Below are positions 1-64,000 of a DNA stretch of 64,000 nt, one piece after another. A program made the translations under genes and the position numbers. The stretch spans positions 248,001-312,000 of the forward strand of contig NZ_VRUA01000003.1 of assembly GCF_008017535.1 (NCBI RefSeq), written 5' to 3'. Within the stretch, counting starts at the first letter, position 1; each line of letters begins with the position of its first letter. The DNA is from Ottowia flava. Lineage in GTDB: Bacteria > Pseudomonadota > Gammaproteobacteria > Burkholderiales > Burkholderiaceae_C. The notes beneath the pieces are model-generated. The model was given only the letters and a program-made list of their open reading frames with translations. It ran no database searches and was not told the DNA's origin.

Positions 1-96
1 CAACAGCATGGAAAGCATCACGAACACCAACACGACAAACAGCGCTACGCCGCGCTGGCGGTGGGCAGACACGTGGAAGGGCTTGACAAGATTCAT
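1..96 (-). CDS. pilX: PilX-like minor type IV pilin, N-terminus only
   Basis: Only the first 32 codons are in the window; the gene runs off the left edge. The start is the ATG at 94-96. Residues 13-32 are a short basic stretch (RQRG) followed by a hydrophobic helix (VALFVVLVFVMLSMLL), the usual N-terminus of PilX, which lacks the strict prepilin E5 context. It lies 11 bp downstream of pilW in the same direction, matching the conserved order fimT-pilV-pilW-pilX of minor pilin operons, whose products form the initiating tip complex of type IV pili. The identification rests on position and this helix, because the rest of the protein is not visible. Confidence 0.72.
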   Translation of the reverse strand, partial: MNLVKPFHVSAHRQRGVALFVVLVFVMLSMLL

Positions 97-107
97 GGCG
101 CCGCCTC

Positions 108-1052
108 TCACACCAGCCCCTGGCTGCGCAACTGAAACACGTTACGGAATACCAAATGCATGCGCTTGGCGCGTGTGCCGGTCAGCGTGGTCATGTCCAC
201 CTTAGTGCTGCCGTCGCAATCGGTGTATTTGCTGCCTGCAGGCATGTCGATGGCTTCGTGCCCGTAAAGCACCAGGCAAACCTCCACGCCTTGCACCCGG
301 CCCCAGTTGGTGCCGACCGCGGAGGCGTCCACGTAGCGGATGGTCGGGCTGCCGAGTGTGCTGGTCGCGTCCTGTACCAAATAGCGCACCCTGAAATTCG
401 CGACGTTCTGGATGACGGCCTGCGCTGCCAGACCGTTGCCAGCGCAAGTCAGCTGGTTGCTGCTGTCCACCTGAAAAACGCTGGAGACCAACTGATGTTC
501 AAAGGTTGTCTCGGTGGAAGTGTCGCTAGGGCCGCCCATGCAATTGCGCGCTAAGGTCATGGCTTTGCTGTCGACAAAGACGTTCTGTTGGTCACGGGCG
601 AAGCCGACGGTGAGTGTATTGTTGGTGCCGCTGAACAAGGCGGCCGGTTGGCCAAGGTCGAAGGGGCGCGCTTTTGCTGTGTCAGTTTTTGTCTCGAAAG
701 CTACTGGTGCCAAAAGCTTTTCGGCAGCGGTGGCGGTGCTCGTGGTCACAGGATTGAGGTCAAGGCGGACCGAGCCGGCTTGGCGCAACTGCGCGCCGAT
801 GACGCGCAGCGCATATGCGGCCTGCTGCTGGATGCCGCTGGCGTCGCTGACGGTGCCGGAGACACCGCGCGAGACCATCAAAGCCCCTGCGGCAACGGCG
901 ACCACCAACAGACCGATGGCGATACCCACCATCAGTTCAATCAGCGTGATACCCCGCTGCGCACGCCGGCGCATGATTGATTTTGCTGGGGCTTTTTGTG
1001 GCAAACGCAACCGTGAGTCAGTGCTGATTGCTATGATTTTTGAGGTTTTCAT
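108..1052 (-). CDS. pilW: PilW-family minor type IV pilin
   Basis: This is a minor pilin thought to prime pilus assembly in the inner membrane and periplasm. The prepilin signature RRRAQRG/ITLIELMVG lies at residues 28-42, followed by a 20-residue hydrophobic helix and a periplasmic domain with several cysteines. Two starts are possible. ATG 1052 lies 4 bp after the pilV stop with a G-rich ribosome site, but gives a 34-residue leader. ATG 974 gives a canonical 8-residue leader ending in Gly and E5 of the mature protein, but has no visible ribosome site. I give the longer form because of operon spacing. The gene is third in a fimT-pilV-pilW-pilX operon. Confidence 0.85.
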   Translation of the reverse strand: MKTSKIIAISTDSRLRLPQKAPAKSIMRRRAQRGITLIELMVGIAIGLLVVAVAAGALMVSRGVSGTVSDASGIQQQAAYALRVIGAQLRQAGSVRLDLNPVTTSTATAAEKLLAPVAFETKTDTAKARPFDLGQPAALFSGTNNTLTVGFARDQQNVFVDSKAMTLARNCMGGPSDTSTETTFEHQLVSSVFQVDSSNQLTCAGNGLAAQAVIQNVANFRVRYLVQDATSTLGSPTIRYVDASAVGTNWGRVQGVEVCLVLYGHEAIDMPAGSKYTDCDGSTKVDMTTLTGTRAKRMHLVFRNVFQLRSQGLV

Positions 1053-1055
1053 CGC

Positions 1056-1718
1056 TCAGCCCCCTGCGCAGTAGTACAGCGGCGTACTACCGCCAGCACC
1101 GAGATAAGGCGCGCATCGCGCGGCCAACGGGATATATTGCAGGTGACAGATACGACCGGTGGGGCAACTGACAGTGCCTCCGTCGGCAGCCGCGTTGAGG
1201 CTGGCGGTGTAATCGGTGTCAGCGCTTTTCTCGTTCTCGCGCCAACTGAGCATGACACCCAGTTGACGCCGGTTGTTGGTGCTGCTGCTGTCGCCAGGGG
1301 CAACAAATACGTTGGCATCGGCCAAGGGAAGGCTGATTTCGACCAGGCGTTTCCATTCGCGTATGTCGTAGGCAGCAAACTGGGCGGTACTGCAAGCGGT
1401 GCTGGTGCACAGCGTGCCAGCCTGTTGCGTGCGCGGTGCGGCAGTGGTGGTGTCGGCCTCCCAGCCTATGACGTAGGCGTTCAGGTTGGCCAGCGAATTG
1501 GGCTGGACCCGGATGCGCTCGCTCAGATCTTCAATCAGCCGAACCGCCTGTGCTCGGCGGACGGTGGTCTGCGTGTCGGTCAGGGTGCGCATCTGCACGC
1601 CCAAAACGCCAAGGATGCCAAGTGCGGCAACCAAGATGGCGATCAATGACTCGATCAAGGTCAGGCCGCGTTGGCGGTGCCGGAGGGGAGAGGACATGGA
1701 TTTCAGCCGTCGGTGCAC
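1056..1718 (-). CDS. pilV: PilV-family minor type IV pilin
   Basis: A minor pilin with the prepilin cleavage motif RHRQRG/LTLIES at about residues 13-24, followed by a hydrophobic helix (LIAILVAALGILGVLGVQM). The C-terminal half has paired cysteines (CPTGRICHL and a late CAPYLG...YYC), as in PilV proteins of Burkholderiales. ATG 1718 overlaps the fimT stop by 16 bp. An internal ATG at 1697 lies 6 bp past that stop and gives an 11-residue leader, so it is a good alternative start. Order and spacing show one transcript with fimT upstream and pilW downstream. Confidence 0.85.
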   Translation of the reverse strand: MHRRLKSMSSPLRHRQRGLTLIESLIAILVAALGILGVLGVQMRTLTDTQTTVRRAQAVRLIEDLSERIRVQPNSLANLNAYVIGWEADTTTAAPRTQQAGTLCTSTACSTAQFAAYDIREWKRLVEISLPLADANVFVAPGDSSSTNNRRQLGVMLSWRENEKSADTDYTASLNAAADGGTVSCPTGRICHLQYIPLAARCAPYLGAGGSTPLYYCAGG

Positions 1719-2281
1719 GGTGTTTGCTCTGAGGGAATAACCCGGACTCGGCCGCCGGAGCTCATACAGACGCCGAGAGTGGCGGGGTCGTTCGCGCCGC
1801 TGTTTTCAGGTTTCAGGGTGAAGCCGAGCCACTGCCCGGGCATACCCCAACGGTCGAACGAGATGCTGGCGCCATTGCTGGTACGCACGACCTCCATCTT
1901 GGCGGGAGCGTCGAAGCGCTGCAGAACAGGTTCGCTGCTGGTGCAAGCTTTATTGCCGTTGGTGTCCTCGCAGATATACCAGCCACAATGCCATTCTTGC
2001 GTCGTGGGCGCGGTGCAGCCATTGATGCTGCCTAGCTTCTGCAGCACCACGTTGCCACCGCGCTTAATGGCTTCGGAGCGGGCGAAGTAGATCGCCGATT
2101 GAAGCCCCTCTGTGGCGGAACGCACGCGCCAGCGCTCGATCAGCGGCTTGAAGCTCGGCGCGGCTAAGGCGGCGAGAATGGCCAAGATGGAAACGACCAC
2201 CATCAGCTCGATGGCAGTGAAGCCACGAACACGCTGATCGTGATACTCCAGCGTGCCGGACGAAGTGGAAAAAGGATGCAT
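1703..2281 (-). CDS. fimT: FimT/GspH-family pseudopilin
   Basis: The N-terminus carries a type III signal ending RVRG/FTAIELMVVV (cleavage after Gly20, Glu5 of the mature protein), then the pseudopilin helix up to about residue 45. The body carries the GspH/FimT pattern, with ARSEAIKRG at about residues 68-76, WYICEDTNGNKAC in the middle and a Gly-rich C-terminus with SFDRWGMPG. It is the first gene of the minor pilin operon and encodes a likely tip-complex subunit. About 119 bp separate it from the end of hemA upstream on the same strand, so it probably has its own promoter, although read-through from hemA is possible. Confidence 0.85.
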   Translation of the reverse strand: MHPFSTSSGTLEYHDQRVRGFTAIELMVVVSILAILAALAAPSFKPLIERWRVRSATEGLQSAIYFARSEAIKRGGNVVLQKLGSINGCTAPTTQEWHCGWYICEDTNGNKACTSSEPVLQRFDAPAKMEVVRTSNGASISFDRWGMPGQWLGFTLKPENSGANDPATLGVCMSSGGRVRVIPSEQTPCTDG

Positions 2282-2400
2282 GTTCGCATCCTAGGTGGTG
2301 TCTTCCTCTAGGGCATCTGTTGTCGGACCGGCGGAGTCGTCAAGACTGACGAGCGGCGCCGATCAAGATTCGCTACGTGAAGAATTTCACAGATGGGGGG

Positions 2401-3666
2401 CTATCGCCGCAGGAACAGGCGCTCAATCGCCAGCGCAGCGATCTCTCGCGAATCGGTCGTCGAGGCACTCAGCTCCGCCATCGCCCCATGCAGCATTTTC
2501 TGCGTCAGCCCACGTGACAGGGCTTCAAGCACTGCGTCGATGTCTTCACCCTTGGCCAGGCGCTTGCGGGCGCGGGCGATTTCGGTGGCGCGCCAAGTGT
2601 CGGCCTTGGCGTTGAGCTGCTGGATGAGGGGAACCACGCCACCCTGCGGGTCCCGCTGATCGACCCAGTGCATGAAGCTTTGGACACCGGCGTCGATGAT
2701 GGCTTCGGCCTGTGCCACGGCGGCCTGACGGTTGGCCTGGCCGGTGTGGACGACCTGAGCGAGGTCGTCGACGGTGTACAGGTACACGTCGTCCAGGGCT
2801 TTGACTTCGACCTCGATGTCGCGCGGAACGGCCAGATCGACCATAAAGATTGGACGATGGCGGCGTTTTTTCAACGCGCGTTCGACGGCGCCCAAGCCGA
2901 TGATGGGCAACTGGCTGGCGGTGCAGCTGACGATGGCGTCGAATTCGTGCAGGCGCTCGGGCAGATCGGCTAGGCGCAGCACCTCGGCGCCAAAGCGGTT
3001 GCCCAGCTTTTCACCGCGCTCCAGCGTGCGGTTGGCGATGGCGATGGATTTGGGGTTGCGCGCGGCAAAATGGGTCGCGGCCAGCTCGATCATCTCGCCG
3101 GCGCCGACGAACAGCACGCGAATCTGGGTCAGGTCTTCAAACAGGTTGCTGGCCAGGCGCACGGCCGCGGCGGCCATGCTGATGGAATGCGCGCCGATTT
3201 CGGTGGACGACCGCACCTGTTTGGCCACGGCAAAGCTGCGCTGAAACATCTGGTTCAGCGTCGTACCCAGCGCGCCGGCTTCCTCGGCGGCGCGCACGGC
3301 GCTTTTCATCTGGCCAAGAATCTGCGGCTCGCCCAGCACCATGCTGTCCAGCCCGCTGGCAACGCGGAAGGCGTGGCGGGCGGCCAAGCCGTCGTGCAGC
3401 ACGTAGGTGTGGTCGCGCAGGGCGTGGGTGGGCACGTCGCCGGCCTGGGCCAGCCAGTGCAGGGTGTGGTCGAAATCGGGGCTGTCGGACGCGCAGTACA
3501 CCTCGGTGCGGTTGCAGGTGGACAGGATGGCCGCTTCGGGGTGCTGCGGGTGCGCCTTGCGCAGTACGCTTAAAGCGGGCGCCATTTGGTCGAGCGCGAA
3601 CGCAAACCGCCCGCGCAAATCGAGCGGAGCGGTGTTGTGGTTGAGTCCCAATGCCCAGACGGCCAT
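2401..3666 (-). CDS. hemA: Glutamyl-tRNA reductase
   Basis: This enzyme reduces glutamyl-tRNA(Glu) to glutamate-1-semialdehyde with NADPH, the first committed step of C5-pathway tetrapyrrole synthesis. The catalytic Cys51 lies in [10 protein letters not shown]. The tRNA/substrate domain carries the LGEPQILGQ motif, and a Rossmann-type NADPH domain follows ([17 protein letters not shown]). The length of 421 residues fits the family (E. coli 418). I chose ATG 3666 ([16 protein letters not shown]) because family members begin there; the reading frame stays open upstream to 3717. A TATAAT lies only 7 bp upstream of this ATG and no ribosome site is visible, which raises the possibility of a leaderless message. 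Confidence 0.95.
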
Positions 3667-3672
3667 GGCCCG

Positions 3673-3678
3673 ATTATA
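3673..3678 (-). promoter_or_regulatory. Possible -10 box of hemA
   Basis: The minus strand reads TATAAT here, ending 6 bp before the hemA ATG. A transcript starting about 7 nt downstream would begin at or next to the start codon. No good -35 hexamer is seen at 16-18 bp. Confidence 0.35.
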
Positions 3679-3738
3679 AAATTGACCACCACCCCACGTG
3701 TGAGCGACCGCTTGCAAGCTTGACCCGCATCAAGAACC

Positions 3739-4017
3739 ATGGATTTCGCCGACCTGTTCTGGCATTTGGCCGGCTTTGCTGCCCCCGCGCTGGTGCTCGG
3801 GCCGGCGCTGGCCTTGATCAGTAAGATTTTCTGGCGAAAAACGCCTTCGGCCCTAGGGCTGCCTGCGCAGGCAGCTATCAACTTTGGAGTCTGTCTGGCC
3901 GTGTTGGTGTTCGGTCTGGTGCTGACCGGGCGCGACGGCCGTGTCGTGACCTACGGGGCGATGGTGCTGGCCGCAGCGGCCTGCCAGGCGTGGTGGCTGC
4001 GACGCGGTCGGCGCTGA
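3739..4017 (+). CDS. Small hydrophobic membrane protein
   Basis: This 92-residue protein of unknown function is divergent from hemA. It has about three hydrophobic segments: residues 8-30, 48-63 and 70-84. The C-terminus is basic (WWLRRGRR). Codon use is like that of its neighbours and the start ATG is clear, so it is probably expressed. Residues 33-48 (KTPSALGLPAQAAINF) are encoded by a copy of the interspersed repeat and form the soluble loop between the first two hydrophobic segments. The protein therefore seems to have been extended by the repeat without breaking the frame. No named family was recognised. Confidence 0.6.
   Translation: MDFADLFWHLAGFAAPALVLGPALALISKIFWRKTPSALGLPAQAAINFGVCLAVLVFGLVLTGRDGRVVTYGAMVLAAAACQAWWLRRGRR
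3837..3880 (-). repeat. Interspersed repeat, copy 1 (in frame in a gene)
   Basis: Read on the minus strand it runs GATAGCTGCCTGCGCAG, then GCAGCCCTAGGGCC and GAAGGCGTTTTT, close to the window consensus. The middle is a perfect 18-bp palindrome (GCTGCCTGCGCAGGCAGC). It lies wholly inside the 92-residue membrane protein gene, in frame. Confidence 0.75.
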
Positions 4018-4116
4018 CCTGGCGCTTCCGCCGCCAACTGAGCGAGCCACGCTGCAAGGCCAGCGACCGTCGCGCGGCGGCTGGTCTGTCCCAGCCTTCC
4101 TGCTCGCCGGTCGCTC

Positions 4117-4869
4117 TCAGCCCGGCGCGAACAGGTCGACCCGGTCCGTGACGATGCCGTCCGTGCCCAGCGCGATCAGGCGCTGGGCGGCCCATTCGTC
4201 GTTCACCGTGTAACTCAGCGCGCGCCACCCGACGGCGTGCACGCGGTCGACCAGCGCGGCGTCCCACAGCGCGTGGTTGCAGACGATGGCACGGCAACCC
4301 AGCTGTGTGGCGACGCCCTGCCAGCCGTCCCACAGCGTGTCCAGCAGCAGCCCACGCGGCAGCTGCGGCGCGGCCTGGGCGGCCGCCTGCAGGGCGTCGG
4401 GCCGGAAAGATGTGAGCAAGGGCGGCACCGCGGCCCCTCGCCACCAGCGCGCCGCGGCCCCGGCCACGGCGCGGCCGGTTGCGGCTTCTTGGCCGGGCGT
4501 GGGCTTGATCTCGACGTCCAGGTGCAGTCTGTTGGCGATGCACCAGCGCGCGAGGTTGGCGAAGCTGGGGATCGGCTCGCCGGCGCAGGCGCGCGAATGC
4601 CAGCTGCCCGCGTCCAGCTGGGCCAGTTCTGCCCAGGGCTGGTCGCCGGCGGTGCCGTGGCCGTTGGTCGTGCGCTCCAGCGTGCTGTCGTGCAGCAAAA
4701 AGGGCACGCCGTCGGCCGACAGCTTCACGTCGCATTCGGCCATGCGGTAACCGTGCTGCGCGCCCAGGCGAAAGGCGGCCAAGGTGTTTTCAGGCGCCAG
4801 CTTGCCGGCGCCGCGGTGGGCAATCCAGAACGGGTAGGGCCAGTCGGGCAGCGCGGGCATCATGGGCAA
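4117..4869 (-). CDS. ugpQ: Glycerophosphodiester phosphodiesterase
   Basis: Hydrolyses glycerophosphodiesters to glycerol-3-phosphate and an alcohol; the cytoplasmic GDPD fold. Catalytic and metal residues are visible: HRG at 18-20, the PENT motif at 25-28, E45 and D47 in AECDVKL, and H60 in LLHDSTLERTTNG. The length of 250 residues is typical, and there is no signal peptide, so it fits the cytoplasmic UgpQ type rather than periplasmic GlpQ. It is the last gene of the ugp block, 7 bp after the MDR oxidoreductase gene. Its product feeds the same glycerol-3-phosphate pool as the transporter. Confidence 0.9.
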   Translation of the reverse strand: MPMMPALPDWPYPFWIAHRGAGKLAPENTLAAFRLGAQHGYRMAECDVKLSADGVPFLLHDSTLERTTNGHGTAGDQPWAELAQLDAGSWHSRACAGEPIPSFANLARWCIANRLHLDVEIKPTPGQEAATGRAVAGAAARWWRGAAVPPLLTSFRPDALQAAAQAAPQLPRGLLLDTLWDGWQGVATQLGCRAIVCNHALWDAALVDRVHAVGWRALSYTVNDEWAAQRLIALGTDGIVTDRVDLFAPG

Positions 4870-4876
4870 CGCGACG

Positions 4877-5908
4877 TCAGGCGATCGCCAGCGCGATCTT
4901 GCCGAACTGCTCGCCCGATTCCAGGCGGCTCAGCGCGGCATGCACGTCATCCAGCGCATAACTTTGCTCGATCACCGGGCGCACGTCGTGGCGCTGGCAG
5001 AAGGCCAGCAGATCGTGCAGCTCCGACAGATTGCCCAGCGTCGAGCCCAGCACCTGCAGCTGGCGGATGAACAGGCGGCGCAGGTCGGCGCCGGGTTGGT
5101 CGCCGCTGGTGGCGCCGCAGGTGACCAGGCGGCCGCCGCGCACCAGCGCCTTCATGGCGGCGGGCCAGACGGCTTCGCCCACGTTTTCAAACACCACGTC
5201 CACGCCGCGCCCGCCGGTGGCGGCCAGCGCGGCCTTGGCCACGTCTTCCTGGCTGCTGTCGATCACGTGGTCGGCGCCCAGCGCGCGCGCCTGCGCCAGC
5301 TTGCCGGCGTGGCGCGAGGTGACGATGACGCGCGCGCCCAGCGCCTTGGCCAGCTGCAGCCCGGCCAGCGACACGCCGCCGCCGATGCCGAACACCAGCA
5401 CCGTCTCCCACGGCTTCAGGCGCGCCTGCGTGACCAGCATGCGCCACGCCGTCAGGTGATTCACGCCCAGGGCCGCGCCTTCGGCAAACGACCAATCATC
5501 GGGCAGCGGAACGGCGTTGCGCGCAGGCGCGCAGACGTAATCCGCAAAGGTGCCGTCGCGGTGTTCGCCCAGCAGCTGGTAGCGCGTGCACAGCACGTCG
5601 TCCCCGCGCAGGCAGAACTCGCAGCGCCCGCACGACACACCCGGGTACAGCAGCACGCGCTGGCCCGGGCGCAACGAGGGTTCATCCGCGCCCACTTCGT
5701 CGATCACGCCCGCGCCGTCCACCCCCATGGTCTGCGGAATGCTGTGGGTGATGCCGGCGCCGCTGTCGCGCATGTACAGGTCGACGCGGTTCAGCGTGGC
5801 CGCGTGCAGGCGCACGCGCACTTCGCCCGGCGCGCGCTGGGGCAAGGGGCGTTCGCCCACGGCGACGACCTCGTTGCCGCCGTGGCCGGTCAGGTACGCA
5901 GCTTTCAT
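4877..5908 (-). CDS. Zinc-containing MDR-family oxidoreductase
   Basis: A medium-chain dehydrogenase/reductase of 343 residues, related to quinone oxidoreductases. Residues C93, C96, C99 and C107 (CGRCEFCLRGDDVLC) form the structural zinc site. The Rossmann motif FGIGGGVSLAGLQLAK lies at about 164-180. The usual catalytic-zinc Cys near residue 43 is Asp here (NRVDLYMRDSG), so it may not be a zinc alcohol dehydrogenase. The start ATG 5908 (MKAAYLTG) is the family start. The longer frame reaches into a repeat copy, whose GGAGGCC may serve as a distant ribosome site. The substrate cannot be told. It sits between ugpC and ugpQ, probably cotranscribed. Confidence 0.8.
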   Translation of the reverse strand: MKAAYLTGHGGNEVVAVGERPLPQRAPGEVRVRLHAATLNRVDLYMRDSGAGITHSIPQTMGVDGAGVIDEVGADEPSLRPGQRVLLYPGVSCGRCEFCLRGDDVLCTRYQLLGEHRDGTFADYVCAPARNAVPLPDDWSFAEGAALGVNHLTAWRMLVTQARLKPWETVLVFGIGGGVSLAGLQLAKALGARVIVTSRHAGKLAQARALGADHVIDSSQEDVAKAALAATGGRGVDVVFENVGEAVWPAAMKALVRGGRLVTCGATSGDQPGADLRRLFIRQLQVLGSTLGNLSELHDLLAFCQRHDVRPVIEQSYALDDVHAALSRLESGEQFGKIALAIA

Positions 5909-5911
5909 AAG

Positions 5912-5960
5912 GAAATTGGCCTCCAAGCCTACAACCACCTGCGCAGTCAGCTATTAAATA
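5912..5960 (-). repeat. Interspersed repeat, copy 2
   Basis: The minus strand reads ATAGCTGACTGCGCAGG, then TGGTTGTAGGCTTGGAGGCC and AATTTCC, directly upstream of the MDR oxidoreductase start codon. It fills most of the gap to ugpC. Confidence 0.75.
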
Positions 5961-5988
5961 AATAGTATCTGCACGGGCGAGGCGCGTT

Positions 5989-7020
5989 TCAACGCTCGAC
6001 CCGCGTGCCGCTGTCGGCGTCGAACCAGTGCACGCGGTCGTCCAGCGGTGCCACCAGCAGGGTGTCGCCCAGCGCGGGTGGCGCTTCGGTCTCGTTCATG
6101 CGCAGGATGGCCCATTCGCCGCCGCCGTTCTCGCTGCCACCCAGGTAGCCGTAGATCAGCCGCTCGGCGCCCAGCATCTCGATGGTTTCGACGCGCATGC
6201 GCCAGCCGTCCGATGCGACCACGCGCAGATGCTCGGGGCGCACCCCCAGGAAGCGCCCTGCCGGCACGCCCGGTGCTTCCTTCAGCAGGTTCATGGGCGG
6301 CGCACCGATGAAGCCGGCGACAAACGTGGTCGCCGGGCGGTGGTACACCTCTTCCGGCGTGCCGAACTGCTCCATGCGTCCGGCGTTCATCACCATCATG
6401 CGTTCGGCCAGCGTCATGGCCTCCACCTGGTCGTGCGTGACGAACAGGCTGGTGATGCCCAGCTCGCGGTGCAGCTTCTCGATCTCCAGCCGGGTCTGCG
6501 CGCGCAGCTTGGCGTCCAGGTTGGACAGCGGCTCGTCAAACAAGAACACCTGCGGCTGGCGAACGATGGCGCGGCCCATGGCCACACGCTGGCGCTGCCC
6601 GCCCGACAGCTCGCGCGGCTTGCGCTCCAGCAAGTGCCCCAGTTCCAGAATGGCCGCGGCCTTGTCCACGCGCGCCTTGATCTCGGCAGCCGGCACCTTC
6701 TTGATCTTCAGACCGTAGGCCATGTTGTCGAACACGCTCATGTGCGGGTAGAGCGCGTAGTTCTGGAACACCATGGCGATGTCGCGCTCGGCCGGCTCCA
6801 GGTGGTTGACCACCCGGCCACCGATGCTGATGGTGCCGTCGCTGATCTCTTCCAGGCCCGCCACCATGCGCAACAGCGTCGATTTGCCGCAGCCCGACGG
6901 CCCGACGATGACAACGAACTCGCCGTCCTGCACCTCGGCCGTCACGCCATGGATGACCTGGTTGACCTTCTTGCCGGTGCCGTAGCGCTTGATGACGTTG
7001 TTGAATTCGATGGTGGCCAT
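5989..7020 (-). CDS. ugpC: sn-Glycerol-3-phosphate ABC transporter, ATP-binding subunit
   Basis: ATPase subunit (343 residues) of the importer. It has Walker [10 protein letters not shown] at 40-48, signature [14 protein letters not shown] at about 138-151, Walker [17 protein letters not shown], and the switch His in [17 protein letters not shown]. The C-terminal TOBE/OB domain ([10 protein letters not shown]) is that of the MalK/UgpC group. It lies downstream of ugpE, separated from it by a small membrane protein gene. UgpC-type ATPases can also energise other CUT1 importers; the ugp assignment rests on the neighbouring ugpB, ugpA, ugpE and ugpQ. Confidence 0.93.
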
Positions 7021-7068
7021 GGCGTTGGAACGGAAATCGGTGCGAAGTAGCTTATGTGGTGGCCGGCT

Positions 7069-7419
7069 TCAAGCGCGCCCGAAGGCAGCGCCCAGTTGCA
7101 GCAGGTAGACAGCGCCGAGCAGCAGAACTGCGCCCAGTGCCGCCAGCAGGCCGGACAGGAGCTTCCAGGCCCAGCGCATGGTGTGCGCGTAGTGCTGGCC
7201 GTAGCGCCAAGCCAGGGCGCAGAAGACCCAAGGCGACAGCAGCGCGACGAGGGCCAACACCGTCTCGCCACTCCAGATTGGTGCGATGTAGGCGGAAATC
7301 AGCAACAGTACGTACATGACCACGGGGATGGCAACCACCAGCAGCCAGCTGCGGCGCACGAACCTGGCCCGTCTTGCATCGGCCGAAGGATCGACCCGTG
7401 TGTCTTGCAGGGCCATCAT
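7069..7419 (-). CDS. Small membrane protein inside the ugp operon
   Basis: A 116-residue protein with three predicted membrane segments (about 25-45, 52-70 and 83-108) and a basic N-terminus ([11 protein letters not shown]). Its start overlaps the last codons of ugpE (a second ATG at 7416 is equally possible) and it ends 48 bp before ugpC. Placement and overlap argue for translation coupled to ugpE, so a role tied to the transporter is an inference. No known domain was recognised. The classic enteric ugp operon has no such gene at this position. Confidence 0.65.
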
Positions 7420-8273
7420 TTCTCGGTGTCAACCAACCCTTTGACGAACCACTTCTGCATCAGGATCACCACCAGCGCCGGCGGAATCATGGCCAGCACG
7501 GCGGTGGCCATGACCACGTTCCATTCGACGTACACCTCGCCAAAGATGGCGCGCTTGATGCCCAGCACGATCGGGTACATGTCTTCGCTGGTGGTGGCGA
7601 TCAGCGGCCACAGGTACTGGTTCCAGCCGTAGATGAACTGGATCACGAACAGCGCGGCCACGCTGGTTTTGGACAGCGGCAGCAGGATGTCCTTGAAAAA
7701 GCGCATCGGCCCGGCGCCGTCGATGCGGGCGGCTTCGGCCAGCTCGTCGGGCACGGTCAGGAAGAACTGGCGGAACAGGAAGGTGGCGGTGGCCGACGCG
7801 ATCAGCGGCACCGTCAGGCCGGCGTAGCTGTTCAGCATTTTCAGGTCGGATACCACTTCGTAGGTGGGGCCGATGCGCACTTCCACCGGCAGCATCAGCG
7901 TGATGAAGATCAGCCAGAACACCAGCTCGCGGAAGGGGAAGCGGAAGTACACGATGGCGAACGCCGACAGCAGCGAAATGGCGATCTTGCCCAGCGCGAT
8001 CACCATGGCGGTGACAAAGCTGACCCACAGCATGGGCCAGCCCGCGGCGATGGTGCCGCCGCCTTCCACCTTGCCGCCCCACAGCGCCAGCCGGTAGCTG
8101 TTGGCCATGTTGCTGCCCGGCAGCAGCGACATCGGGTGGCTGGTGGCGATCTGCGTGGCCGTCTGCGTGCTGGCGATGATCGCCAGGTAGACCGGGAAGG
8201 CGACGATCAGTACGCCCACGATCAGCACCGCGTGGGCGACGAAGTCCAGCACCGGGCGGCGTTCGATCATCAT
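7416..8273 (-). CDS. ugpE: sn-Glycerol-3-phosphate ABC transporter, permease UgpE
   Basis: Inner-membrane permease of 285 residues with six hydrophobic segments. It has the MalG-like EAA loop [24 protein letters not shown] at about 195-218, which contacts the ATPase. The N-terminus (residues 10-36) is the first membrane helix. The start codon shares its bases with the end of ugpA and the stop overlaps the next small membrane protein, so the three genes are tightly coupled. Similarity to UgpE (typical motif QLWPL/QYLWPL before helix 6: [10 protein letters not shown]) supports the assignment. Confidence 0.93.
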
Positions 8274-9154
8274 CAGTACTGCACCTTCTTTTCAACGAAG
8301 CGGAACTGGAACACCGTCAGTACGATGACGATCGCCATCAGCACGACCGACTGCGCGGCCGAGCCGCCCATGTCCAGGGCCTTGAAGCCGTCGTAGTACA
8401 CGCGGTACACGAGGATGGCCGTTTCCTTGCCCGGGCCGCCGTGGGTGGCGGCATCGACGATGGCAAAGGTGTCGAAGAACGCATAGATCACGTTCATCAC
8501 CAGCAGGAAGAAGGTGGTGGGCGACAGCAGCGGGAACACGATGGTCCAGAAGCGCCGCCAGGGCGAAGCGCCGTCGATGGTGGCGGCTTCGATCACCGCG
8601 TTGGGAATCGACTGCAGCCCGGCCAGGAAGAACAGGAAGTTGTAGGAAATCTGCTTCCACACCGCGGCCATCACGATCAGCGCCATGGCGTGGTTGGCGT
8701 TGAGCAGGTGGTTCCAGTTGAAGCCCATGGCCTGCAGCGCGTAGGCCAGCACGCCCCAGGGCGAGGCGAACATCATCAGCCACAACACGCCCGCGACCAC
8801 CGGCGCCACGGCGTAGGGCCAGATCAGCAGCGTCTTGTACACCGTGGCGCCGCGCACCACCCGGTTGGCCATGACGGCCAGCAGCAGCGCGACGCAGATA
8901 CCGACCACCGCCACCAGGATGGAGAAGACGGCGGTGATTTGGAAGGAATGCAGGTAGCTTTCGTCGGCGAACAGCCGCTCGAAATTGGCCATGCCGACGA
9001 ATTCACGGCTGGTGCCGAAGGCGTCTTCCTGCAGCACGCTCTGGTACAGCGCCTGGCCGGCCGGCCAGAAGAAGAAGACCAGCACGATGGCCATCTGTGG
9101 CGCGACCAGCAGCCAGGGCAGCCAGGCGGATTTGAAGCGGACGCGCTTTTCCAT
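8273..9154 (-). CDS. ugpA: sn-Glycerol-3-phosphate ABC transporter, permease UgpA
   Basis: Inner-membrane permease of 293 residues, partner of UgpE. The first helix is at about 12-34. The EAA motif is [24 protein letters not shown] at about 188-211. The family motif [22 protein letters not shown] follows it. The length matches UgpA (295 in E. coli). Between it and ugpB lie a GNAT gene, a repeat copy and a terminator hairpin, so transcription of ugpAE probably starts from a separate promoter in 9155-9338, which I could not identify by eye. Confidence 0.93.
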
Positions 9155-9290
9155 GACGGACGATCATAGCGGCGCGCACCGCGCTCGCGTGCGACTGCGC
9201 ATACGGGATTCACCCAGTGGCCGTGGGCGGCGCAATTCGGCGCTGCCGTACCGCTTGCGCGTCGATGGCGAAATCAGGAGACTATTGTTT

Positions 9291-9336
9291 TGATAGCTGC
9301 TTGCGCAGGTGGTTGTAGGGCAACGGGCTGCTTTTT
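9291..9336 (+). repeat. Interspersed repeat, copy 3
   Basis: The plus strand reads TGATAGCTGCTTGCGCAGG, then TGGTTGTAGGGCAACGGGCT and a T-rich end. It lies upstream of ugpA and downstream of the GNAT gene. Confidence 0.75.
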
Positions 9337-9338
9337 CT

Positions 9339-9632
9339 CTAAACCGCCTGGCGGGTGGCACGCAGGTCGGCGTATTCGGGATGGCGGTCCAGGTAACCTG
9401 CGACAAAGCGGCAGGTTGCCAGCACGCGGTGCCCGTCGGCGCGGATGTCGGCCAGCACCGCCTTGATCAGCGCGCTGCCAACGCCGCGGCCTTCGTAAGC
9501 CGGCTCGACCACGGTGTGCGGTAGCTCGACCACGCCGTCCGGCAGATCGCGGTAGGCAGCAAAGCCCAGCAACTGGCCATCTTCGTGGATCTCGTAGCGC
9601 TGCAGCGCGTTGTTTTTGGTGACTTCAGGCAT
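9339..9632 (-). CDS. Short GNAT-type N-acetyltransferase (YjdJ-like)
   Basis: A 97-residue single-domain protein. The acetyl-CoA binding motif is EGRGVGSALIKAVLADIRADG (about 48-68 with the preceding VVEPAY), followed by the RVLATCRFVAGYLDRHPEY end typical of the small YjdJ/YidJ-like GNAT group (COG2388). The start ATG 9632 has a ribosome site AGGAGA at good spacing; the open frame upstream to 9779 is rejected because it crosses a terminator. The gene lies between ugpB and ugpA in the same direction but behind the ugpB terminator. The substrate is unknown. Confidence 0.82.
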   Translation of the reverse strand: MPEVTKNNALQRYEIHEDGQLLGFAAYRDLPDGVVELPHTVVEPAYEGRGVGSALIKAVLADIRADGHRVLATCRFVAGYLDRHPEYADLRATRQAV

Positions 9633-9776
9633 GGGCCTTCTCCTATGGTGTGTCGGGGCGGATGCGATGCCCCTGGCGCGGATGCGCAAGGCTAAAACGG
9701 TACCCGGGGGTGTGCTGTCGGACAAGCGCGCGAATGTGCCCCTTGAAAAAACGGGCTTGGTTGGCCACCGTGCATA

Positions 9777-9803
9777 CAAAAAAACGGCCCCGAAGGGCCG
9801 CTG
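9777..9803 (-). terminator. Rho-independent terminator of ugpB
   Basis: The minus strand has the stem CGGCCC-TTCG-GGGCCG followed by seven T. It lies 23 bp after the ugpB stop. Confidence 0.85.
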
Positions 9804-9825
9804 TTGGGCAAGAACGGCGCCCGGA

Positions 9826-11136
9826 TCAGCTGCGGTTGGCCTTCTGGAAGCGTTCCAGCTGTTCGTTGCCGCGCTTGACGGCGGCGTCCAGCGCTTCCTT
9901 GGCGGTCTTCTTGCCGGACCACACGCCTTCCATTTCCTCGTCGATGATGGTGCGCACCTGCACGAAGTTGCCCAGGCGCACGCCGCGCGACTTTTCGGTC
10001 GTCTTGCGGATCATCTGCGTCACACTGACGTCGGTACCCGGGTTCTTCTTGTAGAAGCCGGACTTGTCGGTCAGCTCGAACGCGGCCTTGGTCACCGGCA
10101 GGTAGCCGGTGCGCTGGTGGCTGGCGGCGGCGACTTCCGGCTTGCTCAGGTAGGCGAAGAACTGGCCGATGCCCTTGTATTCCTCAGGCTTCTTGCCGGA
10201 CATGACCCACAGGCTGGCTCCGCCGATGACTGTGTTCTGCGGCGCACCCGGCACATCCGGGTAGTAGGGCAGGGTACCGATGCCGTAGCCAAACTTGCCG
10301 TTGCGCGTGACGTTGCCGTACAGCGCCGACGAGCCGATGGCCATGGCGCATTCGCCGGACACGAACGTAGCGTCGGCCGCGTTGCCCCGGCCCTTGTAGA
10401 CGAACAGGCCCTGCTTGGCCATGTTGGCCAGGTTTTCGATGTGGCGCACGTGCAGCGGCGTGTTGATGGCCAGGCGCGTGCCCAGACCGCCAAAGCCGTT
10501 GTTCAGCGTGGAGAACAGCACGTTGTGCCAGGCGCTGAAGCTTTCCAGCTGGGTCCAGCTGATCCAGCTGGTGGTGAACGGGCACTTGTGGCCCGCGGCC
10601 TTCAGCTTGGCGGCGGCGGAGGCGACCTCCGGCCAAGTCGTCGGCGGCTTTTCGGGGTCGAGACCGGCGGCCTTGAAGGCGTCCTTGTTGTAGTGGAACA
10701 CCGGGGTCGAGCTGTTGAATGGGAAGCTCAGCATCTGGCCGTTGGGCGCGGTGTAGTACCCGGCCACGGCGGGGACGTACGCACCCGGGTCGAAGGGCAC
10801 ACCGGCCTGCTTCATGACCTCCGCCACCGGCTTGATGGCGCCCTTGCTGGCCATCATGGTGGCGGTGCCGACTTCAAATACCTGCAGGATGTGCGGCGCG
10901 TTACCGGCGCGGAACGCGGCGATGGCGGCGGTCATCGACTCGTCGTAGCTGCCCTTGAAGGTGGGCACGACACGATAGTCCTTCTGGCTGGCGTTGAACT
11001 CCTTAGCCAGATCGTTCACCCATTCACCCAGGGCGCCGCCCATGGAGTGCCACCACTGGATTTCGGTCTGCGCGTGCGCAGGCAGGGCCAGGGTCGCTGC
11101 GAGCGCGCCGGCCAGGGCGATGGTTTTGAACTGCAT
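9826..11136 (-). CDS. ugpB: sn-Glycerol-3-phosphate-binding periplasmic protein
   Basis: Substrate receptor of the importer, 436 residues. Residues 1-22 are a Sec signal peptide ending AHAQ. The mature protein is an extracellular solute-binding fold of family 1: IQWWHSMGGALGEWVNDLAKEFN at the start, and ELTDKSGFYKKNPGTDVSVTQM near the C-terminus, both hallmarks of UgpB. The gene ends in a strong hairpin, which sets the receptor apart from the permease genes downstream. This allows unequal expression. A pho-type operator was not found by eye. Confidence 0.93.
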   Translation of the reverse strand: MQFKTIALAGALAATLALPAHAQTEIQWWHSMGGALGEWVNDLAKEFNASQKDYRVVPTFKGSYDESMTAAIAAFRAGNAPHILQVFEVGTATMMASKGAIKPVAEVMKQAGVPFDPGAYVPAVAGYYTAPNGQMLSFPFNSSTPVFHYNKDAFKAAGLDPEKPPTTWPEVASAAAKLKAAGHKCPFTTSWISWTQLESFSAWHNVLFSTLNNGFGGLGTRLAINTPLHVRHIENLANMAKQGLFVYKGRGNAADATFVSGECAMAIGSSALYGNVTRNGKFGYGIGTLPYYPDVPGAPQNTVIGGASLWVMSGKKPEEYKGIGQFFAYLSKPEVAAASHQRTGYLPVTKAAFELTDKSGFYKKNPGTDVSVTQMIRKTTEKSRGVRLGNFVQVRTIIDEEMEGVWSGKKTAKEALDAAVKRGNEQLERFQKANRS

Positions 11137-11358
11137 GAGGGCTCCTCTTCAGAAATGGGAAAAGCGGTGATCGTAGGACAGATTTGTGACGCACCTTAGG
11201 GCTTGTCCCATGCGCATCACAAGCGGGAAAACCCGTTTGTCGGCGGCGTTCGCGTGCGGCGCCCCAATGTCCGCGTTGCCGTTGATGTTGCAGTGCACCA
11301 TGCTAGGATGAATTTGCCCATTTTTCCCTCGCCCGATGCGGCTTTTCCAGGTGCGCCC

Positions 11359-12588
11359 GTGAGCAAGACTTCCCTCGACAAAAGCAAGATCCGGTTCCTG
11401 TTGCTGGAGAACATCCACCCGTCGGCCGAAGCGCTGATCCGCGCTGCGGGCTACTCGCAGATCGAAACCCTGCCGCGCGCGCTGCAGGGCGATGAACTCA
11501 AGGCCAAGCTGGCCGATGTGCATTTCCTGGGTATCCGCTCGCAGACCCGTCTGACGGCCGATGTGCTGGCCGCCGCGCCCAAGCTGGTGGCCGCCGGCTG
11601 CTTTTGCATCGGCACCAACCAGGTCGACCTGGCGACGGCGCGCGAGCGCGGTGTGCCGGTCTTCAACGCGCCGTACTCCAACACCCGTTCGGTGGCCGAG
11701 CTGGTGCTGGCCGAGGCCATCCTGTTGCTGCGTGGCATTCCGGCCAAGAACGCGCTCGTGCACCGGGGCGGGTGGATGAAGTCGGCCGCGCAGTCGCACG
11801 AGATCCGTGGCAAGACGCTGGGCATCGTGGGGTACGGCTCCATCGGCACGCAGCTGTCGGTGCTGGCCGAATCGCTGGGCATGCACGTTGCCTTCTACGA
11901 CGTGGTGACCAAGCTGCCGCTGGGCAACGCGCGCCAGGTCTACGCCTTGCCCGATCTGCTGGCGCAAAGCGACATCGTCAGCCTGCACGTGCCGGAGAAC
12001 GAGTCGACGCGCTGGATGATCGGCCCGGCCGAGCTTGCCGCCATGAAGGACGGCGGCATCCTGATCAACGCGTCGCGCGGCACGGTGGTCGATATCAATG
12101 CGCTCACGGCCGAGCTGAAGTCCGGCCGGCTGTGGGGCGCCGCGATCGACGTTTTCCCCGTGGAGCCGGGCAGCAACAACGAGGAATTCCAGTCCCCGCT
12201 GCGCGGCCTGGACAACGTGATCCTGACGCCGCACATCGGCGGCTCGACCATGGAGGCGCAGGCCAACATCGGCGTGGAGGTGGCGGAAAAGCTGGTCAAG
12301 TACAGCGACAATGGCACCACCACCAGCAGCGTCAACTTCCCTGAAGTGGCGCTGCCCGCGCACCCCGGCAGGCACCGCCTGCTGCACGTGCACCACAACG
12401 TGCCGGGCGTGCTGTCGGCCATCAACCAGGTGTTTGCCGAGCAGCACGTCAACATCGCGTCGCAGTACCTGCAGACCAAGGACGGGGTGGGCTACGTGGT
12501 GATGGACGTGGATACCGCGTCGTCGGACGCAGCGCGAGAGGCGCTGGCCAAGGTGCCGGGGACGATCCGCTCGCGCATGCTGCTGTAG
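11359..12588 (+). CDS. serA: D-3-phosphoglycerate dehydrogenase
   Basis: Oxidises 3-phosphoglycerate with NAD+, first step of serine synthesis. From GTG 11359 it has 409 residues, nearly the E. coli length (410), and begins SKTSLDKSKIRFLLLE as family members do. The NAD motif VGYGSIGTQLSVLAESLGM lies at about 157-175. Catalytic Arg, Glu and His lie in NASRGTVVD, VFPVEP and LTPHIGGST. A C-terminal ACT domain (HHNVPGVLSAINQVFAE) for serine feedback occupies the last 75 residues. An ATG at 11308 in the same frame is an alternative start. Monocistronic by context: ugpB is divergent. Confidence 0.93.
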   Translation: MSKTSLDKSKIRFLLLENIHPSAEALIRAAGYSQIETLPRALQGDELKAKLADVHFLGIRSQTRLTADVLAAAPKLVAAGCFCIGTNQVDLATARERGVPVFNAPYSNTRSVAELVLAEAILLLRGIPAKNALVHRGGWMKSAAQSHEIRGKTLGIVGYGSIGTQLSVLAESLGMHVAFYDVVTKLPLGNARQVYALPDLLAQSDIVSLHVPENESTRWMIGPAELAAMKDGGILINASRGTVVDINALTAELKSGRLWGAAIDVFPVEPGSNNEEFQSPLRGLDNVILTPHIGGSTMEAQANIGVEVAEKLVKYSDNGTTTSSVNFPEVALPAHPGRHRLLHVHHNVPGVLSAINQVFAEQHVNIASQYLQTKDGVGYVVMDVDTASSDAAREALAKVPGTIRSRMLL

Positions 12589-12726
12589 CGGCGGCTCGGG
12601 GTCGGGCGACAGACCCACAGCCTGGCGGGCCAAAAATCACCGCCCACCCATGGGCTGCCCACCCCCATTAAAATTGTCGGCCCGGTTCAAGGGCGCGCGG
12701 CGCCCTGCCGTGGTGCGCTTCCCCCG

Positions 12727-15700
12727 ATGAATGCTCCGACCGCGCTGAACGCGTTGGTGTCGCAGGCCGCCGAGCCGGCACGCCTGCGCGAGATCCCCTA
12801 CAACTACACCAGTTTTTCTGACCGCGAGATCGTCCTGCGCCTGCTGGGCGAGCGCGGCTGGGCCTTGCTGAGCGATCTGCGCGGTGAACGCGCCACGGGC
12901 CGGTCGTCGCGCATGCTGTACGAGGTGCTGGGCGACATCTGGGTGGTGCGGCGCAACCCGTACCTGCAGGACGACCTGCTGGACAACCCCAAGCGCCGCG
13001 CGGCGCTGGTCGAAGCCCTGCACCACCGCCTGGCCGAGATCGAAAAGCGCCGCACGCCCGACGACGATGCTAGCCGCGACGCGCTGGTGGCCGAGCTGCT
13101 GGTGCTGGCGCGCGCCGTGGTCGACGCGTTCAACCGCTCCTTCGACAAGGTGGCCGAGCTGCGCCGGCGCACCGCGCGCGCGCTGGGCAAGCACACGCAC
13201 AAGGACAACATCAAGTTCGACGGTCTGTCGCGCGTCAGTCACGTGACCGATGCGACCGATTGGCGCGTCGAATTCCCGCTGGTGGTGCTGACGCCCGACA
13301 CCGAAGCCGAGATGGCCGGCCTGGTCAAAGGCTGTATCGACCTGGGCCTGACCATCATCCCGCGCGGCGGCGGCACCGGCTACACCGGCGGCGCGATTCC
13401 GCTGGACTGGAAGACCGCGGTCATCAACACCGAAAAGCTGATCACGATGGGCCCGGTCGAGCGCATCCGCCTGCCGGGGCTGGACGTCGACGTGCCCACC
13501 ATCCACACCGAAGCCGGCGTGGTCACCCAGCGCGTGGCCGACGCGGCCGAAGGCGCCGACCTGGTCTTTGCCTGCGACCCGACCAGCGCCGAGGCCAGTT
13601 GCATCGGCGGCAACATCGCCATGAACGCGGGCGGCAAGAAGGCCGTGCTGTGGGGCACGGCGCTGGACAACCTAGCCAGCTGGCGCATGGTCACGCCCGA
13701 TGGCGGCTGGCTGGAAGTTACCCGCATCGGTCACAACCTGGGCAAGATCCACGACGCCGAAGTCGCCAGCTTCGAGCTGCAGTACTTCGACGCCAGCGGC
13801 AAGACCTTGCAGCGCACCGAGCGGCTGGACATCCCGGGCAGCACCTTCCGCAAGGAAGGCCTGGGCAAGGACGTGACCGACAAGTTCCTGGCCGGCCTGC
13901 CGGGCGTGCAAAAAGAAGGCTGCGACGGCCTGATCACCAGTGCGCGCTGGGTGCTGCACCGCATGCCGGAGCACACGCGCACCGTGTGCCTGGAATTCTT
14001 TGGCCACGCCAAGGACGCGGTGCCCAGCATCGTCGAGATCAAGGACTTCATGTTTGCCGAGGCGGGCCGCTCTGGCGTGCTGCTGGCAGGCCTGGAGCAC
14101 CTGGACGACCGTTACCTGCGCGCCGTGGGCTACGCCACCAAGTCCAAGCGCGGTGGCCTGCCCAAGATGGTGCTGATCGGCGACATCGCCGGTGACGACG
14201 CCGACGCCGTGGCGCGCGCCACGAGCGAGGTGGTGCGCATCGCCAATTCGCGCTCGGGCGAAGGCTTCATCGCCGTGTCGGCCGACGCGCGCAAGAAGTT
14301 CTGGGCCGACCGCAAGAAGACCGCGGCCATCAGCCGCCACACCAACGCCTTCAAGATCAACGAAGACGTGGTGATCCCGCTGCCGCGCATGGCCGAATAC
14401 ACCGACGGCATCGAGCGCATCAACATCGAGCTCAGCCTGCGCAACAAGATCGAGCTGGCCGACGAGCTGGAGCTGTTCCTGACGCGGGGCAACCTGCCGA
14501 TCGGCCGCCCGGAGCAGGGCGCCGAGCCGCCATCGCCCGAACTGCTGGAAGAGCGCGTGGCGCAGGCGTTGACCGTGGTGCGCGACGTGCGCAGCCTGTG
14601 GCAAGGCTGGCTGCGCGACGTGGACACGCTGTTCCCGCAGTTGCAGGACCACAGCCTGCGCGCCAGCTGGAAGACGCAGATCCGCGAGCCGCTGGCGCAG
14701 ATCTTCACCGGCGCCGACTTCGAGCCGCTGATGAAGGCGCTGGGCGATGTGCAGCAGCGTGTGCTCAAGGGCCGCGTCTGGATCGCGCTGCACATGCACG
14801 CGGGCGACGGCAACGTGCACACCAACATCCCCGTGCACAGCGACAACTACGCCATGCTGCAGACCGCGCACGAGGCGGTGGACCGCGTGATGGCGCTGGC
14901 GCGCCGCCTGGACGGCGTGATCAGCGGCGAGCACGGCATCGGCATCACCAAACTGGAATACCTGAGCGACGCCGAGCTGGCGCCGTTCGCCGCGTACAAG
15001 CAGAAGGTGGACCCGCAAGGGCACTTCAACCGCGGCAAATTGCTGCGAAATCAGGAGCTGCCTGCGCAGTCTGGTAAAGCGCTGCGGTCCGATTTGACCA
15101 ATGCCTACACGCCCAGCTTCGGGCTGATGGGGCACGAGTCGATCATCCTGCAGCAAAGCGACATCGGCGCCATTGCCGACAGCATCAAAGACTGCCTGCG
15201 CTGCGGCAAGTGCAAGCCCGACTGCAGCACCCACGTGCCGCGCGCCAACCTGCTGTACAGCCCGCGCAACAAGATCCTGGCGACCTCGCTGCTGGTGGAG
15301 GCTTTCCTCTACGAAGAGCAGACGCGCCGCGGCGTCAGCCTCAAGCACTGGGAAGAATTTGAAGACGTGGCCGACCATTGCACCGTGTGCCACAAGTGCC
15401 TGTCGCCCTGCCCGGTGAAGATCGATTTTGGCGACGTCACCATGAACATGCGCAACCTGCTGCGCAAGATGGGCAAGAAGAGCTTCCGCCCCGGCAACGC
15501 CGCGGCCATGTTCTTCTTGAACGCGACCGACCCGCGCGTCATCAACATCGCGCGCGCCGGCATGACGGGCGTGGCCTTCAAGGCGCAGCGTGCGGCGGTC
15601 GACCTGTTCAAGGTGGCTGGCCGCCACCAGACGCAGCACCCGCCCGCCACCGTGGGCGCGCCGTCGCTGCGCGAAGAGGTGATCCACTTCGTCAACAAGA

Positions 15701-16635
15701 AGCTGCCGGGCGGGCTGCCCAGCAAGACGGCGCGCGCGCTGCTGGACATCGAAGACCGTGCCTACGTGCCGGTCATCCGCAACCCGAAGGCGACCACGGC
15801 CGATACCGAGGCGGTGTTCTACTTCCCGGGCTGCGGGTCTGAGCGCCTGTTCAGCCAGGTGGGCCTGGCCACGCAGGCCATGCTGTGGCACGCGGGGGTG
15901 CAGACCGTGCTGCCGCCGGGTTACGTGTGCTGCGGCTACCCGCAGCGCGGCAGCGGCCAGTTCGACAAGGCCGACAAGATGATCACCGACAACCGGGTGC
16001 TGTTCCACCGGGTGGCGACCACGCTGAACTACCTGGACATCAAGACCGTGGTGGTGAGCTGCGGCACCTGCTACGACCAGATCTCGGGCTACCAATTCGA
16101 CAAGATATTCCCGGGCAGCCGCATCATCGACATCCACGAATACCTGCTGGAAAAAGGCATCACCCTGCCCGCGGCCGACCAGGGTGCGTATCTGTACCAC
16201 GAGCCCTGCCACAACCCCATGAAGCTGCAGGACTCCACCAAGACTGTGAAGGCGCTGCTGGGCGACCAGGTGCTGAAAAGCAACCGCTGCTGCGGCGAAA
16301 GCGGCACGCTGGGCGTGACGCGGCCGGACATCTCCACCCAGGTGCGCTTCCGCAAGGAAGAGGAAATCCGCAAGGGCGAGGCCGAGCTGCGCGCCGTGAT
16401 GCAGGCCAGCGGCAAGGGCCCGGGCGACGTGGCCAACCCGGCCAACGTGAAGATCCTGACCAGCTGCCCAAGCTGCCTGCAGGGCCTCAAGCGCTACGAG
16501 GACGATCTGCAGAACGGCCTGCTGGAGGCCGACTACATCGTGATCGAGATGGCGCGCAGCATCCTGGGCGAAAACTGGCTGCGCGAATACGTCGACACGG
16601 CGAACGCCGGCGGCATCGAGCGCGTGCTGGTCTGA
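12727..16635 (+). CDS. DUF3683/FAD-linked oxidase with Fe-S and CCG domains
   Basis: A 1,302-residue fusion. Residues 20-120 are the DUF3683 domain. About 195-430 are the FAD-binding type 4 domain ([17 protein letters not shown]). The FAD-oxidase C-terminal domain runs to about 770 ([28 protein letters not shown]). Two 4Fe-4S clusters follow ([11 protein letters not shown] near 822; [12 protein letters not shown] near 885). Two CCG heterodisulfide-reductase-type modules come last ([11 protein letters not shown] near 1068; CCGESGTLG near 1188). The layout resembles GlpC/GlcD-type D-2-hydroxyacid dehydrogenases fused to their Fe-S partner. The physiological substrate is unproven. A repeat copy encodes residues about 774-790, exactly between the flavin and Fe-S halves. 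Confidence 0.9.
15048..15096 (+). repeat. Interspersed repeat, copy 4 (in frame in a gene)
   Basis: The plus strand reads AAATCAGGAGCTGCCTGCGC, then AGTCTGGTAAAGCGC and TGCGGTCCGATTT. This aligns over its full length with the intergenic copies. The position usually TAG at the head is CAGGAG here, which keeps the host frame open. It encodes [16 protein letters not shown] in the FAD/Fe-S oxidoreductase. Confidence 0.7.
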
Positions 16636-16668
16636 GCGACGGCGCCGGGGCTTGAGCCCTGGTCGCGC

Positions 16669-17961
16669 TCAGAAACGGTCCGTGGGTGCTGGCTGGCTGG
16701 CGGGCGGTGGCGGTGGCACGGGCACGGTGTCCGGGCCCTGCCAGGCGTCCAGCTCGTCCGGTGCGAGGCGTTCGATCTCGCGCTCTTCCTCGGTGTCCAG
16801 CCAGTGCGGCTCCGCCGTGCGTGCCGGCGCCTCGCGCAGGCGGGCGCGGGCGAAGCGGGCGGTGCGCACCGGCTCGTCGTCCTCGTCCGCCGCGCTCACC
16901 GCGGCTTCGGTGTCGTCGTCGCCGTCGCGCGTGAACAGCGCCCAGCAGGCCATGAACATGGCGGCGATGGTCGGGCCGATGACGAAGCCGTTGATGCCGA
17001 ACAGCGACATGCCGCCCAGCGTCGTGACCAGCACCACGTAGTCGGGCAGCTTGGTGTCCTTGCCCACCAGCACCGGGCGCAACACGTTGTCCGACAGGCC
17101 GATCACCAGCACGCCCCAGGCCGTCAGCGCCGCCGCCTGCCACAGCTGGCCGGTAGCCGCCAAGTAGATGGCGACCGGCGCCCACACCAGCGCAGCACCC
17201 ACCGCGGGCAGCAGCGACAGGAAGGCCATCACCACGCCCCAGAACACCGCACCGCCAATGCCCAGCGCCCACAGCGCGATCCCGCCCAGGAAGCCCTGGA
17301 CGATGGCGACCAGCACGTTGCCCTTGACGGTGGCGCGCACCACGGTGGTGAATTTCTGCAGCAGATAGCGCGTGTGCGACGGCTCGAGCGGCGCCGACTC
17401 GCGCAGCATGCGCGCCAGCGGCACGCCGTCGCGCAGCAGGAAGAACAGCAGGTACAGCGTGACGACCACGTTGACCAGAAACTGGAAGGTGTTCTGGCCG
17501 ATTTCCAGGATGCGCGTGGCCAGCAGCTGGCCGCCCTGCAGCAGGCCGGCCGAAATCTTCTCCCAGATGCTTTCCAGGTTGCCGAAGCCGAAGCGGTCCA
17601 GCCACGCCCTGGCCCAGTGCGGGATGGCGTCGACGATGTGCTGCAGGTAGGCGCGGAAGTCGATCTCCCCCGCGCGCGCGCGCTGCAGGTAGGTGGTGAC
17701 GTCGACCACCAGGGTGCTGGCGATCAGGGTCAGCGGCAGGATCACGATGATCAGCACGATGAGCAAGGTCACCAGCGCGGCCAGCGTTGCCCGCCCGCCC
17801 ATGCGATGGCGGATCCACTGGAACAGCGGGTTGAACAGCAGGGCCAGTGCCATCGCCCAGAACACCGCGCCGAAGAAGGGCGTCAGGATCCAGAGGAAGG
17901 CGAGGGTGACCCCCGCGAGAAGCAGCAAAAAGATGGTGCGCTGTAGGCGGGGGGTGTTCAT
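16669..17961 (-). CDS. AI-2E/PerM-family membrane permease
   Basis: A 430-residue inner-membrane protein with the AI-2E transporter (UPF0118) layout. There are paired helices at the N-terminus (residues 9-45), a helix near 60-85, an amphipathic periplasmic region, and five helices from about 150 to 340 with the motifs FLLRDGVPLARML and GVLVIGLSDNVLRPVLVGK. The substrate within this family is mostly unknown. The last 85 residues are an acidic then proline-rich soluble tail (many Asp/Glu, ending VPPPPPASQPAPTDRF) that goes beyond the core family length. It converges with the FAD oxidase gene, 33 bp apart. Confidence 0.85.
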   Translation of the reverse strand: MNTPRLQRTIFLLLLAGVTLAFLWILTPFFGAVFWAMALALLFNPLFQWIRHRMGGRATLAALVTLLIVLIIVILPLTLIASTLVVDVTTYLQRARAGEIDFRAYLQHIVDAIPHWARAWLDRFGFGNLESIWEKISAGLLQGGQLLATRILEIGQNTFQFLVNVVVTLYLLFFLLRDGVPLARMLRESAPLEPSHTRYLLQKFTTVVRATVKGNVLVAIVQGFLGGIALWALGIGGAVFWGVVMAFLSLLPAVGAALVWAPVAIYLAATGQLWQAAALTAWGVLVIGLSDNVLRPVLVGKDTKLPDYVVLVTTLGGMSLFGINGFVIGPTIAAMFMACWALFTRDGDDDTEAAVSAADEDDEPVRTARFARARLREAPARTAEPHWLDTEEEREIERLAPDELDAWQGPDTVPVPPPPPASQPAPTDRF

Positions 17962-18112
17962 GTCGGCGCCACTATACCGCGGGGGTCACCCGCTGACGCG
18001 CGGGGCGTGGGCGCCACGCCACGCCTGCCCCTGACCGGCCAGGGGCGGTGTGCGGACGGGCACAATCGGGCTTTGCATCGCCCCTCGGGCGCCCCGTTCG
18101 CCCTGTTCAGCC

Positions 18113-18526
18113 ATGGCCGCCATCGCTACCCAGCCAGCACCCGAAGCCCTCACCGTCCACGCCAAGTCGCGTGTGATCGAACTGCGCTTTCCCGACGGTG
18201 CGCACTTTCACATTCCGTTCGAGCTGATGCGGGTCTACTCGCCCTCGGCCGAGGTCCAGGGCCACGGACCGGGCCAGGAGGTGCTGCAGACCGGCAAGCG
18301 CGAGGTCACCATCGAGGCGCTGGCGCCCGTCGGCAACTATGGCGTGCAGCCGACCTTTTCGGACGGGCACGACAGCGGCATCTTCACCTGGGGCTACCTG
18401 TACCACCTGGGCCAGAACGAGGCGCAGCTGTGGCAGGAATACGAGGCACGCCTCGCGGCGGCCGGGGTCGAGCGCGACGCGCCCATGCCGGTGGCGGCGG
18501 GCGGCGCCTGCGGTCATTCCCACTGA
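18113..18526 (+). CDS. DUF971 (GBBH-like N-terminal domain) protein
   Basis: A 137-residue protein matching the DUF971 family, also called the gamma-butyrobetaine hydroxylase-like N-terminal domain: SRVIELRFPDGAHFHIPFELMRVYSPSAE at about 21-48 and FSDGHDSGIFTWGYLYHLG at about 80-98. The C-terminal His/Cys cluster (GGACGHSH) suggests metal binding. ATG 18113 was preferred to the longer open frame from 18050. It lies upstream of ubiE in the same direction, as in other Burkholderiales, and a repeat copy separates the two genes. Its biochemical role is not established. Confidence 0.85.
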   Translation: MAAIATQPAPEALTVHAKSRVIELRFPDGAHFHIPFELMRVYSPSAEVQGHGPGQEVLQTGKREVTIEALAPVGNYGVQPTFSDGHDSGIFTWGYLYHLGQNEAQLWQEYEARLAAAGVERDAPMPVAAGGACGHSH

Positions 18527-18594
18527 TGGCGCAGACCAACGGCCGCGGTGGCGGTAGTGGGCGCGCCCCGTAGCGTTTGTTTTCACTATAAATG

Positions 18595-18640
18595 TGATAG
18601 CTGGCGGCGCAGGTGGTTCTAGCGCTGCAGGCACTTTTCT
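18595..18640 (+). repeat. Interspersed repeat, copy 5
   Basis: The plus strand reads GATAGCTGGCGGCGCAGG, then TGGTTCTAGCGCTGCAGGC and a T-rich end. It lies between the DUF971 gene and ubiE. Confidence 0.7.
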
Positions 18641-18713
18641 TTTAAATATGGTGTGGCGCGATACTCCCAGAACGCTGGGTTTTGCTCGCGCGATGCCTTA
18701 GGATGCAGCCACC

Positions 18714-19448
18714 ATGGCCACCACGCACTTCGGATACGAATCGGTTGACGAGCAGGACAAGGCGCGCCGCGTGCGCGGTGTGTTCGACTCGGTCGCCTCG
18801 CGCTACGACGTCATGAACGACCTGATGTCGGGCGGCCTGCACCGCGCCTGGAAGGCCTACACCATGATGGTGGCCAACCCGCAGGAAGGCCAGCGCGTGC
18901 TGGACATCGCGGGCGGCACGGGCGACTTGGCCAAGGCCTTCGCCAAAAAGGTCGGGCGCTCGGGCGAGGTGGTGCACACCGACATCAACGAAGCCATGCT
19001 GCGCACCGGGCGCGACCGCCTGCTCGACGCCGGGGTGATCCTGCCCACGGTGGTGTGCGACGCCGAGCACCTGCCCTTTGCCGACGGCCATTTCGACATC
19101 GTCAGTGTCGCCTTCGGCTTGCGCAACATGACGCACAAGGACGGCGCGCTGCGCGAGATGGCCCGCGTGCTCAAGCCCGGCGGCCGCCTGCTCGTGCTTG
19201 AGTTCTCGCACGTTGCGCGCCCGCTGCGCAAGGCCTACGACTTGTATTCCTTCAATGTGCTCCCCAAATTGGGCAAGCTGGTGGCCGGCGACGCCGACAG
19301 CTACCGTTACCTGGCCGAATCCATCCGTATGCACCCCAATCAGCAGGAACTCAAGGACCTGATGAAGGTCAATGGGTTCGGCCACGTCGATTTTCACAAC
19401 ATGACGGGTGGGGTGGTCGCCCTGCACGTCGGCATCAAATGCGGCTGA
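18714..19448 (+). CDS. ubiE: Ubiquinone/menaquinone methyltransferase UbiE
   Basis: SAM-dependent C-methyltransferase (244 residues) of the ubiquinone pathway. Motif I is [17 protein letters not shown] at about 63-79, and the family signature [17 protein letters not shown] lies at about 33-49. The motif [27 protein letters not shown] lies in the middle, and [14 protein letters not shown] at the C-terminus. It heads a run of ubi genes (Tim44-like, ubiJ, ubiB). The stop lies 42 bp before the start chosen for the next gene. Confidence 0.95.
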
Positions 19449-19489
19449 ACGCCGCTCAGACATATATTTTTACTGGAGGTCAGACAGAC

Positions 19490-20467
19490 ATGAAATTGAG
19501 CAACATCGTTTCGCGCCTGTTCACGCTGCTCATGGCGGTCGTGCTCGTGGGCGCCTTCACTTTTGAGGCCGAGGCGCGTCGCCTGGGTGGCGGCAAATCC
19601 ATGGGCCGCCAGTCCAGCAACGTGACGCAGCGCCAGGCCACGCCGCCGGCCGCGCCTGGCAACCAGCAGCAGGCCGCGGGCGCTGCCGGCGCCGGCACTG
19701 CCGCTGCGGGCGCCGCTGCGCGCAAGCCCTGGGGCACCATGCTGGGCGGCATCGCCGCTGGTCTGGGCCTGGCCTGGCTGGCCAACTCGCTCGGCCTGGG
19801 TGCGGGTTTTGCCAACCTGCTGCTGATCCTGCTGCTGGGCGTGGTCGTCATGGCCGTGATCGGCGCGGTGCGCCGCTCGCGGGCGGGCGCCAACAACGGC
19901 GGTATGGCCTACCAGGGCGCCGGACGGGCCAGCCCGGCCACGCCGCCGCAGTACAACCCGACCAAGGTTGGCAACGACGCCTCGGCCCGCCCGTGGGAAT
20001 CGCAAGCCACGCATTTCTCTGGCGGCGCCAACCAGGGTTCGATCATCGGTTCGGGCCTGAGCGGTTCGCAGACCTGGGGTGTGCCGGCCGACTTCGACAT
20101 CCAGGGCTTTACCGACGCCGCCAAGCGCAACTTCATCACCCTGCAGGACGCCTGGGACCGCTCCGACATCCCGGCCCTGCGCTCGATGATGACGAACAAC
20201 ATGCTCAACGAGATCCAGGCACAGCTGAACGACCGCGAGCGTGAGGCCCCCGGCCGGGTCAACAAGACCGACGTGGTGTCGCTGGACGCGCAGCTGCTCG
20301 GCATCGAAGAGCTGGACGACGTCTACATGGCCAGCGTCGAGTTCAACGGCATGATCCGCGAGAACGACGAACCGAGCCCGAGCCCGTTCCGCGAAGTCTG
20401 GAACATGACCAAGCCGCGCGACGGCCGCGGTGGCTGGCTCGTCGCAGGGGTGCAGGCGCTGCAATAA
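19490..20467 (+). CDS. Tim44-like domain membrane protein
   Basis: A 325-residue protein with an N-terminal signal-like helix (residues 9-25, ending EAEARRLGGG), an Ala/Gln-rich linker, two hydrophobic segments at about 80-115, and a C-terminal Tim44-like domain from about 200 (AKRNFITLQDAWDRSDIPALRSMMT) to the end (REVWNMTKPRDGRGGWLVAGVQ). The start ATG 19490 has a GGAGG-like site 13 bp upstream. The gene always seems to sit with ubiE and ubiB in Burkholderiales. A role in membrane organisation of the ubiquinone complex is a guess. Confidence 0.88.
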   Translation: MKLSNIVSRLFTLLMAVVLVGAFTFEAEARRLGGGKSMGRQSSNVTQRQATPPAAPGNQQQAAGAAGAGTAAAGAAARKPWGTMLGGIAAGLGLAWLANSLGLGAGFANLLLILLLGVVVMAVIGAVRRSRAGANNGGMAYQGAGRASPATPPQYNPTKVGNDASARPWESQATHFSGGANQGSIIGSGLSGSQTWGVPADFDIQGFTDAAKRNFITLQDAWDRSDIPALRSMMTNNMLNEIQAQLNDREREAPGRVNKTDVVSLDAQLLGIEELDDVYMASVEFNGMIRENDEPSPSPFREVWNMTKPRDGRGGWLVAGVQALQ

Positions 20468-20512
20468 TCGTAGCTGCCTGCGCAGGTGGCTGTAGGGCCA
20501 TCTGCCTGTTCC
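20466..20512 (+). repeat. Interspersed repeat, copy 6
   Basis: The plus strand reads CGTAGCTGCCTGCGCAGG, then TGGCTGTAGGGCCATCTGCC. It starts at the stop codon of the Tim44-like gene and is followed at once by the terminator hairpin. Confidence 0.75.
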
Positions 20513-20525
20513 ATGCCTTTTTTCA

Positions 20526-20558
20526 CGCGGCGGCCTTTTTGGCCGCCGCGCTGCTTTT
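20526..20558 (+). terminator. Strong hairpin terminator after the Tim44-like gene
   Basis: A perfect 10-bp stem (CGCGGCGGCC / GGCCGCCGCG) with a TTTTT loop is followed by CTGCTTTT. It would split ubiE-Tim44 from ubiJ-ubiB. Confidence 0.75.
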
Positions 20559-20578
20559 GTCGGGAATAATCGGGGTCT

Positions 20579-21118
20579 ATGGCAACACAGTCCCCTTTTT
20601 CTTTGCTGGCCGATGCGCTGGGTAAGCTGACGGAAAAGCTGCAGGCGCCCACGTGGCTGGTCGATGAGGCGCAGCACCGCCTGGTGCTGATGTTCAACCA
20701 CGTCCTGATGCAGGAGCCCGAGGCGCAAGCGCGCCTGGCCAGGCAGAAGGGCCGCGTCGTGCGTGCGCAGTGGCGCGACTTCTCCATGCAGCTGGCCGCC
20801 ACGCCCGCCGGGCTGTGGGAATTGGCGCCGCAGGCCAAGCCGGACCTGCTGCTCACCGTCACCGACACCTCGCCGCTGGACCTGGCGCGCAGCGCCATGC
20901 AGGGCGAACGCCCAGCGGTGCGCATCGAGGGCGACGTGCAGTTCGCCGCCGAGGTCAACTGGCTGGTCGACCACGTACGCTGGGACGCCGAGGAAGACCT
21001 GTCGCGCCTGATCGGCGACGCGCCGGCCCACACGCTGGCCAACCTGGGCCGCGGCATGGCCGACGCGCTGCGCAACTTCGTGAGCAAACTGCCCGGTCAG
21101 GACAAGGCCGCGCGATGA
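20579..21118 (+). CDS. ubiJ: Ubiquinone biosynthesis accessory factor UbiJ (SCP2 domain)
   Basis: A 179-residue protein with an SCP2-type lipid-binding domain ([21 protein letters not shown] and the [33 protein letters not shown] region at about 118-150). The C-terminal helix ([19 protein letters not shown]) matches UbiJ, which holds ubiquinone intermediates for the hydroxylation complex. Its stop overlaps the ubiB start as ATGA. It is separated from ubiE by the Tim44-like gene, a repeat copy and a terminator. Confidence 0.88.
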
Positions 21119-22683
21119 GGCGTTTGCTGCGCGCCACCTACATCGCGTGGGTGGCCTTGCGCTATGGCCTGGACGAGCTGGTGCTGACCAGCTTCCAGCA
21201 CCCGGGGCTGCGCATGGTGGCCCGCATCGCCTCGGTCGGGCGCGACCTGTCGGCGCCGCGTGGGCAGCGCCTGCGCGAGGCGCTGGAGCGCCTGGGCCCG
21301 ATCTTCGTCAAGTTCGGCCAGGTGCTGTCGACCCGGCGCGACCTGCTGCCGCCCGACATCGCGGACGAACTGGCGCTGCTGCAGGACCGGGTGCCGCCGT
21401 TTCCGGCCGAGGTGGCCGTGGCCACCATCGAGCGCGCCTTCAAGAAGCCGATCGACCAGCTCTTCCTGAGTTTCGAGCGCGAGCCGGTGGCCAGCGCGTC
21501 GATCGCCCAGGTGCATTTCGCCACCCTGCGCGACAAGCACGAGCGCGAGCGCGAAGTGGCCGTGAAGGTGCTGCGCCCTGGCATGGCCAAGGTGATCGAC
21601 CAGGACATCGACCTGATCCGCATGATGGCGACCTGGGTCGAACGTCTGTCGGCCGACGGCAAGCGCCTGAAGCCGCGCGACGTGGTGGCCGAATTCGACA
21701 AGTACCTGCACGACGAGCTGGACCTGGTGCGCGAAGCCGCCAGCGCCGCCCAGCTGCGCCGCAACATGGCGGGGCTGGACCTGGTGCTGATCCCCGAGAT
21801 GTTCTGGGACCTGATCCGTCCCGAAGTGCTGGTGATGGAGCGCATGAAGGGCGTGCCGATCAACCAGATCGAGCGCCTGCGCGCCGCCGGTGTGGACATC
21901 CCCAAGCTGGCGCGCGACGGCGTGACCATTTTCTTCACCCAGGTGTTCCGCGACGGTTTCTTTCACGCCGACATGCACCCGGGCAACATCATGGTCAGCC
22001 TGGAGCCAGCGACCTTCGGGCGCTATGTGTCGCTGGACTTCGGCATCGTCGGCACGCTGACCGAGGTCGACAAGGAATACCTGGCGCAGAACTTCACCGC
22101 GTTCTTCCGGCGCGACTACAAGCGCGTGGCCGAACTGCACATCGAAAGCGGCTGGGTACCCCCTGATACGCGCGTGGACGAGCTGGAAGCGGCCATCCGC
22201 AGCGTGTGCGAGCCGTACTTCGACCGGCCGCTGAAGGACATCTCGCTCGGCATGGTGCTGATGCGGCTGTTCCAGACCTCGCGCCGCTTCAACGTGGTGA
22301 TCCAGCCGCAGCTGGTGCTGCTGCAGAAGACGCTGCTCAACGTCGAAGGCCTGGGCCGCCAGCTTGACCCGGACCTGGACCTGTGGCACACGGCCAAGCC
22401 GTTCCTTGAAAAATGGATGCTCGACCAGATCGGCCCCAAGCGCGTCTGGCGCGAGCTGAAGGACCAGGCGCCGTATTACGCCAAAATGCTGCCCGATCTG
22501 CCGCGCCTGCTGCACGGTTACCTGCAGCAGCGGCCGATCGACGACCTGCGGCGCGAGCTAAAGGATTTGGCCGAGCAGCAGCGGCGCACCAACTGGCTGC
22601 TGCAACGCATCATCTACGGCGGCCTGGGTTTCGTGCTGGGCCTGATCGCCATGCAGTTCGTGTTCCGCATTCGGTTGTTCTGA
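21115..22683 (+). CDS. ubiB: Ubiquinone biosynthesis kinase-like protein UbiB
   Basis: Atypical ADCK/UbiB kinase-like ATPase, 522 residues, needed for aerobic ubiquinone synthesis. The KxGQ-type motif is [15 protein letters not shown] at about 64-78. The A-rich loop SASIAQVH is at about 125-132. The catalytic-type sequence FHADMHPGN is near 283 and DFG (LDFGIVG) near 307. A membrane helix is at the C-terminus ([16 protein letters not shown]). The start ATG 21115 overlaps the ubiJ stop; a longer open frame upstream runs through ubiJ out of phase and was rejected. Confidence 0.95.
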
Positions 22684-22685
22684 TA

Positions 22686-22732
22686 AAAATCGGCCTCCAG
22701 CGCTAGATGGATCTGCGCGGGCAGCTATCAAA
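22686..22732 (-). repeat. Interspersed repeat, copy 7
   Basis: The minus strand reads TGATAGCTGCCCGCGCAG, then ATCCATCTAGCGCTGG and AGGCCGATTTT. It begins 3 bp after the ubiB stop. Confidence 0.75.
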
Positions 22733-22757
22733 AATAAAGTAACTGGCAGAGGTGAAG

Positions 22758-22811
22758 ATGGGCAAGCGTGTGGCGCCGGGCGGCGCGCTGGGGGTGTCGC
22801 CATGCTGGTGA
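22758..22811 (+). CDS. Possible 17-residue leader peptide coupled to the symporter gene
   Basis: The frame ATG 22758 to TGA 22809-22811 encodes MGKRVAPGGALGVSPCW. A purine-rich AGAGGTGAAG lies just upstream, a better ribosome site than the one before the symporter. The stop overlaps the first codons of the symporter gene in another frame, which would suit translational coupling. Evidence is only the layout; it could be chance. Confidence 0.25.
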   Translation: MGKRVAPGGALGVSPCW

Positions 22812-24250
22812 CTTTCATCGTCGCTTACCTGGTGGTGTCGATCGCGATCGGCCTGTACGCCGCCACGCGGGTGAAGAACACCGCCGACTACGCCGTGGCG
22901 GGCCGCAGCCTGCCGCTGGCGGTGGTGATCGCCACCACGTTCGCCACCTGGTTTGGCTCGGAAACCGTGCTGGGCGCGCCCGCCAAGTTCGTGCAGGACG
23001 GCCTGGGCGGCGTGGTGGAAGACCCGTTCGGCGCCGGCATGTGCCTGATCCTGGTGGGCTTCTTCTTCGCGCGCAAGCTCTACGCCCGCAACATCATCAC
23101 CATCGGCGACTACTACCGCCAGCGCTACGGTCAGGTGGTGGAAGTGCTGGCCTCCGTCATCATCATCATCAGCTACCTGGGCTGGGTCGGCGCGCAGATC
23201 ACGGCGCTGGGCCTGGTGTTCAACCTGCTGAGCCACGGCGCCATCAGCCTGACGCTGGGCATGGTGATCGGCACGGTGGTGGTGCTGGTCTACACGCTGT
23301 ACGGCGGCATGTGGTCGGTCGCGCTGACGGACTTTGTGCAGATGATCGTGATCACGCTCGGCCTGCTGGCGATTGCCTGGTACGCGGCCGGCATGGCGGG
23401 CGGTGCCGACAACGTGGTGGCCTACGCGGCGGACCACGGCAAGTTCAATTTCTTTCCGACCGGCGGCGCCAAGGAGTGGATCTTCTTCTTTGCCGCGGCC
23501 ATCACCATGATGCTGGGCTCGATCCCGCAGCAGGACGTGTTCCAGCGGGTGATGTCGTCCAACAACGCCACGACGGCCCAGCGCGGCCCGATCATCGGCG
23601 GCACGCTCTACATCGTGTTCGCCTTCGTGCCCATGTTCGTGGTGATCGCCGCGCTGATGGTCATGCCCGGCACCGCCGGCCTGCTGGCCGACGACCCGCA
23701 GAAGGTGCTGCCCACACTGGTCATGCAGCACATGCCGATCGGGCTTCAGGTGGCTTTTTTCGGCGCGCTGTTGTCGGCCATCATGTCCACGGCTTCGGCC
23801 ACGCTGCTGGCGCCGTCCACCATGTTCGTCGAGAACATCCTGCGCAACGTCAAGCCCGGCATGAGCGACGCCCAGACGCTGAAGGCGATGCGCATCGGCG
23901 TGCTGGTGTTCACCTGCTGTGTGCTGGTGTACGCCATCACGATGGAGGGCTCGTCCATCTATGAACTGGTCTCGGGCGCCTACCAGGTGCCGCTGGTTGG
24001 CGCCTTCGTGCCGCTGGCCTTTGGGGTGTACTGGAAGCGCGCGACCACCCAGGGTGCGCTGCTGGCGGTGGTGATGGGCATCGGCGTGTGGCTGCTGTTT
24101 GTCGCCAGCCCCATGCTCCATGAGGCTTTCCCGCAACAGCTGGCGGGTGTGCTGGCGGCGATCACGGGCATGGTCTTCGGCTCGCTGGCGCCACAGTGGC
24201 TGGCCGATCACAAGGGCCACGTGCCGCATTACGAAGGCTCGTCGGCCTGA
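22802..24250 (+). CDS. Sodium:solute symporter (SSS) family protein
   Basis: Inner-membrane secondary transporter of 482 residues with about 13 hydrophobic helices. SSS hallmarks include VAGRSLPLAVVIATTFATWFGSE at about 32-54, the GSIPQQDVFQRVMSSNNATTAQRG loop near 240, and helix 9 (LSAIMSTASATLLAPSTMFVENI) with the Ser/Thr residues that bind sodium. The substrate cannot be fixed: proline, pantothenate and carboxylate carriers all share this fold. It lies between ubiB and the FmdB gene. The start codon has only a weak ribosome site and overlaps a possible leader peptide. Confidence 0.88.
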   Translation: MLVTFIVAYLVVSIAIGLYAATRVKNTADYAVAGRSLPLAVVIATTFATWFGSETVLGAPAKFVQDGLGGVVEDPFGAGMCLILVGFFFARKLYARNIITIGDYYRQRYGQVVEVLASVIIIISYLGWVGAQITALGLVFNLLSHGAISLTLGMVIGTVVVLVYTLYGGMWSVALTDFVQMIVITLGLLAIAWYAAGMAGGADNVVAYAADHGKFNFFPTGGAKEWIFFFAAAITMMLGSIPQQDVFQRVMSSNNATTAQRGPIIGGTLYIVFAFVPMFVVIAALMVMPGTAGLLADDPQKVLPTLVMQHMPIGLQVAFFGALLSAIMSTASATLLAPSTMFVENILRNVKPGMSDAQTLKAMRIGVLVFTCCVLVYAITMEGSSIYELVSGAYQVPLVGAFVPLAFGVYWKRATTQGALLAVVMGIGVWLLFVASPMLHEAFPQQLAGVLAAITGMVFGSLAPQWLADHKGHVPHYEGSSA

Positions 24251-24294
24251 GCGGCGCGGCGCGCGCGGCACCCCTGGAAAAAGGGGGCGCCGCC

Positions 24295-24300
24295 TATAAT
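24295..24300 (+). promoter_or_regulatory. Possible -10 box upstream of the FmdB-type gene
   Basis: TATAAT lies 34 bp before the start codon. No matching -35 hexamer is seen at 17 bp. Confidence 0.35.
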
Positions 24301-24334
24301 TGAAGGTTTTGCGCCACTTTGCGGTCGCAACGCC

Positions 24335-24703
24335 ATGCCAATCTACGCCTACAAGTGCGCGTCCTGCGGGTTTGCCAAGGATGCGCTGCAAAAACTTTCC
24401 GATCCGCCGCTGACGGTTTGCCCGTCCTGCGGCAAGCCCGACTTCGCCAAACAGGTGACTGCGGCCGGCTTCCAGCTCAAGGGCTCGGGCTGGTACGTGA
24501 CCGATTTTCGCGACGGCAACAAGGGCGGTGCGGCCAAGGCACCGGCCAGTGACAGCGGCAGCGACGCCGGTGCCGCGCCCGCGCCCGCGCCAGCGGCTTC
24601 TCCGGCGCCCGCGCCCGCCGCTTCGTCGCCTGCACCTGCGCCCGCCCCAGCGCCAGCCCCGAGCGGGTCGGTTGGCAGTTCCTCCGGCACGTCTGGCGGC
24701 TGA
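24335..24703 (+). CDS. FmdB-type zinc-ribbon protein with Ala/Pro tail
   Basis: A 122-residue protein. Residues 1-65 are the FmdB/CxxC regulatory zinc ribbon (MPIYAYKCASCGF, Cys8, Cys11, Cys29, Cys32, then FQLKGSGWYVTDFR). Residues 78-110 are an Ala-Pro repeat tail, followed by a Gly/Ser end. The family is small and widespread, and its function is not established despite the regulatory name. It starts the run FmdB-DUF502-aspS: the DUF502 gene follows by 16 bp. The gene may have its own promoter (TATAAT 34 bp upstream). Confidence 0.85.
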   Translation: MPIYAYKCASCGFAKDALQKLSDPPLTVCPSCGKPDFAKQVTAAGFQLKGSGWYVTDFRDGNKGGAAKAPASDSGSDAGAAPAPAPAASPAPAPAASSPAPAPAPAPAPSGSVGSSSGTSGG

Positions 24704-24719
24704 TTGACCGCGACTTCCC

Positions 24720-25484
24720 ATGATGTCCCGCCTGCGGCAGTACTTCATCACCGGCCTGCTGGTGTGGCTGCCCATGGGCGTGACGGTGTGGGTGCTGCTG
24801 TGGTTGCTGGGCATCCTGGACAGCATCTTCCTGGGCGTGCTGGCCGCGGCCGAAGCCATGATCCCCGGGTTCGAGGCGGTGGCCGACCAGTTGCGCCATG
24901 TCCCTGGCCTGGGCGTTCTGCTGGTGGCGGTCGTGATCCTGGCCACCGGCCTGTTCGTGGCCAACATGTTCGGGCAATGGTGGTTGCGCCAGTGGGACCG
25001 GCTGATGGTCCGCATTCCGGTCGTGCGCAGCATTTATTCCAGCGTCAAGCAGGTCTCGGACACGCTGTTCTCGGGTTCGGGCCAGGCGTTTTCCAAGGCG
25101 CTGCTGATCCAGTACCCGCGCCAGGGCGCGTGGACCATCGCCTTCCTGACCGGGCGGCCGGGGGGCGAGGTGGCGCGGTTGCTCGATGGCGACTACGTCA
25201 GTGTCTACGTGCCGACCACACCGAACCCGACCTCCGGCTTTTTCCTGATGGTCCCGCGAGCCGATGTGGTCGAGCTGAAGATGAGCGTGGACGAAGCGCT
25301 CAAGTACGTCATTTCCATGGGGGTGGTCGTGCCACCGCTGCGCGATCCGCGCCCGGGCACGCCAGCGCCTGTGCCCCAGGTGCCGGGTGTGACCGGACCC
25401 CTGCCAACCCAGGGCGACACCGCCGCCGAGGCCGCCGCGCTCCATGCGCTGGCGGACCCTGTGGGCGCTCGCCCCGAACTCTGA
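24720..25484 (+). CDS. DUF502 family membrane protein
   Basis: A 254-residue inner-membrane protein. Two hydrophobic segments lie at about 10-40 and 58-80 ([22 protein letters not shown]), then a DUF502 core: [24 protein letters not shown] at about 97-120 and the [18 protein letters not shown] region near 157-174. The C-terminus is a soluble Pro/Ala-rich tail. The family is often found before aspS in Betaproteobacteria, as here. Function unknown; it resembles LiaI/LiaF-like envelope proteins only in general layout. Confidence 0.87.
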
Positions 25485-25506
25485 ATCCCTGAAAGTCAAG
25501 CAAGCT

Positions 25507-27303
<1,797 letters not shown>

Positions 27304-27407
27304 CGGTTTCTCGCCGAAGCCCGCAGCCGGCGGACTTCGGCGCCGTCCTACGCGGCGCTGCGGGGCGCTCTGTTACGATGGATTTTCCCCTCTGAAGGAG
27401 TGCACTT

Positions 27408-27737
27408 ATGTCCTATACGTCTGACCTCGCGGATTCGGCTGTCGAAACCAAGGAACAACTCGTCGCCAACCTGCGCCGGGTGATTTCCGACGCGGAAGAC
27501 CTGCTGGCTGCCACCGCCGGTCAAACCGATACCAAAATCGCCGAGCTGCGCGCCCGAGCGAAGGAAAACCTGAGCATGGCGCGCGAAAAACTGGCCGATG
27601 CCGACGCTGCCGTGCGCGCCCGCGCCCGTTTGGCTGCGACCGCCACCGACGAATACGTGCACGACAACCCTTGGTCGTCGATCGGCGCCGCCGCGGCGCT
27701 GGGCATCCTGATCGGCGTGCTGCTCGGCCGCCGTTGA
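27408..27737 (+). CDS. DUF883 family (ElaB/YqjD-like) membrane-anchored protein
   Basis: A 109-residue protein with a long amphipathic helical body (residues 10-85, rich in Ala, Glu, Arg) and a C-terminal membrane anchor with the family ending (DNPWSSIGAAAALGILIGVLLGRR). The E. coli relatives YqjD and ElaB tether ribosomes to the inner membrane in stationary phase; whether this one does is inference. A good ribosome site (AAGGAG) precedes the ATG. It is first of a yqjD-yqjE-yqjK-like trio. A second DUF883 gene lies at 37.9 kb. Confidence 0.87.
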   Translation: MSYTSDLADSAVETKEQLVANLRRVISDAEDLLAATAGQTDTKIAELRARAKENLSMAREKLADADAAVRARARLAATATDEYVHDNPWSSIGAAAALGILIGVLLGRR

Positions 27738-27814
27738 TGCCCTGGGGCATGTGGCTGCGGGCGCGGGGCGCTGGCGGCCACGCGCCCTGATAGCCGTCAT
27801 CTGATTTCTCCGCC

Positions 27815-28207
27815 ATGGCCAACGAATCGTCCAGCGCCGGTCGCAGCGAAGCCCGCGTGCGCGGGTGGGTCGCCAACATCCTGGAGCTGGCCGAAGTCCG
27901 GCTGGAGCTGCTGACCATCGAGGCCCGCATCGGGCTGCAGCGGCTCATCCTGGTGTGCGTCTATGGCGTGTTGGGTGCGGTGCTCGCCGCGTTTGGCATC
28001 ATTTTCTTGGCGCTGCTGATCACCGTGGCCATGTGGGCCACGCACCCCCTGCTCGCGCTGGCCATTTTCACCACGCTTTTTCTGGGCGGCGGCATCGTGC
28101 TGATGATCCTGGCGCGCGGCAAGCTGCGCGGTCTGGTCGAGATGTTCAGCGTTACGCGCGAAGAACTGCGTCGGGACCAGCATCGTTTGCGGGGTGATGC
28201 GCCATGA
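27815..28207 (+). CDS. YqjE-like (phage holin family, DUF1469) membrane protein
   Basis: A 130-residue protein with two central membrane helices (about 49-72 and 80-102) and charged ends. The pattern LLTIEARIGLQRL followed by the helices is typical of the YqjE/holin superfamily III group. Despite the name there are no phage genes around, and its place after a DUF883 gene is the E. coli yqjDE arrangement. The stop overlaps the start of the next gene as ATGA, so the two are coupled. Confidence 0.82.
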   Translation: MANESSSAGRSEARVRGWVANILELAEVRLELLTIEARIGLQRLILVCVYGVLGAVLAAFGIIFLALLITVAMWATHPLLALAIFTTLFLGGGIVLMILARGKLRGLVEMFSVTREELRRDQHRLRGDAP

Positions 28208-28575
28208 CCAGCAAGCACCATGCCGACACCACCGCCGACCAGGCGGTGCGCGCGGGGCACAAGCGCATCGACGTTGATGACGACCTGCTGGCGCGGCGCG
28301 ACGCGCTCAAGATGCGGTCGGAGTACCTGCGCCACCAGCTTTCCTTCAAGGCCACCGGCATCCAGCCCGCTTTTCGGGCAACCGACCGTGTCGCCGAGGG
28401 GCTGGGCTGGGTCAAGGCGCACCCTGGCCTGGTGGCGGCGGCGGGCGCGGCCCTGCTGGGCGCCGTGGTGGCCCGTCCGCGCGCCTTCATGCGGCTGGGC
28501 ACGCGCGCGTTCGCGGCCTGGCAGATGGTGCAGCGCGTCCAACCCATGGTGCGCGCCTTCACGCGCCGCGTCTGA
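28204..28575 (+). CDS. YqjK-position conserved protein
   Basis: A 123-residue protein of unknown function. An acidic N-terminus (VDDDLLARRDALKMRSEYLRHQL at about 24-46) and one hydrophobic helix near 76-93 (GLVAAAGAALLGAVVARP) are followed by a basic amphipathic C-terminus. The start overlaps the stop of the YqjE-like gene. Position makes it the counterpart of YqjK in the three-gene envelope cluster, but sequence similarity to YqjK could not be verified by eye. Confidence 0.72.
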   Translation: MTSKHHADTTADQAVRAGHKRIDVDDDLLARRDALKMRSEYLRHQLSFKATGIQPAFRATDRVAEGLGWVKAHPGLVAAAGAALLGAVVARPRAFMRLGTRAFAAWQMVQRVQPMVRAFTRRV

Positions 28576-28621
28576 CGGGCGGGCGGCACCCGCGCGTTCA
28601 CGGGCTTTGGGCGTGAACCCC

Positions 28622-29095
28622 ATGCGCTTCAAGATTCCGCAATCCGTGCTGGTGGTGATCCACACCGCCGCGCTGGAGGTGCTGTTGATCCGCCGGGCCG
28701 ACGCCAGCGCCGCCTTCTGGCAGGGGGTGACCGGCAGCAAGGACGCCGAAGACGAGCCCTTTTCTGCCACCGCCGCGCGCGAAGTGGCCGAAGAAACCGG
28801 CATCGATGCCGATGCGCCCGGCTGCACGCTGACGGATTGGGAACTGGAAAACGTCTACGACATCTACCCTCAGTGGCTTTTCCGCTACGCCCCGGGCGTG
28901 ACCCGCAATGTCGAGCATGTGTTCGGCCTGTGCGTGCCCGAAGGCACACCGATCACCTTGAACCCGCGCGAACACACCGACCACCGCTGGCTGCCCTGGC
29001 GCGAAGCGGCCGACTGGTGCTATTCGCCCTCCAACGCCGAGGCCTGCCTGCTGCTGCCGCGCTTTGCGAGCATTGGCGCAGGAATTCCCTCATGA
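28622..29095 (+). CDS. nudB: Dihydroneopterin triphosphate diphosphatase
   Basis: Nudix hydrolase of 157 residues that removes pyrophosphate from dihydroneopterin triphosphate in folate synthesis. The Nudix box runs GSKDAEDEPFSATAAREVAEETGI at about 39-62, with the REVAEE core intact; Gly-to-Glu spacing is one longer than the textbook box. The N-terminus MRFKIPQSVLVVIHT and the ending DWCYSPSNAEACLLL fit NudB. The stop overlaps the next gene as ATGA. The folE gene, whose product makes the NudB substrate, lies 0.9 kb downstream. Confidence 0.9.
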   Translation: MRFKIPQSVLVVIHTAALEVLLIRRADASAAFWQGVTGSKDAEDEPFSATAAREVAEETGIDADAPGCTLTDWELENVYDIYPQWLFRYAPGVTRNVEHVFGLCVPEGTPITLNPREHTDHRWLPWREAADWCYSPSNAEACLLLPRFASIGAGIPS

Positions 29096-29877
29096 AAGAC
29101 ACCGCAAGCTCCCAGGCCGACCCGTTCATGCTGCGGGTGGCCACCTACAACATCCACAAGGGCGTGCAGGGCATGGGCCCCACGCGCCGCCTGGAAATCC
29201 ACAACCTGGCCCTGGCGGTCGAAACGCTCGACGCCGACATCGTGTGCCTGCAGGAAGTGCGCCGCATGAACCGGCGCGAAGCGACCTATTTCACCGGCTG
29301 GCCCGAGCAGCCGCAGGCCGAGTTTCTGGCGCCTGAAGGCTACGAAGCGGTCTACCACACCAACGCCATCACGCGCGACGGCGAACACGGCAACGCGCTG
29401 CTGTCGCGCTGGCCGATCGTGCGGCACTGCCACGAGGACATGTCCGACCACCGCTTCGAGCAGCGCGGCCTGCTGCACGTTGAGCTGCAGGTGGCCGGGG
29501 TCAACGTGCACGCCATCGTGGTGCACTTCGGCCTGCTGCCGGCCAGCCGCGTGCGTCAGGCGGTGCACCTGCGCCGCTACATCGCGCGCGAGGTGCCGCT
29601 GGGCGCGCCGCTGGTGGTGGCGGGCGACTTCAACGACTGGGGCACGCGCGTGCGCAAGTTGCTGCGTGTTGACTCGCTGCACGCCTTCGAGGGTCCGCGC
29701 ACGCTGACCTACCCCTCGCGCTTTCCGGTGGCGCAGCTCGACCACATCTACGCGCGCGATCTGCAGCCGCTCAGCCTGGCGGCGCCGCGCGGGCGGGTGT
29801 GGAGCCGCATGTCCGACCACCTGCCGCTGATCGCCGAGTTCAAGATGCACGGCGCGCTCTCTGAATCGCGCTTCTGA
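29092..29877 (+). CDS. Endonuclease/exonuclease/phosphatase family protein (YbhP-like)
   Basis: A 261-residue EEP-superfamily protein. Catalytic motifs are RVATYNIHKG at about 14-23, DADIVCLQEVRR near 46-57 (metal Glu), VVAGDFNDWG near 178-187, and MSDHLPLIAEF near the C-terminus (general-base His). It overlaps nudB by 4 bp. In many Proteobacteria YbhP is next to the cardiolipin synthase gene clsB; no clsB is seen here. The substrate, lipid phosphate or nucleic acid, is not known. Confidence 0.85.
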   Translation: MKDTASSQADPFMLRVATYNIHKGVQGMGPTRRLEIHNLALAVETLDADIVCLQEVRRMNRREATYFTGWPEQPQAEFLAPEGYEAVYHTNAITRDGEHGNALLSRWPIVRHCHEDMSDHRFEQRGLLHVELQVAGVNVHAIVVHFGLLPASRVRQAVHLRRYIAREVPLGAPLVVAGDFNDWGTRVRKLLRVDSLHAFEGPRTLTYPSRFPVAQLDHIYARDLQPLSLAAPRGRVWSRMSDHLPLIAEFKMHGALSESRF

Positions 29878-29885
29878 TGCTATTT

Positions 29886-29932
29886 AAATCGTAGCTGATT
29901 GCGCAGGTGGCTGTAGCGCCAGTGCCTTTTTT
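29886..29932 (+). repeat. Interspersed repeat, copy 8
   Basis: The plus strand reads CGTAGCTGATTGCGCAGG, then TGGCTGTAGCGCCAGTGCC and TTTTTT. It sits between the EEP gene and folE, ending about 36 bp before the folE start. Confidence 0.78.
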
Positions 29933-29967
29933 GTTTGTAAACAATGCTGCTACCATCGCGGGACACC

Positions 29968-30690
29968 ATGAAGCCCGAACCCGACTTGCCCCCACCCGAC
30001 GCCGCTGACGAAGGCACGCCCGTGTCCGTGAAGATCCGCGAGCGCCTGCAGGCGGCCAAGCGGCGCTTCAATGCCAACGACAACATCGCCGAATTCATCC
30101 AGCCGGGCGAGCTGGAGGCGCTGCTGGACGAAGTCACGGACAAGATGCAGGGCGTGCTCGACAGCATGGTGATCGACACCGAGGGCGACCACAACACCGC
30201 CAACACCGCGCGGCGCGTGGCCAAGATGTACGTCAACGAGGTGTTCAACGGCCGCTACGTGCAAAGCCCGACGATCACCGAATTCCCCAACGCCGAACGC
30301 CTGAACGAGCTGATGATCGTCGGCCCGATCACCGTGCGTTCGGCCTGCAGCCACCATTTCTGCCCCGTGATGGGCAAGCTGTGGATCGGCGTGCTGCCCA
30401 ACGAGCACACCAACGTCATCGGCCTGTCGAAGTACGCGCGCCTGGCCGAATGGATCATGGGCCGCCCCCAGATCCAGGAAGAGGCGGTGGTGCAGCTGGC
30501 CGACCTGATCCAGTCCAAGACCAAGCCCGACGGCCTGGCCATCGTCATGGAAGCCACGCACTTCTGCATGGCTTGGCGCGGCGTGAAGGACGTGGACAGC
30601 AAGATGATCAACTCGGTCATGCGCGGCGTGTTCCTGAAGGACATGAACCTGCGCCGCGAGTTTCTTTCCCTGATCCCGCAGAAGAACTGA
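29968..30690 (+). CDS. folE: GTP cyclohydrolase I
   Basis: Converts GTP to dihydroneopterin triphosphate, first step of tetrahydrofolate synthesis. From ATG 29968 it has 240 residues. Zinc ligands appear in SACSHHFCPVMG (Cys and His) and in MEATHFCMAWRGV (second Cys). The C-terminus VFLKDMNLRREFLSLI is typical of type IA enzymes, with the LIGLSKYARL-like core seen as VIGLSKYARLAEW. A repeat copy fills the upstream region. The BLUF gene starts 2 bp after the stop, so both are almost certainly on one transcript. Confidence 0.94.
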   Translation: MKPEPDLPPPDAADEGTPVSVKIRERLQAAKRRFNANDNIAEFIQPGELEALLDEVTDKMQGVLDSMVIDTEGDHNTANTARRVAKMYVNEVFNGRYVQSPTITEFPNAERLNELMIVGPITVRSACSHHFCPVMGKLWIGVLPNEHTNVIGLSKYARLAEWIMGRPQIQEEAVVQLADLIQSKTKPDGLAIVMEATHFCMAWRGVKDVDSKMINSVMRGVFLKDMNLRREFLSLIPQKN

Positions 30691-30692
30691 CC

Positions 30693-31115
30693 ATGCTCGT
30701 CCGCCTGCTCTACGCCAGCCGCGCCGTCGACCCTTCACCGGCGGTGGTCAACAGCATCCTGGCCTCCGCGCGCCAGCACAACCAGCAGACCGGCATCACC
30801 GGCGTGCTGGCCTACGGCGGTGGCGTGTTCATGCAGGCCATCGAAGGTGGCCGCCAGGCCGTGAGCGACCTGTACGGCACCATCCAGCGCGACCCGCGCC
30901 ACAAGGACGTGGCGCTGCTGCACTTCGAGGAAATCCAGGAGCGCCGTTTTGGCGGCTGGACCATGGGCCTCGTCGACGTCGGTCGCGTCAACGCCAGCGT
31001 GCTGCTGAAATACTCTGAGCGCGCCGTGCTCGACCCCTACGCGGTGTCGGGCAAGGTGTCTCTGGCGTTGCTCGACGAACTGGCGGCCACCGCCAGCATC
31101 GCCTGCCATCCCTGA
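30693..31115 (+). CDS. BLUF-domain blue-light photoreceptor
   Basis: A 140-residue protein made of a BLUF domain with a short C-terminal helix pair and no output domain. The flavin photocycle residues are present: Tyr7 (RLLYAS), Asn30 (ARQHNQQTGITG) and Gln48 (VFMQAIEG). The RRFGGWTMG segment carries the semi-conserved Trp and Met. It should therefore bind FAD and respond to blue light, signalling to another protein. It starts 2 bp after folE and has no promoter of its own in the gap. Partner and output are unknown. Confidence 0.92.
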   Translation: MLVRLLYASRAVDPSPAVVNSILASARQHNQQTGITGVLAYGGGVFMQAIEGGRQAVSDLYGTIQRDPRHKDVALLHFEEIQERRFGGWTMGLVDVGRVNASVLLKYSERAVLDPYAVSGKVSLALLDELAATASIACHP

Positions 31116-31157
31116 TCGGCGCCTGGGTCATCGGCGGCCGTGCCAGGCTGTGCCGCA

Positions 31158-31210
31158 TCAAATTGGCCTTTGACCCTACAGCAGTCTGCGCGACCAGCTC
31201 CTGATTTGAT
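31158..31210 (-). repeat. Interspersed repeat, copy 9
   Basis: The minus strand reads CAAATCAGGAGCTGGTCGCG, then CAGACTGCTGTAGGG and TCAAAGGCCAATTTG. It lies between the convergent BLUF and SulP genes. Confidence 0.72.
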
Positions 31211-31222
31211 AGTTGTCAGCCG

Positions 31223-32926
31223 TCAGATCGCCGCGGCAGCCAAGTCTGCCGGCTCGCGCCGCGCGGCCAGCTCGATGGCGCGCAGGGCGGCCAGCCCTTC
31301 GTTTTCCGTGCGGTAGACCTGCACCTTCGGGTGGGGCGCCAACGCGCCCGCGGCCAGCAGCACCTTTTCGACCGGCAGCTTGATGCCCACCAGGTGCAGC
31401 ACCACGTCGCGCTGCTGCAGTTGCGACATCAAGCGCAAGAAGACCTCGACCCCGGTCGCGTCGATGCGGTTGATCGACTGCGCGAACAGGAACACGTGGC
31501 GCGTGTGCGGGTGCTCGGTCAAATACTCGATCACGTTGCGCTCGAACTGGCCGGCGGCGGCGAAGTCCAGCGCGGCGTCCATGCGCAACGCGTAGGACTG
31601 GGGCGCCAGCGGTGGCAGCTGCCACAGGTGGCGGTCGCGCAGGCTGCCGTCGGGGTGCATGCCCAATTCGATGATGCGCGGGTGCAGGCGCTGGTACAGA
31701 AACAGCGACAGCGACATCACCACGCCGGTCAGCACGCCCCAGTACAGCGCTGGCGCGGCCAGGATCGTGACCCCGAACGTGACCGCGGCGATCACCGATT
31801 CCACGCGCGACAGCCGCCACAGCCGGCGGAATTCGCGCGGCTTGAGCAGGCCGATGACCGCCGCCACCACGATCGCCGCCAGCACGGACTGCGGCACCGG
31901 GCGCAGCACCGGCGTGAAGAACAGCAGCGCCAGCAGCACCACCAGGGTCGAGAAGATCGTCGCCCAGCCGGTCTGCGCACCCGCGTACAGGTTGAGCGCC
32001 GAGCGCGAGAACGACGAGCTGGTGGCGAAAGCGCCGGAAAAGCCTGAGGCGATCTTGGCCAGGCCCTGGCCGACCAGGTCCTGGTCCTGGTCCCAGCGCT
32101 CGCCCTTGCGTTCGCTGTCGACCTTGGCGGACGAGGCGGTCTCGAGGAAGCTGACCAGCGTGATCACCAGCACCGGCAGGACCAGCTGGCCCAGCGTGTC
32201 CCAGCCGATCCAGCCCGGCACGTACAGGCTGGGCAGGCCGCTGGGCAGCGTGCCTACCACCTTGCCGCCATGCGCTTCAAAGCCCGCGAAGTGGCTAATG
32301 GCGGCCGTGGCCAGAACGATCACCAACACCGTCGGGAAACCGGGTCGCCAGCGCCGCGCGCCCATCAGCAGCGCCAGCGTGGCCACACCGAACACGGCCG
32401 ATGCCCAGTCGAACGATGGCGTGTGTAGCATGAAGCGCCAGCCGCCGCCGAAGCCCAACAGCGACGGGATCTGCGAGGTGATGATCAGCACCGCCGCGGC
32501 CTGGGTGAAAGCCATCAGCACCGGCGCGTTGACCAGGTTCAGCAGCCAGCCAAAGCGCGCCCAACCCAGCACGACCTGCAGCAGGCCGGTCAGCAGCGCC
32601 AGCCACACGGCCAGTTGGATCCACTCGGCGCTGCCGGGCTGCGCCATGCCGGTCAGCGAGGCGCTGATCAGCAGCGCCGTGAGGGCCGTCGGCCCGACCG
32701 ACAGGCGCTGCGACGACGAGAAGAACACCGCCACCAGCGCTGGCACGATGGACGCGTAGATGCCCGTCACCGGTGGCATGCCCGCGAGGTGGGCGTAGGC
32801 CACGCTCTGCGGGATCATCATCAGCCCGACGGTGAGGCCGGCCAGCGCCTCGCTGCGCAGCAGCGGGCCGGAAGGGCGAGGATGCGCGAGAAACGGGATG
32901 GCGCGGGTGAGTCGGGCAGGCAGCAT
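31223..32926 (-). CDS. SulP-family anion permease with STAS domain
   Basis: A 567-residue inner-membrane transporter. About 12 helices run from residue 25 to 420, with the sulfate-transporter signature (VAYAHLAGMPPVTGIYASIVPAL at 42-64) and the SFSRSALNLYAGAQTG motif near 320. The C-terminal STAS domain (about 445-550) contains HVFLFAQSINRIDATGVEVF. The start is ATG 32926; an open frame reaches 32986. SulP proteins carry sulfate, bicarbonate or C4-dicarboxylates, and the substrate is not evident. A second SulP gene lies at 59.7 kb. Confidence 0.9.
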   Translation of the reverse strand: MLPARLTRAIPFLAHPRPSGPLLRSEALAGLTVGLMMIPQSVAYAHLAGMPPVTGIYASIVPALVAVFFSSSQRLSVGPTALTALLISASLTGMAQPGSAEWIQLAVWLALLTGLLQVVLGWARFGWLLNLVNAPVLMAFTQAAAVLIITSQIPSLLGFGGGWRFMLHTPSFDWASAVFGVATLALLMGARRWRPGFPTVLVIVLATAAISHFAGFEAHGGKVVGTLPSGLPSLYVPGWIGWDTLGQLVLPVLVITLVSFLETASSAKVDSERKGERWDQDQDLVGQGLAKIASGFSGAFATSSSFSRSALNLYAGAQTGWATIFSTLVVLLALLFFTPVLRPVPQSVLAAIVVAAVIGLLKPREFRRLWRLSRVESVIAAVTFGVTILAAPALYWGVLTGVVMSLSLFLYQRLHPRIIELGMHPDGSLRDRHLWQLPPLAPQSYALRMDAALDFAAAGQFERNVIEYLTEHPHTRHVFLFAQSINRIDATGVEVFLRLMSQLQQRDVVLHLVGIKLPVEKVLLAAGALAPHPKVQVYRTENEGLAALRAIELAARREPADLAAAAI

Positions 32927-33033
32927 CAGCGTCCGATGGTAAGCGAGTGCACCGCCTGGCGCGTTAAGGGGGGTGGGTAGCGCCATCGCTCGCTCATCAG
33001 TACCATCGCTTGATTCATATGGAGAGGCCTTTT

Positions 33034-33747
33034 ATGCGTACCGTGGCTATCGCTCTGCTGCTGACTCTGCCGGCGCTGGTCAGCGCCCAGGCCATCCGTT
33101 GCAAGGACCCGGCCACCGGCCGCACCGTGTACACCGACCAGCCTTGCCATGGTGGGGAACTGGTGGTGCCGGCGCGCACGCCGGCAGAACGTGAGGCCGA
33201 CGATCTGGCCGCCGAACAGGCGCGCAGCCGTGCTGCCGAACGCCAACTGCAGGCCCAGGACGAACAGCGCCTGCGCCAGGAAGCTGCCCGCCAGGAAGTC
33301 GCCAACCGCGCGGCCAACGCCGCCGCCGTGCCGCCGTCGCAGACGCCGCAGTGCCAGCGCGCTATGGCCGACGCCGATTTCCGCGCTCGCAGCAATTCGT
33401 CCACGCCCGAGCAGATCCGCACCGCACGCTACAACGCAGCGCTGGCCTGCGGCCAACAGCCGCCGGCGGACGTGGTCGTCGTTCAACCCGAACCTTGGGG
33501 TGCCTTCCCGCCGGGGCACAGGCCGCCACACGGGCACCCGGGCGGCTGGGGCCCCGGCAGCGCTTACCCGCCTCCGCCCATCGAGCCACCGCGACCGAGA
33601 CCGCCCAGCTATGGCGGCGGTACGCTGGACAACCGCCCGATTCCGGTCGCACCGGCCCGCCCGCCTGCAGCGCAGACGCGGACGACGTCCAGTTCGAGCG
33701 GTATCGCCGTGCCGCGCGGCGGTGCCGCGGCGCAGCGGGACGAGTAG
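33034..33747 (+). CDS. Secreted DUF4124-type protein with coiled-coil and Pro-rich tail
   Basis: A 237-residue protein. Residues 1-19 are a signal peptide (TVAIALLLTLPALVSAQ). Residues 20-45 form a small DUF4124-like head (IRCKDPATGRTVYTDQPC) with two Cys. Residues 50-100 are an Ala/Glu/Arg/Gln-rich helix likely to form a coiled coil. A Cys-containing segment follows, then a Pro/Gly-rich tail from about 155. ATG 33034 has GGAGAGG upstream. Such proteins are common and uncharacterised in Burkholderiales; periplasmic location is inferred. Confidence 0.75.
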   Translation: MRTVAIALLLTLPALVSAQAIRCKDPATGRTVYTDQPCHGGELVVPARTPAEREADDLAAEQARSRAAERQLQAQDEQRLRQEAARQEVANRAANAAAVPPSQTPQCQRAMADADFRARSNSSTPEQIRTARYNAALACGQQPPADVVVVQPEPWGAFPPGHRPPHGHPGGWGPGSAYPPPPIEPPRPRPPSYGGGTLDNRPIPVAPARPPAAQTRTTSSSSGIAVPRGGAAAQRDE

Positions 33748-33828
33748 TCGAGTCAGCGCGCGGTCCATGGCGCTGCGCAGTGGCGCTGAGCGGGAGCGCG
33801 GCCGGGTCAGACGGCTCACCGCAGGGCG

Positions 33829-35175
33829 TCAGCGCTGCGGCATGTCCTTGTAGGAATAGCCCAGGCTGATCGTCGCGTCGGCGGGAATCGGCGGCATGGT
33901 CGCTTCCCAGGCTTCCCAGGCGGCGCGCATGGCGGCCAGGCGGTCGGGCTCGCGCGCGGCCAGGTTGGCGCGCTCGCGCTCGTCCTGTGGGATGTTGAAC
34001 AGGTAGTCGTTGCCGTCCACGCGCAGGTATTTCCAGGGGCCGTCGCGCAGCGCGCGCTGCCCGCGGTGGTTCATGCGCCAGTGCAGCGGGCGGGCGAAGG
34101 TGTCGTCTGCGTCGCGCAGCACAGGCAGGAGGGAGACCCCGTCGAGCGGGTAATCGGCATGCGGCTGGCCACCAGCGGCGTCCAGCATAGTGGCGGACCA
34201 GTCCATGCTCATGCAGACCTGCTCAGTCACGCCGCCGGGCGGGATAACGGCCGGCCAGTGGGCGATCCACGGCACGCGGATGCCGCCTTCGGTCAGGTCC
34301 ATCTTGCCGCCGACCAGCGGCCAGTTGTCGGAAAAGCGCTCGCCGCCGTTGTCGCTGGTGAAGACGATCAGGGTGTCGTCCAGCAGGCCATTCGCTTCCA
34401 GCGCTTCCACCATCTGGCCAATGCCTTCGTCCATGTGGTGGATCATGCGGTGGTAGGTGTGGATGTTGCCGCCGTGCAGGTGGAACAGGTTGTTCTTGAC
34501 CTCCTCGGCCAGCGCGGCGTCGTCGCGCGTTTCCCACGGCCAGTGCGGCGCGGTGTAGTGCACGCTCAGAAAAAACGGCGTGCCGGCTTGCGCGCCGGGG
34601 GCCATGCGCTGGATGTAGTCGACCGAGCGCTGGCTGATCAGGTCGGTGAGGTAGCCCTCTTCGTGGTGCTCGCCATCGCCCAGGTACAGGTCGTGCGTGC
34701 CGTTGTTGCTGCAGTGGGTGAAGTAGTCCACGCCCCCCGAGATCGGGCCGAAGAACTCCTCGTAGCCCGATTTGAGCGGCCCGAACACGGGCGGGTAGCC
34801 CAAGTGCCATTTGCCCATCAGCGCCGTGCGGTAGCCCGCGTCTTTCAGCAGCGAAGGCAGCGTGGGGTGCTCGGGCGGCAGGCCCAGCGTGGTGCTGCCC
34901 TTGCTCTTGCTGTTGATCGGCTCTTCGGCCGCGCCGCGCAGGCGGTACTGGTAGCGCATGGTGATCAACCCGAACCGCGTGGGCGAGCACACGGGCGAAT
35001 TGCTGTAGCCCTGCGTCATGCGCAAGCCCTTGGCGGCCAGCCGGTCGAGCACGGGCGAAACGGGACCGAAGCGCGCATCGCGGCCGCCGTAGCAGCCAAG
35101 GTCGGCAAAGCCCAGGTCGTCGGCGACGATGTAGATGATGTTCGGTCGTTTGGGATTTTTAGACATTTTTGGCAT
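33829..35175 (-). CDS. Type I sulfatase (formylglycine-type)
   Basis: A 448-residue alkaline-phosphatase-superfamily hydrolase of sulfate esters. The signature CSPTR begins at Cys63 (NSPVCSPTRFG), the Cys normally converted to formylglycine. Metal ligands are D19 D20 (VADDLGFADLG), and D/N in TSDNGGERFS. No signal peptide is seen, so it appears cytoplasmic. No sulfatase-maturation enzyme is encoded in the window. The start codon ATG 35175 lies inside a repeat copy; a second ATG at 35166 is possible. It follows two Bug receptor genes on the same strand, suggesting use of a sulfated organic compound. Confidence 0.88.
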   Translation of the reverse strand: MPKMSKNPKRPNIIYIVADDLGFADLGCYGGRDARFGPVSPVLDRLAAKGLRMTQGYSNSPVCSPTRFGLITMRYQYRLRGAAEEPINSKSKGSTTLGLPPEHPTLPSLLKDAGYRTALMGKWHLGYPPVFGPLKSGYEEFFGPISGGVDYFTHCSNNGTHDLYLGDGEHHEEGYLTDLISQRSVDYIQRMAPGAQAGTPFFLSVHYTAPHWPWETRDDAALAEEVKNNLFHLHGGNIHTYHRMIHHMDEGIGQMVEALEANGLLDDTLIVFTSDNGGERFSDNWPLVGGKMDLTEGGIRVPWIAHWPAVIPPGGVTEQVCMSMDWSATMLDAAGGQPHADYPLDGVSLLPVLRDADDTFARPLHWRMNHRGQRALRDGPWKYLRVDGNDYLFNIPQDERERANLAAREPDRLAAMRAAWEAWEATMPPIPADATISLGYSYKDMPQR

Positions 35176-35212
35176 CTAGCCCTACAGCCATCTGCGTGAG
35201 AAGCTATAAAAA
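35166..35212 (-). repeat. Interspersed repeat, copy 10
   Basis: The minus strand reads TATAGCTTCTCACGCAGA, then TGGCTGTAGGGCTAGATGCC. The sulfatase start codon is the ATG within GCTAGATGCC. Confidence 0.7.
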
Positions 35213-35226
35213 CAGGAGTAAGTGTT

Positions 35227-36198
35227 TTACTCGACCTTCATGCCCGTGGCCTTGATGATGCGGCCATAGCGCTCCGACAGGTCGGCCAGGCGCTTGCTGG
35301 CGGCGGCGCCGGTCAGGCCCTCGTAGTGCAGGTCCAGCCCTTCCAGGCGCTTGCGCACTTCGGGGCGAGCCAGCGCGTCGCTGAAGGCTTTCTGCAGCGC
35401 CTGCACGACCGGCTCGGGCGTGGCGGCCGGCACCATGGCGATGTAGACCACTTCCTGCTCCAGGCCCTTGTGGCCCGCTTCGGCCACGGTCGGCACGTTG
35501 GGCGCGAGGGTGGAGCGCTGGCGGCTGGTGACGGCCAGCGCATTGATCTTGCCCGACTTGACGTGCGGCAGCATGCCCGGCGTGGCCAGCACGCCGGCGT
35601 CCACTTCACCGGACAGCACCGCCGTGACGGCCGGCGTGTTGCCCTTGTAGGGCACGTGCGTGATCTTCATGCCGGTGGCTTCGTGAAACACCTCGGCCGC
35701 CAGATGACCCGGGCTGCCGGAGCCGGCGGAACTGAACGTCACGCCCTTGGTCTTGCCCGCGTTGATCAGGTCGGCCATGGTCTTGAAACCGGTCGACGGG
35801 TGCGCGCCCACCAGCAGGCCCGACGAGGCCATGATCAGCAGCGGCTTGAAATCCGCTGGCTTGAACGGCATGCTTTTGTAGATGTGCGGGTTGACCGTGA
35901 AGATCGTGTCGATGCCGATCAGCACGGTGTAGCCGTCCGCAGGCGCCTTGGCCACCTGGTCTGTGCCGATGTTGCCCGCGGCGCCCGCCTTGTTCTCGAC
36001 GATGAAGGGCTGCTTGAGCGTCTGCTGCAGCACATCGGACATCGAGCGCGCGATCATGTCCGACGGACCGCCGGGCGGGAAGCTGTTGACCAGCTTGACG
36101 GGCTTGCTGGGGTAGGTCTGCGCGGCGGCGCTCAGGGCAAGCAAGCCGGTGAAGGCGGCGGCGAGCGCGGGGCGAAGCAGGACGCGGGGCGTGATCAT
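35227..36198 (-). CDS. Bug/TctC-family tripartite tricarboxylate receptor (1)
   Basis: A periplasmic solute receptor of 323 residues. A signal peptide (residues 1-26, ending SAAAQ) precedes YPSKPVKLVNSFPPGGPSDMIAR, the anion-binding motif of Bug proteins, and KPFIVENKAGAAGNIGTDQVAKAPADGYT near 80-108. No TctA or TctB membrane components are nearby, as is usual for orphan Bug receptors of Burkholderiales. It lies between a second Bug gene and the sulfatase on one strand; the ligand may be related to the sulfatase substrate or product (inference). Confidence 0.88.
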   Translation of the reverse strand: MITPRVLLRPALAAAFTGLLALSAAAQTYPSKPVKLVNSFPPGGPSDMIARSMSDVLQQTLKQPFIVENKAGAAGNIGTDQVAKAPADGYTVLIGIDTIFTVNPHIYKSMPFKPADFKPLLIMASSGLLVGAHPSTGFKTMADLINAGKTKGVTFSSAGSGSPGHLAAEVFHEATGMKITHVPYKGNTPAVTAVLSGEVDAGVLATPGMLPHVKSGKINALAVTSRQRSTLAPNVPTVAEAGHKGLEQEVVYIAMVPAATPEPVVQALQKAFSDALARPEVRKRLEGLDLHYEGLTGAAASKRLADLSERYGRIIKATGMKVE

Positions 36199-36269
36199 GA
36201 GAGAGGCTCCGGTGCGAGCGGCACGCGGCCGCTCAAGGGGAAGGGCGAAGCTAAGGCTTCAGGCGGGCG

Positions 36270-37235
36270 TCAGGGCTGATAGCCCGACTTCTGCACCACC
36301 GGGGCCCATTGGGCACGGTAGCGCTTGAGCATGTCGGCGGTCTGGGCTGGACTGCTGACGATCGGCGTGACCTTGGCGTCCATGAACTTGCGCTGCGTGT
36401 CCGCGTCCTTCATCACGTCCTGGATGGCGGCGCCCAGGTTTGCGACCCTGTCCTTGGGCATGCTGGCGGGCGCGAACAGGGCGTTCCAGCCGGTGGCGAC
36501 CAGATCCAGCCCGGCTTCCTTGTAGGTCGGGATGTCCTTGGCGAAGGGCGAACGCTTAGCGCCCGAGGAGGCCAGGATGCGCAGCTTGCCGCCTTCGTGC
36601 TGCGGCAGCAGGGTGTCGAGCGTGTCGAAGGCGACCGGCACCTGGCCACCCATAAGGTCGCTGATCAGCGGGCCGGAGCCGCGGTAGCCCACGACTTCAC
36701 CCTTGATCTGGGCCTTTTCGCCGGTCATGAGAGCGAAGAAGTGCGGCAGGCTGCCGGTCGCGGGAACGCCAAAGTTGGCTTGCTTGGGGTTGCTGCGCAG
36801 CCAGGCCAGCAGGTGCTTGAGTTCCTTGACGGGTACGGCGGTTGCCACCGCGAGACCAAATTCGTAGTCGCTGACCTGAGACACCGGCTGGAAGTCCTTG
36901 TCGGGGTCGTAACCGTTGTCCTTGAACACCAGCGGGGCCACCACCATGATGGCCGGGTTCGCCAGCAGCAGCACGTTCTGGTCGGCGCCCGCCCCGCGCA
37001 ACTGCTGCGCGGCCAGGCGGCCGCCGGCGCCGGTCTTGTTCTCGACGATCACGGACTGGCCTAGCTTGGGACCGAGTTTCTCTGCCACGATGCGTGCGGC
37101 GCGGTCGCTTGAGCCGCCCGGCGCGTAGGGCACCACGATGCGCAGCGGCCCTTCAGGCTGGGCCTGCACTGCAGGGGTGAGGCCGACGGCCAGGCCGACG
37201 GTCAATAGGGCTCGTACGAAGTGGCGTTTTTGCAC
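36270..37235 (-). CDS. Bug/TctC-family tripartite tricarboxylate receptor (2)
   Basis: A second Bug receptor, 321 residues from GTG 37235, which has GGAGAACAAGCC directly upstream. The signal peptide ends TPAVQAQ. The binding motif IVVPYAPGGSSDRAARIVAEKLG follows it, and SVIVENKTGAGGRLAAQQL comes next. The frame is open upstream to 37295, but that part lacks a ribosome site. It is first of the Bug-Bug-sulfatase set and divergent from the MarR gene, which is the likely regulator. It is a diverged paralogue of the other Bug gene, not a recent copy. Confidence 0.87.
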   Translation of the reverse strand: MQKRHFVRALLTVGLAVGLTPAVQAQPEGPLRIVVPYAPGGSSDRAARIVAEKLGPKLGQSVIVENKTGAGGRLAAQQLRGAGADQNVLLLANPAIMVVAPLVFKDNGYDPDKDFQPVSQVSDYEFGLAVATAVPVKELKHLLAWLRSNPKQANFGVPATGSLPHFFALMTGEKAQIKGEVVGYRGSGPLISDLMGGQVPVAFDTLDTLLPQHEGGKLRILASSGAKRSPFAKDIPTYKEAGLDLVATGWNALFAPASMPKDRVANLGAAIQDVMKDADTQRKFMDAKVTPIVSSPAQTADMLKRYRAQWAPVVQKSGYQP

Positions 37236-37286
37236 GGCTTGTTCTCCAATGTTGTATGGGCTCAGAATGGCCAACTGTAGGCATAC

Positions 37287-37307
37287 TGATCGCAATTGAC
37301 GTTATCA
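37287..37307. promoter_or_regulatory. Possible MarR operator in the divergent promoter region
   Basis: An imperfect 21-bp dyad of the form TGAT-2-C-7-G-2-ATCA lies in the 94 bp between the Bug gene and the MarR gene. MarR regulators usually bind such dyads in their divergent promoters. Confidence 0.35.
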
Positions 37308-37329
37308 ACCGTTCTCCGTACTTACCCTG

Positions 37330-37842
37330 ATGCGTGAACCCTCCTTGAGGCAGCCCAAGACGCTGGACGACATGGTGTTGTATCGGCTCTGGCACCTCAA
37401 CGCGCGCGCAGGCCGGCTCGTGATGCGCATGTGCGAAGCCGATTTCGGTGTGACGCGACGCGAATGGCGCCTCATGTCCTATCTGGCGCGGCACGATGGC
37501 GTGCTGCCCTCTGAACTGGCGGACTACGCTGCCCTGGATCGCGCGCGGACATCGCGCGCCGTGAGCAGCCTGGTGGACAAACACCTTGTGCGGCGCCAGC
37601 CGCGGCCGCACAACCGCCGCGAGGTCGTGCTCACGCTGACGGAAACGGGGCGCGATTTGCACGACCGACTCTTGCCGCGTGTCGCGGCGATCAACGGGCA
37701 ACTCATGTCGGCGCTGAGCGCCCAGGAAGCAGCCACACTGGCCGAACTGCTGCAGCGCCTCAAGAACCAGGCCGACAACATGGCTTCAGAGGCGTTGGGC
37801 GCCGCAGCGCACGGACCGGGTCCGGACCGCGCGGTGGATTGA
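37330..37842 (+). CDS. MarR-family transcriptional regulator
   Basis: A 170-residue winged-helix regulator. The DNA-binding part includes REWRLMSYLARHDGVLPSELADYAALDRARTSRAVSSLVDKHLV at about 40-83, and the wing PRPHNRREVVLTLTETGRDL at about 88-107; flanking helices form the dimer. It is divergent from the Bug-Bug-sulfatase genes with 94 bp between, so it likely represses them and responds to their substrate. The ligand is unknown. Confidence 0.87.
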   Translation: MREPSLRQPKTLDDMVLYRLWHLNARAGRLVMRMCEADFGVTRREWRLMSYLARHDGVLPSELADYAALDRARTSRAVSSLVDKHLVRRQPRPHNRREVVLTLTETGRDLHDRLLPRVAAINGQLMSALSAQEAATLAELLQRLKNQADNMASEALGAAAHGPGPDRAVD

Positions 37843-37873
37843 AAGCTTCGTGCCACTCGTCCTTCGGCGCATG

Positions 37874-37899
37874 AAAAAGCCCCGCCTCGGCGGGGCTTG
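37874..37899 (-). terminator. Rho-independent terminator of the DUF883 gene
   Basis: The minus strand has the stem AAGCCCCGCC-GA-GGCGGGGCTT followed by T-rich sequence (TTTTT counting the stem end). It lies between convergent genes and may also stop the MarR transcript. Confidence 0.8.
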
Positions 37900-37934
37900 G
37901 CGACCGCGCGATGCGGCCACTCAGGCAGTCGGCA

Positions 37935-38324
37935 TCAGCGACGGCGGCCCAGCAGCATTGCGACCAGCGCACCGGCAGCAGCGGCGATCGCCATGGACTT
38001 GAGCGGCTGCTCAGACACGTAGGCGCTGGTGCGATCCGCGTATTCGTTGACTTTGTCGCGCGTCTGATCGGCGGTCTGGGCGCAAGCGGCCTTGCCTCGC
38101 GCGGCCATGTCCTGCACACGCGAGGACACGGCGTCAATCGCCGGCTTGATGTCTTCGCGCAGCGTGCGAACCTTGGCATCTGCCTTGTCCAACGCATCGT
38201 TGGCGAAGCTGCGCGCCGATTCAACGCCGCGCTCTGCCTTGTCGGCCATGCGTTCGGTCGCATCGACGGCGTCATCCGCCAGTTTGTGGATCGTGTGTTC
38301 GGCCTTGCTGGAAGTGGTGTTCAT
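37935..38324 (-). CDS. DUF883 family protein (second copy)
   Basis: A 129-residue protein. A long charged helical region (residues 5-100; many Ala, Asp, Lys and repeated VxxxAxKxxR-like heptads) is followed by the family C-terminal anchor (EQPLKSMAIAAAAGALVAMLLGRRR). The start ATG 38324 has AGGA upstream; the open frame extends to 38438 but is Pro/Arg-rich and not conserved-looking. Like the copy at 27.4 kb it should sit on the inner membrane by its C-terminus. It is monocistronic, closed by a hairpin. Confidence 0.83.
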   Translation of the reverse strand: MNTTSSKAEHTIHKLADDAVDATERMADKAERGVESARSFANDALDKADAKVRTLREDIKPAIDAVSSRVQDMAARGKAACAQTADQTRDKVNEYADRTSAYVSEQPLKSMAIAAAAGALVAMLLGRRR

Positions 38325-38443
38325 GAGCATTCCTAGGATGGATGGGTCGGGTCGGGGTGCTGGCGCGCGTTTGCCATGAAAGCCGCGCCGCACACCAGCG
38401 CTGTCAAGCAGGTTAGCCGAAAAACAGCCGTGCCGCATCGTCC

Positions 38444-39922
38444 TCAGGCGGGCGTGGATGTCCGCGTTTGGTTGTCGTCGGTGTAGGAATCGGATGACAG
38501 GTGCATCTCGTCCATGGCGCTGGCCAGTTCTTCCTGTGGCTTGCGCTGCTGGCGCGGGATGGTTGCAGTAATCCGCGTGCCGCGGCCCGGCGCTGAAGAC
38601 ACATCCAGCCGGCCGCCACAGGCCTCAATACGGTGGCGCATGCCAACCAGGCCATGCGATGCTTGTGGCACGATGGCCGGGTCGAAACCGGTGCCGTCGT
38701 CAGACACAGAGACTTCCACGTGGTAGACGTAGTTCTTGAGTGTGACCGACACCCGAGAAGCTTGAGCGTATTTTCCGATGTTCGTCAACGATTCCTGCAC
38801 CATGCGGTAGATCGTGAGATCGCTCGCCTCGTTGAGGTCGACAGGCTCCAACGCGCTGTCAACCTCGAGGCGCGAGCGTTCTCCGAACTCGCGCAGCAGG
38901 ATGTCGAGCGAAGCCACCAGGCCCAGGTTGGACAAGGATGAGGGCCGCAGGTCTTCGATGATCCGGCGCTTGAGGGCAATGCCCTGATTCAGCGTTTCAG
39001 TCAGGTGCTTGAGGCGGTTGATCAATTCCGGCGCATCGGGTGGCAGGCGCGACTTGAGGCGCGCCACATCCAGTTTGGCCGCCGTCAGCAGCGCCCCCAG
39101 TTCGTCGTGCAGTTCACGTGCCAGGTGAGCACGTTCGTCTTCCACCGCCTGCTGGAGGTGGGTGGCCAACTCTGTCAGGCGGGCTGTGCGTTCCTGCACC
39201 TGCGATTCCAGTGCATCGCGCTCGGCCTCCAGTGATCGGTTGTATTCCTCGTCGTTGCGCTGCATCTGGCGTGTCTGCTGCGTGTAGAGCACGAAGGCGA
39301 ACAGCGCGGCCAGAATGCCGGCCGCCAGGCCAAATCGGGTCACGTTCAGGAGCCGGAAGACTTCCTGGCGGCTGCGCTCCACCTGCGACGTCGCAGAGGC
39401 GACCAAGCTGGTGCCCAAGGCGCGCGTGCGCTCCATCTCCTCAAGGCCCACGTTGGTGCTGATCACGAAATTGACCGCATCCAGCTTGTTCTGCTCATGC
39501 AGGCGAATGGTCAATTCCATTTCGCCAAACTTCTGCGACACCGTCTTGGTCAGCTCAGCTGCCTGCTGCCGCACGCCTTTGTCCAGCGCCACCGCGGCAT
39601 CGAGTCGACGCACCAGCGACTCGACCTCCTGCTTGGAGCGCCGGTAAGGTCCGAGATAGGCCTTGTCGGAAGTGAGCACGTAGCCGCGTTGCGCCGACTC
39701 GGCGAGCGCGAGTTCGCGCAGAAGTGTGTTGACCGTGGTCAACGTCTCGTTGGCAAGGCGCACGGACTGCAATGCGGATGCCGTCTGCACGTGGGCACTC
39801 TCGTTGACCAGCAACATGGCGCCCGCGCAGGAGAAGCCCACCACCAAGGCGACCCGCATGCGGCGGCTAAGTTGCGCGAAGGGCGACCCCGTAGGGCGCT
39901 TGAAAAGTGTTTTCAATGACAT
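38444..39922 (-). CDS. CHASE3-domain sensor histidine kinase (NarL/DegS type)
   Basis: A 492-residue membrane kinase. Helix 1 lies at about 20-40, a periplasmic CHASE3 domain at 45-195 (ELALAESAQRGYVLTSDKAYLGPY), helix 2 near 198-216, then a coiled coil. The HisKA_3 dimerisation domain follows with the phospho-His in HLARELHDELGALLTAAKL near 275-293. The HATPase has SLTNIGKYAQAS, DDGTGFDP and HGLVGMRHRIEACGG. ATG 39922 is the chosen start. It is divergent from a NarL-type regulator gene 75 bp away, its probable partner. The signal is unknown. Confidence 0.88.
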   Translation of the reverse strand: MSLKTLFKRPTGSPFAQLSRRMRVALVVGFSCAGAMLLVNESAHVQTASALQSVRLANETLTTVNTLLRELALAESAQRGYVLTSDKAYLGPYRRSKQEVESLVRRLDAAVALDKGVRQQAAELTKTVSQKFGEMELTIRLHEQNKLDAVNFVISTNVGLEEMERTRALGTSLVASATSQVERSRQEVFRLLNVTRFGLAAGILAALFAFVLYTQQTRQMQRNDEEYNRSLEAERDALESQVQERTARLTELATHLQQAVEDERAHLARELHDELGALLTAAKLDVARLKSRLPPDAPELINRLKHLTETLNQGIALKRRIIEDLRPSSLSNLGLVASLDILLREFGERSRLEVDSALEPVDLNEASDLTIYRMVQESLTNIGKYAQASRVSVTLKNYVYHVEVSVSDDGTGFDPAIVPQASHGLVGMRHRIEACGGRLDVSSAPGRGTRITATIPRQQRKPQEELASAMDEMHLSSDSYTDDNQTRTSTPA

Positions 39923-39997
39923 GACAGGTGCGACTAAGATACCCGAACAACGAATACCGTCGCAGCGTTCGCGACACAGTCCATTTCCGGAGGCGTG

Positions 39998-40630
39998 ATG
40001 ATCAGAGTCGGCATTGTGGATGACCATGCCATTGTTAGATCGGGGCTCAAGCAGTTTTTTTCAGAGCACGTGGATTTGCGCGTCGTCGGCGAAGCCGCCA
40101 GCGGGCGTGAGGCGATTGATCTGGTGCGCACGACCGAGATGGATGTGCTTGTCATGGATTTGTCCATGCCCGGCCAGAGCGGCATCGATGCCTTGGCCAT
40201 GATCAGGGCCAAGGCCCCGGACGTGGGCATATTGATACTTTCTGGGTATCCGGAAGAACATTACGCCATGAACCTGATTCGTCAGGGCGCGAGCGGATAC
40301 TTGAACAAGGAATGCGACCCCGGCGAAATCGTCGAGGCCATCCGCACCATCGCGCTTGGCAAGCGCTACATCACGCCCACCGTTGCCGAGTTGCTGGCGC
40401 AACAACTCAATCGCAAGAACGACGCCTTGCCGCATGAGCATCTGTCGGAGCGCGAGTTTCAGGTGTTCTTGAAACTCGCCAAGGGTCAGACAGCGGGCGA
40501 CATTGCCGAAGCGTTGTCGCTGTCCGTGAAGACGGTCAGCACTTACCGAACTCGACTGATGGAGAAGATGGCACTGAGCTCCAACAGCGATCTGACCTAT
40601 TACGCGCTGAAGAACAATCTCATCGACTAA
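39998..40630 (+). CDS. NarL/FixJ-family response regulator
   Basis: A 210-residue regulator. Its receiver domain (residues 1-120) has the acidic pair D8 D9, phospho-acceptor D54 (VLVMDLSMPG) and a conserved Lys in SGYLNKECDP. A LuxR-type HTH occupies about 145-205 (LSEREFQVFLKLAKGQTAGDIAEALSLSVKTVSTYRTRLMEKM). ATG 39998 has GGAGG at ideal spacing. Divergent pairing with the CHASE3 kinase suggests a two-component system. Target genes are unknown; the shared 75-bp promoter region is a plausible autoregulated site. Confidence 0.9.
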   Translation: MIRVGIVDDHAIVRSGLKQFFSEHVDLRVVGEAASGREAIDLVRTTEMDVLVMDLSMPGQSGIDALAMIRAKAPDVGILILSGYPEEHYAMNLIRQGASGYLNKECDPGEIVEAIRTIALGKRYITPTVAELLAQQLNRKNDALPHEHLSEREFQVFLKLAKGQTAGDIAEALSLSVKTVSTYRTRLMEKMALSSNSDLTYYALKNNLID

Positions 40631-40671
40631 GTTTTGGCGGCGATGCAAGGAAAGATACCGCCGATGACAAG

Positions 40672-40703
40672 CAAAAAAAAGACGCCCACGGCGTCTTCGT
40701 TTA
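40672..40703 (-). terminator. Rho-independent terminator of the receiver gene
   Basis: The minus strand has the stem AAGACGCC-GTG-GGCGTCTT running into eight T. It lies between convergent genes and may act in both directions. Confidence 0.82.
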
Positions 40704-40722
40704 GCTGAAGTCACTTGGCGCG

Positions 40723-41115
40723 TCAGTGCGATTTGCCCTGAAGCTCGATACAGAAATCGATCAAGGCATCGATGTCGGTCGACTTGTCGAAAACGGCGTC
40801 CACGCCCAACTGGTTGCACCGGCTGCGGATGTCAGGGGTTGCGTAATTGGTCAGCACCACGACCTTCTGCTCGGCCTTGCGGTCACGGCAAGCTTGTAGC
40901 ACGCCCAACCCGCTGCCCTGCTTGAGAAACAGATCCACGATGGCCAGATCCCACTGACCATCATGGCTGGTCAACCAGCCACTACCTTGCTCTTCGGTTT
41001 CAGCGAAACCGACTGGGGCGATACCCCCGAGTTCTTCGAGTGTTGCGACAAGGTTCTCGCGGATCGTCGGGTTGTCTTCAACAATGTAGGTTCGCACAGA
41101 TCGGTTGCCAGGCAT
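40723..41115 (-). CDS. Stand-alone response regulator receiver protein
   Basis: A 130-residue CheY-like protein with one receiver domain and no output domain. The acidic pocket is E13 D14 (IVEDNPTIRE), the phospho-acceptor is D61 (LAIVDLFLKQGSG), and the switch Thr and Lys lie in VVLTNYAT and VFDKSTD. It converges with the NarL-type regulator gene 92 bp away. It may take phosphate from the neighbouring CHASE3 kinase or act as a phosphate sink; this is inference from location. Confidence 0.87.
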   Translation of the reverse strand: MPGNRSVRTYIVEDNPTIRENLVATLEELGGIAPVGFAETEEQGSGWLTSHDGQWDLAIVDLFLKQGSGLGVLQACRDRKAEQKVVVLTNYATPDIRSRCNQLGVDAVFDKSTDIDALIDFCIELQGKSH

Positions 41116-41241
41116 TGGGCTCAGTCACAAAGAGTGTCGTGATTGGCCAATGCCCACGACGAGAGTTCTTTGGTGAGAAGTTTAGTTTCCATACCCCGGC
41201 GGGCGTGACAGCAAGCGCGGAGCCTGACTGTAGGAATTTGC

Positions 41242-42003
41242 TTACATCGCGCCCCGGTGCGCTGCGCACACTTCGCATGCCGGCTGCCGAGCAATGCGAA
41301 CTTCAGTGAACTCGGTGCGGCGTGTGTCGACCATGAGAAGTCGCCCCACCATCGAAGCGCCCATGCCGCTCAACAATTTGAGCGCCTCGGTGGCCTCAAG
41401 TGTGCCAACAATGCCCACCAGCGGCGCGAAAACGCCCATCGTCGCGCAACGAACCTCTTCCACCGCCTGCGACGGGGGAAACAGGCAGGCGTAACAGGGC
41501 GACGCTGGATGGGTCGGGTCGAAGACGGTCAGCTGTCCATCGAAGCCGATCGCCGAGCCCGACACCAGCGGTGTCCCAGTGCGCACGCAAGCCAGGTTAA
41601 GGGCCTGGCGTGCGGCAAAGTTGTCGCTGCAGTCGATCGCCACATCGGCGTCGGCTGCCAGGACCTGCAGCAAGGCGCTGTCGGCGCGATACTGCACGAT
41701 GTCAACGGTGATCTCCGGATTGATGGCCGCCATGGCCGTGCGGGCGGATTCGACTTTCAGCATCCCCACGCGCGCTTGGGTATGCATGATCTGACGCTGC
41801 AGGTTGGTGAGGTCGACGGTGTCGTCGTCCACCAGCGTGATCCGCCCAACACCGGCACTGGCGAGATACAGCGCGACCGGGGAGCCTAGGCCGCCAGCAC
41901 CCAGAATCAACGCATGTGAGCCCAGCAAGCGTTGCTGGCCCTCGACCCCGAGGTCGTCGAGCAGCACATGCCGAGAGTAGCGAAGCAGTTGCTGGTCGTC
42001 CAT
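41242..42003 (-). CDS. moeB: MoeB/ThiF-family adenylyltransferase
   Basis: E1-like enzyme (253 residues) that adenylates the C-terminus of a small sulfur carrier such as MoaD or ThiS. The ATP motif is LILGAGGLGSPVALYLASAGVG at about 33-54, followed by VDDDTVDLTNLQRQ. Zinc Cys pairs are CYACLF and CEVCAAH, and the Cys in VRCATMGVFAPLVGIVG fits MoeB. It has no rhodanese domain. A GTG at 42033 in frame is an alternative start. It lies 46 bp after ctpA on the same strand. The MoeB or ThiF role cannot be separated by sequence reading alone. Confidence 0.85.
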   Translation of the reverse strand: MDDQQLLRYSRHVLLDDLGVEGQQRLLGSHALILGAGGLGSPVALYLASAGVGRITLVDDDTVDLTNLQRQIMHTQARVGMLKVESARTAMAAINPEITVDIVQYRADSALLQVLAADADVAIDCSDNFAARQALNLACVRTGTPLVSGSAIGFDGQLTVFDPTHPASPCYACLFPPSQAVEEVRCATMGVFAPLVGIVGTLEATEALKLLSGMGASMVGRLLMVDTRRTEFTEVRIARQPACEVCAAHRGAM

Positions 42004-42048
42004 GGCGTCGGGCCGCCGGGCGCGTTCGGCCACCCGGCTTTCGAAGGC

Positions 42049-43485
42049 TTACTCGTCTTCTTTCGGCGGTTCCTTGCGCTCGACCAGCGTCGTGCTCGCC
42101 TTGACCGGCTGGCCCTTGAGCTTGTTCAGCGCCTGCTGCAACTGGAAGTCCTTGTCGCTGCCGTATTCGGGCAGGCGGCGCTCCGACGCGGGTTTGCGCG
42201 ACTCTTCTTCCAACCGCTTCAGCGCAGCCTCGCGTTCCTTCTCCAGCGCAGGATCCTTCTTGTCCGGCTCGCTGCCTGCCAGGTGTTTTTCCAGATCTGC
42301 CTCGCGCATGCGGAGCACGGCATAGGGGCTGCCCTCGGCGGTGTCGTCGATCATGATGTCGGGCACGATGCCCTTGGCCTGGATCGTCTTGCCGCTGGGC
42401 GTGTAGTAGCGCGCGGTGGTGATCTTCAGCGCCGTATCGGGGCCGAGCGGGCGCACGGTCTGCACCGAGCCCTTGCCGAACGTCTGGCTACCCATGACGA
42501 CGGCACGCTTATGGTCCTGCAGCGCGCCGGCGACGATTTCGCTGGCAGAGGCAGAGCCTTCGTTCACCAGCACGACCATCGGCACGGTCTTGAGGGCAGC
42601 CGGCAATCGCTTGAGCGGATCGGCGCCGCGGCGGCGCATGTAATCGTCGGGGCGCGCCTTGTAGATCGCCTTGCTTTCCTCGATCTGGCCGTTGGTCGAC
42701 ACCACGGTCACGCCTTCGGGCAGGAACGCTGCCGATACCGCCACGGCCGCATCCAACAAACCGCCCGGGTCGTTGCGCAGGTCCAGCACGATGCCCTTCA
42801 CGTTGGGGTTGCGCTTGTAGACGTCTTCCAGCTTGGTGACGAAGTCGTCCACCGTGCGCTCCTGGAACTGCGACAGGCGCAGCCAGACGTAGCCAGGTTC
42901 CACCACCTTGACCTTCACCGACTGCGTGCGGATCTCTTCGCGCGTGATGCTGACCGGGAAGGTGCGGTTCTCGTCGCGGCGCAGGATCGTCAGGCGCACC
43001 GAAGTACCAGGCTCGCCGCGCATGCGCTTGACGGCTTCATTCAGCGTCAGCCCCTTCACCGGGGTGTCGTCCACACGGGTGATGAGATCGCCCGGCTTCA
43101 GGCCGGCGCGGTCGGCGGGCGAGCCTTCAATGGGCGAGACCACGCGCACCAGCCCGTCTTCCTGCGTAATCTCGATGCCTACCCCGACGAATCGACCGGT
43201 CGTGCCTTCGCGGAATTCCTTGAAGCTTTTCTTGTCGAAGTACTGCGAATGCGGATCGAGGCTGGACACCATGCCGGAGATGGCGTCGGTGATCAGCTTC
43301 TTCTCATCCACCGGCTCGACGTAATCAGACTTGACCATGCCGAACACCGCCGCCAACTGCTGCAACTCTTCCAGAGGCAAGGGCGCCACTGCGCCTCGCG
43401 CCACGGTTTGCAGCGACACGGTGGTCAACGCGCCGGCCAGGGCGCCTACAGCTATCCAACCGGCAATTTTGGTTTTTTGACTCAT
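42049..43485 (-). CDS. ctpA: Carboxyl-terminal processing protease (S41 family)
   Basis: A 478-residue periplasmic protease. An N-terminal membrane/signal helix is at residues 6-28. A PDZ domain lies near 95-180 (GRFVGVGIEITQEDG ... GLKPGDLITRVDDTPVKGL). The S41 core includes VKGIVLDLRNDPGGLLDAAV, the catalytic Ser in NEGSASASEIVAGALQDH and Lys in SQTFGKGSVQ. The C-terminal 80 residues are charged and helical. It lies downstream of gpmA on the same strand (gap 118 bp), a pairing common in Betaproteobacteria. Substrates are unknown. Confidence 0.92.
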   Translation of the reverse strand: MSQKTKIAGWIAVGALAGALTTVSLQTVARGAVAPLPLEELQQLAAVFGMVKSDYVEPVDEKKLITDAISGMVSSLDPHSQYFDKKSFKEFREGTTGRFVGVGIEITQEDGLVRVVSPIEGSPADRAGLKPGDLITRVDDTPVKGLTLNEAVKRMRGEPGTSVRLTILRRDENRTFPVSITREEIRTQSVKVKVVEPGYVWLRLSQFQERTVDDFVTKLEDVYKRNPNVKGIVLDLRNDPGGLLDAAVAVSAAFLPEGVTVVSTNGQIEESKAIYKARPDDYMRRRGADPLKRLPAALKTVPMVVLVNEGSASASEIVAGALQDHKRAVVMGSQTFGKGSVQTVRPLGPDTALKITTARYYTPSGKTIQAKGIVPDIMIDDTAEGSPYAVLRMREADLEKHLAGSEPDKKDPALEKEREAALKRLEEESRKPASERRLPEYGSDKDFQLQQALNKLKGQPVKASTTLVERKEPPKEDE

Positions 43486-43603
43486 GGTGAAGACTACGTG
43501 GGGTCCGAACGCCCAATATACAGGGCGGAGAGCTTTCGGTTGTGCGCAGCGACGGAAGTTCCTTCGGGTAAACGTGGGATGCGACCGTCAGGCTCGGGGC
43601 GCG

Positions 43604-44347
43604 TCAGCCCTTGCCCTGGCTGGCCACAGCCGCTGCCGCCGCGGCGGCGGCAGCGGCGTCGCCCAGGTAATAGTGGCGGATCGGCTTCAGGCTGGCGTCC
43701 AGCTCGTACACCAGCGGGATGCCGTTGGGGATGTTCAGGCCGACGATGTCGTCGTCCGAGATGTTGTCTAGGTACTTTACCAGCGCGCGGATGGAATTGC
43801 CGTGCGCCGATACGACCAGGCGTTTGCCGGCCAAGATGGCGGGCGCCATCGATTCGTTCCACAGCGGCATCACGCGCGCCACGGTGTCTTTCAGGCATTC
43901 GGTCAGCGGCACGTCGGACGGGGTCAGTTTCGCGTAGCGCGGGTCGCCGCGTTCGCTGCGCGGGTCGTTGGGCTCCAGCGGCGGCGGCGGGGTGTCGTAG
44001 CTGCGGCGCCAGACCAGCACCTGCTCGTCGCCGTACTGCTTAGCGGTTTCCGCCTTGTTCAGGCCCTGCAGGGCGCCATAGTGGCGCTCGTTCAGGCGCC
44101 AGTGCTTGACCACGGGCAGCCACAGGCGGTCCATTTCGTCCAGGGCCAGGTGCAGGGTGCGGATGGCGCGGGTCAGCACGCTGGTGTAGGCGACGTCGAA
44201 TTCGTAGCCGCCTTCTTTCAGCAGGCGACCGGCCGCGGCGGCTTGGGCGATGCCGGTGGGCGTCAGGTCCACGTCGGTCCAGCCGGTGAAGCGGTTTTCA
44301 AGGTTCCACGTGGATTCACCGTGGCGGATCAGGACAAGCTTGTGCAT
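43604..44347 (-). CDS. gpmA: 2,3-Bisphosphoglycerate-dependent phosphoglycerate mutase
   Basis: Interconverts 3- and 2-phosphoglycerate in glycolysis. The catalytic phospho-His lies in [20 protein letters not shown] at residues 4-23. The second His is in [16 protein letters not shown] near 181-196. [12 protein letters not shown]-type and [14 protein letters not shown] motifs fit dPGM. The length of 247 is standard. The C-terminus ends in a run of about ten Ala followed by VASQGKG, an unusual low-complexity tail. It precedes ctpA on the same strand. Confidence 0.94.
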
Positions 44348-44516
44348 GAAAGGCAGAACTAAAGAGCGAAAGAGCGGGGCGGCGCAGCCGCTGCCGGAAA
44401 GGCCATTCGCACCCCCTGGGCGGGACGCAAACCATCCATTTTAGAATCCTTCCCTGTCCTGCGGCCGCCACGGCCGCGTTTGAAGGACCATTCCATCTGT
44501 TGAGAGGACGTGTGAC

Positions 44517-44924
44517 GTGAGTTTTCTGTTGGCGAACTGGATGCTGATCCTGGTGGCCCTGGCCTCCGGCAGCATGCTGCTGTGGCCCAAGCTGACGGGG
44601 GGCGGCGGCGCCGGCCTGTCGCCGGCGGCGGCGGTGCAACTGATCAACCGCGAGCGCGCGGTGGTGATTGATGTGTGTGAGCCCGCCGAATACGCGGCCG
44701 GCCACGTGAACGGGGCGAAGAACATTCCCCTGGGCGAGCTGGAGGCCAAGCTGCCGGGCGCCGTCAAGAATAAGGCCACGCCGGTGGTGCTGGTGTGCGC
44801 GTCCGGCATGCGCTCGGGCCGCGCCGTGGCGATCGCGCGCAAGCTGGGCTACGACAAGGCCGAATCCCTGGCCGGCGGCCTGAAAAGCTGGCGCGCAGCC
44901 GACCTGCCGGTGGCCAAGGCCTGA
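44517..44924 (+). CDS. Membrane-anchored rhodanese-domain protein
   Basis: A 135-residue protein. Residues 3-20 form a membrane anchor (LLANWMLILVALASGSMLL), followed by a rhodanese domain with the active-site Cys in VVLVCASGMRSGRAVAIARKLG at about 96-117 and the VIDVCEPAEYAAGHVNGAKNIPLGEL core. The start is GTG 44517 with a GAGAGGA site. It is the YibN-type gene usually found with grxC and secB, as here (gpmA divergent; rhodanese-grxC-secB-gpsA order). A sulfur-transfer role is presumed. Confidence 0.9.
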   Translation: MSFLLANWMLILVALASGSMLLWPKLTGGGGAGLSPAAAVQLINRERAVVIDVCEPAEYAAGHVNGAKNIPLGELEAKLPGAVKNKATPVVLVCASGMRSGRAVAIARKLGYDKAESLAGGLKSWRAADLPVAKA

Positions 44925-44961
44925 GCGGCGCACCGCCGCCGAGCCCCATTAAAGGATGCCC

Positions 44962-45225
44962 ATGCAAACCGTCAAGATGTACGCCACCGGCACCTGCCCT
45001 TACTGCATCCGCGCTAAACAGGTGCTGCGCAGCAAGGGCGTGACCGACATTGAAGAGATCCGCGTCGACCTTGACCCCGACCAGCGGGTGAAGATGATGG
45101 AAATCACCGGCCGTCGCACCGTGCCGCAGATCTTCATCGGCGCCACCCACGTGGGCGGCCATGACGATCTGGTTGAGCTGGATCAGCAAGGCGGGCTCGA
45201 TCCGCTGCTGGCCGGCACCGCCTGA
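44962..45225 (+). CDS. grxC: Glutaredoxin 3
   Basis: Dithiol glutaredoxin of 87 residues. The active site CPYC is at about 12-15 (TGTCPYCIRAKQVL), followed by the TVPQIFIG cis-Pro motif and GGHDDLVELDQQGGL for glutathione binding. ATG 44962 sits at good distance from AAAGGA; ATG 44956 is too close to it. It lies between the rhodanese gene and secB in the conserved order and reduces disulfides with glutathione in the cytoplasm. Confidence 0.94.
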   Translation: MQTVKMYATGTCPYCIRAKQVLRSKGVTDIEEIRVDLDPDQRVKMMEITGRRTVPQIFIGATHVGGHDDLVELDQQGGLDPLLAGTA

Positions 45226-45323
45226 CATAATCTCCCGCCATCGCCCCGCGACGGCCGCGCCCATTGGCGCCGGCCGCAGTGGCGAACCGCTTTTCCCTCC
45301 CTTTTCCCTGAATCGAGAAACCC

Positions 45324-45782
45324 ATGGCTGACCAGGATCCCGTCTTCAACATCCAGCGCGTTTACCTCAAAGGCGCTTCGCTGGAGCAACCCAATTCCCC
45401 CGCCATCCTGCTCGAGCAGGAGCAGCCCGCGGTCGACATCAACCTGGGCGTGAACGCCGAGAACGTGGCCGAAGGCGTGTTTGAAGTCACCGTCACCGCC
45501 ACCGTGCAGACCAAGATCCAGGACAAGACCGTGTTCCTGGTCGAATGCCAGCAAGCCGGCATCTTCGAGATCCGCAACATCCCCGAAGACCAGATGGGCG
45601 GCATCATCGGCGTGGCCTGCCCGCAGATCGTCTACCCCTACCTGCGCGGCAACGTGGCCGATTTGATCCAGCGCGGCGGTTTCCCGCCCGTGCATCTGGC
45701 CGAAATCAACTTCCAGGCCATGTACCAGCAGCAGCAGGAAGCCGCGGCGCAAGAAGGCGGCGCCGCCCAGCTGACACAATAA
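45324..45782 (+). CDS. secB: Protein-export chaperone SecB
   Basis: Tetrameric cytoplasmic chaperone for the Sec pathway, 152 residues. SecB hallmarks are [19 protein letters not shown] at about 7-25, the [10 protein letters not shown] strand, and the [32 protein letters not shown] block near 101-132. It has a short acidic/Gln-rich tail. It lies in the conserved cluster rhodanese-grxC-secB-gpsA and precedes gpsA by 49 bp, all of it occupied by a repeat copy. Confidence 0.95.
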
Positions 45783-45789
45783 ATTTAAG

Positions 45790-45834
45790 CCAAATCGGCC
45801 TCTGGCCCTACGCTGATCTGCGCAGGCAGCTATG
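45790..45834 (-). repeat. Interspersed repeat, copy 11 (abuts the gpsA start)
   Basis: The minus strand reads CATAGCTGCCTGCGCAGA, then TCAGCGTAGGGCCAG and AGGCCGATTTGG. On the plus strand its end GCAGGCAGCTATGA contains the gpsA ATG. Confidence 0.8.
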
Positions 45835-46860
45835 AAAATCATAGTCATTGGCGCCGGCGCGTGGGGCACGGCAGTGGCCGTTAGCGCCGCGCGCAACCCG
45901 GCCGGCCACCAGGTCGTGCTGTGGGCGCGCGACGCCGCCCAGGCCGAAGCCATGGACAGCGCGCGCGAGAACGCGCGCTACCTGCCGGGCATCCCGCTGC
46001 CGCGCGAGCTGCAACTGCGTGGCGGCGCGCCCGATCAGGGATTGCAGGACGCCGTGCCGCAGGCCGACCTGGTCATCGTCGCCACACCGGTGGCTGGCCT
46101 GCGCGCCACCCTGGAATTGCTGCGCGGCAGCGAAGTGCCCGTCGCCTGGTTGTGCAAGGGCTTTGAAGCCGTGCGCGACACCGGCGCCGCGCACGCCTTT
46201 GGCCTGATGCCGCATGAAGTGCAGCGCCAAGCCGCGCCGCACCTGCGCTCGGGCGCCCTGAGCGGCCCCAGCTTCGCGCAGGAAGTGGCGCGCGGCCAGC
46301 CCACGGCGCTGGTCGCCGCCAGCCGCGACACCGATGTGCGCCACGCCATGGTCGAGGCGCTGCACGGCCCCACGCTGCGCGTGTATGGCAACGACGACCT
46401 GGTCGGCGTGGAAGTCGGCGGGGCCGTCAAGAACGTGCTGGCCATCGCCACCGGCCTGGCCGACGGCCTGAACCTGGGGCTGAACGCCCGCGCCGCCCTC
46501 ATCACCCGCGGCCTGGCCGAAACCGCACGCCTCGGCGTGGCCCTGGGCGCGCGGCCGGAGACGTTCACCGGCCTATCGGGCCTGGGCGATTTGGTGCTGA
46601 CGGCGACGGGCGACCTCAGCCGCAACCGCAAGGTCGGCCTGTTGCTGGCGGACGGCCTGTCGCTGGAGCAGGCGGTGCAATCGCTCGGCCACGTCGCCGA
46701 AGGCGTGTACTGCGCGCAAACCGTGTGGCAGCGCGCCCAGCACCTGGGCATCGACATGCCGATCACCGAATGCGTGGTCGGCCTGCTGGCGGGCGAACTT
46801 AAACCCGTCGAAGCCGTCGCCGCGCTGATGGGGCGCGATCCGAAAGGCGAGTTGCTCTGA
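45832..46860 (+). CDS. gpsA: NAD(P)H-dependent glycerol-3-phosphate dehydrogenase
   Basis: Makes sn-glycerol-3-phosphate from dihydroxyacetone phosphate for phospholipid synthesis. The Rossmann motif is [18 protein letters not shown] at about 5-22. Substrate residues include [21 protein letters not shown] near 143-163, the catalytic Lys in [18 protein letters not shown] near 200-217, and [13 protein letters not shown]. The length of 342 is normal. The ATG is formed at the edge of a repeat copy, whose GCAGG is the only ribosome-site-like sequence before it. Confidence 0.95.
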
Positions 46861-47112
46861 AGCCAAGCGGGCAGGGCGGTGGCGCTGCGCTCGGACAGCA
46901 AGGGGCAAGTCGACTGCAACTGGGGGCTCCGGCGGCATGAGCAGCCTGGCTCGCAGCGCCATCTGGCCGCCAGCTTAGGTACTGTCTTGTTGAAGTTGAA
47001 TTGACCAGTCGATGGGTGTCGATTGACGCCGCGACCGCGCGCGCCGCATACTCGTGCTGGGATCAGCGGTTCACCCGCGTGGCGGACCTGCCCCGTTCAC
47101 AGGAGACACCTC

Positions 47113-47778
47113 ATGCGCTTTCAGCGACTGCTTGCCCTCACCGCCTGCGCCGCAGCCACCCTGCTGGCCGGTTGCGCGGCGTCCTCGTCCGGCGGCGGGG
47201 CAGGCAACCCGATGACGTATTTCGTCACTAGCAGCAACCCCGGTCAGGGCGGCAACCTGGGCGGGCTGGCGGGTGCCGACGCGTATTGCCAGAAGTTGGC
47301 CAGCAACGCGGGCGCGGGCGGCAAGGCCTGGCGCGCCTACCTCAGCACGCAAGGGCCTCAGGCGGTGAACGCGCGCGACCGCATCGGCAAGGGCCCATGG
47401 CTGAACGCCAAGGGCGAGGCGATTGCCACCAGCGTCGATAACCTGCACAGCCCCGGCAACAACCTGAACAAGAAGACCGCGATCACGGAAAAAGGCGACG
47501 TGGTCGCCGGCCGCGGCGATGCGGTGAACATGCACGACATCCTGACCGGCTCCACCGCCGAAGGCCGCACCGTGCCGGGATCGGCCGATGCCACCTGCGG
47601 CAACTGGACCAGCGCCACCACCGGCTCGGCCATTGTCGGCCACCACGACCGCATCGGCCTGAACGAATCGGCGCCGATGAAGTCGTGGAACCACTCGCAC
47701 CCCAGCAAGGCCTGCGACATGGCGGCGCTGAAATCGACCGGCGGTGACGGACGCTTTTACTGCTTCGCCGCCAACTGA
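47113..47778 (+). CDS. Secreted lipoprotein with lectin-like (DUF1554/endostatin-like) domain
   Basis: A 221-residue predicted lipoprotein. The signal ends in the lipobox LLAGC at about 17-21, followed by a Ser/Gly linker. The body has the pattern FVTSSNPGQGGNLGGLAGADAYC, WRAYLSTQGPQAVNARDRIGKGPW, a MHDILTGSTAEG turn, a CGNWTSATTGSAIVGHHDR segment and a C-terminal FYCFAAN, all typical of the C-type-lectin-like fold of the collagen-endostatin/DUF1554 type. ATG 47113 has AGGAGA upstream. It stands alone, 250 bp from gpsA, with no biosynthetic or export partner. The ligand is unknown. Confidence 0.72.
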   Translation: MRFQRLLALTACAAATLLAGCAASSSGGGAGNPMTYFVTSSNPGQGGNLGGLAGADAYCQKLASNAGAGGKAWRAYLSTQGPQAVNARDRIGKGPWLNAKGEAIATSVDNLHSPGNNLNKKTAITEKGDVVAGRGDAVNMHDILTGSTAEGRTVPGSADATCGNWTSATTGSAIVGHHDRIGLNESAPMKSWNHSHPSKACDMAALKSTGGDGRFYCFAAN

Positions 47779-47802
47779 CGGCCAACCGAGTCTGCAAGTA
47801 AA

Positions 47803-47843
47803 AAGAGCTGCCTGCGCACGCCAGATGTGCGCAGGCAGCTCTT
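47803..47843. terminator. Convergent terminator made of an inverted pair of repeat cores
   Basis: A perfect 17-bp inverted repeat with a 7-nt loop. Each arm is AAGAGCTGCCTGCGCAC or its complement, so both arms carry the interspersed-repeat core AGCTGCCTGCGCA. The minus strand continues into TTTTT, so it ends the DUF937 gene well; the plus strand has a weaker T-tract for the lipoprotein gene. Confidence 0.8.
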
Positions 47844-47869
47844 GTCTTGGTAGCGGCTTACGCGGCCGA

Positions 47870-48385
47870 TCAGCGCCCCAGCATGCGCGTGAGCGCGCCC
47901 ATGATGTCGCTTTCGCTGCCCAGGCCGGCCTGCGGGGCCTGGCCGTGCGGGGTCAGCTTGTCGATCAGCTCGGGCAGCACCTGGGCGATGCCGCCGGCGG
48001 CTTCACCCTGGCCCACGCCCAGCTTGGCGGCGATGTCGCCGATCACGTTGGGGCCCAGGGCCTGCGTCACCACGTCCGGGCTGACCGGCTGGTTGGCGCC
48101 GGCGCCGACCCAGGACTGCGCCGCATTACCGGCGCCGGCCTGCGTGAACTTGTCCAGCAGGCCGCCCAGGCCGCCGTGCTGGCTGTTGTTGGCCAGCATG
48201 CCCATCAGCACCGGCGCCAGCGCGGCAACCAGGCCCATGTTGATGCCGCCGCTTTGGCCCGGTTGTTGTTGCTGGCCACCGCCGAGCACGCTGCCCAGCA
48301 CATTGCCCAGGCCACCCAGACCACCGCCGGGTGCGTTGTTCTGACCTGCCAGTACCGAACCGAGAACCGAATCGAGCAAACCCAT
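47870..48385 (-). CDS. YidB-like DUF937 family protein
   Basis: A 171-residue protein. It begins MGLLDSVLGSVLAGQ, as YidB/DUF937 proteins do, has a Gly/Gln-rich linker (GGGQQQQPGQSGG near 36-48), helices (LGGLLDKFTQAGAGNAAQSWVGAGANQPVS) and the family core VTQALGPNVIGDIAAKLGVGQGEAAGGIAQVLPELIDKLTPHGQ. Its role is unknown. It has AAAGGA before the ATG and a strong hairpin after the stop. It is monocistronic. Confidence 0.83.
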   Translation of the reverse strand: MGLLDSVLGSVLAGQNNAPGGGLGGLGNVLGSVLGGGQQQQPGQSGGINMGLVAALAPVLMGMLANNSQHGGLGGLLDKFTQAGAGNAAQSWVGAGANQPVSPDVVTQALGPNVIGDIAAKLGVGQGEAAGGIAQVLPELIDKLTPHGQAPQAGLGSESDIMGALTRMLGR

Positions 48386-48721
48386 GGTGTTGTCCTTTCA
48401 GGCGAAAGTGGTTGCGAAACGCGGCGCATTGTGCTGCCGCCGTGCGGCGCGCGACGGGCGAGCCGGCCCAAGGCGGACTTTTGTCGCAAGTGCGTCGGCG
48501 CGCAGCGACAGTGGGTGTCGCCGGGCGGCGCGTCGCCGCTCAACCAAGGTGGCGTTCGCGCACCGGTGCCAGCGCCGGGCACGGTTGTCGATTTCAAAGG
48601 TTTTTGGGGCTCAGGCCTTACAACGATCTGCGCGGCAAGCTATCAATATCGCAGCAAAAATCGATCGGAATGCCAGGAGGCGTCACCGCGGCCCAGCGGG
48701 CCGCCACAGGCCGCGCGTCGC
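48386..48721. other. Intergenic region, no gene seen
   Basis: A 336-bp gap between the DUF937 start and the panC stop, with short out-of-frame open frames only. It holds one interspersed repeat copy at 48601-48650 and nothing else I can support. Confidence 0.6.
48601..48650 (-). repeat. Interspersed repeat, copy 12
   Basis: The minus strand reads GATAGCTTGCCGCGCAGA, then TCGTTGTAAGGCC and TGAGCCCCAAAAA. It lies downstream of panC in the gap. Confidence 0.68.
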
Positions 48722-49579
48722 TCACAGCTCCAGGTTGTCGATCAACCGCGTCTGCCCCAGCCGCGCCGCGCCTAGGGCGACCAGCGAGCCGGCACCGTCG
48801 CCCGCCTGGGGCGTCAGCAGGTCGGCACGGCGGCGCACGGTGAGGTAGTCCGCCTGCCAGCCGTGCGCGGCCAGCGCCTGCACGGCCGTGGCTTCCAGTG
48901 CGGGCAGGTTTTCCGGCAAGGGGCCGCCGGCGGCCAGTGCGTCGTCGGCCAGGCGGCGCAAGGCCTGGGCCAGTTGCAGGGCCTGGGCGCGCTCGGGGGC
49001 GCTCAGGTACCCGTTGCGCGACGACAAGGCCAGGCCGTCGGCGGCCCGCAAGGTGTCGATGCCGACCACGTCGATCGGCAGGGCGAACTGGCGGACCATG
49101 CGCTGCACCACCATCCACTGCTGGTAGTCCTTCTTGCCGAACATGGCCACGCCCTCGGCCTTGCCGGCGAACACGGCCTGAAACAGCTTCATCACCACCG
49201 TGCACACGCCGGTGAAGAAGCCGGGGCGGAATTCGCCCTCCAGCAGGTCGGCCAGGGCCGGGTCGGCCTGCACCTTGAAGGTCTGGGGTTCGGGGTAGAG
49301 GTCGCGCTCGCGCGGAGCGAACAGCACGTCGCAGCCGGCCGCTTCGAGCTTGGCCCGGTCGTCGTCGAGGGTGCGCGGGTAGCTGTCGAAGTCTTCGTGC
49401 GGCAGGAACTGCAGGCGGTTGACGAAGATGCTGGCGACCGTGACGTCGCCCCGCGCCTTGGCCTGTTCCAGCAGCGCCAGGTGCCCCGCGTGCAGGTTGC
49501 CCATGGTGGCAACGAACGCCGGGCGTTGGGTGTGGCGCAGGGCGTGGCGCAGTTCAGCGAGGGTGTGGACCAGTTGCAT
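48722..49579 (-). CDS. panC: Pantoate--beta-alanine ligase
   Basis: Final step of pantothenate synthesis, 285 residues. The adenylation motif is [19 protein letters not shown] at about 23-41 (HAGH). Other family blocks are [52 protein letters not shown] and [11 protein letters not shown]. The partner panB is not adjacent but 4.5 kb away on the same strand, with a permease and two regulators between. The start ATG 49579 is the family start. Confidence 0.94.
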
Positions 49580-49777
49580 GAGGGGGTATCAGTCGGTTGT
49601 CAGCCAGGGGCTTGATGATGCTTAAAGAAATGGAAGTGGCGGCTCACTAAACTCTGCCCAGTTCCGTTTGATTTCGCGGCCGTCATGGCCGCGGCTGGAC
49701 CTTGGGGTGCTGCGCGCCCGCGGCGGTGAAGACACCCCGCCATCTTGTCATCTTTCCCGAGTACTTTTGGAGGTCGT

Positions 49778-51190
49778 TTGAGTACCCTGGCCATTGTCCT
49801 TTCCCTCGCGCTGCTGATGTACCTGGCGTACCGCGGCTACACGGTGCTGCTGCTGGCGCCGATCATGGCCGCGCTGGCCGTCATCCTGTCCGGTGATGTG
49901 ACGCAGATGCTGCCCATCTACACCGAGACCTTCATGCGCGCCCTGGGCAACTACATGTTGGCCTTCTTCCCGATCTTCCTGCTGGGCGCGCTGTTCGGCC
50001 AGCTGATGGCCGATTCCGGCGCCGCCACGGCGATCGCCCAGTGGATCGAACGCACCCTGGGCAGCAAGCACGCCATCCTGACGGTGGTGCTGGCCTGCGG
50101 CATCTTGACGTACGGCGGCGTGTCGCTGTTCGTGGTGGCGTTTGCCATCTACCCGATCGCGCGTTCGCTCTTTCGCGACGCAGACATCCCCAAGCGCCTG
50201 GTGGCGCCGGCCATCGCGCTCGGCTCGTTCACCTTCACCATGACGGCGCTGCCTGGCACGCCGGCGATCCAGAACGCCATTCCCATCCCCTACTTCGGCA
50301 CCAACACCTTCGCCGCGCCGGGCCTGGGCCTGATCGGCGCCGCGATCATGTTCGCGCTGGGCATCCTGTGGCTGCGTTCGCGCGAGAAGGCGGCGCGCGC
50401 GCGCGGCGAGGGCTACGGCCAGCACGACGACGTCGACACCGGCCCGCGCGGCCAGGTGGGCGAGGCCGACATGAGCGGCGACGCCGCCCGCACCATGCCG
50501 CTGATGCTGGCGCTGCTGCCGCTGGTGCTGGTGATCGGCATCAACGCCCTGTTCACCTACGGCGTGTTCCCGGGCATGGACTGGGAATTCCTGAAGACGC
50601 GCTTTCCCAACCTCGACGCCACCAAGCAGACCGGCATGTGGGCGCTGATCATCGCGCTGGTGATCTCGTGCATCGTGCTGCTGCTGATCAGCATCGGCCG
50701 CTGGGCCAACCTGCAGCAGACCATCAACAAGGGTGTGCTGGGCTCGATGCTGCCGATCTTCAACACCGCGTCGGAAGTGGGCTACGGCGCCGTCATCGCC
50801 AGCCTGGCCGGCTTTGCCATCATCCGCGACGCGGTGCTGAACGTGTCCAGCAACCCGCTGGTCAGCGAAGCCGTGGCCATGAACGTGCTGGCCGGCATCA
50901 CCGGCTCGTCCTCGGGCGGTTTGTCGATCGCGCTGCAGACGCTGGGCGCGGACTACCTGCGCATGGCCAACGCCGCCGGCATCAGCCCCGACCTGCTGCA
51001 CCGCGTGGCCGTCATGTCGGCCGGCGTGTTCGATTCGCTGCCGCACTGCGGCGCCATCATCACGCTGCTGTCGATCTGCAAGCTGACGCACCGCGAGTCC
51101 TACGGCAACATCGCCGCCATGACCATCGTCGTGCCGCTGATCGCGCTGTCGGTGGTGATTGCGCTGGGGACGATGTTCGGCTCTTTCTGA
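49778..51190 (+). CDS. GntP-family permease
   Basis: Inner-membrane carboxylate:H+ symporter of 470 residues from TTG 49778, which has GGAGG at good spacing; no ATG is suitably placed. About 12 helices are seen. GntP-type motifs include FFPIFLLGALFGQLMADSGAA near 60-80, LTYGGVSLFVVAFAIYP, and TALPGTPAIQNAIPIPYFGT near 158-177. Members carry gluconate, hydroxybutyrate, serine or other small acids; the substrate is open. It is divergent from panC and convergent with the LuxR-type pseudogene. Confidence 0.87.
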   Translation: MSTLAIVLSLALLMYLAYRGYTVLLLAPIMAALAVILSGDVTQMLPIYTETFMRALGNYMLAFFPIFLLGALFGQLMADSGAATAIAQWIERTLGSKHAILTVVLACGILTYGGVSLFVVAFAIYPIARSLFRDADIPKRLVAPAIALGSFTFTMTALPGTPAIQNAIPIPYFGTNTFAAPGLGLIGAAIMFALGILWLRSREKAARARGEGYGQHDDVDTGPRGQVGEADMSGDAARTMPLMLALLPLVLVIGINALFTYGVFPGMDWEFLKTRFPNLDATKQTGMWALIIALVISCIVLLLISIGRWANLQQTINKGVLGSMLPIFNTASEVGYGAVIASLAGFAIIRDAVLNVSSNPLVSEAVAMNVLAGITGSSSGGLSIALQTLGADYLRMANAAGISPDLLHRVAVMSAGVFDSLPHCGAIITLLSICKLTHRESYGNIAAMTIVVPLIALSVVIALGTMFGSF

Positions 51191-51227
51191 GCGTGAAAGC
51201 TCGCCGCCGCGGCAATGGCGAATTTCA

Positions 51228-51280
51228 AGCCAAAACGGACTGAAAGCGGCTTACCGCAGGCGCGGCCAGCTATCAGGTCG
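51228..51280 (-). repeat. Interspersed repeat, copy 13 (diverged)
   Basis: The minus strand reads TGATAGCTGGCCGCGCC, then TGCGGTAAGCCGC and TTTCAGTCCGTTTTGG. It matches the consensus at both ends and is diverged inside. It starts about 40 bp after the stop of the frameshifted LuxR-type gene. Confidence 0.55.
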
Positions 51281-51318
51281 ATAGTGAATAGGGGCCCGAT
51301 CGCGCTGCCGGTGCGGGT

Positions 51319-52432
51319 CTACACAGGTTGAAGCGCCCGCACCAGGTGCACGAGTTCGCTCTGGCGGTGGCAGCCGGTCTTGCGCATCGCGTTGCGCAGG
51401 TGCGAGCGCGCGGTGTGCCAGCTCGTGGCTTCCAGGGCGGCGAAATCCTTGACCGTCTTGCCGGCCGCCAGCAGGAGCACCAGGCGCACTTCCGCGGGTG
51501 ACAGGCCGAGCACGTCGCTCACCAGAGACGCGTCGAGCTTGACGCCGGTGCCGGGCACGGCCACCACGACCAGGGCCATGGGCACCGTCTGGCCGCTCGC
51601 CCATGCGTGGCTGGCCTGCAGCGGCAGCACGCTCACGCCGCGCCGCCACGCGCCTTCTGCCACCGTCAAGGCGCCCGCGACCGGAGGCGAGGCGCAGGTG
51701 CACCGGATCAGGTGCTCCAGCCGGTCCTGCGTCGGGCGATCGCCACACCGCAGGCGCCCCTGCCGCACGAGCAGGGGACCAAGTTGGTTGAACAACTGCT
51801 CCGCTGCGGCGTTGCTGAGGTGAATGCGAGCTTGCGCATCGACGACGGCGACTGCCTGGCGCAAGGTGTCGAGCGCGGCCAGGCCCAGGCTGGCGGTGCG
51901 CGACAAGGTGTTCGCCCGCGCCCGCAGCCTGGCCGCGCGGGCGATGTCGGGCATCAACTGCTGAATGACGCGCTTGTCGTCCGCCGAATAGGGCTGGGCA
52001 TCGCGCGGGCGCATGAAGCTGAGAACGTCGCGTGCGCTGCCTTCGTCGCGCACCACCACGCCTGCGGTGTGCTTGAGGCCGAGCGGCATCAACCAGTCCG
52101 CGTAGACGGGGTTGCGCAAGGCCTCCTGCGCAGAGAAATGCTCATGGTCCAGCATGACCCCGTAAGGGGCAACGCGCATCACGGCGGCCAGACGCGGGTC
52201 GTTTCCGGCGTGCTGGGTTTCGTACTCGACCATGTGCTGGGCACGCAGACCGAAGTGTTCCAGGTTGCCAAAGCTGTCCGGCGTGGGCGCGCCGCTGACG
52301 TCCAGCGTGAAGCCATGAAAGATCTCCGGCCTGCAGGCGTGTGCACATGGCGTCCATGCCCGCATGCCAGGCCTCGGGAGCCATCACCCCGTCGTAGAGC
52401 AGGCCGGCGATCGTTTCAGCGTTGTGCGGCAT
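51319..52432 (-). pseudogene. LuxR-type HTH regulator with a +1 frameshift
   Basis: The N-terminus (ATG 52432, MPHNAETIAGLLYDGVMAPE) and the rest (EIFHGFTLD onward to 51319) are in different frames. Removing one G in the run at 52326-52327 joins them into a 370-residue protein that aligns throughout with the intact 369-residue neighbour (AGLLYDG near the start, FHxFTLD, MLDHEH, and HTH VKDFAALEATSWHTARSHLRNAMRKTGCHRQ at the C-terminus). The LuxR-type HTH itself is intact. It may be a real mutation or a sequencing error. It lies 128 bp from the convergent GntP gene. Confidence 0.75.
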
Positions 52433-52803
52433 GGGGTTCAGCCGGCGCGAGCCGCGCAGCGCACGGTGGGGGTCAGGTGCCATGGCCGGGCGGCCCGGGG
52501 CGACGGTTGTGCGGCGCGGCTCCGTGGCCTGCCGTCGCAGGCCGAACCACCCACCCTGCGTATGCGCATCGTGCCCCCTTATATGTTGTTGGTCTTATTT
52601 TAGTAACGATATGTAGATGAATGCACCCAGGGGTAATCCCGATTCGGTTGTGGCGATGAGCCTGCTGCGTGCTGCGAAAGGTGTCCGAAGGCTTGACAGG
52701 CGAGGCGCGCAGCCAGAAATCGAAGAAACGGAAGGCAGGGCGGGAGCGGTCAGCTATCAATTTCGTAGTTCTGACGGCAAGCAGGTGCGCGTGGCGCGCA
52801 CCC
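52433..52803. other. Intergenic region between the two LuxR-type genes
   Basis: A 371-bp gap without a credible gene. It holds the presumed promoter of the frameshifted gene, with AT-rich TTATTTTAGTAACGATATG at 52602-52620, and a degenerate repeat copy at its right end. Confidence 0.55.
52717..52762 (-). repeat. Interspersed repeat, copy 14 (degenerate)
   Basis: Only the head is clear on the minus strand: AAATTGATAGCTGACCGC. It starts about 42 bp after the stop of the intact LuxR-type gene, the same relative place as copy 13 behind its paralogue. Confidence 0.45.
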
Positions 52804-53913
52804 CTACGCTGTCAGGAGCGCCCGCACCAGTTGCACCAATTCGGCTTGCCGGTGGCAGCCGGTCTTGCGCAGGGCGTTCTTCAGATGCGTGCGCGCGGTG
52901 TGCCAGCTCGTCGCTTCCAGGGTGGCGAAATCCTTGACCGTTTTGCCGGTCGCCAACATCCGTACGAGGCGCGCTTCGGTGAGCGACAGGCCCAGCAGGT
53001 CGGCCAGTTGGGCCGCGCTCAGGTGAAGCGCGTCACCCGGCGCGGCGACCGCCACCAGCACCATCGGCATCTGGCGTAGGCTTGCGCAGGCGTGGCTGCC
53101 TCGCAGAGGCAACACGCTGACGACGTGGCGCACCGCGCCACCCACGAGCAGGGCGCCCCCCGCCGGCGGCGACGTGCAGGCTGCCTGCACCAGTGCGGCG
53201 AGTCGTTCCTGTTCTGCAGGCTCGGGGCACCGAAGCACGCCATGGCGCGTCGATAGGGCGCCGGGTTGCGACAACAAGCGCTCGCCAGCGGCATTGGCGT
53301 GGTGGATGCGGCGCTGGCCGTCGACCACGAACACGGCTTGGGGCAGCGTCTGCAGCGCGGCCAGGCCCAGGGCGGCACGGGCACTCAACTCTCCGGCCTG
53401 CATGCGCAGCCGCGTTGCGCGGCTCAGGTCGCCCATCAGCCGGTCCATGAGCGCCTTGTCCTGCACGCCGTAGGTTCGCCGGTCCGTAGTGCGAAGAAAC
53501 CCCAGAAAATCGCTCGTCGCGCCGTTGTTGCGGATCTGCGCCCCGAGCGTATGCCGAAATCCGGACGTACCCAGGTAGTCGCAATAGAAGGCGTTGCGCG
53601 ACATCGTTCGCGCGGTGATGTGCTCGTGGTCGAGCATGACGCTGCCCACCGGCAGGTGGTTCAAGATACCCATGCGGATGTCGCTGGCGATGAAATGGGC
53701 TTCGTACTCGCGCAGCTTGCGCTCGTTCATTTCGCAGCTGGCCTGGTTGTCCACGCTTTGAAGGACGGCGCCAGATGCGTGATCCAGCGTGAAGAAGTGA
53801 AAGACAGATGCGCCCAGTTCGCCCCTCAGGGCGTCCAGGGCGGCGTACCAGTCGCCGGGCGAAAGGATGCCGTCGTAGAGCAGCCCGGCAACGTGACCTG
53901 ATTCCGCTGGCAT
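52804..53913 (-). CDS. LuxR-type HTH transcriptional regulator
   Basis: A 369-residue regulator. The N-terminal 190 residues are an uncharacterised sensor region (AGLLYDGILSPGDWYAALDALRGE; HLPVGSVMLDHEHITARTMSRN). A PAS-like middle follows (AVFVVDGQRRIHHANAAGERLL near 195-215). The C-terminal LuxR HTH runs LGLSLTEARLVRMLATGKTVKDFATLEATSWHTARTHLKNALRKTGC. The ATG has GGAGAAGGAG before it. It is a tandem paralogue of the frameshifted gene downstream. It may control the nearby GntP permease; this is inference. The effector is unknown. Confidence 0.85.
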   Translation of the reverse strand: MPAESGHVAGLLYDGILSPGDWYAALDALRGELGASVFHFFTLDHASGAVLQSVDNQASCEMNERKLREYEAHFIASDIRMGILNHLPVGSVMLDHEHITARTMSRNAFYCDYLGTSGFRHTLGAQIRNNGATSDFLGFLRTTDRRTYGVQDKALMDRLMGDLSRATRLRMQAGELSARAALGLAALQTLPQAVFVVDGQRRIHHANAAGERLLSQPGALSTRHGVLRCPEPAEQERLAALVQAACTSPPAGGALLVGGAVRHVVSVLPLRGSHACASLRQMPMVLVAVAAPGDALHLSAAQLADLLGLSLTEARLVRMLATGKTVKDFATLEATSWHTARTHLKNALRKTGCHRQAELVQLVRALLTA

Positions 53914-54058
53914 CTCCTTCTCCCTGAAGTACAGGTGCTATTGGTAACGAAATGCAGGGGCGTGCGAGTAGGTGGATTCCCGGATGTGCCGCGCGCTGAT
54001 GCCAGGCGAGCGCGCCGCGGATGCACCGGCGGACAGGGGTTTCGGCGTCAGGGAGCGG

Positions 54059-54946
54059 TCACCACGCGTGCAACGCATCGTCGGGAAAGCTGCCGTCCTT
54101 CACGGCGCGCACGTAGGCTTCGATCGCGCCGCGCACGCTGCTCGCGTCCTGCATGAAATTGCGCACGAACTTCGGGTTCTTGCCCAGATTCACGCCCAGC
54201 ATGTCGTGCATCACCAGCACTTGCCCGGCCGTGCCCTTGCCGGCGCCGATGCCGATGGTGGCGCAGTGCGCCAGCTCGCCCGTCAGTTGCGCCGACAGCG
54301 CGGCGGGCACCATCTCCAGCACCAGCATGGCGGCGCCCGCGTCCTGCAATTCCAGCGCGTGGCGGCGCAGCGTATCGGCGGCGGCATCACCGCGGCCTTG
54401 CACGCGGTAACCACCCAGCGCGTGCACGGTCTGCGGCGTCAGGCCCAGGTGCGCGCAGACCGGAATGCCGCGCTCGACCAGAAAGCGCACCGTGGGCGCC
54501 GTCCAGCCGCCGCCTTCCAACTTGACCATGTGCGCGCCGGCCTGCATCAGCACGGTGGCGGAGCGCAGCGCCTGCTCGGGCGATTCGTGGTAGCTGCCAA
54601 AGGGCAGATCGGCGATCAGCCAGGCGGTCCCCTGCACGCGGTGCAGCCCGCGTGCCACGCTTTCGGTGTGGTAGCGCATGGTCTCCAGCGCCACGCCCAC
54701 CGTGGACGGCAAACCCTGGCACACCATGCCCAGCGAGTCGCCCACCAGCAGGCATTCGACGCCTGCCGCGTCGGCCACGGCGGCGAAGGTGGCGTCGTAA
54801 GCCGTCAGCATCGCGATCTTCTCGCCCTCGGCGCGCAACTGTGCCAGCCGCGGCAGGCTGACCGGCTTGCGCTGCGGCAAGGGCGACGCGGGCGGCAAAG
54901 TGCCGTAGGGGGAGCCGGGGTTGGCAGGCGTGCTTGAGGTGCTCAT
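54059..54946 (-). CDS. panB: 3-Methyl-2-oxobutanoate hydroxymethyltransferase
   Basis: Makes ketopantoate from 2-oxoisovalerate and methylenetetrahydrofolate, 295 residues from ATG 54946. Family blocks are [36 protein letters not shown] near 40-75 (metal Asp), [31 protein letters not shown] and [22 protein letters not shown]. The N-terminal 25 residues are Ser/Pro-rich and probably flexible. ATG 54964 is an in-frame alternative. It is same-strand with panC but separated from it by accessory genes. Confidence 0.94.
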
Positions 54947-55060
54947 CGTGTCTCCTATACGCATTGGGGCGCTAAGCGTTGCGGCTGAGTCTAGGCGGCA
55001 AGCGCGGTTGGCGTGGCGCGCGCAGGCGATGTCAAGGCTGTGCAGGCCGGCTTTTTAAGC

Positions 55061-55108
55061 AAAACTGGCCGCTGGCCCTACAGCAGTATGCGCAGGCGGC
55101 TTCTCAAA
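55061..55108 (-). repeat. Interspersed repeat, copy 15
   Basis: The minus strand reads AAGCCGCCTGCGCATACT, then GCTGTAGGGCCAGCGGCC and AGTTTTGC. It lies between the HPP/CBS gene and panB. Confidence 0.72.
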
Positions 55109-55159
55109 AGATAGCGCGGGCTACAGTGAGTCGATGTTGTCACGGTGCCCCTGCGGGCC

Positions 55160-56293
55160 CTACTTCAATGCCAGCAAGGTGCGGATCACGTCGCTGCGCG
55201 TGATCACCCCGACCAGCACGTCGCCGCGCAGCACGGCGATGAACTGCACGCTGTGCTGCGCCAGTTCGTGCAGCAGATCGCCCATCGGCGTCGATTCCTG
55301 CACGCGCATTTCGGGCTCGCGCATCAGGCTTTCGGCGACCGGCTCGGTTGGCAGCTTGCGGGGGCGCACGCGGCGCCACAGGGACTGGCGCCGGTGCGCT
55401 CGGTGGCCTTCCCACAGCCAGTCGAACAGGTCAGCACGCTGCACGCGGCCGATCAGCTCGCCGCGCGCGCCGACCACCGGCAGGCTCTTGACCAAGTGCT
55501 CGTGGAAGATGTCGGCCACTTCCTCAAGCGGCGTGTCGCGCCGCACGGTCAGCAATTGGGGCGACATCACCTCGCCACAGCTCACGGCAGCGAAGCGGCG
55601 CTTGATGGCTTGTTCCTCAGCTGCAGCCAGCAGTTCGCCCAGGTCTTCGGGGCCCATGTTGTAGGTTTGATCGAAGCGCTCCAGCAGTTGCTCGAGGTCG
55701 GCATTCGACAGCGCCAACGCGCCGGCTGATGGCGGCGCCTGTGCAGGGCTGGGCGGGTGCGCCTGGTGCAGGTAGCTGCGGCCCCAGGCCCAGTGGTAGG
55801 CGACGCCCGCCAGGACCAGTACCGCCGTCAACACCGCCATGGGCACCAGCAAGTGCCAACCCAGGGGCAGCAACTGCGCGGATGCCAGCACCGTGAGCAA
55901 GGCCACTGCGCCGCCTGGCGGATGCAGGGCGCGGCAGGCCAACATGAGCGCAATGGCACCTCCCACCGCCAGCGCGGCCAGCGCTGGCTGCGGCCACTCG
56001 GGCAGGCTGCGCAGCAGCACCAGCGTGTAAAGCGCAGACACCGTGTTGCCGACCACGCAGTTCCACGGCTGCGCCAGCGGGCTGTTGGGGACGGCAAACA
56101 CCAGCACCGCCGTCGCGCCCAGCGGGGCGAACAAAAACAGCGCATGCGGGTAGAGCTGATCAACTGCCACCACCAGCATGCCGGCCAGCGCCAAGCCCAA
56201 GGCCGCACCCAATCCGGGCCGCAGCAAGTCGCGCCAAGTAGGGTGCGCTGAAACGGGGCCGAGGCGTTGCCAGAGGGTGAGCACGCGAGACAT
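55160..56293 (-). CDS. HPP-family membrane protein with CBS domain pair
   Basis: A 377-residue protein. Four hydrophobic segments lie within residues 20-175, with HPP-family sequence (LFLFAPLGATAVLVFAVPNSPLAQPWNCVVGN near 51-82 and ACRALHPPGGAVALLTVL near 118-135, which holds the HPP motif). Two CBS domains follow from about 240 to the end (VMSPQLLTVRRDTPLEEVADIFHEH; ESTPMGDLLHELAQHSVQFIAVLRGDVLVGVITRSDVIRTLL). HPP proteins have been linked to nitrite transport in plastids and cyanobacteria; the CBS pair suggests control by an adenine nucleotide. The function here is unproven. Confidence 0.85.
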   Translation of the reverse strand: MSRVLTLWQRLGPVSAHPTWRDLLRPGLGAALGLALAGMLVVAVDQLYPHALFLFAPLGATAVLVFAVPNSPLAQPWNCVVGNTVSALYTLVLLRSLPEWPQPALAALAVGGAIALMLACRALHPPGGAVALLTVLASAQLLPLGWHLLVPMAVLTAVLVLAGVAYHWAWGRSYLHQAHPPSPAQAPPSAGALALSNADLEQLLERFDQTYNMGPEDLGELLAAAEEQAIKRRFAAVSCGEVMSPQLLTVRRDTPLEEVADIFHEHLVKSLPVVGARGELIGRVQRADLFDWLWEGHRAHRRQSLWRRVRPRKLPTEPVAESLMREPEMRVQESTPMGDLLHELAQHSVQFIAVLRGDVLVGVITRSDVIRTLLALK

Positions 56294-56327
56294 GTTGGAG
56301 CGCGAAGAGGCTGAGTTTTGACTAAGT

Positions 56328-56374
56328 TGATAGCTGCTTGCGCAGATTCATCAAGGGCTACAAGCCGATTTTTG
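56328..56374 (+). repeat. Interspersed repeat, copy 16
   Basis: The plus strand reads GATAGCTGCTTGCGCAGA, then TTCATCAAGGGCTACAAG and CCGATTTTTG. It lies between the HxlR gene stop and the HPP/CBS start. Confidence 0.72.
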
Positions 56375-56421
56375 CTGTAAATCGTCTGGCGTGTTTGAAC
56401 GCTTCGATCACGTGCGGCTCA

Positions 56422-56745
56422 TCAGGCTTCGGTGCTGGCGCGCGTGTCTATCCACCAAGCCCCGATTGCGTCGATCAGGGGCAATACGCGCTGTCCGGCA
56501 GCCGTCAGCGTGTATTCAACATGCGACGGATAGCCAGCGAACGCCGTGCGTTTCACCACGCCCGCCCCTTCCAGCTTACGCAGCTCCAGCGCCAGCATGC
56601 GGTGCGAAATGGTGGGGTTGTCGCGCTGTAAGTCGCCAAATCGCTTCGTGCCATTTTTTAGGTAGTACAGCAATAAGGTCGGCCAGCGGCCGCTGAGCAG
56701 CACCATCGCTTCTTCGATGGGGCATTCTGATACGGTAGTTTTCAC
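56422..56745 (-). CDS. HxlR-family transcriptional regulator
   Basis: A 107-residue winged-helix regulator from GTG 56745, which has AAGG upstream; the frame is open to an ATG at 56805 (127 residues). HxlR features are CPIEEAMVLLSGRWPTLLLYYL at about 8-29, the recognition helix region NPTISHRMLALELRKLEGAGVV, and the wing (TAFAGYPSHVEYTLTAAGQRVLPLI). Cys8 is at the usual redox-sensitive position of this family. It is divergent from a GST gene, which it probably controls. Confidence 0.85.
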   Translation of the reverse strand: MKTTVSECPIEEAMVLLSGRWPTLLLYYLKNGTKRFGDLQRDNPTISHRMLALELRKLEGAGVVKRTAFAGYPSHVEYTLTAAGQRVLPLIDAIGAWWIDTRASTEA

Positions 56746-56848
56746 GCGTGGCCTTGTTGGGTTACACAAAAGTGCGTCATTCACAGCAGCGTCGCTTTCG
56801 CGCAAAGTCTCGCCGCAACGCCATGTGGCGGTGAATGAAGGAGCATGG

Positions 56849-57589
56849 ATGGAACCGATTTTGATCTATGGTGTGCCGGCGGGCAGCTCAATGGGGCTGG
56901 TGGCTGCGTTGGAGTGGCTTGGCCAGCCCTACCGCTTGTCGCGGGTGGACATGCTCGGCGAGATGCGCGAACCCTCCTACGCTCGCGTGAACGCGCGCCA
57001 CGAAACGCCAGTGCTCATCACCGATGAGGGGCGCTGCCTCACCGAAACCATGGCCATCGCCGCCTGGCTGGAAGCGCGCGATAGCGATCGGCGCATCAGC
57101 TACCCTCTCGGCACCGCGGCGGCCGACCGCATGCACCAGATGGCGGCATTCATTAACACCAGCTTCACGGGCGCGTTCGGTCCGCTGTGGGCCGCGCTGG
57201 AGATGCAGCCGCCCGAGCCGGCCACGCAGACAGCGCTGCGCCAGTTTGGGCGGGACGCGGTGATCAAGCACCACGACCAGCTCGAGGCGATGCTGACGCC
57301 GGGCGACAGATACGTAGCTGGTGACCGCCCCTCGCTGGCGGACGCGCTGCTCATCGGCGTCGCGCGCTGGCTGGAGGTGTTGCAGGTCGCTGAGCGAACC
57401 CGCTGGCCACGGCTGAACGCTTTGCGATCACGGCTGAAGGACGACGCGGCGGTACGCTTTGCGCTGGCAGTCGAAAACGGCGAAACCGCTGACGGGAACG
57501 GCGCCTTCCAAGGCCATGTACCGCTGGAGGACGTGATCACGCAATTCGGGGCTGCCTCAGGTGTCAATCCATCCGCTTCAAAGCCCTAG
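56849..57589 (+). CDS. Glutathione S-transferase family protein
   Basis: A 246-residue cytosolic GST. The N-terminal thioredoxin-like part starts MEPILIYGVPAGSSMGLVAALEWLG and contains the ETPVLITDEGRCLTETMAIAAWLEAR segment (cis-Pro, and Glu-Thr for the glutathione gamma-Glu). The helical C-terminal domain has GDRPSLADALLIGVARWL near 155-172. ATG 56849 has AAGGAG 7 bp upstream. It is divergent from an HxlR regulator gene 103 bp away, a layout typical of inducible detoxification genes. The substrate is unknown. Confidence 0.87.
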   Translation: MEPILIYGVPAGSSMGLVAALEWLGQPYRLSRVDMLGEMREPSYARVNARHETPVLITDEGRCLTETMAIAAWLEARDSDRRISYPLGTAAADRMHQMAAFINTSFTGAFGPLWAALEMQPPEPATQTALRQFGRDAVIKHHDQLEAMLTPGDRYVAGDRPSLADALLIGVARWLEVLQVAERTRWPRLNALRSRLKDDAAVRFALAVENGETADGNGAFQGHVPLEDVITQFGAASGVNPSASKP

Positions 57590-57646
57590 AAACCCGGTGT
57601 CTGAGGCGCCGCCTCGCGCCGGATGCCCACCTGGGCGGGCGTGGGC

Positions 57647-58498
57647 TCAATTCGGCGTAAACGCCAGCCGCACGTAAATCGGCGCAAACGCCTCGGCCTG
57701 CACGATCTCCACCAGGGTTTCCTTGGCCAGCTCCAGCAGGGCGATCAGCGTCACCACCAGCACGGGCGCGCCCTTGGCCGGATCGAACAGCTCTTCAAAC
57801 GGGGCGAAGCGGCGGCCTTGCAGCTTTTTCAGCACGATCGACATGTGTTCGCGCACGCTCAGCTCTTCTCGGCTGATCTTGTGGTGCTGCACCAGCTTGG
57901 CGCGCTTCAGGATGTCGGCCCAGGCCTGCTGGATGTCGGCCAGCTCCACGTCGGGGAAGCGCGGCTGCAGCGACTGCTCGACGTAGATCTGCGCCTTCAA
58001 AAAGTCGCGGCCAAACTGCGGCACGTCGGCCAACTGGCGCGCTGCCAGCTTCATCTGCTCGTATTCCAGCAGCCGGCGCACCAGTTCGGCGCGCGGGTCT
58101 TCGGGTTCTTCGCCCTCCGCCGTCTTCTTGGGCGGCAGCAGCATGCGCGACTTGATTTCGATCAGCATCGCCGCCATCAGCAGGTATTCGGCTGCTAACT
58201 CCAGGTTTCTGCTGCGAATTTCGTCCACATAGCTCAAATACTGCCGGGTCACGGCGGCCATGGGGATGTCGAGGATGTTGAAGTTCTGCTTGCGGATCAG
58301 GTACAGCAGCAGATCGAGCGGTCCCTCGAAGGCCTCCAGGAAGATCTCCAGCGCGTCCGGCGGGATGTACAGGTCCTGCGGCATGGCGAACAGCGGTTCG
58401 CCGTACAGGCGCGCGACGGCCACGTGGTCCACGACCTCGGGCTGCGGCGCCTGCTCGGGCGGGGCGGCCAGCAGGGAATCGGTATCGGGTGCCGACAC
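57647..58498 (-). CDS. scpA: Segregation and condensation protein A
   Basis: Kleisin subunit of the SMC-ScpAB condensin, 283 residues. The N-terminal block FEGPLDLLLYLIRKQNFNILDIPMAAVTRQYLSYV near 54-88 is diagnostic, and the middle EYLLMAAMLIEIKSRMLLP follows. The C-terminal winged helix has APVLVVTLIALLELAKETLVEIVQAEAFAPIYVRL. It follows the DUF3460 gene on the same strand, as in other Betaproteobacteria, with a repeat copy in the 80-bp gap. No scpB is in the window. Confidence 0.94.
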   Translation of the reverse strand: MSAPDTDSLLAAPPEQAPQPEVVDHVAVARLYGEPLFAMPQDLYIPPDALEIFLEAFEGPLDLLLYLIRKQNFNILDIPMAAVTRQYLSYVDEIRSRNLELAAEYLLMAAMLIEIKSRMLLPPKKTAEGEEPEDPRAELVRRLLEYEQMKLAARQLADVPQFGRDFLKAQIYVEQSLQPRFPDVELADIQQAWADILKRAKLVQHHKISREELSVREHMSIVLKKLQGRRFAPFEELFDPAKGAPVLVVTLIALLELAKETLVEIVQAEAFAPIYVRLAFTPN

Positions 58499-58513
58499 GG
58501 TCGAGATGCTATG

Positions 58514-58562
58514 AAATCAGAAGCTGCTTGCGCAGGTGGCTGTAGCGCCAGAGGCCGATTTC
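58514..58562 (+). repeat. Interspersed repeat, copy 17 (closest to consensus)
   Basis: The plus strand reads AATCAGAAGCTGCTTGCG, then CAGGTGGCTGTAGCGCC and AGAGGCCGATTTC. It fills the gap between DUF3460 and scpA, ending 16 bp from the scpA start. Confidence 0.8.
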
Positions 58563-58578
58563 ATTCAAAAACCAGGTG

Positions 58579-58797
58579 TCAGAGGCTGGGCGCCGTCTGG
58601 TACACGTAGGGCTTTTGCGGCACTTTGGCTTCGCTGAATTCGGCTTGCAGGTCGCGGTCGATCTGCTTGTCCCACAGCAGGGCGCGGCCCTGGCGCTGCT
58701 GCTGGTCGAGTTCGGGTTTGGCCTGCTTGAGCTGTTCGATGAACTGCGTGACTGCAGAGGTGTAGTGCGGGCGGCGGAAGATGTTGGCGATGGACAT
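58579..58797 (-). CDS. DUF3460 family protein
   Basis: A 72-residue protein matching the small betaproteobacterial DUF3460 family: MSIANIFRRPHYTSAVTQFI at the start, LKQAKPELDQQQRQGRALLWDKQIDRDLQ in the middle and VPQKPYVYQ near the end. It is basic and helical. Function unknown. It is upstream of scpA and probably cotranscribed, so a link to chromosome segregation is possible but unsupported. Confidence 0.86.
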   Translation of the reverse strand: MSIANIFRRPHYTSAVTQFIEQLKQAKPELDQQQRQGRALLWDKQIDRDLQAEFSEAKVPQKPYVYQTAPSL

Positions 58798-58892
58798 AAA
58801 CTTGGAACGAAATGTCGGTCGGGTCTGACGGCGCCACGCGGGCGTGGCACGTTACAAGACGGTTGTAGCCATTTTACCGGTGCGTACCTCGT

Positions 58893-59414
58893 ATGAACTT
58901 ACTTACCCGGCGCCTTCGCGCGCTCAGCCTGTGTGGACTGCTCGGCGCCGCGCTGGGCCTGGCGGCGTGTGACCCGCAGGCCATCAAGGAGCTGGAAGAG
59001 GGCGTCTCGACCGAGGCCGACGTGGTGCAGCGCTTCGGCCATCCCGAGCGCGTGTGGCCGGAGGCTGGCGGCGCCAAGACTTTCGAGTACAACCGCCAGC
59101 CCGAAGGCATGCGCAACTACATGATCACCATCGGCCCGGACGGCCGGATGAGCGCGTTGCGGCAGGTGCTCACGCCAGACAACTTCCGCCGTGTGCAGGC
59201 CGGCATGGGCGTCGAAGACGTGCGCCGCATGCTGGGCAAGCCGGCCAAGCAGGTGCCCTACCAGCTCAAGAACGAGATCGTCTGGACCTGGAAGTTTCTG
59301 GAGCCGCCCAGCGAAAAGAAGGCGTTCAACGTGGTTTTCACGCCGGATTACCGCGTGATCCGCACCGAGATCGGCCCCGATCCGGACGGCCCGGACATGC
59401 GCGGCGGGGGCTGA
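58893..59414 (+). CDS. Lipoprotein with two BamE/SmpA-like repeats
   Basis: A 173-residue predicted lipoprotein. The signal ends in LAAC (about residues 22-25). Two related segments follow: IKELEEGVSTEADVVQRFGHPERVW ... KTFEYNRQP (about 29-65) and VQAGMGVEDVRRMLGKPAKQVPYQL ... WTWKFLEPPSEKKAFNVVFTPDYRV (about 97-150). Each has the G-x-S/G-x-x-D-V-x-x-x-x-G-x-P pattern of BamE/OmlA, so it looks like an internally duplicated BamE-like protein. Single-domain BamE is about 110-130 residues. A place in outer-membrane assembly is inferred only. Confidence 0.78.
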   Translation: MNLLTRRLRALSLCGLLGAALGLAACDPQAIKELEEGVSTEADVVQRFGHPERVWPEAGGAKTFEYNRQPEGMRNYMITIGPDGRMSALRQVLTPDNFRRVQAGMGVEDVRRMLGKPAKQVPYQLKNEIVWTWKFLEPPSEKKAFNVVFTPDYRVIRTEIGPDPDGPDMRGGG

Positions 59415-59418
59415 GCGC

Positions 59419-59817
59419 GTGCCCTGGCGCGCGCCGCGCTGCCCCGCGTGCGCGGCGCGGCTGTGGGGGCGCGACGTGCACCCCCGGTTTCACTGTCCGC
59501 ATTGCCGGGCGCCGCTTCAGTCGAATGCCGACACCGCGACCTGGGCAGGCTGGGCCTCCGGGCTGGCCGCAGCCGTGGGCGGGGTGCTCCTGATCCAGCG
59601 GCTGACCGGCAATTGGGGCGTGACACTCGCTTTTTCTGAGGTGGCCGTGGTCGTGGCCTATCTGGTCGGTCTGGCTGTCTATGGCCGGGTGTTGCAGCTG
59701 GTGCAGGACATGGGTGTGGTGCCAGCGCCGTCAGTGCTTCAGGCCGCTGACGCGGGCCAGGACGCGCCCGCGGCGATGTCGCCCGCGCAGAAGGCCGACG
59801 CCGCGGCCAGCGCCTGA
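59419..59817 (+). CDS. Zinc-ribbon membrane protein
   Basis: A 132-residue protein of unknown function, 5 bp after the BamE-like gene. The start GTG 59419 is supported by the spacing. Residues 7-34 have two CxxC pairs (CPACAARLW and FHCPHCRAPL), a zinc-ribbon head. Hydrophobic segments lie at about 43-62 and 72-92. The C-terminus is Ala-rich and its last 79 bp overlap the end of the convergent SulP gene. Codon use is similar to its neighbours. The real 3' end of one of the two genes may be shorter. Confidence 0.62.
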   Translation: MPWRAPRCPACAARLWGRDVHPRFHCPHCRAPLQSNADTATWAGWASGLAAAVGGVLLIQRLTGNWGVTLAFSEVAVVVAYLVGLAVYGRVLQLVQDMGVVPAPSVLQAADAGQDAPAAMSPAQKADAAASA

Positions 59818-61460
59818 GCCAGATCGGGCTGCACGCTGCCCGCGCCCTGCGCCTGCCAGGCGCTCAGCAGGCCGGTGCGCCGGGCGATGTCGGCCGGTTG
59901 CGCCTCCAGGCCCGAGACGATCAGGCGAACGTGGGCTTCGCGCGCACGGTGCAGCAATTGTTCCAGCGCTTCGGCGCCGGTCGAATCGATGTAGAGCACG
60001 TGCGCCAGGTCGATGACGAGCACGCGTGCGGGCAGCGCGGATCCGATGCGCTCAAGCACGGGCGTGGCGCCGAAGAACAGCGCGCCGTGCAGGCGCCAGG
60101 CGGTGACCTGGCCTGCCAGCGACGCCAGCATCGGGAACTCGGCGGCCTGCACGGGCTCGGCGCGCGACAGGCCGGCCAGCCGGTAGATGAAGGTCAGGCA
60201 GGCCGCGGCGATGCCGACTTGCACCGCCACCGTCAGGTCGAACACCACGGTCAGCACGAAAACAGCCAGCAGCGTGCCTCGGTACGGCAGGCGGTAGCTT
60301 CGCAGCCGCCCGAACGCGCGCCAATCGCCCATGTTCCACGCCACGGCCAGCAGGATGGCGGCGAGAGTGGCCAGCGGGATCGCCCCGGCCAGCGGCGCGG
60401 CGACCAGCACGACGACCAGCAGCGCCAGCGCGTGCACCATGCCCGCGACGGGGCTGGTCGCGCCGCTCTTCACATTGGTCACGGTGCGCGCGATGGTGCC
60501 TGTGGCCGGCATGCCGCCCAGCAGCGGCGTGACGAAGTTGGCGATGCCCTGCGCCATCAGCTCCTGGTTGGGGTCGTGCCGACCGCCGGTCATGCCGTCG
60601 GCCACGCGGGCGCACAGCAGCGACTCGATCGCGCCCAGCAGCGCCAGGGTGATGGCCGGTACCAGCAGAAACTGCGCCGACGCCCAACTGAACGTGGGCA
60701 GGGCCAGATCCGGCCAGCGCGCTGGAATGCCGCCAAAGCGCGTGCCGATGGTCTCGACAGGCAGGCGCAGCAGCGCGACCACGGCGGTGGCCAGCACCAG
60801 CGCGACGATCGGGCCCGGCACGCGCGCGATCCACGCGCGCTGGGGCCAGCGCCGGGCCAGCCGCGCCGTGGTGCGTGGCCAGCCCAGCACCAGCGCCAGC
60901 GACACCACCGCCACCCCCAGCGCCCACGGATTGGCGCTGGCGCGGTGCGTCCACAGCGCACCGATCACGCCGAAGAAATCGGCCGGCATGCGCGGCACCT
61001 GCAAGCCAAAAAAGTCCTTGAGCTGTGACAGCGCGATCAGCACCGCGATGCCGTTGGTAAAGCCGATCACCACGGCGATCGGGATGAAGCGCACCAGCGT
61101 GCCCAGCCGGAACAGGCCCATGGCGAACAGCAGCACGCCCGAAAACGCGGTGGCCAGCACGAGGTTGGCGACGCCGTAGCGTTCGACGATGCCGTACACG
61201 ATGACGATGAACGCGCCGGCCGGCCCGCCTATCTGCACGCGGCTGCCGCCCAGGGCCGAGATCAGAAAGCCCGCGACGATGGCCGTGAGCAGGCCCGCCG
61301 ACGGCGCCAGCCCCGACGCGACTGCGAACGCCATGGCCAGCGGCAGCGCCACGGCCGCCACCGTCAGCCCGGCGCCCAGGTCCTGCGCCCAGCGCGCCCG
61401 GTCGTAGCCACGCAGCGCATCGAACAAGGCAGGGCGAAAGCGGGCGAGCGGCAGTGACAT
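59739..61460 (-). CDS. SulP-family anion permease with STAS domain (second copy)
   Basis: A 573-residue membrane transporter. About 11 helices (residues 25-425) include VAAVALPLAMAFAVASGLAPSAGLLTAIVAGFL near 34-66 and VQIGGPAGAFIVIVYGIVERYG. The QELMAQGIANFVTPLLGGMPATGTIARTVTNVKSGATSPVAGM block near 300-342 is a SulP core signature. A STAS domain at about 455-540 has VLVIDLAHVLYIDSTGAEALEQLLHRA. It is only distantly similar to the SulP at 31.2 kb. The substrate is unknown. The 3' end overlaps the zinc-ribbon gene antisense. The upstream region carries an AT-rich dyad. Confidence 0.88.
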   Translation of the reverse strand: MSLPLARFRPALFDALRGYDRARWAQDLGAGLTVAAVALPLAMAFAVASGLAPSAGLLTAIVAGFLISALGGSRVQIGGPAGAFIVIVYGIVERYGVANLVLATAFSGVLLFAMGLFRLGTLVRFIPIAVVIGFTNGIAVLIALSQLKDFFGLQVPRMPADFFGVIGALWTHRASANPWALGVAVVSLALVLGWPRTTARLARRWPQRAWIARVPGPIVALVLATAVVALLRLPVETIGTRFGGIPARWPDLALPTFSWASAQFLLVPAITLALLGAIESLLCARVADGMTGGRHDPNQELMAQGIANFVTPLLGGMPATGTIARTVTNVKSGATSPVAGMVHALALLVVVLVAAPLAGAIPLATLAAILLAVAWNMGDWRAFGRLRSYRLPYRGTLLAVFVLTVVFDLTVAVQVGIAAACLTFIYRLAGLSRAEPVQAAEFPMLASLAGQVTAWRLHGALFFGATPVLERIGSALPARVLVIDLAHVLYIDSTGAEALEQLLHRAREAHVRLIVSGLEAQPADIARRTGLLSAWQAQGAGSVQPDLAQALAAASAFCAGDIAAGASWPASAA

Positions 61461-61500
61461 GGAGGTGTCGTCGGGGCGAACGGCGAATGTTGATAACTAA

Positions 61501-61523
61501 ATGATCATCATATGGTAATGATC
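61501..61523. promoter_or_regulatory. AT-rich dyad upstream of the second SulP gene
   Basis: An imperfect dyad (ATGAT / ATCAT half-sites around CATATG, ending AATGATC) lies 40-63 bp before the SulP start, in an otherwise GC-rich region. It could be an operator or part of a promoter. No regulator gene is adjacent. Confidence 0.3.
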
Positions 61524-61597
61524 TGAGTTTCTGACACCCCTTGAATGTGCGGTTGTCAGTGTGCGCCTAACGCCGTCCTTTGGGGTGCCGCGCGCAA

Positions 61598-61626
61598 GAA
61601 AAAAGGGCCGATCGATGTCGGCCCTT
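61598..61626 (-). terminator. Rho-independent terminator of metG
   Basis: The minus strand has the stem AAGGGCCGAC / GATCGGCCCTT with a short loop, then TTTTTT. It lies 22 bp after the metG stop. Confidence 0.85.
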
Positions 61627-61647
61627 GCACAGTTGGTGTGGATGGAC

Positions 61648-63777
61648 TCAGCGTACGCGCATGCCGGGTTGGGCGCCAGGCGTTGGCTCCAGCACGAAGA
61701 TGCAGGGGTTCGCCTTCTCGTCGCCGTGGCTCGCAGCCAGCACCATGCCTTCGGACACGCCGAACTTCATCTTGCGCGGCGCGAGGTTGGCCACCATCAC
61801 CGTCAGCTTGCCTTGCAGCTGCTCAGGCTGGTAGGCGCTGGCGATGCCGCTGAACACGTTGCGCAGCTTGGGGCTGCCGTCGGCGTTTTTCTCGCCCGCG
61901 TCCAGCGTCAGGCGCAGCAGCTTGGTGGAGCCCTCGACCGCCTCGCAGCGCTCGATTTTCGCGATGCGCAGGTCGATCTTGGCGAAGTCGTCGATGGGGA
62001 TGGTGTCGGCCAAGGCTTCGCCGCCCGGGGCGAAGGCCTCGGCATTTGCTTCTGCTTCGATAGCTGCCTGCGCTTGCTGGGCGCCGGCTGGAGGCTCAAA
62101 CAATGCCTCAAGCTGCTTGGCGTCCACGCGCTGCATCAGATGGCTGTATTCGCCGATCTGCGAGCCCGCGCCCAGCGGCTTGTCCACGTCGGCCATGGTT
62201 TCGGGCGGCACCATCAGGAACAGCGCCACGTCGGCCGCGAGCTTGGGCAAGATGGGCTTCAGGTAGATCGCCAGGATGCGGAAGGTCTCGATGCACGCGG
62301 TGCACACGTCGTGCAGGCGCTCGTTCTGGCCCGGCAGCTTGGCCAGCTCCCAGGGCTTGTGCAGATCGACGAAGCTGTTCACCTGGTCGGCCAGCGCCAT
62401 CACTTCGCGCACCACCTTGCCATACTCGCGCTGCTCGTACAGGGACTCGATGCCAGGGCGGGCGGCGCGCAGCTTGTTCACCAGCTCCAGCCCATCGGGG
62501 GCGATCACCGACAGGCGCCCGTCGAAGCGCTTGCTGATGAAGCCTGCCGCGCGCGAGGCGATGTTGACGAACTTGCCGATCAGGTCGGCGTTCACGCGCG
62601 CCTGGAAATCGTCGGCGTTGAAGTCGATGTCCTCGTTGCGGCCCGACAGCTTGGCCGCCAGGTAGTAGCGCAGCCATTCGGGGTTCATGCCGAGTTGCAG
62701 GTACTTCAGCGGGTCCAGGCCCGTGCCGCGGCTCTTGCTCATCTTCTCGCCGTTGTTCACGGTGAGGAAGCCGTGCACGAACACCTTGTTCGGCACCTTG
62801 CGACCGCTGAAATGCAGCATGGCCGGCCAGAACAGGGTGTGGAAGGTGATGATGTCCTTACCGATGAAGTGGTACTGCTCAGTGGCCGGGTCGGCGATGA
62901 AGGCGTCGTAGTCCATGGGCTGGCCGCTCGCGGTCTTGCCCAGGCCCTTGTCGAAGTAGTTCTTCAGGCTGGCGAGGTAGCCGACGGGTGCGTCCAGCCA
63001 GACGTAAAAGTACTTGCCCGGCTGGTCGGGGATCTCGATGCCGAAGTAGGGCGCGTCGCGGCTGATGTCCCAGTCGCCCATCTTCGGCTTGCCGTCCTCA
63101 CCCGGCGCGATCCATTCGGTGATCTTGTTCAGCACCTCGGGCTGCACGGCGCCGCTGGTGGTCCACTGGTTCAGAAATTCGATGCAGCGCGGATCGCTCA
63201 GCTTGAAGAAGAAGTGCTCGCTGGTGCGCAGCTCCGGCTTCGCGCCCGACAGGGCCGAATACGGGTTGATCAGCTCGGTGGGCGCGTACACGGCGCTGCA
63301 CACCTCGCAGTTGTCGCCGTACTGGTCCTTGGCGTGGCAGTTGGGGCACTCGCCCTTGATGAAGCGGTCGGGCAGAAACATGCCCTTTTCCGGGTCGAAG
63401 AACTGCTCGATCGTGCGCGTCTCGATCAGGCCATTGGCTTTCAGGTCCTTGTAAATGGCCTGCGCCAGCGCGGTGTTTTCGGGGCTGTGCGTGCTGTACC
63501 AGTTGTCGTGGCTGATCAAAAAGCCGTCGAGGTACTGCTTGCGGCCCGCGGCGATGTCGTCCACAAACTGCTCGGGCGTCTTGCCGGCCTTTTCGGCCGC
63601 GATCATGATCGGCGCGCCATGCGCGTCGTCCGCCCCCACGAAGTTCACCGCGTGGCCCTGCATGCGTTGAAAGCGCACCCAGATGTCGGCCTGGATGTAT
63701 TCCATGATGTGGCCGATGTGGAAGGTGCCATTAGCGTACGGCAGCGCGGTGGTGATGAAGAGTTGGCGAACAGGCAT
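61648..63777 (-). CDS. metG: Methionine--tRNA ligase
   Basis: Class I synthetase of 709 residues. The HIGH motif is [19 protein letters not shown] at about 12-30. The zinc knuckle is [17 protein letters not shown] at about 143-159, and KMSKS is at about 347 ([14 protein letters not shown]). The C-terminal EMAP/tRNA-binding OB domain starts near 598 ([16 protein letters not shown]). The start is ATG 63777 ([14 protein letters not shown]); an upstream Arg/Pro-rich frame to 63894 is rejected. Residues about 559-573 in the linker are encoded by a repeat copy. It is closed by a strong hairpin. Confidence 0.95.
62059..62100 (+). repeat. Interspersed repeat, copy 18 (in frame in metG)
   Basis: The plus strand reads GATAGCTGCCTGCGC, then TTGCTGGGCGCCGGC and TGGAGGCTCAAA. 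The first 15 nt match the repeat head exactly and the rest only partly. It lies antisense to metG and encodes [11 protein letters not shown] in the interdomain linker. Confidence 0.5.
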
Positions 63778-63970
63778 GGCAAGGCGCGCCGGGGCGCGGA
63801 CAGCAGGCAAAACGGCGATTCTACGGACGCGGGCGGTGGCGCGTGGCGCGGTAGCAGGTGGGCGAGTACTGCGTCGCTGCACACCGGGCGACACAAGGGT
63901 TGCGCGGCCTCATTTTCCCGTGAGTCTGGCTGCCTAAGCTGGGGCATGGCAACTGAAGAAGGAAACCCCA

Positions 63971-64000
63971 ATGAATATGCACACTGCTTCGACCGATACT
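63971..64000 (+). CDS. Start of a further gene, truncated by the window edge
   Basis: An ATG at 63971 follows the ribosome-site-like AAGAAGGAA and opens a frame of ten codons (MNMHTASTDT) that runs off the window. It is divergent from metG. Another frame from ATG 63946 is also open but has a poorer ribosome site. The product cannot be identified from ten residues. Confidence 0.4.
   Translation, partial: MNMHTASTDT

What the first reader, a model, noticed from the sequence alone, without database searches (positions are those of the whole stretch)
3837..62100. A ~45-bp interspersed repeat family with about 18 copies in 64 kb
The same sequence recurs in both orientations about every 3.5 kb: a head GATAGCTGCCTGCGCAG, a middle GTGGCTGTAGCGCC and an end AGAGGCCGATTT. 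The best copies (5912, 20466, 29886, 45790, 58514) differ by a few bases. Copies are mostly single, intergenic and unpaired, so they are not transposon ends or CRISPR. The head contains a palindrome that is perfect over 18 bp in one copy. I know of broadly similar elements in Comamonadaceae genomes but no described function. Candidate explanations are a REP-like element spread by a transposase in trans, a recurrent regulatory RNA hairpin, or a protein binding site.
Basis: partly seen in the sequence, partly recalled or inferred. Interest (0 to 1): 0.78.

Follow-up and report, generated by a model that had tools for sequence, protein, structure and literature searches.

The report
Species-tuned hairpin repeats in Comamonadaceae
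The genome carries an estimated thousand copies of a 65-base repeat, many of them at the same old places in related bacteria, yet their central bases have drifted to a version typical of each species, which suggests that some unknown protein still reads them.

Summary
A profile finds 18 copies in the window and 126 in 464 kb of this genome (0 in a shuffle), about 1,100 genome-wide by extrapolation. The unit is about 65 bp: RCTAT-N7-ATAGCTGC..GCGC-[11-nt tip]-GCGC..GAGGCC-GATTT. Copies crowd near gene 3' ends, are rare in divergent gaps and show no orientation bias; 27 of 126 lie inside predicted genes. Two fragments are in print as unexplained motifs (Acidovorax ebreus; less surely Polaromonas naphthalenivorans); it is not the Bordetella BRE. 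Copies persist at old sites: 36 of 80 loci share the secB-gpsA copy. In 23 noncoding ortholog pairs the outer blocks are 73-98% identical, but the tip follows a genome-specific dialect (orthologs 31%, paralogs 50%). One site inside gpsA lacks a protein insertion and, in Acidovorax, concentrates rare codons. Best reading: a REP-like family, probably recognised by the REP-associated tyrosine transposase (RAYT) encoded here, kept and re-tuned in place. A DNA-uptake signal is the boldest alternative. Mechanism is inferred; RAYT linkage is weak (5 of 8 genomes without a match hold 45 or more copies).

The parts
3826..3890 (-). element copy
   Evidence: holds the 18-bp palindrome
5902..5966 (-). element copy between two co-oriented genes
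9281..9345 (+). element copy
15042..15106 (+). element copy inside the 1302-aa FAD/FeS oxidoreductase gene 12727-16635; linker longer than in outgroup families
18585..18649 (+). element copy, same site in relatives G011, G014, G003
20458..20522 (+). element copy not found at this site in the five relatives that could be compared
22676..22740 (-). element copy, absent in G011 and G010
29879..29943 (+). element copy
31149..31213 (-). element copy
35155..35219 (-). element copy
45781..45845 (-). element copy between secB and gpsA; its head overlaps gpsA codons 1-5; same site and orientation in 36 of 80 Comamonadaceae loci
47790..47854 (-). perfect 17-bp hairpin derivative between convergent genes, terminator-like
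48587..48663 (-). element copy
51217..51298 (-). weak element copy (26 bits)
55051..55115 (-). element copy
56318..56382 (+). element copy
58508..58572 (+). best-scoring window copy in the first profile
62048..62112 (+). element copy inside metG (methionine--tRNA ligase); its tip does not follow the own-genome dialect

Best explanation
A REP-like family of about 65-bp DNA elements, old in Comamonadaceae. Shown: many copies sit at the same place in different species; between orthologous copies the outer blocks are conserved well above the flanks, while the 11-nt hairpin tip resembles the other tips of its own genome more than its ortholog. Indicated, not proven: copies spread at least partly as short insertions. 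Inferred: a sequence-specific DNA-binding factor still recognises the element whatever its direction relative to genes, and copies are kept and re-tuned in place to match it. The most likely factor is the single-copy REP-associated tyrosine transposase (RAYT) that this genome encodes, acting in trans on hairpins in single-stranded DNA. How an existing copy is re-tuned (conversion by the transposase, or selection or drive on point changes) is not shown.
For: 126 copies in 464 kb against 0 in a shuffle. Intergenic copies: 31 of 99 convergent (51 of 330 gene pairs are), 6 of 99 divergent (53 of 330 are), no orientation bias. Own genome has one RAYT equivalog. Same-site retention: 36 of 80 loci at secB-gpsA. 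Block identities for 23 noncoding ortholog pairs: ATAGCT 0.94, GCGC 0.98, GATTT 0.77, flanks 0.28-0.56, tip 0.31; tips of window paralogs 0.50. With equal-sized training sets the tip fits its own genome's dialect in 25 of 29 own and 26 of 29 partner copies; the rest of the element leans the same way less strongly (20 and 22 of 29). Hairpin register: 79% of cells pair against 36-44% when slid; covariation score reached by 1 of 500 shuffles. Copies present or absent between the same genes with intergenic gaps of 118 against 17 and 12 bp, and in-gene copies in linkers that tend to be longer than in genomes without the copy. Tip homogeneity 0.41-0.85 in 9 genomes with a Y1_Tnp match and 0.23-0.45 in 4 without (Mann-Whitney by hand, one-sided about 0.02; a fifth without, at 0.67 on 3 copies, was dropped).
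Against: 5 of 8 genomes without a Y1_Tnp match hold 45 or more copies (two of the five are only 76-86% complete), and seven genomes with a match hold 0-4. Elements touch or nearly touch few of the 30 Y1_Tnp loci fetched. The 20 best-scoring copies of one relative are at most 83% identical apart from an assembly duplicate, so no recent transposition is seen. The own-genome dialect largely breaks the hairpin (column pair 25-39 30% paired, 27-37 19%). In the structure test two of five measures do not exceed shuffles (pairs changed on both sides 367 of 500, pair types 463 of 500), and at secB-gpsA covariation does not (106 of 500). In 6 ortholog pairs inside genes the tip is more alike between orthologs (0.52) than between paralogs (0.33 and 0.46). 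The gpsA interior site shows no insertion.
Confidence: 0.4

Rival explanations
1. A DNA-uptake-type signal: type IV pilus competence machinery prefers DNA carrying the element, so transformation spreads and keeps matching copies at each locus and species drift into dialects, as with DUS in Neisseriaceae.
For: Genome-wide dialects with locus-specific flanks; all-or-almost-none distribution between named genomes although at least one site is shared across genera; the gpsA interior site without protein insertion, with rare codons in Acidovorax; orientation neutrality; natural, T4P-dependent and apparently selective transformation reported in Verminephrobacter, and same-species-only transformation in Acidovorax (PMC4212676: abstract, passages, section 21 and first part of the discussion read); both Limnohabitans genomes lack a PilO match and lack elements.
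Against: 65 bp is far longer than a 9-12 bp DUS; signs of spread by insertion, which uptake bias alone does not make; ComEC, DprA and PilO are also found in element-free genomes; sampled copies of three Acidovorax species share nearly one dialect, so it does not explain their reported barrier, though the sample was picked by an Ottowia-trained model; spacing no more even than random.
Confidence: 0.22
2. Chromosome-organisation or transcript-end sites (like BIMEs): bound by a nucleoid protein or topoisomerase, or acting as bidirectional hairpins at gene ends.
For: Median 27.5 bp to gene 3' ends, 31 of 99 intergenic copies between convergent genes, few divergent; perfect hairpin derivatives.
Against: No conserved T-run beyond ATTT; weak folding in this genome; 27 of 126 copies inside predicted genes; by inference a host function would favour a stable rather than a species-specific tip.
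Confidence: 0.22
3. Inert old repeats (dead MITE or REP relics) that simply decay, with dialects reflecting separate bursts in each species.
For: Copies are diverged and no near-identical pairs were seen among the 20 best of G036 apart from an assembly duplicate.
Against: Same-site copies carry different dialects but share locus-specific spacer (columns 1-14: 0.73 against 0.48); conserved blocks exceed flanks; seven named genomes show 0-3 recognisable copies at E<=0.01; codon choice in Acidovorax gpsA is bent to the element.
Confidence: 0.1

Closest known systems
GCTTAT(N)5AAGCG motif of Acidovorax ebreus TPSY (PMC5217627, Table 7; passages and section 13 read)
   Same: Equals the hairpin core; 114 copies, 94% intergenic, 44 convergent, 4 divergent, 59 co-oriented, generally under 50 bp from genes. 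13 exact copies with spacer 5 and none with spacers 2-4 or 6-11 in 15 Acidovorax loci here.
   Different: Listed there as a potential novel motif of one genome; no full element, family, dialects, ancestry or function in the parts read.
ATAGCT(N)22CAAAAG motif of Polaromonas naphthalenivorans CJ2 (same paper)
   Same: Both halves occur in Polaromonas copies here; 125 copies there, 101 intergenic, 34 convergent.
   Different: Spacer is 31 in all 6 Polaromonas copies with both halves found here, the four printed ones at the gpsA interior site, so identity is probable, not shown.
REP / REPIN elements with RAYT transposases
   Same: Extragenic, near gene ends, imperfect hairpin, RAYT equivalog in the genome.
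   Different: Copies sit at shared sites across genera; tip follows the genome; RAYT presence and copy number only loosely linked.
DNA uptake sequences and their dialects in Neisseriaceae (PMC3630211, passages read)
   Same: Very many copies, one dialect per clade as a rule, some in genes, some as hairpins.
   Different: Length, block structure, signs of insertion, no transformation test.
BRE, Bordetella repeat (PMC3110155, abstract, passages and section 14 read)
   Same: Interspersed repeat reported in Betaproteobacteria including Comamonadaceae, some copies inside genes.
   Different: BRE averages 69% GC in Bordetella and can form tandem arrays; this family is 53% GC, below intergenic 63%, and mostly single. 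BRE has 1 copy in Acidovorax sp. JS42 by that paper. The BRE sequence itself was not compared.

Membership tests
REP/REPIN | RAYT encoded in the genome | tested here: met
   one Y1_Tnp gene, NF047646 REP_Tyr_transpos over its cut-off
REP/REPIN | RAYT gene flanked by the elements | tested here: inconclusive
   30 Y1_Tnp loci: own and G010 touched at the 3' end, G036 and G011 on both sides, a weak hit before one G038 gene, two IS200-type loci of G014 with a copy upstream, the rest none within about 150 bp; no background was computed
REP/REPIN | imperfect hairpin with unpaired bases | tested here: met
   79% of cells paired against 36-44% when slid; strong in G014 and G036, weak in own genome
REP/REPIN | recent trans-mobilised spread with near-identical copies | tested here: not met
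   20 best-scoring copies of G036 at most 83% identical apart from an assembly duplicate; other genomes not tested this way
REP/REPIN | binding or cleavage by the RAYT | not testable with these tools
   needs protein biochemistry
DNA uptake sequence (DUS/USS) | one genome-wide dialect per species | tested here: met
   for intergenic copies; not clear for 6 in-gene pairs
DNA uptake sequence (DUS/USS) | short 9-12 bp signal | tested here: not met
   conserved blocks span about 55-65 bp
DNA uptake sequence (DUS/USS) | raises transformation of the carrying DNA | not testable with these tools
   needs a transformation assay
BRE (Hot et al. 2011) | about 90 bp, 69% GC, tandem variable-number arrays | tested here: not met
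   about 65 bp, 53% GC, mostly single copies
Intrinsic terminators | hairpin followed by a T-run in the gene's direction | tested here: not met
   no conserved T-run beyond ATTT, orientation 31:31; exception 47,790-47,854
Any Rfam family | match at gathering score | tested here: not met
   none of 9 low matches in the window reaches its threshold or lies on a copy

The most novel reading that the evidence does not exclude
Comamonadaceae genomes carry a self-identifying DNA signal of about 1,000 copies per genome whose tip is rewritten in place, in intergenic and at times coding sequence, to one dialect per species by a drive such as biased DNA uptake. It would be a further uptake-signal lineage besides the DUS of Neisseriaceae and the USS of Pasteurellaceae, and one built on a long hairpin element.
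Probability: 0.2. Interest if true: 0.86.

Novelty: new variant of a known kind. Interest (0 to 1): 0.64.

Why it matters
The separation inside one 65-bp unit (outer spacer remembers the locus, the tip remembers the genome) lets inheritance and rewriting of a bacterial repeat be told apart site by site. It makes two open questions testable: whether single-copy RAYT transposases still act on old REP populations, and whether species-restricted transformation in Comamonadaceae rests on a sequence signal. It also bears on annotation: the element reaches into a start region and coding linkers and can distort codon choice.

Tried and rejected
Conserved RNA structure: RNAalifold predicts no pairs on 82 copies; the head inverted repeat shows no covariation; in the own genome alone the pairs that covary most lie within the tip; a second hairpin suggested by eye in Acidovorax tails does not beat shuffles at secB-gpsA. 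A further structure count failed on string length and was not repeated on that alignment.

CRISPR or IS ends: copies are scattered and mostly single. Replication-strand marking (Chi-like): strands roughly balanced (30-/29+, 26-/19+, 10-/8+, 3-/1+). Even spacing: not found. Plasmid carriage: one copy searched by blastn, no match in 72,556 plasmid records. Competence genes as discriminators: ComEC in 26 of 29, DprA in 28 of 29, PilO in 31 of 33 genomes, element-free ones included.

Dropped or selected rows: the general alignment used 82 of 84 listed copies (perfect hairpin at window 47,790 and one in-gene copy of G018 left out). Ortholog pairs were counted only where exactly one same-strand copy lies between reciprocal-best neighbours at most 700 bp apart, or in the orthologous gene: 29 pairs at 12 loci, 23 noncoding at 10 loci; G012, with no copies in its stretch, was left out. 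A first dialect test with unequal training sets crashed after two segments (tip 26 and 27 of 29, head 28 and 3 of 29, the latter showing the bias of unequal sets) and was redone with equal sizes. The secB-gpsA alignment holds 34 of the 36 loci with a hit, one chosen by eye (L117), the window and three relatives. In the in-gene dialect count 121 of 126 own copies could be placed (24 in genes, 97 not). The own-genome sample was taken on contigs rich in BLAST hits; the window alone gives a similar density.

Full report
OBSERVATION. The repeat is real. The head pattern alone has 14 matches against 0.48 expected. A profile built from 15 window copies and iterated over 464 kb of the same genome finds 126 copies at E<1e-3 and none in a dinucleotide shuffle; 18 lie in the window. 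Extrapolated to 4.12 Mb this is about 1,100 copies. A BLAST search of the whole genome matched all 40 candidates it scored and a covariance-model search all 150; both are caps. No Rfam family matches a copy.

ANATOMY. On 126 copies the conserved blocks are RCTAT, an A+T-rich 7-nt spacer, ATAGCTGC, GCGC, an 11-nt tip, G(G/C)GC, a GGCC block and GATTT, then a looser AAA; 82 copies from seven genomes align over 65 columns without gaps. The centre is an imperfect hairpin: 79% of cells pair against 36-44% when slid, with a covariation score reached by 1 of 500 shuffles, mainly columns 28-36; two of the five measures do not exceed shuffles (367 and 463 of 500), and related sequences can inflate the rest. 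RNAalifold predicts nothing, the head inverted repeat is not supported, and folding strength depends on the genome: mean z -2.9 in G014, -2.1 in G036, -0.6 here on 40 copies. Mean GC of own copies is 53%, below intergenic 63%.

POSITION. Of 126 copies, 99 are intergenic: 62 between co-oriented genes (31 in the genes' direction, 31 against), 31 convergent, 6 divergent, where all 330 gene pairs are 226, 51 and 53; median distance to a gene 3' end is 27.5 bp; 27 lie inside predicted genes (gene calls are by my own codon-bias script). Strands are roughly balanced in each stretch.

ORGANISM AND SPREAD. The genus appears to be Ottowia: Ottowia thiooxydans, reached through a named locus (G044), has the same size, match count and candidate count as G012, which is listed as same genus. 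Of 29 genomes of the genus 22 have matches, 7 none, some of them incomplete. In 120 genomes drawn across the order 3 match: this one, one of the same family, and a single hit elsewhere (stricter filters).

OLD SITES. The copy between secB and gpsA (gene names) occupies the same place and orientation in 36 of 80 Comamonadaceae loci at E<=0.01, among them Acidovorax, Simplicispira, Comamonas, Extensimonas and Rhodoferax. In the window many copies recur between the same genes in relatives 86-93% identical in one protein, while the copy at 20,458 was not found in the five relatives that could be compared and the copy at 22,676 is absent in two, where the gap between the genes is 17 and 12 bp against 118 here.

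DIALECTS. Each genome has its own tip: here AGRTGGnTGTA followed by GGGC; in G014 TTGnnnnnCAA; in G011 (T/A)GGnnnnnCC(T/A). For 23 noncoding ortholog pairs identity is 0.94 for ATAGCT, 0.98 for GCGC, 0.73-0.77 for GGCC, RCTAT and GATTT, 0.28-0.56 in flanks, and only 0.31 in the tip, whereas tips of different window loci are 0.50 identical. Columns 1-14 behave the opposite way: orthologs 0.73, unrelated copies 0.48. With equal training sets the tip fits its own genome in 25 of 29 own and 26 of 29 partner copies; the rest of the element leans the same way more weakly, 20 and 22 of 29. So locus identity is kept outside and genome identity inside. Copies inside genes are less clear: 71% of 24 against 82% of 97 intergenic ones prefer the own dialect over the pooled others, but in 6 in-gene ortholog pairs the tip is more alike between orthologs (0.52) than between paralogs (0.33 and 0.46), and the metG copy does not follow the own dialect. 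By eye the 5-nt loop is not uniform; the dialect lies mainly in the bases next to it, which speaks for recognition rather than copying of one master.

ORIGIN OF COPIES. Two copies inside genes of the own genome, in glnD and in a protein without family match, lie in linkers of 38-83 and 45-51 residues in the genomes with a copy at that site, against 17-45 and 30-49 in those without. The trend fits insertion, but linkers of genomes without the copy overlap in length, element-free G013 (42 residues) among them, so it is not a clean empty-site test. The FAD/FeS copy also lies in a linker longer than in outgroup families, but O. thiooxydans has a linker of the same length without the element. Three metG-like copies among the 80 loci lie in linkers longer by a median of 5.5-14 residues. 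One site is different: inside gpsA, 20 of 80 loci score as an element where the protein core (HEV..AP..AG..SGPSFA) aligns without insertion; an automatic count that includes the variable stretch before the core gave medians of -2 to +5 residues. In 16 gpsA genes (15 titled Acidovorax, L129 assigned by me) 35 of 37 ATA and all 6 TTA codons fall in the two element sites; in 14 genes of loci treated as element-poor 2 of 7 and 1 of 12 do; in 9 Polaromonas genes there is no such concentration, 1 of 9 and 2 of 6. At this site Polaromonas has Arg where Acidovorax has Gln or Cys; the Polaromonas consensus CCGT..GGGC is partly made of these same copies, so I do not press the match.

TRANS FACTOR. The genome has one Y1_Tnp gene, an NCBIfam REP-associated tyrosine transposase, with an element over its stop codon. 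Among 30 Y1_Tnp loci fetched, elements lie on both sides in G036 and G011, at the 3' end in own and G010, weakly before one G038 gene, and upstream of two IS200-type genes of G014; I computed no background. In the genus 21 of 29 genomes have a Y1_Tnp match, some IS200-type only; of the 8 without, five hold 45, 70 or at least 150 copies and three none; three of the eight are less than 90% complete. Tips are less uniform in genomes without a match, a small and phylogenetically uncorrected comparison with one 3-copy genome (0.67) dropped. Competence genes do not discriminate.

INTERPRETATION. A REP-like family recognised by RAYT explains the hairpin, the gene-end position, signs of insertion and the loose RAYT link, but not in-place re-tuning or the gpsA interior site. 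An uptake signal explains those two but not insertion. A nucleoid or termination site explains position but not dialects. I put RAYT-linked recognition first, with low confidence.

PRIOR ART. PMC5217627 lists the hairpin core in Acidovorax ebreus and, with a spacer nine bases shorter than I find, the head and tail in Polaromonas naphthalenivorans, as potential novel motifs. PMC3110155 describes BRE, which differs in GC, arrangement and counts. No paper joining dialects, ancestry and this element was found in nine searches of the open library; subscription journals are mostly not held, so absence there is not shown. What I say of REP, REPIN, BIME, DUS length and USS without a call is recalled.

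Noticed in passing
window 47790-47854: Perfect 17-bp inverted repeat built from the element's head, between convergent genes, with a T-run on the minus strand: looks like an element turned into a terminator. Similar perfect hairpins occur in relative G014.
   Followed up: partly
window 51319-51618 and 52804-53103: Two 300-bp stretches 74% identical in neighbouring same-strand genes, probably a tandem gene duplication.
   Followed up: no
window 12727-16635: 1302-aa fusion of an FAD-linked oxidase with Fe-S/CCG domains and DUF3683/DUF3400; the element lies in the linker before the Fe-S part.
   Followed up: partly
L001 1462-2160 (own genome C23:29986-30684): Single REP-associated tyrosine transposase gene of the genome, with an element over its 3' end.
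   Followed up: partly
L072, L092, L100 (relative G014): 20 Y1_Tnp matches in this genome, several with the same score: a multi-copy IS200-type family beside the old elements.
   Followed up: no
L117 2369-2427, L118, L129, L164 at secB-gpsA: In several species the element's tail can form a second A-loop hairpin (AGAGGCC-AAAAN-GGCCTCT and variants with changes on both arms); the pooled test did not exceed shuffles, but loop-length changes may hide it.
   Followed up: partly
L151 949-1031 (Paracidovorax anthurii): Genome with only 2 matches still keeps a clean hairpin at secB-gpsA, a possible exapted remnant.
   Followed up: no
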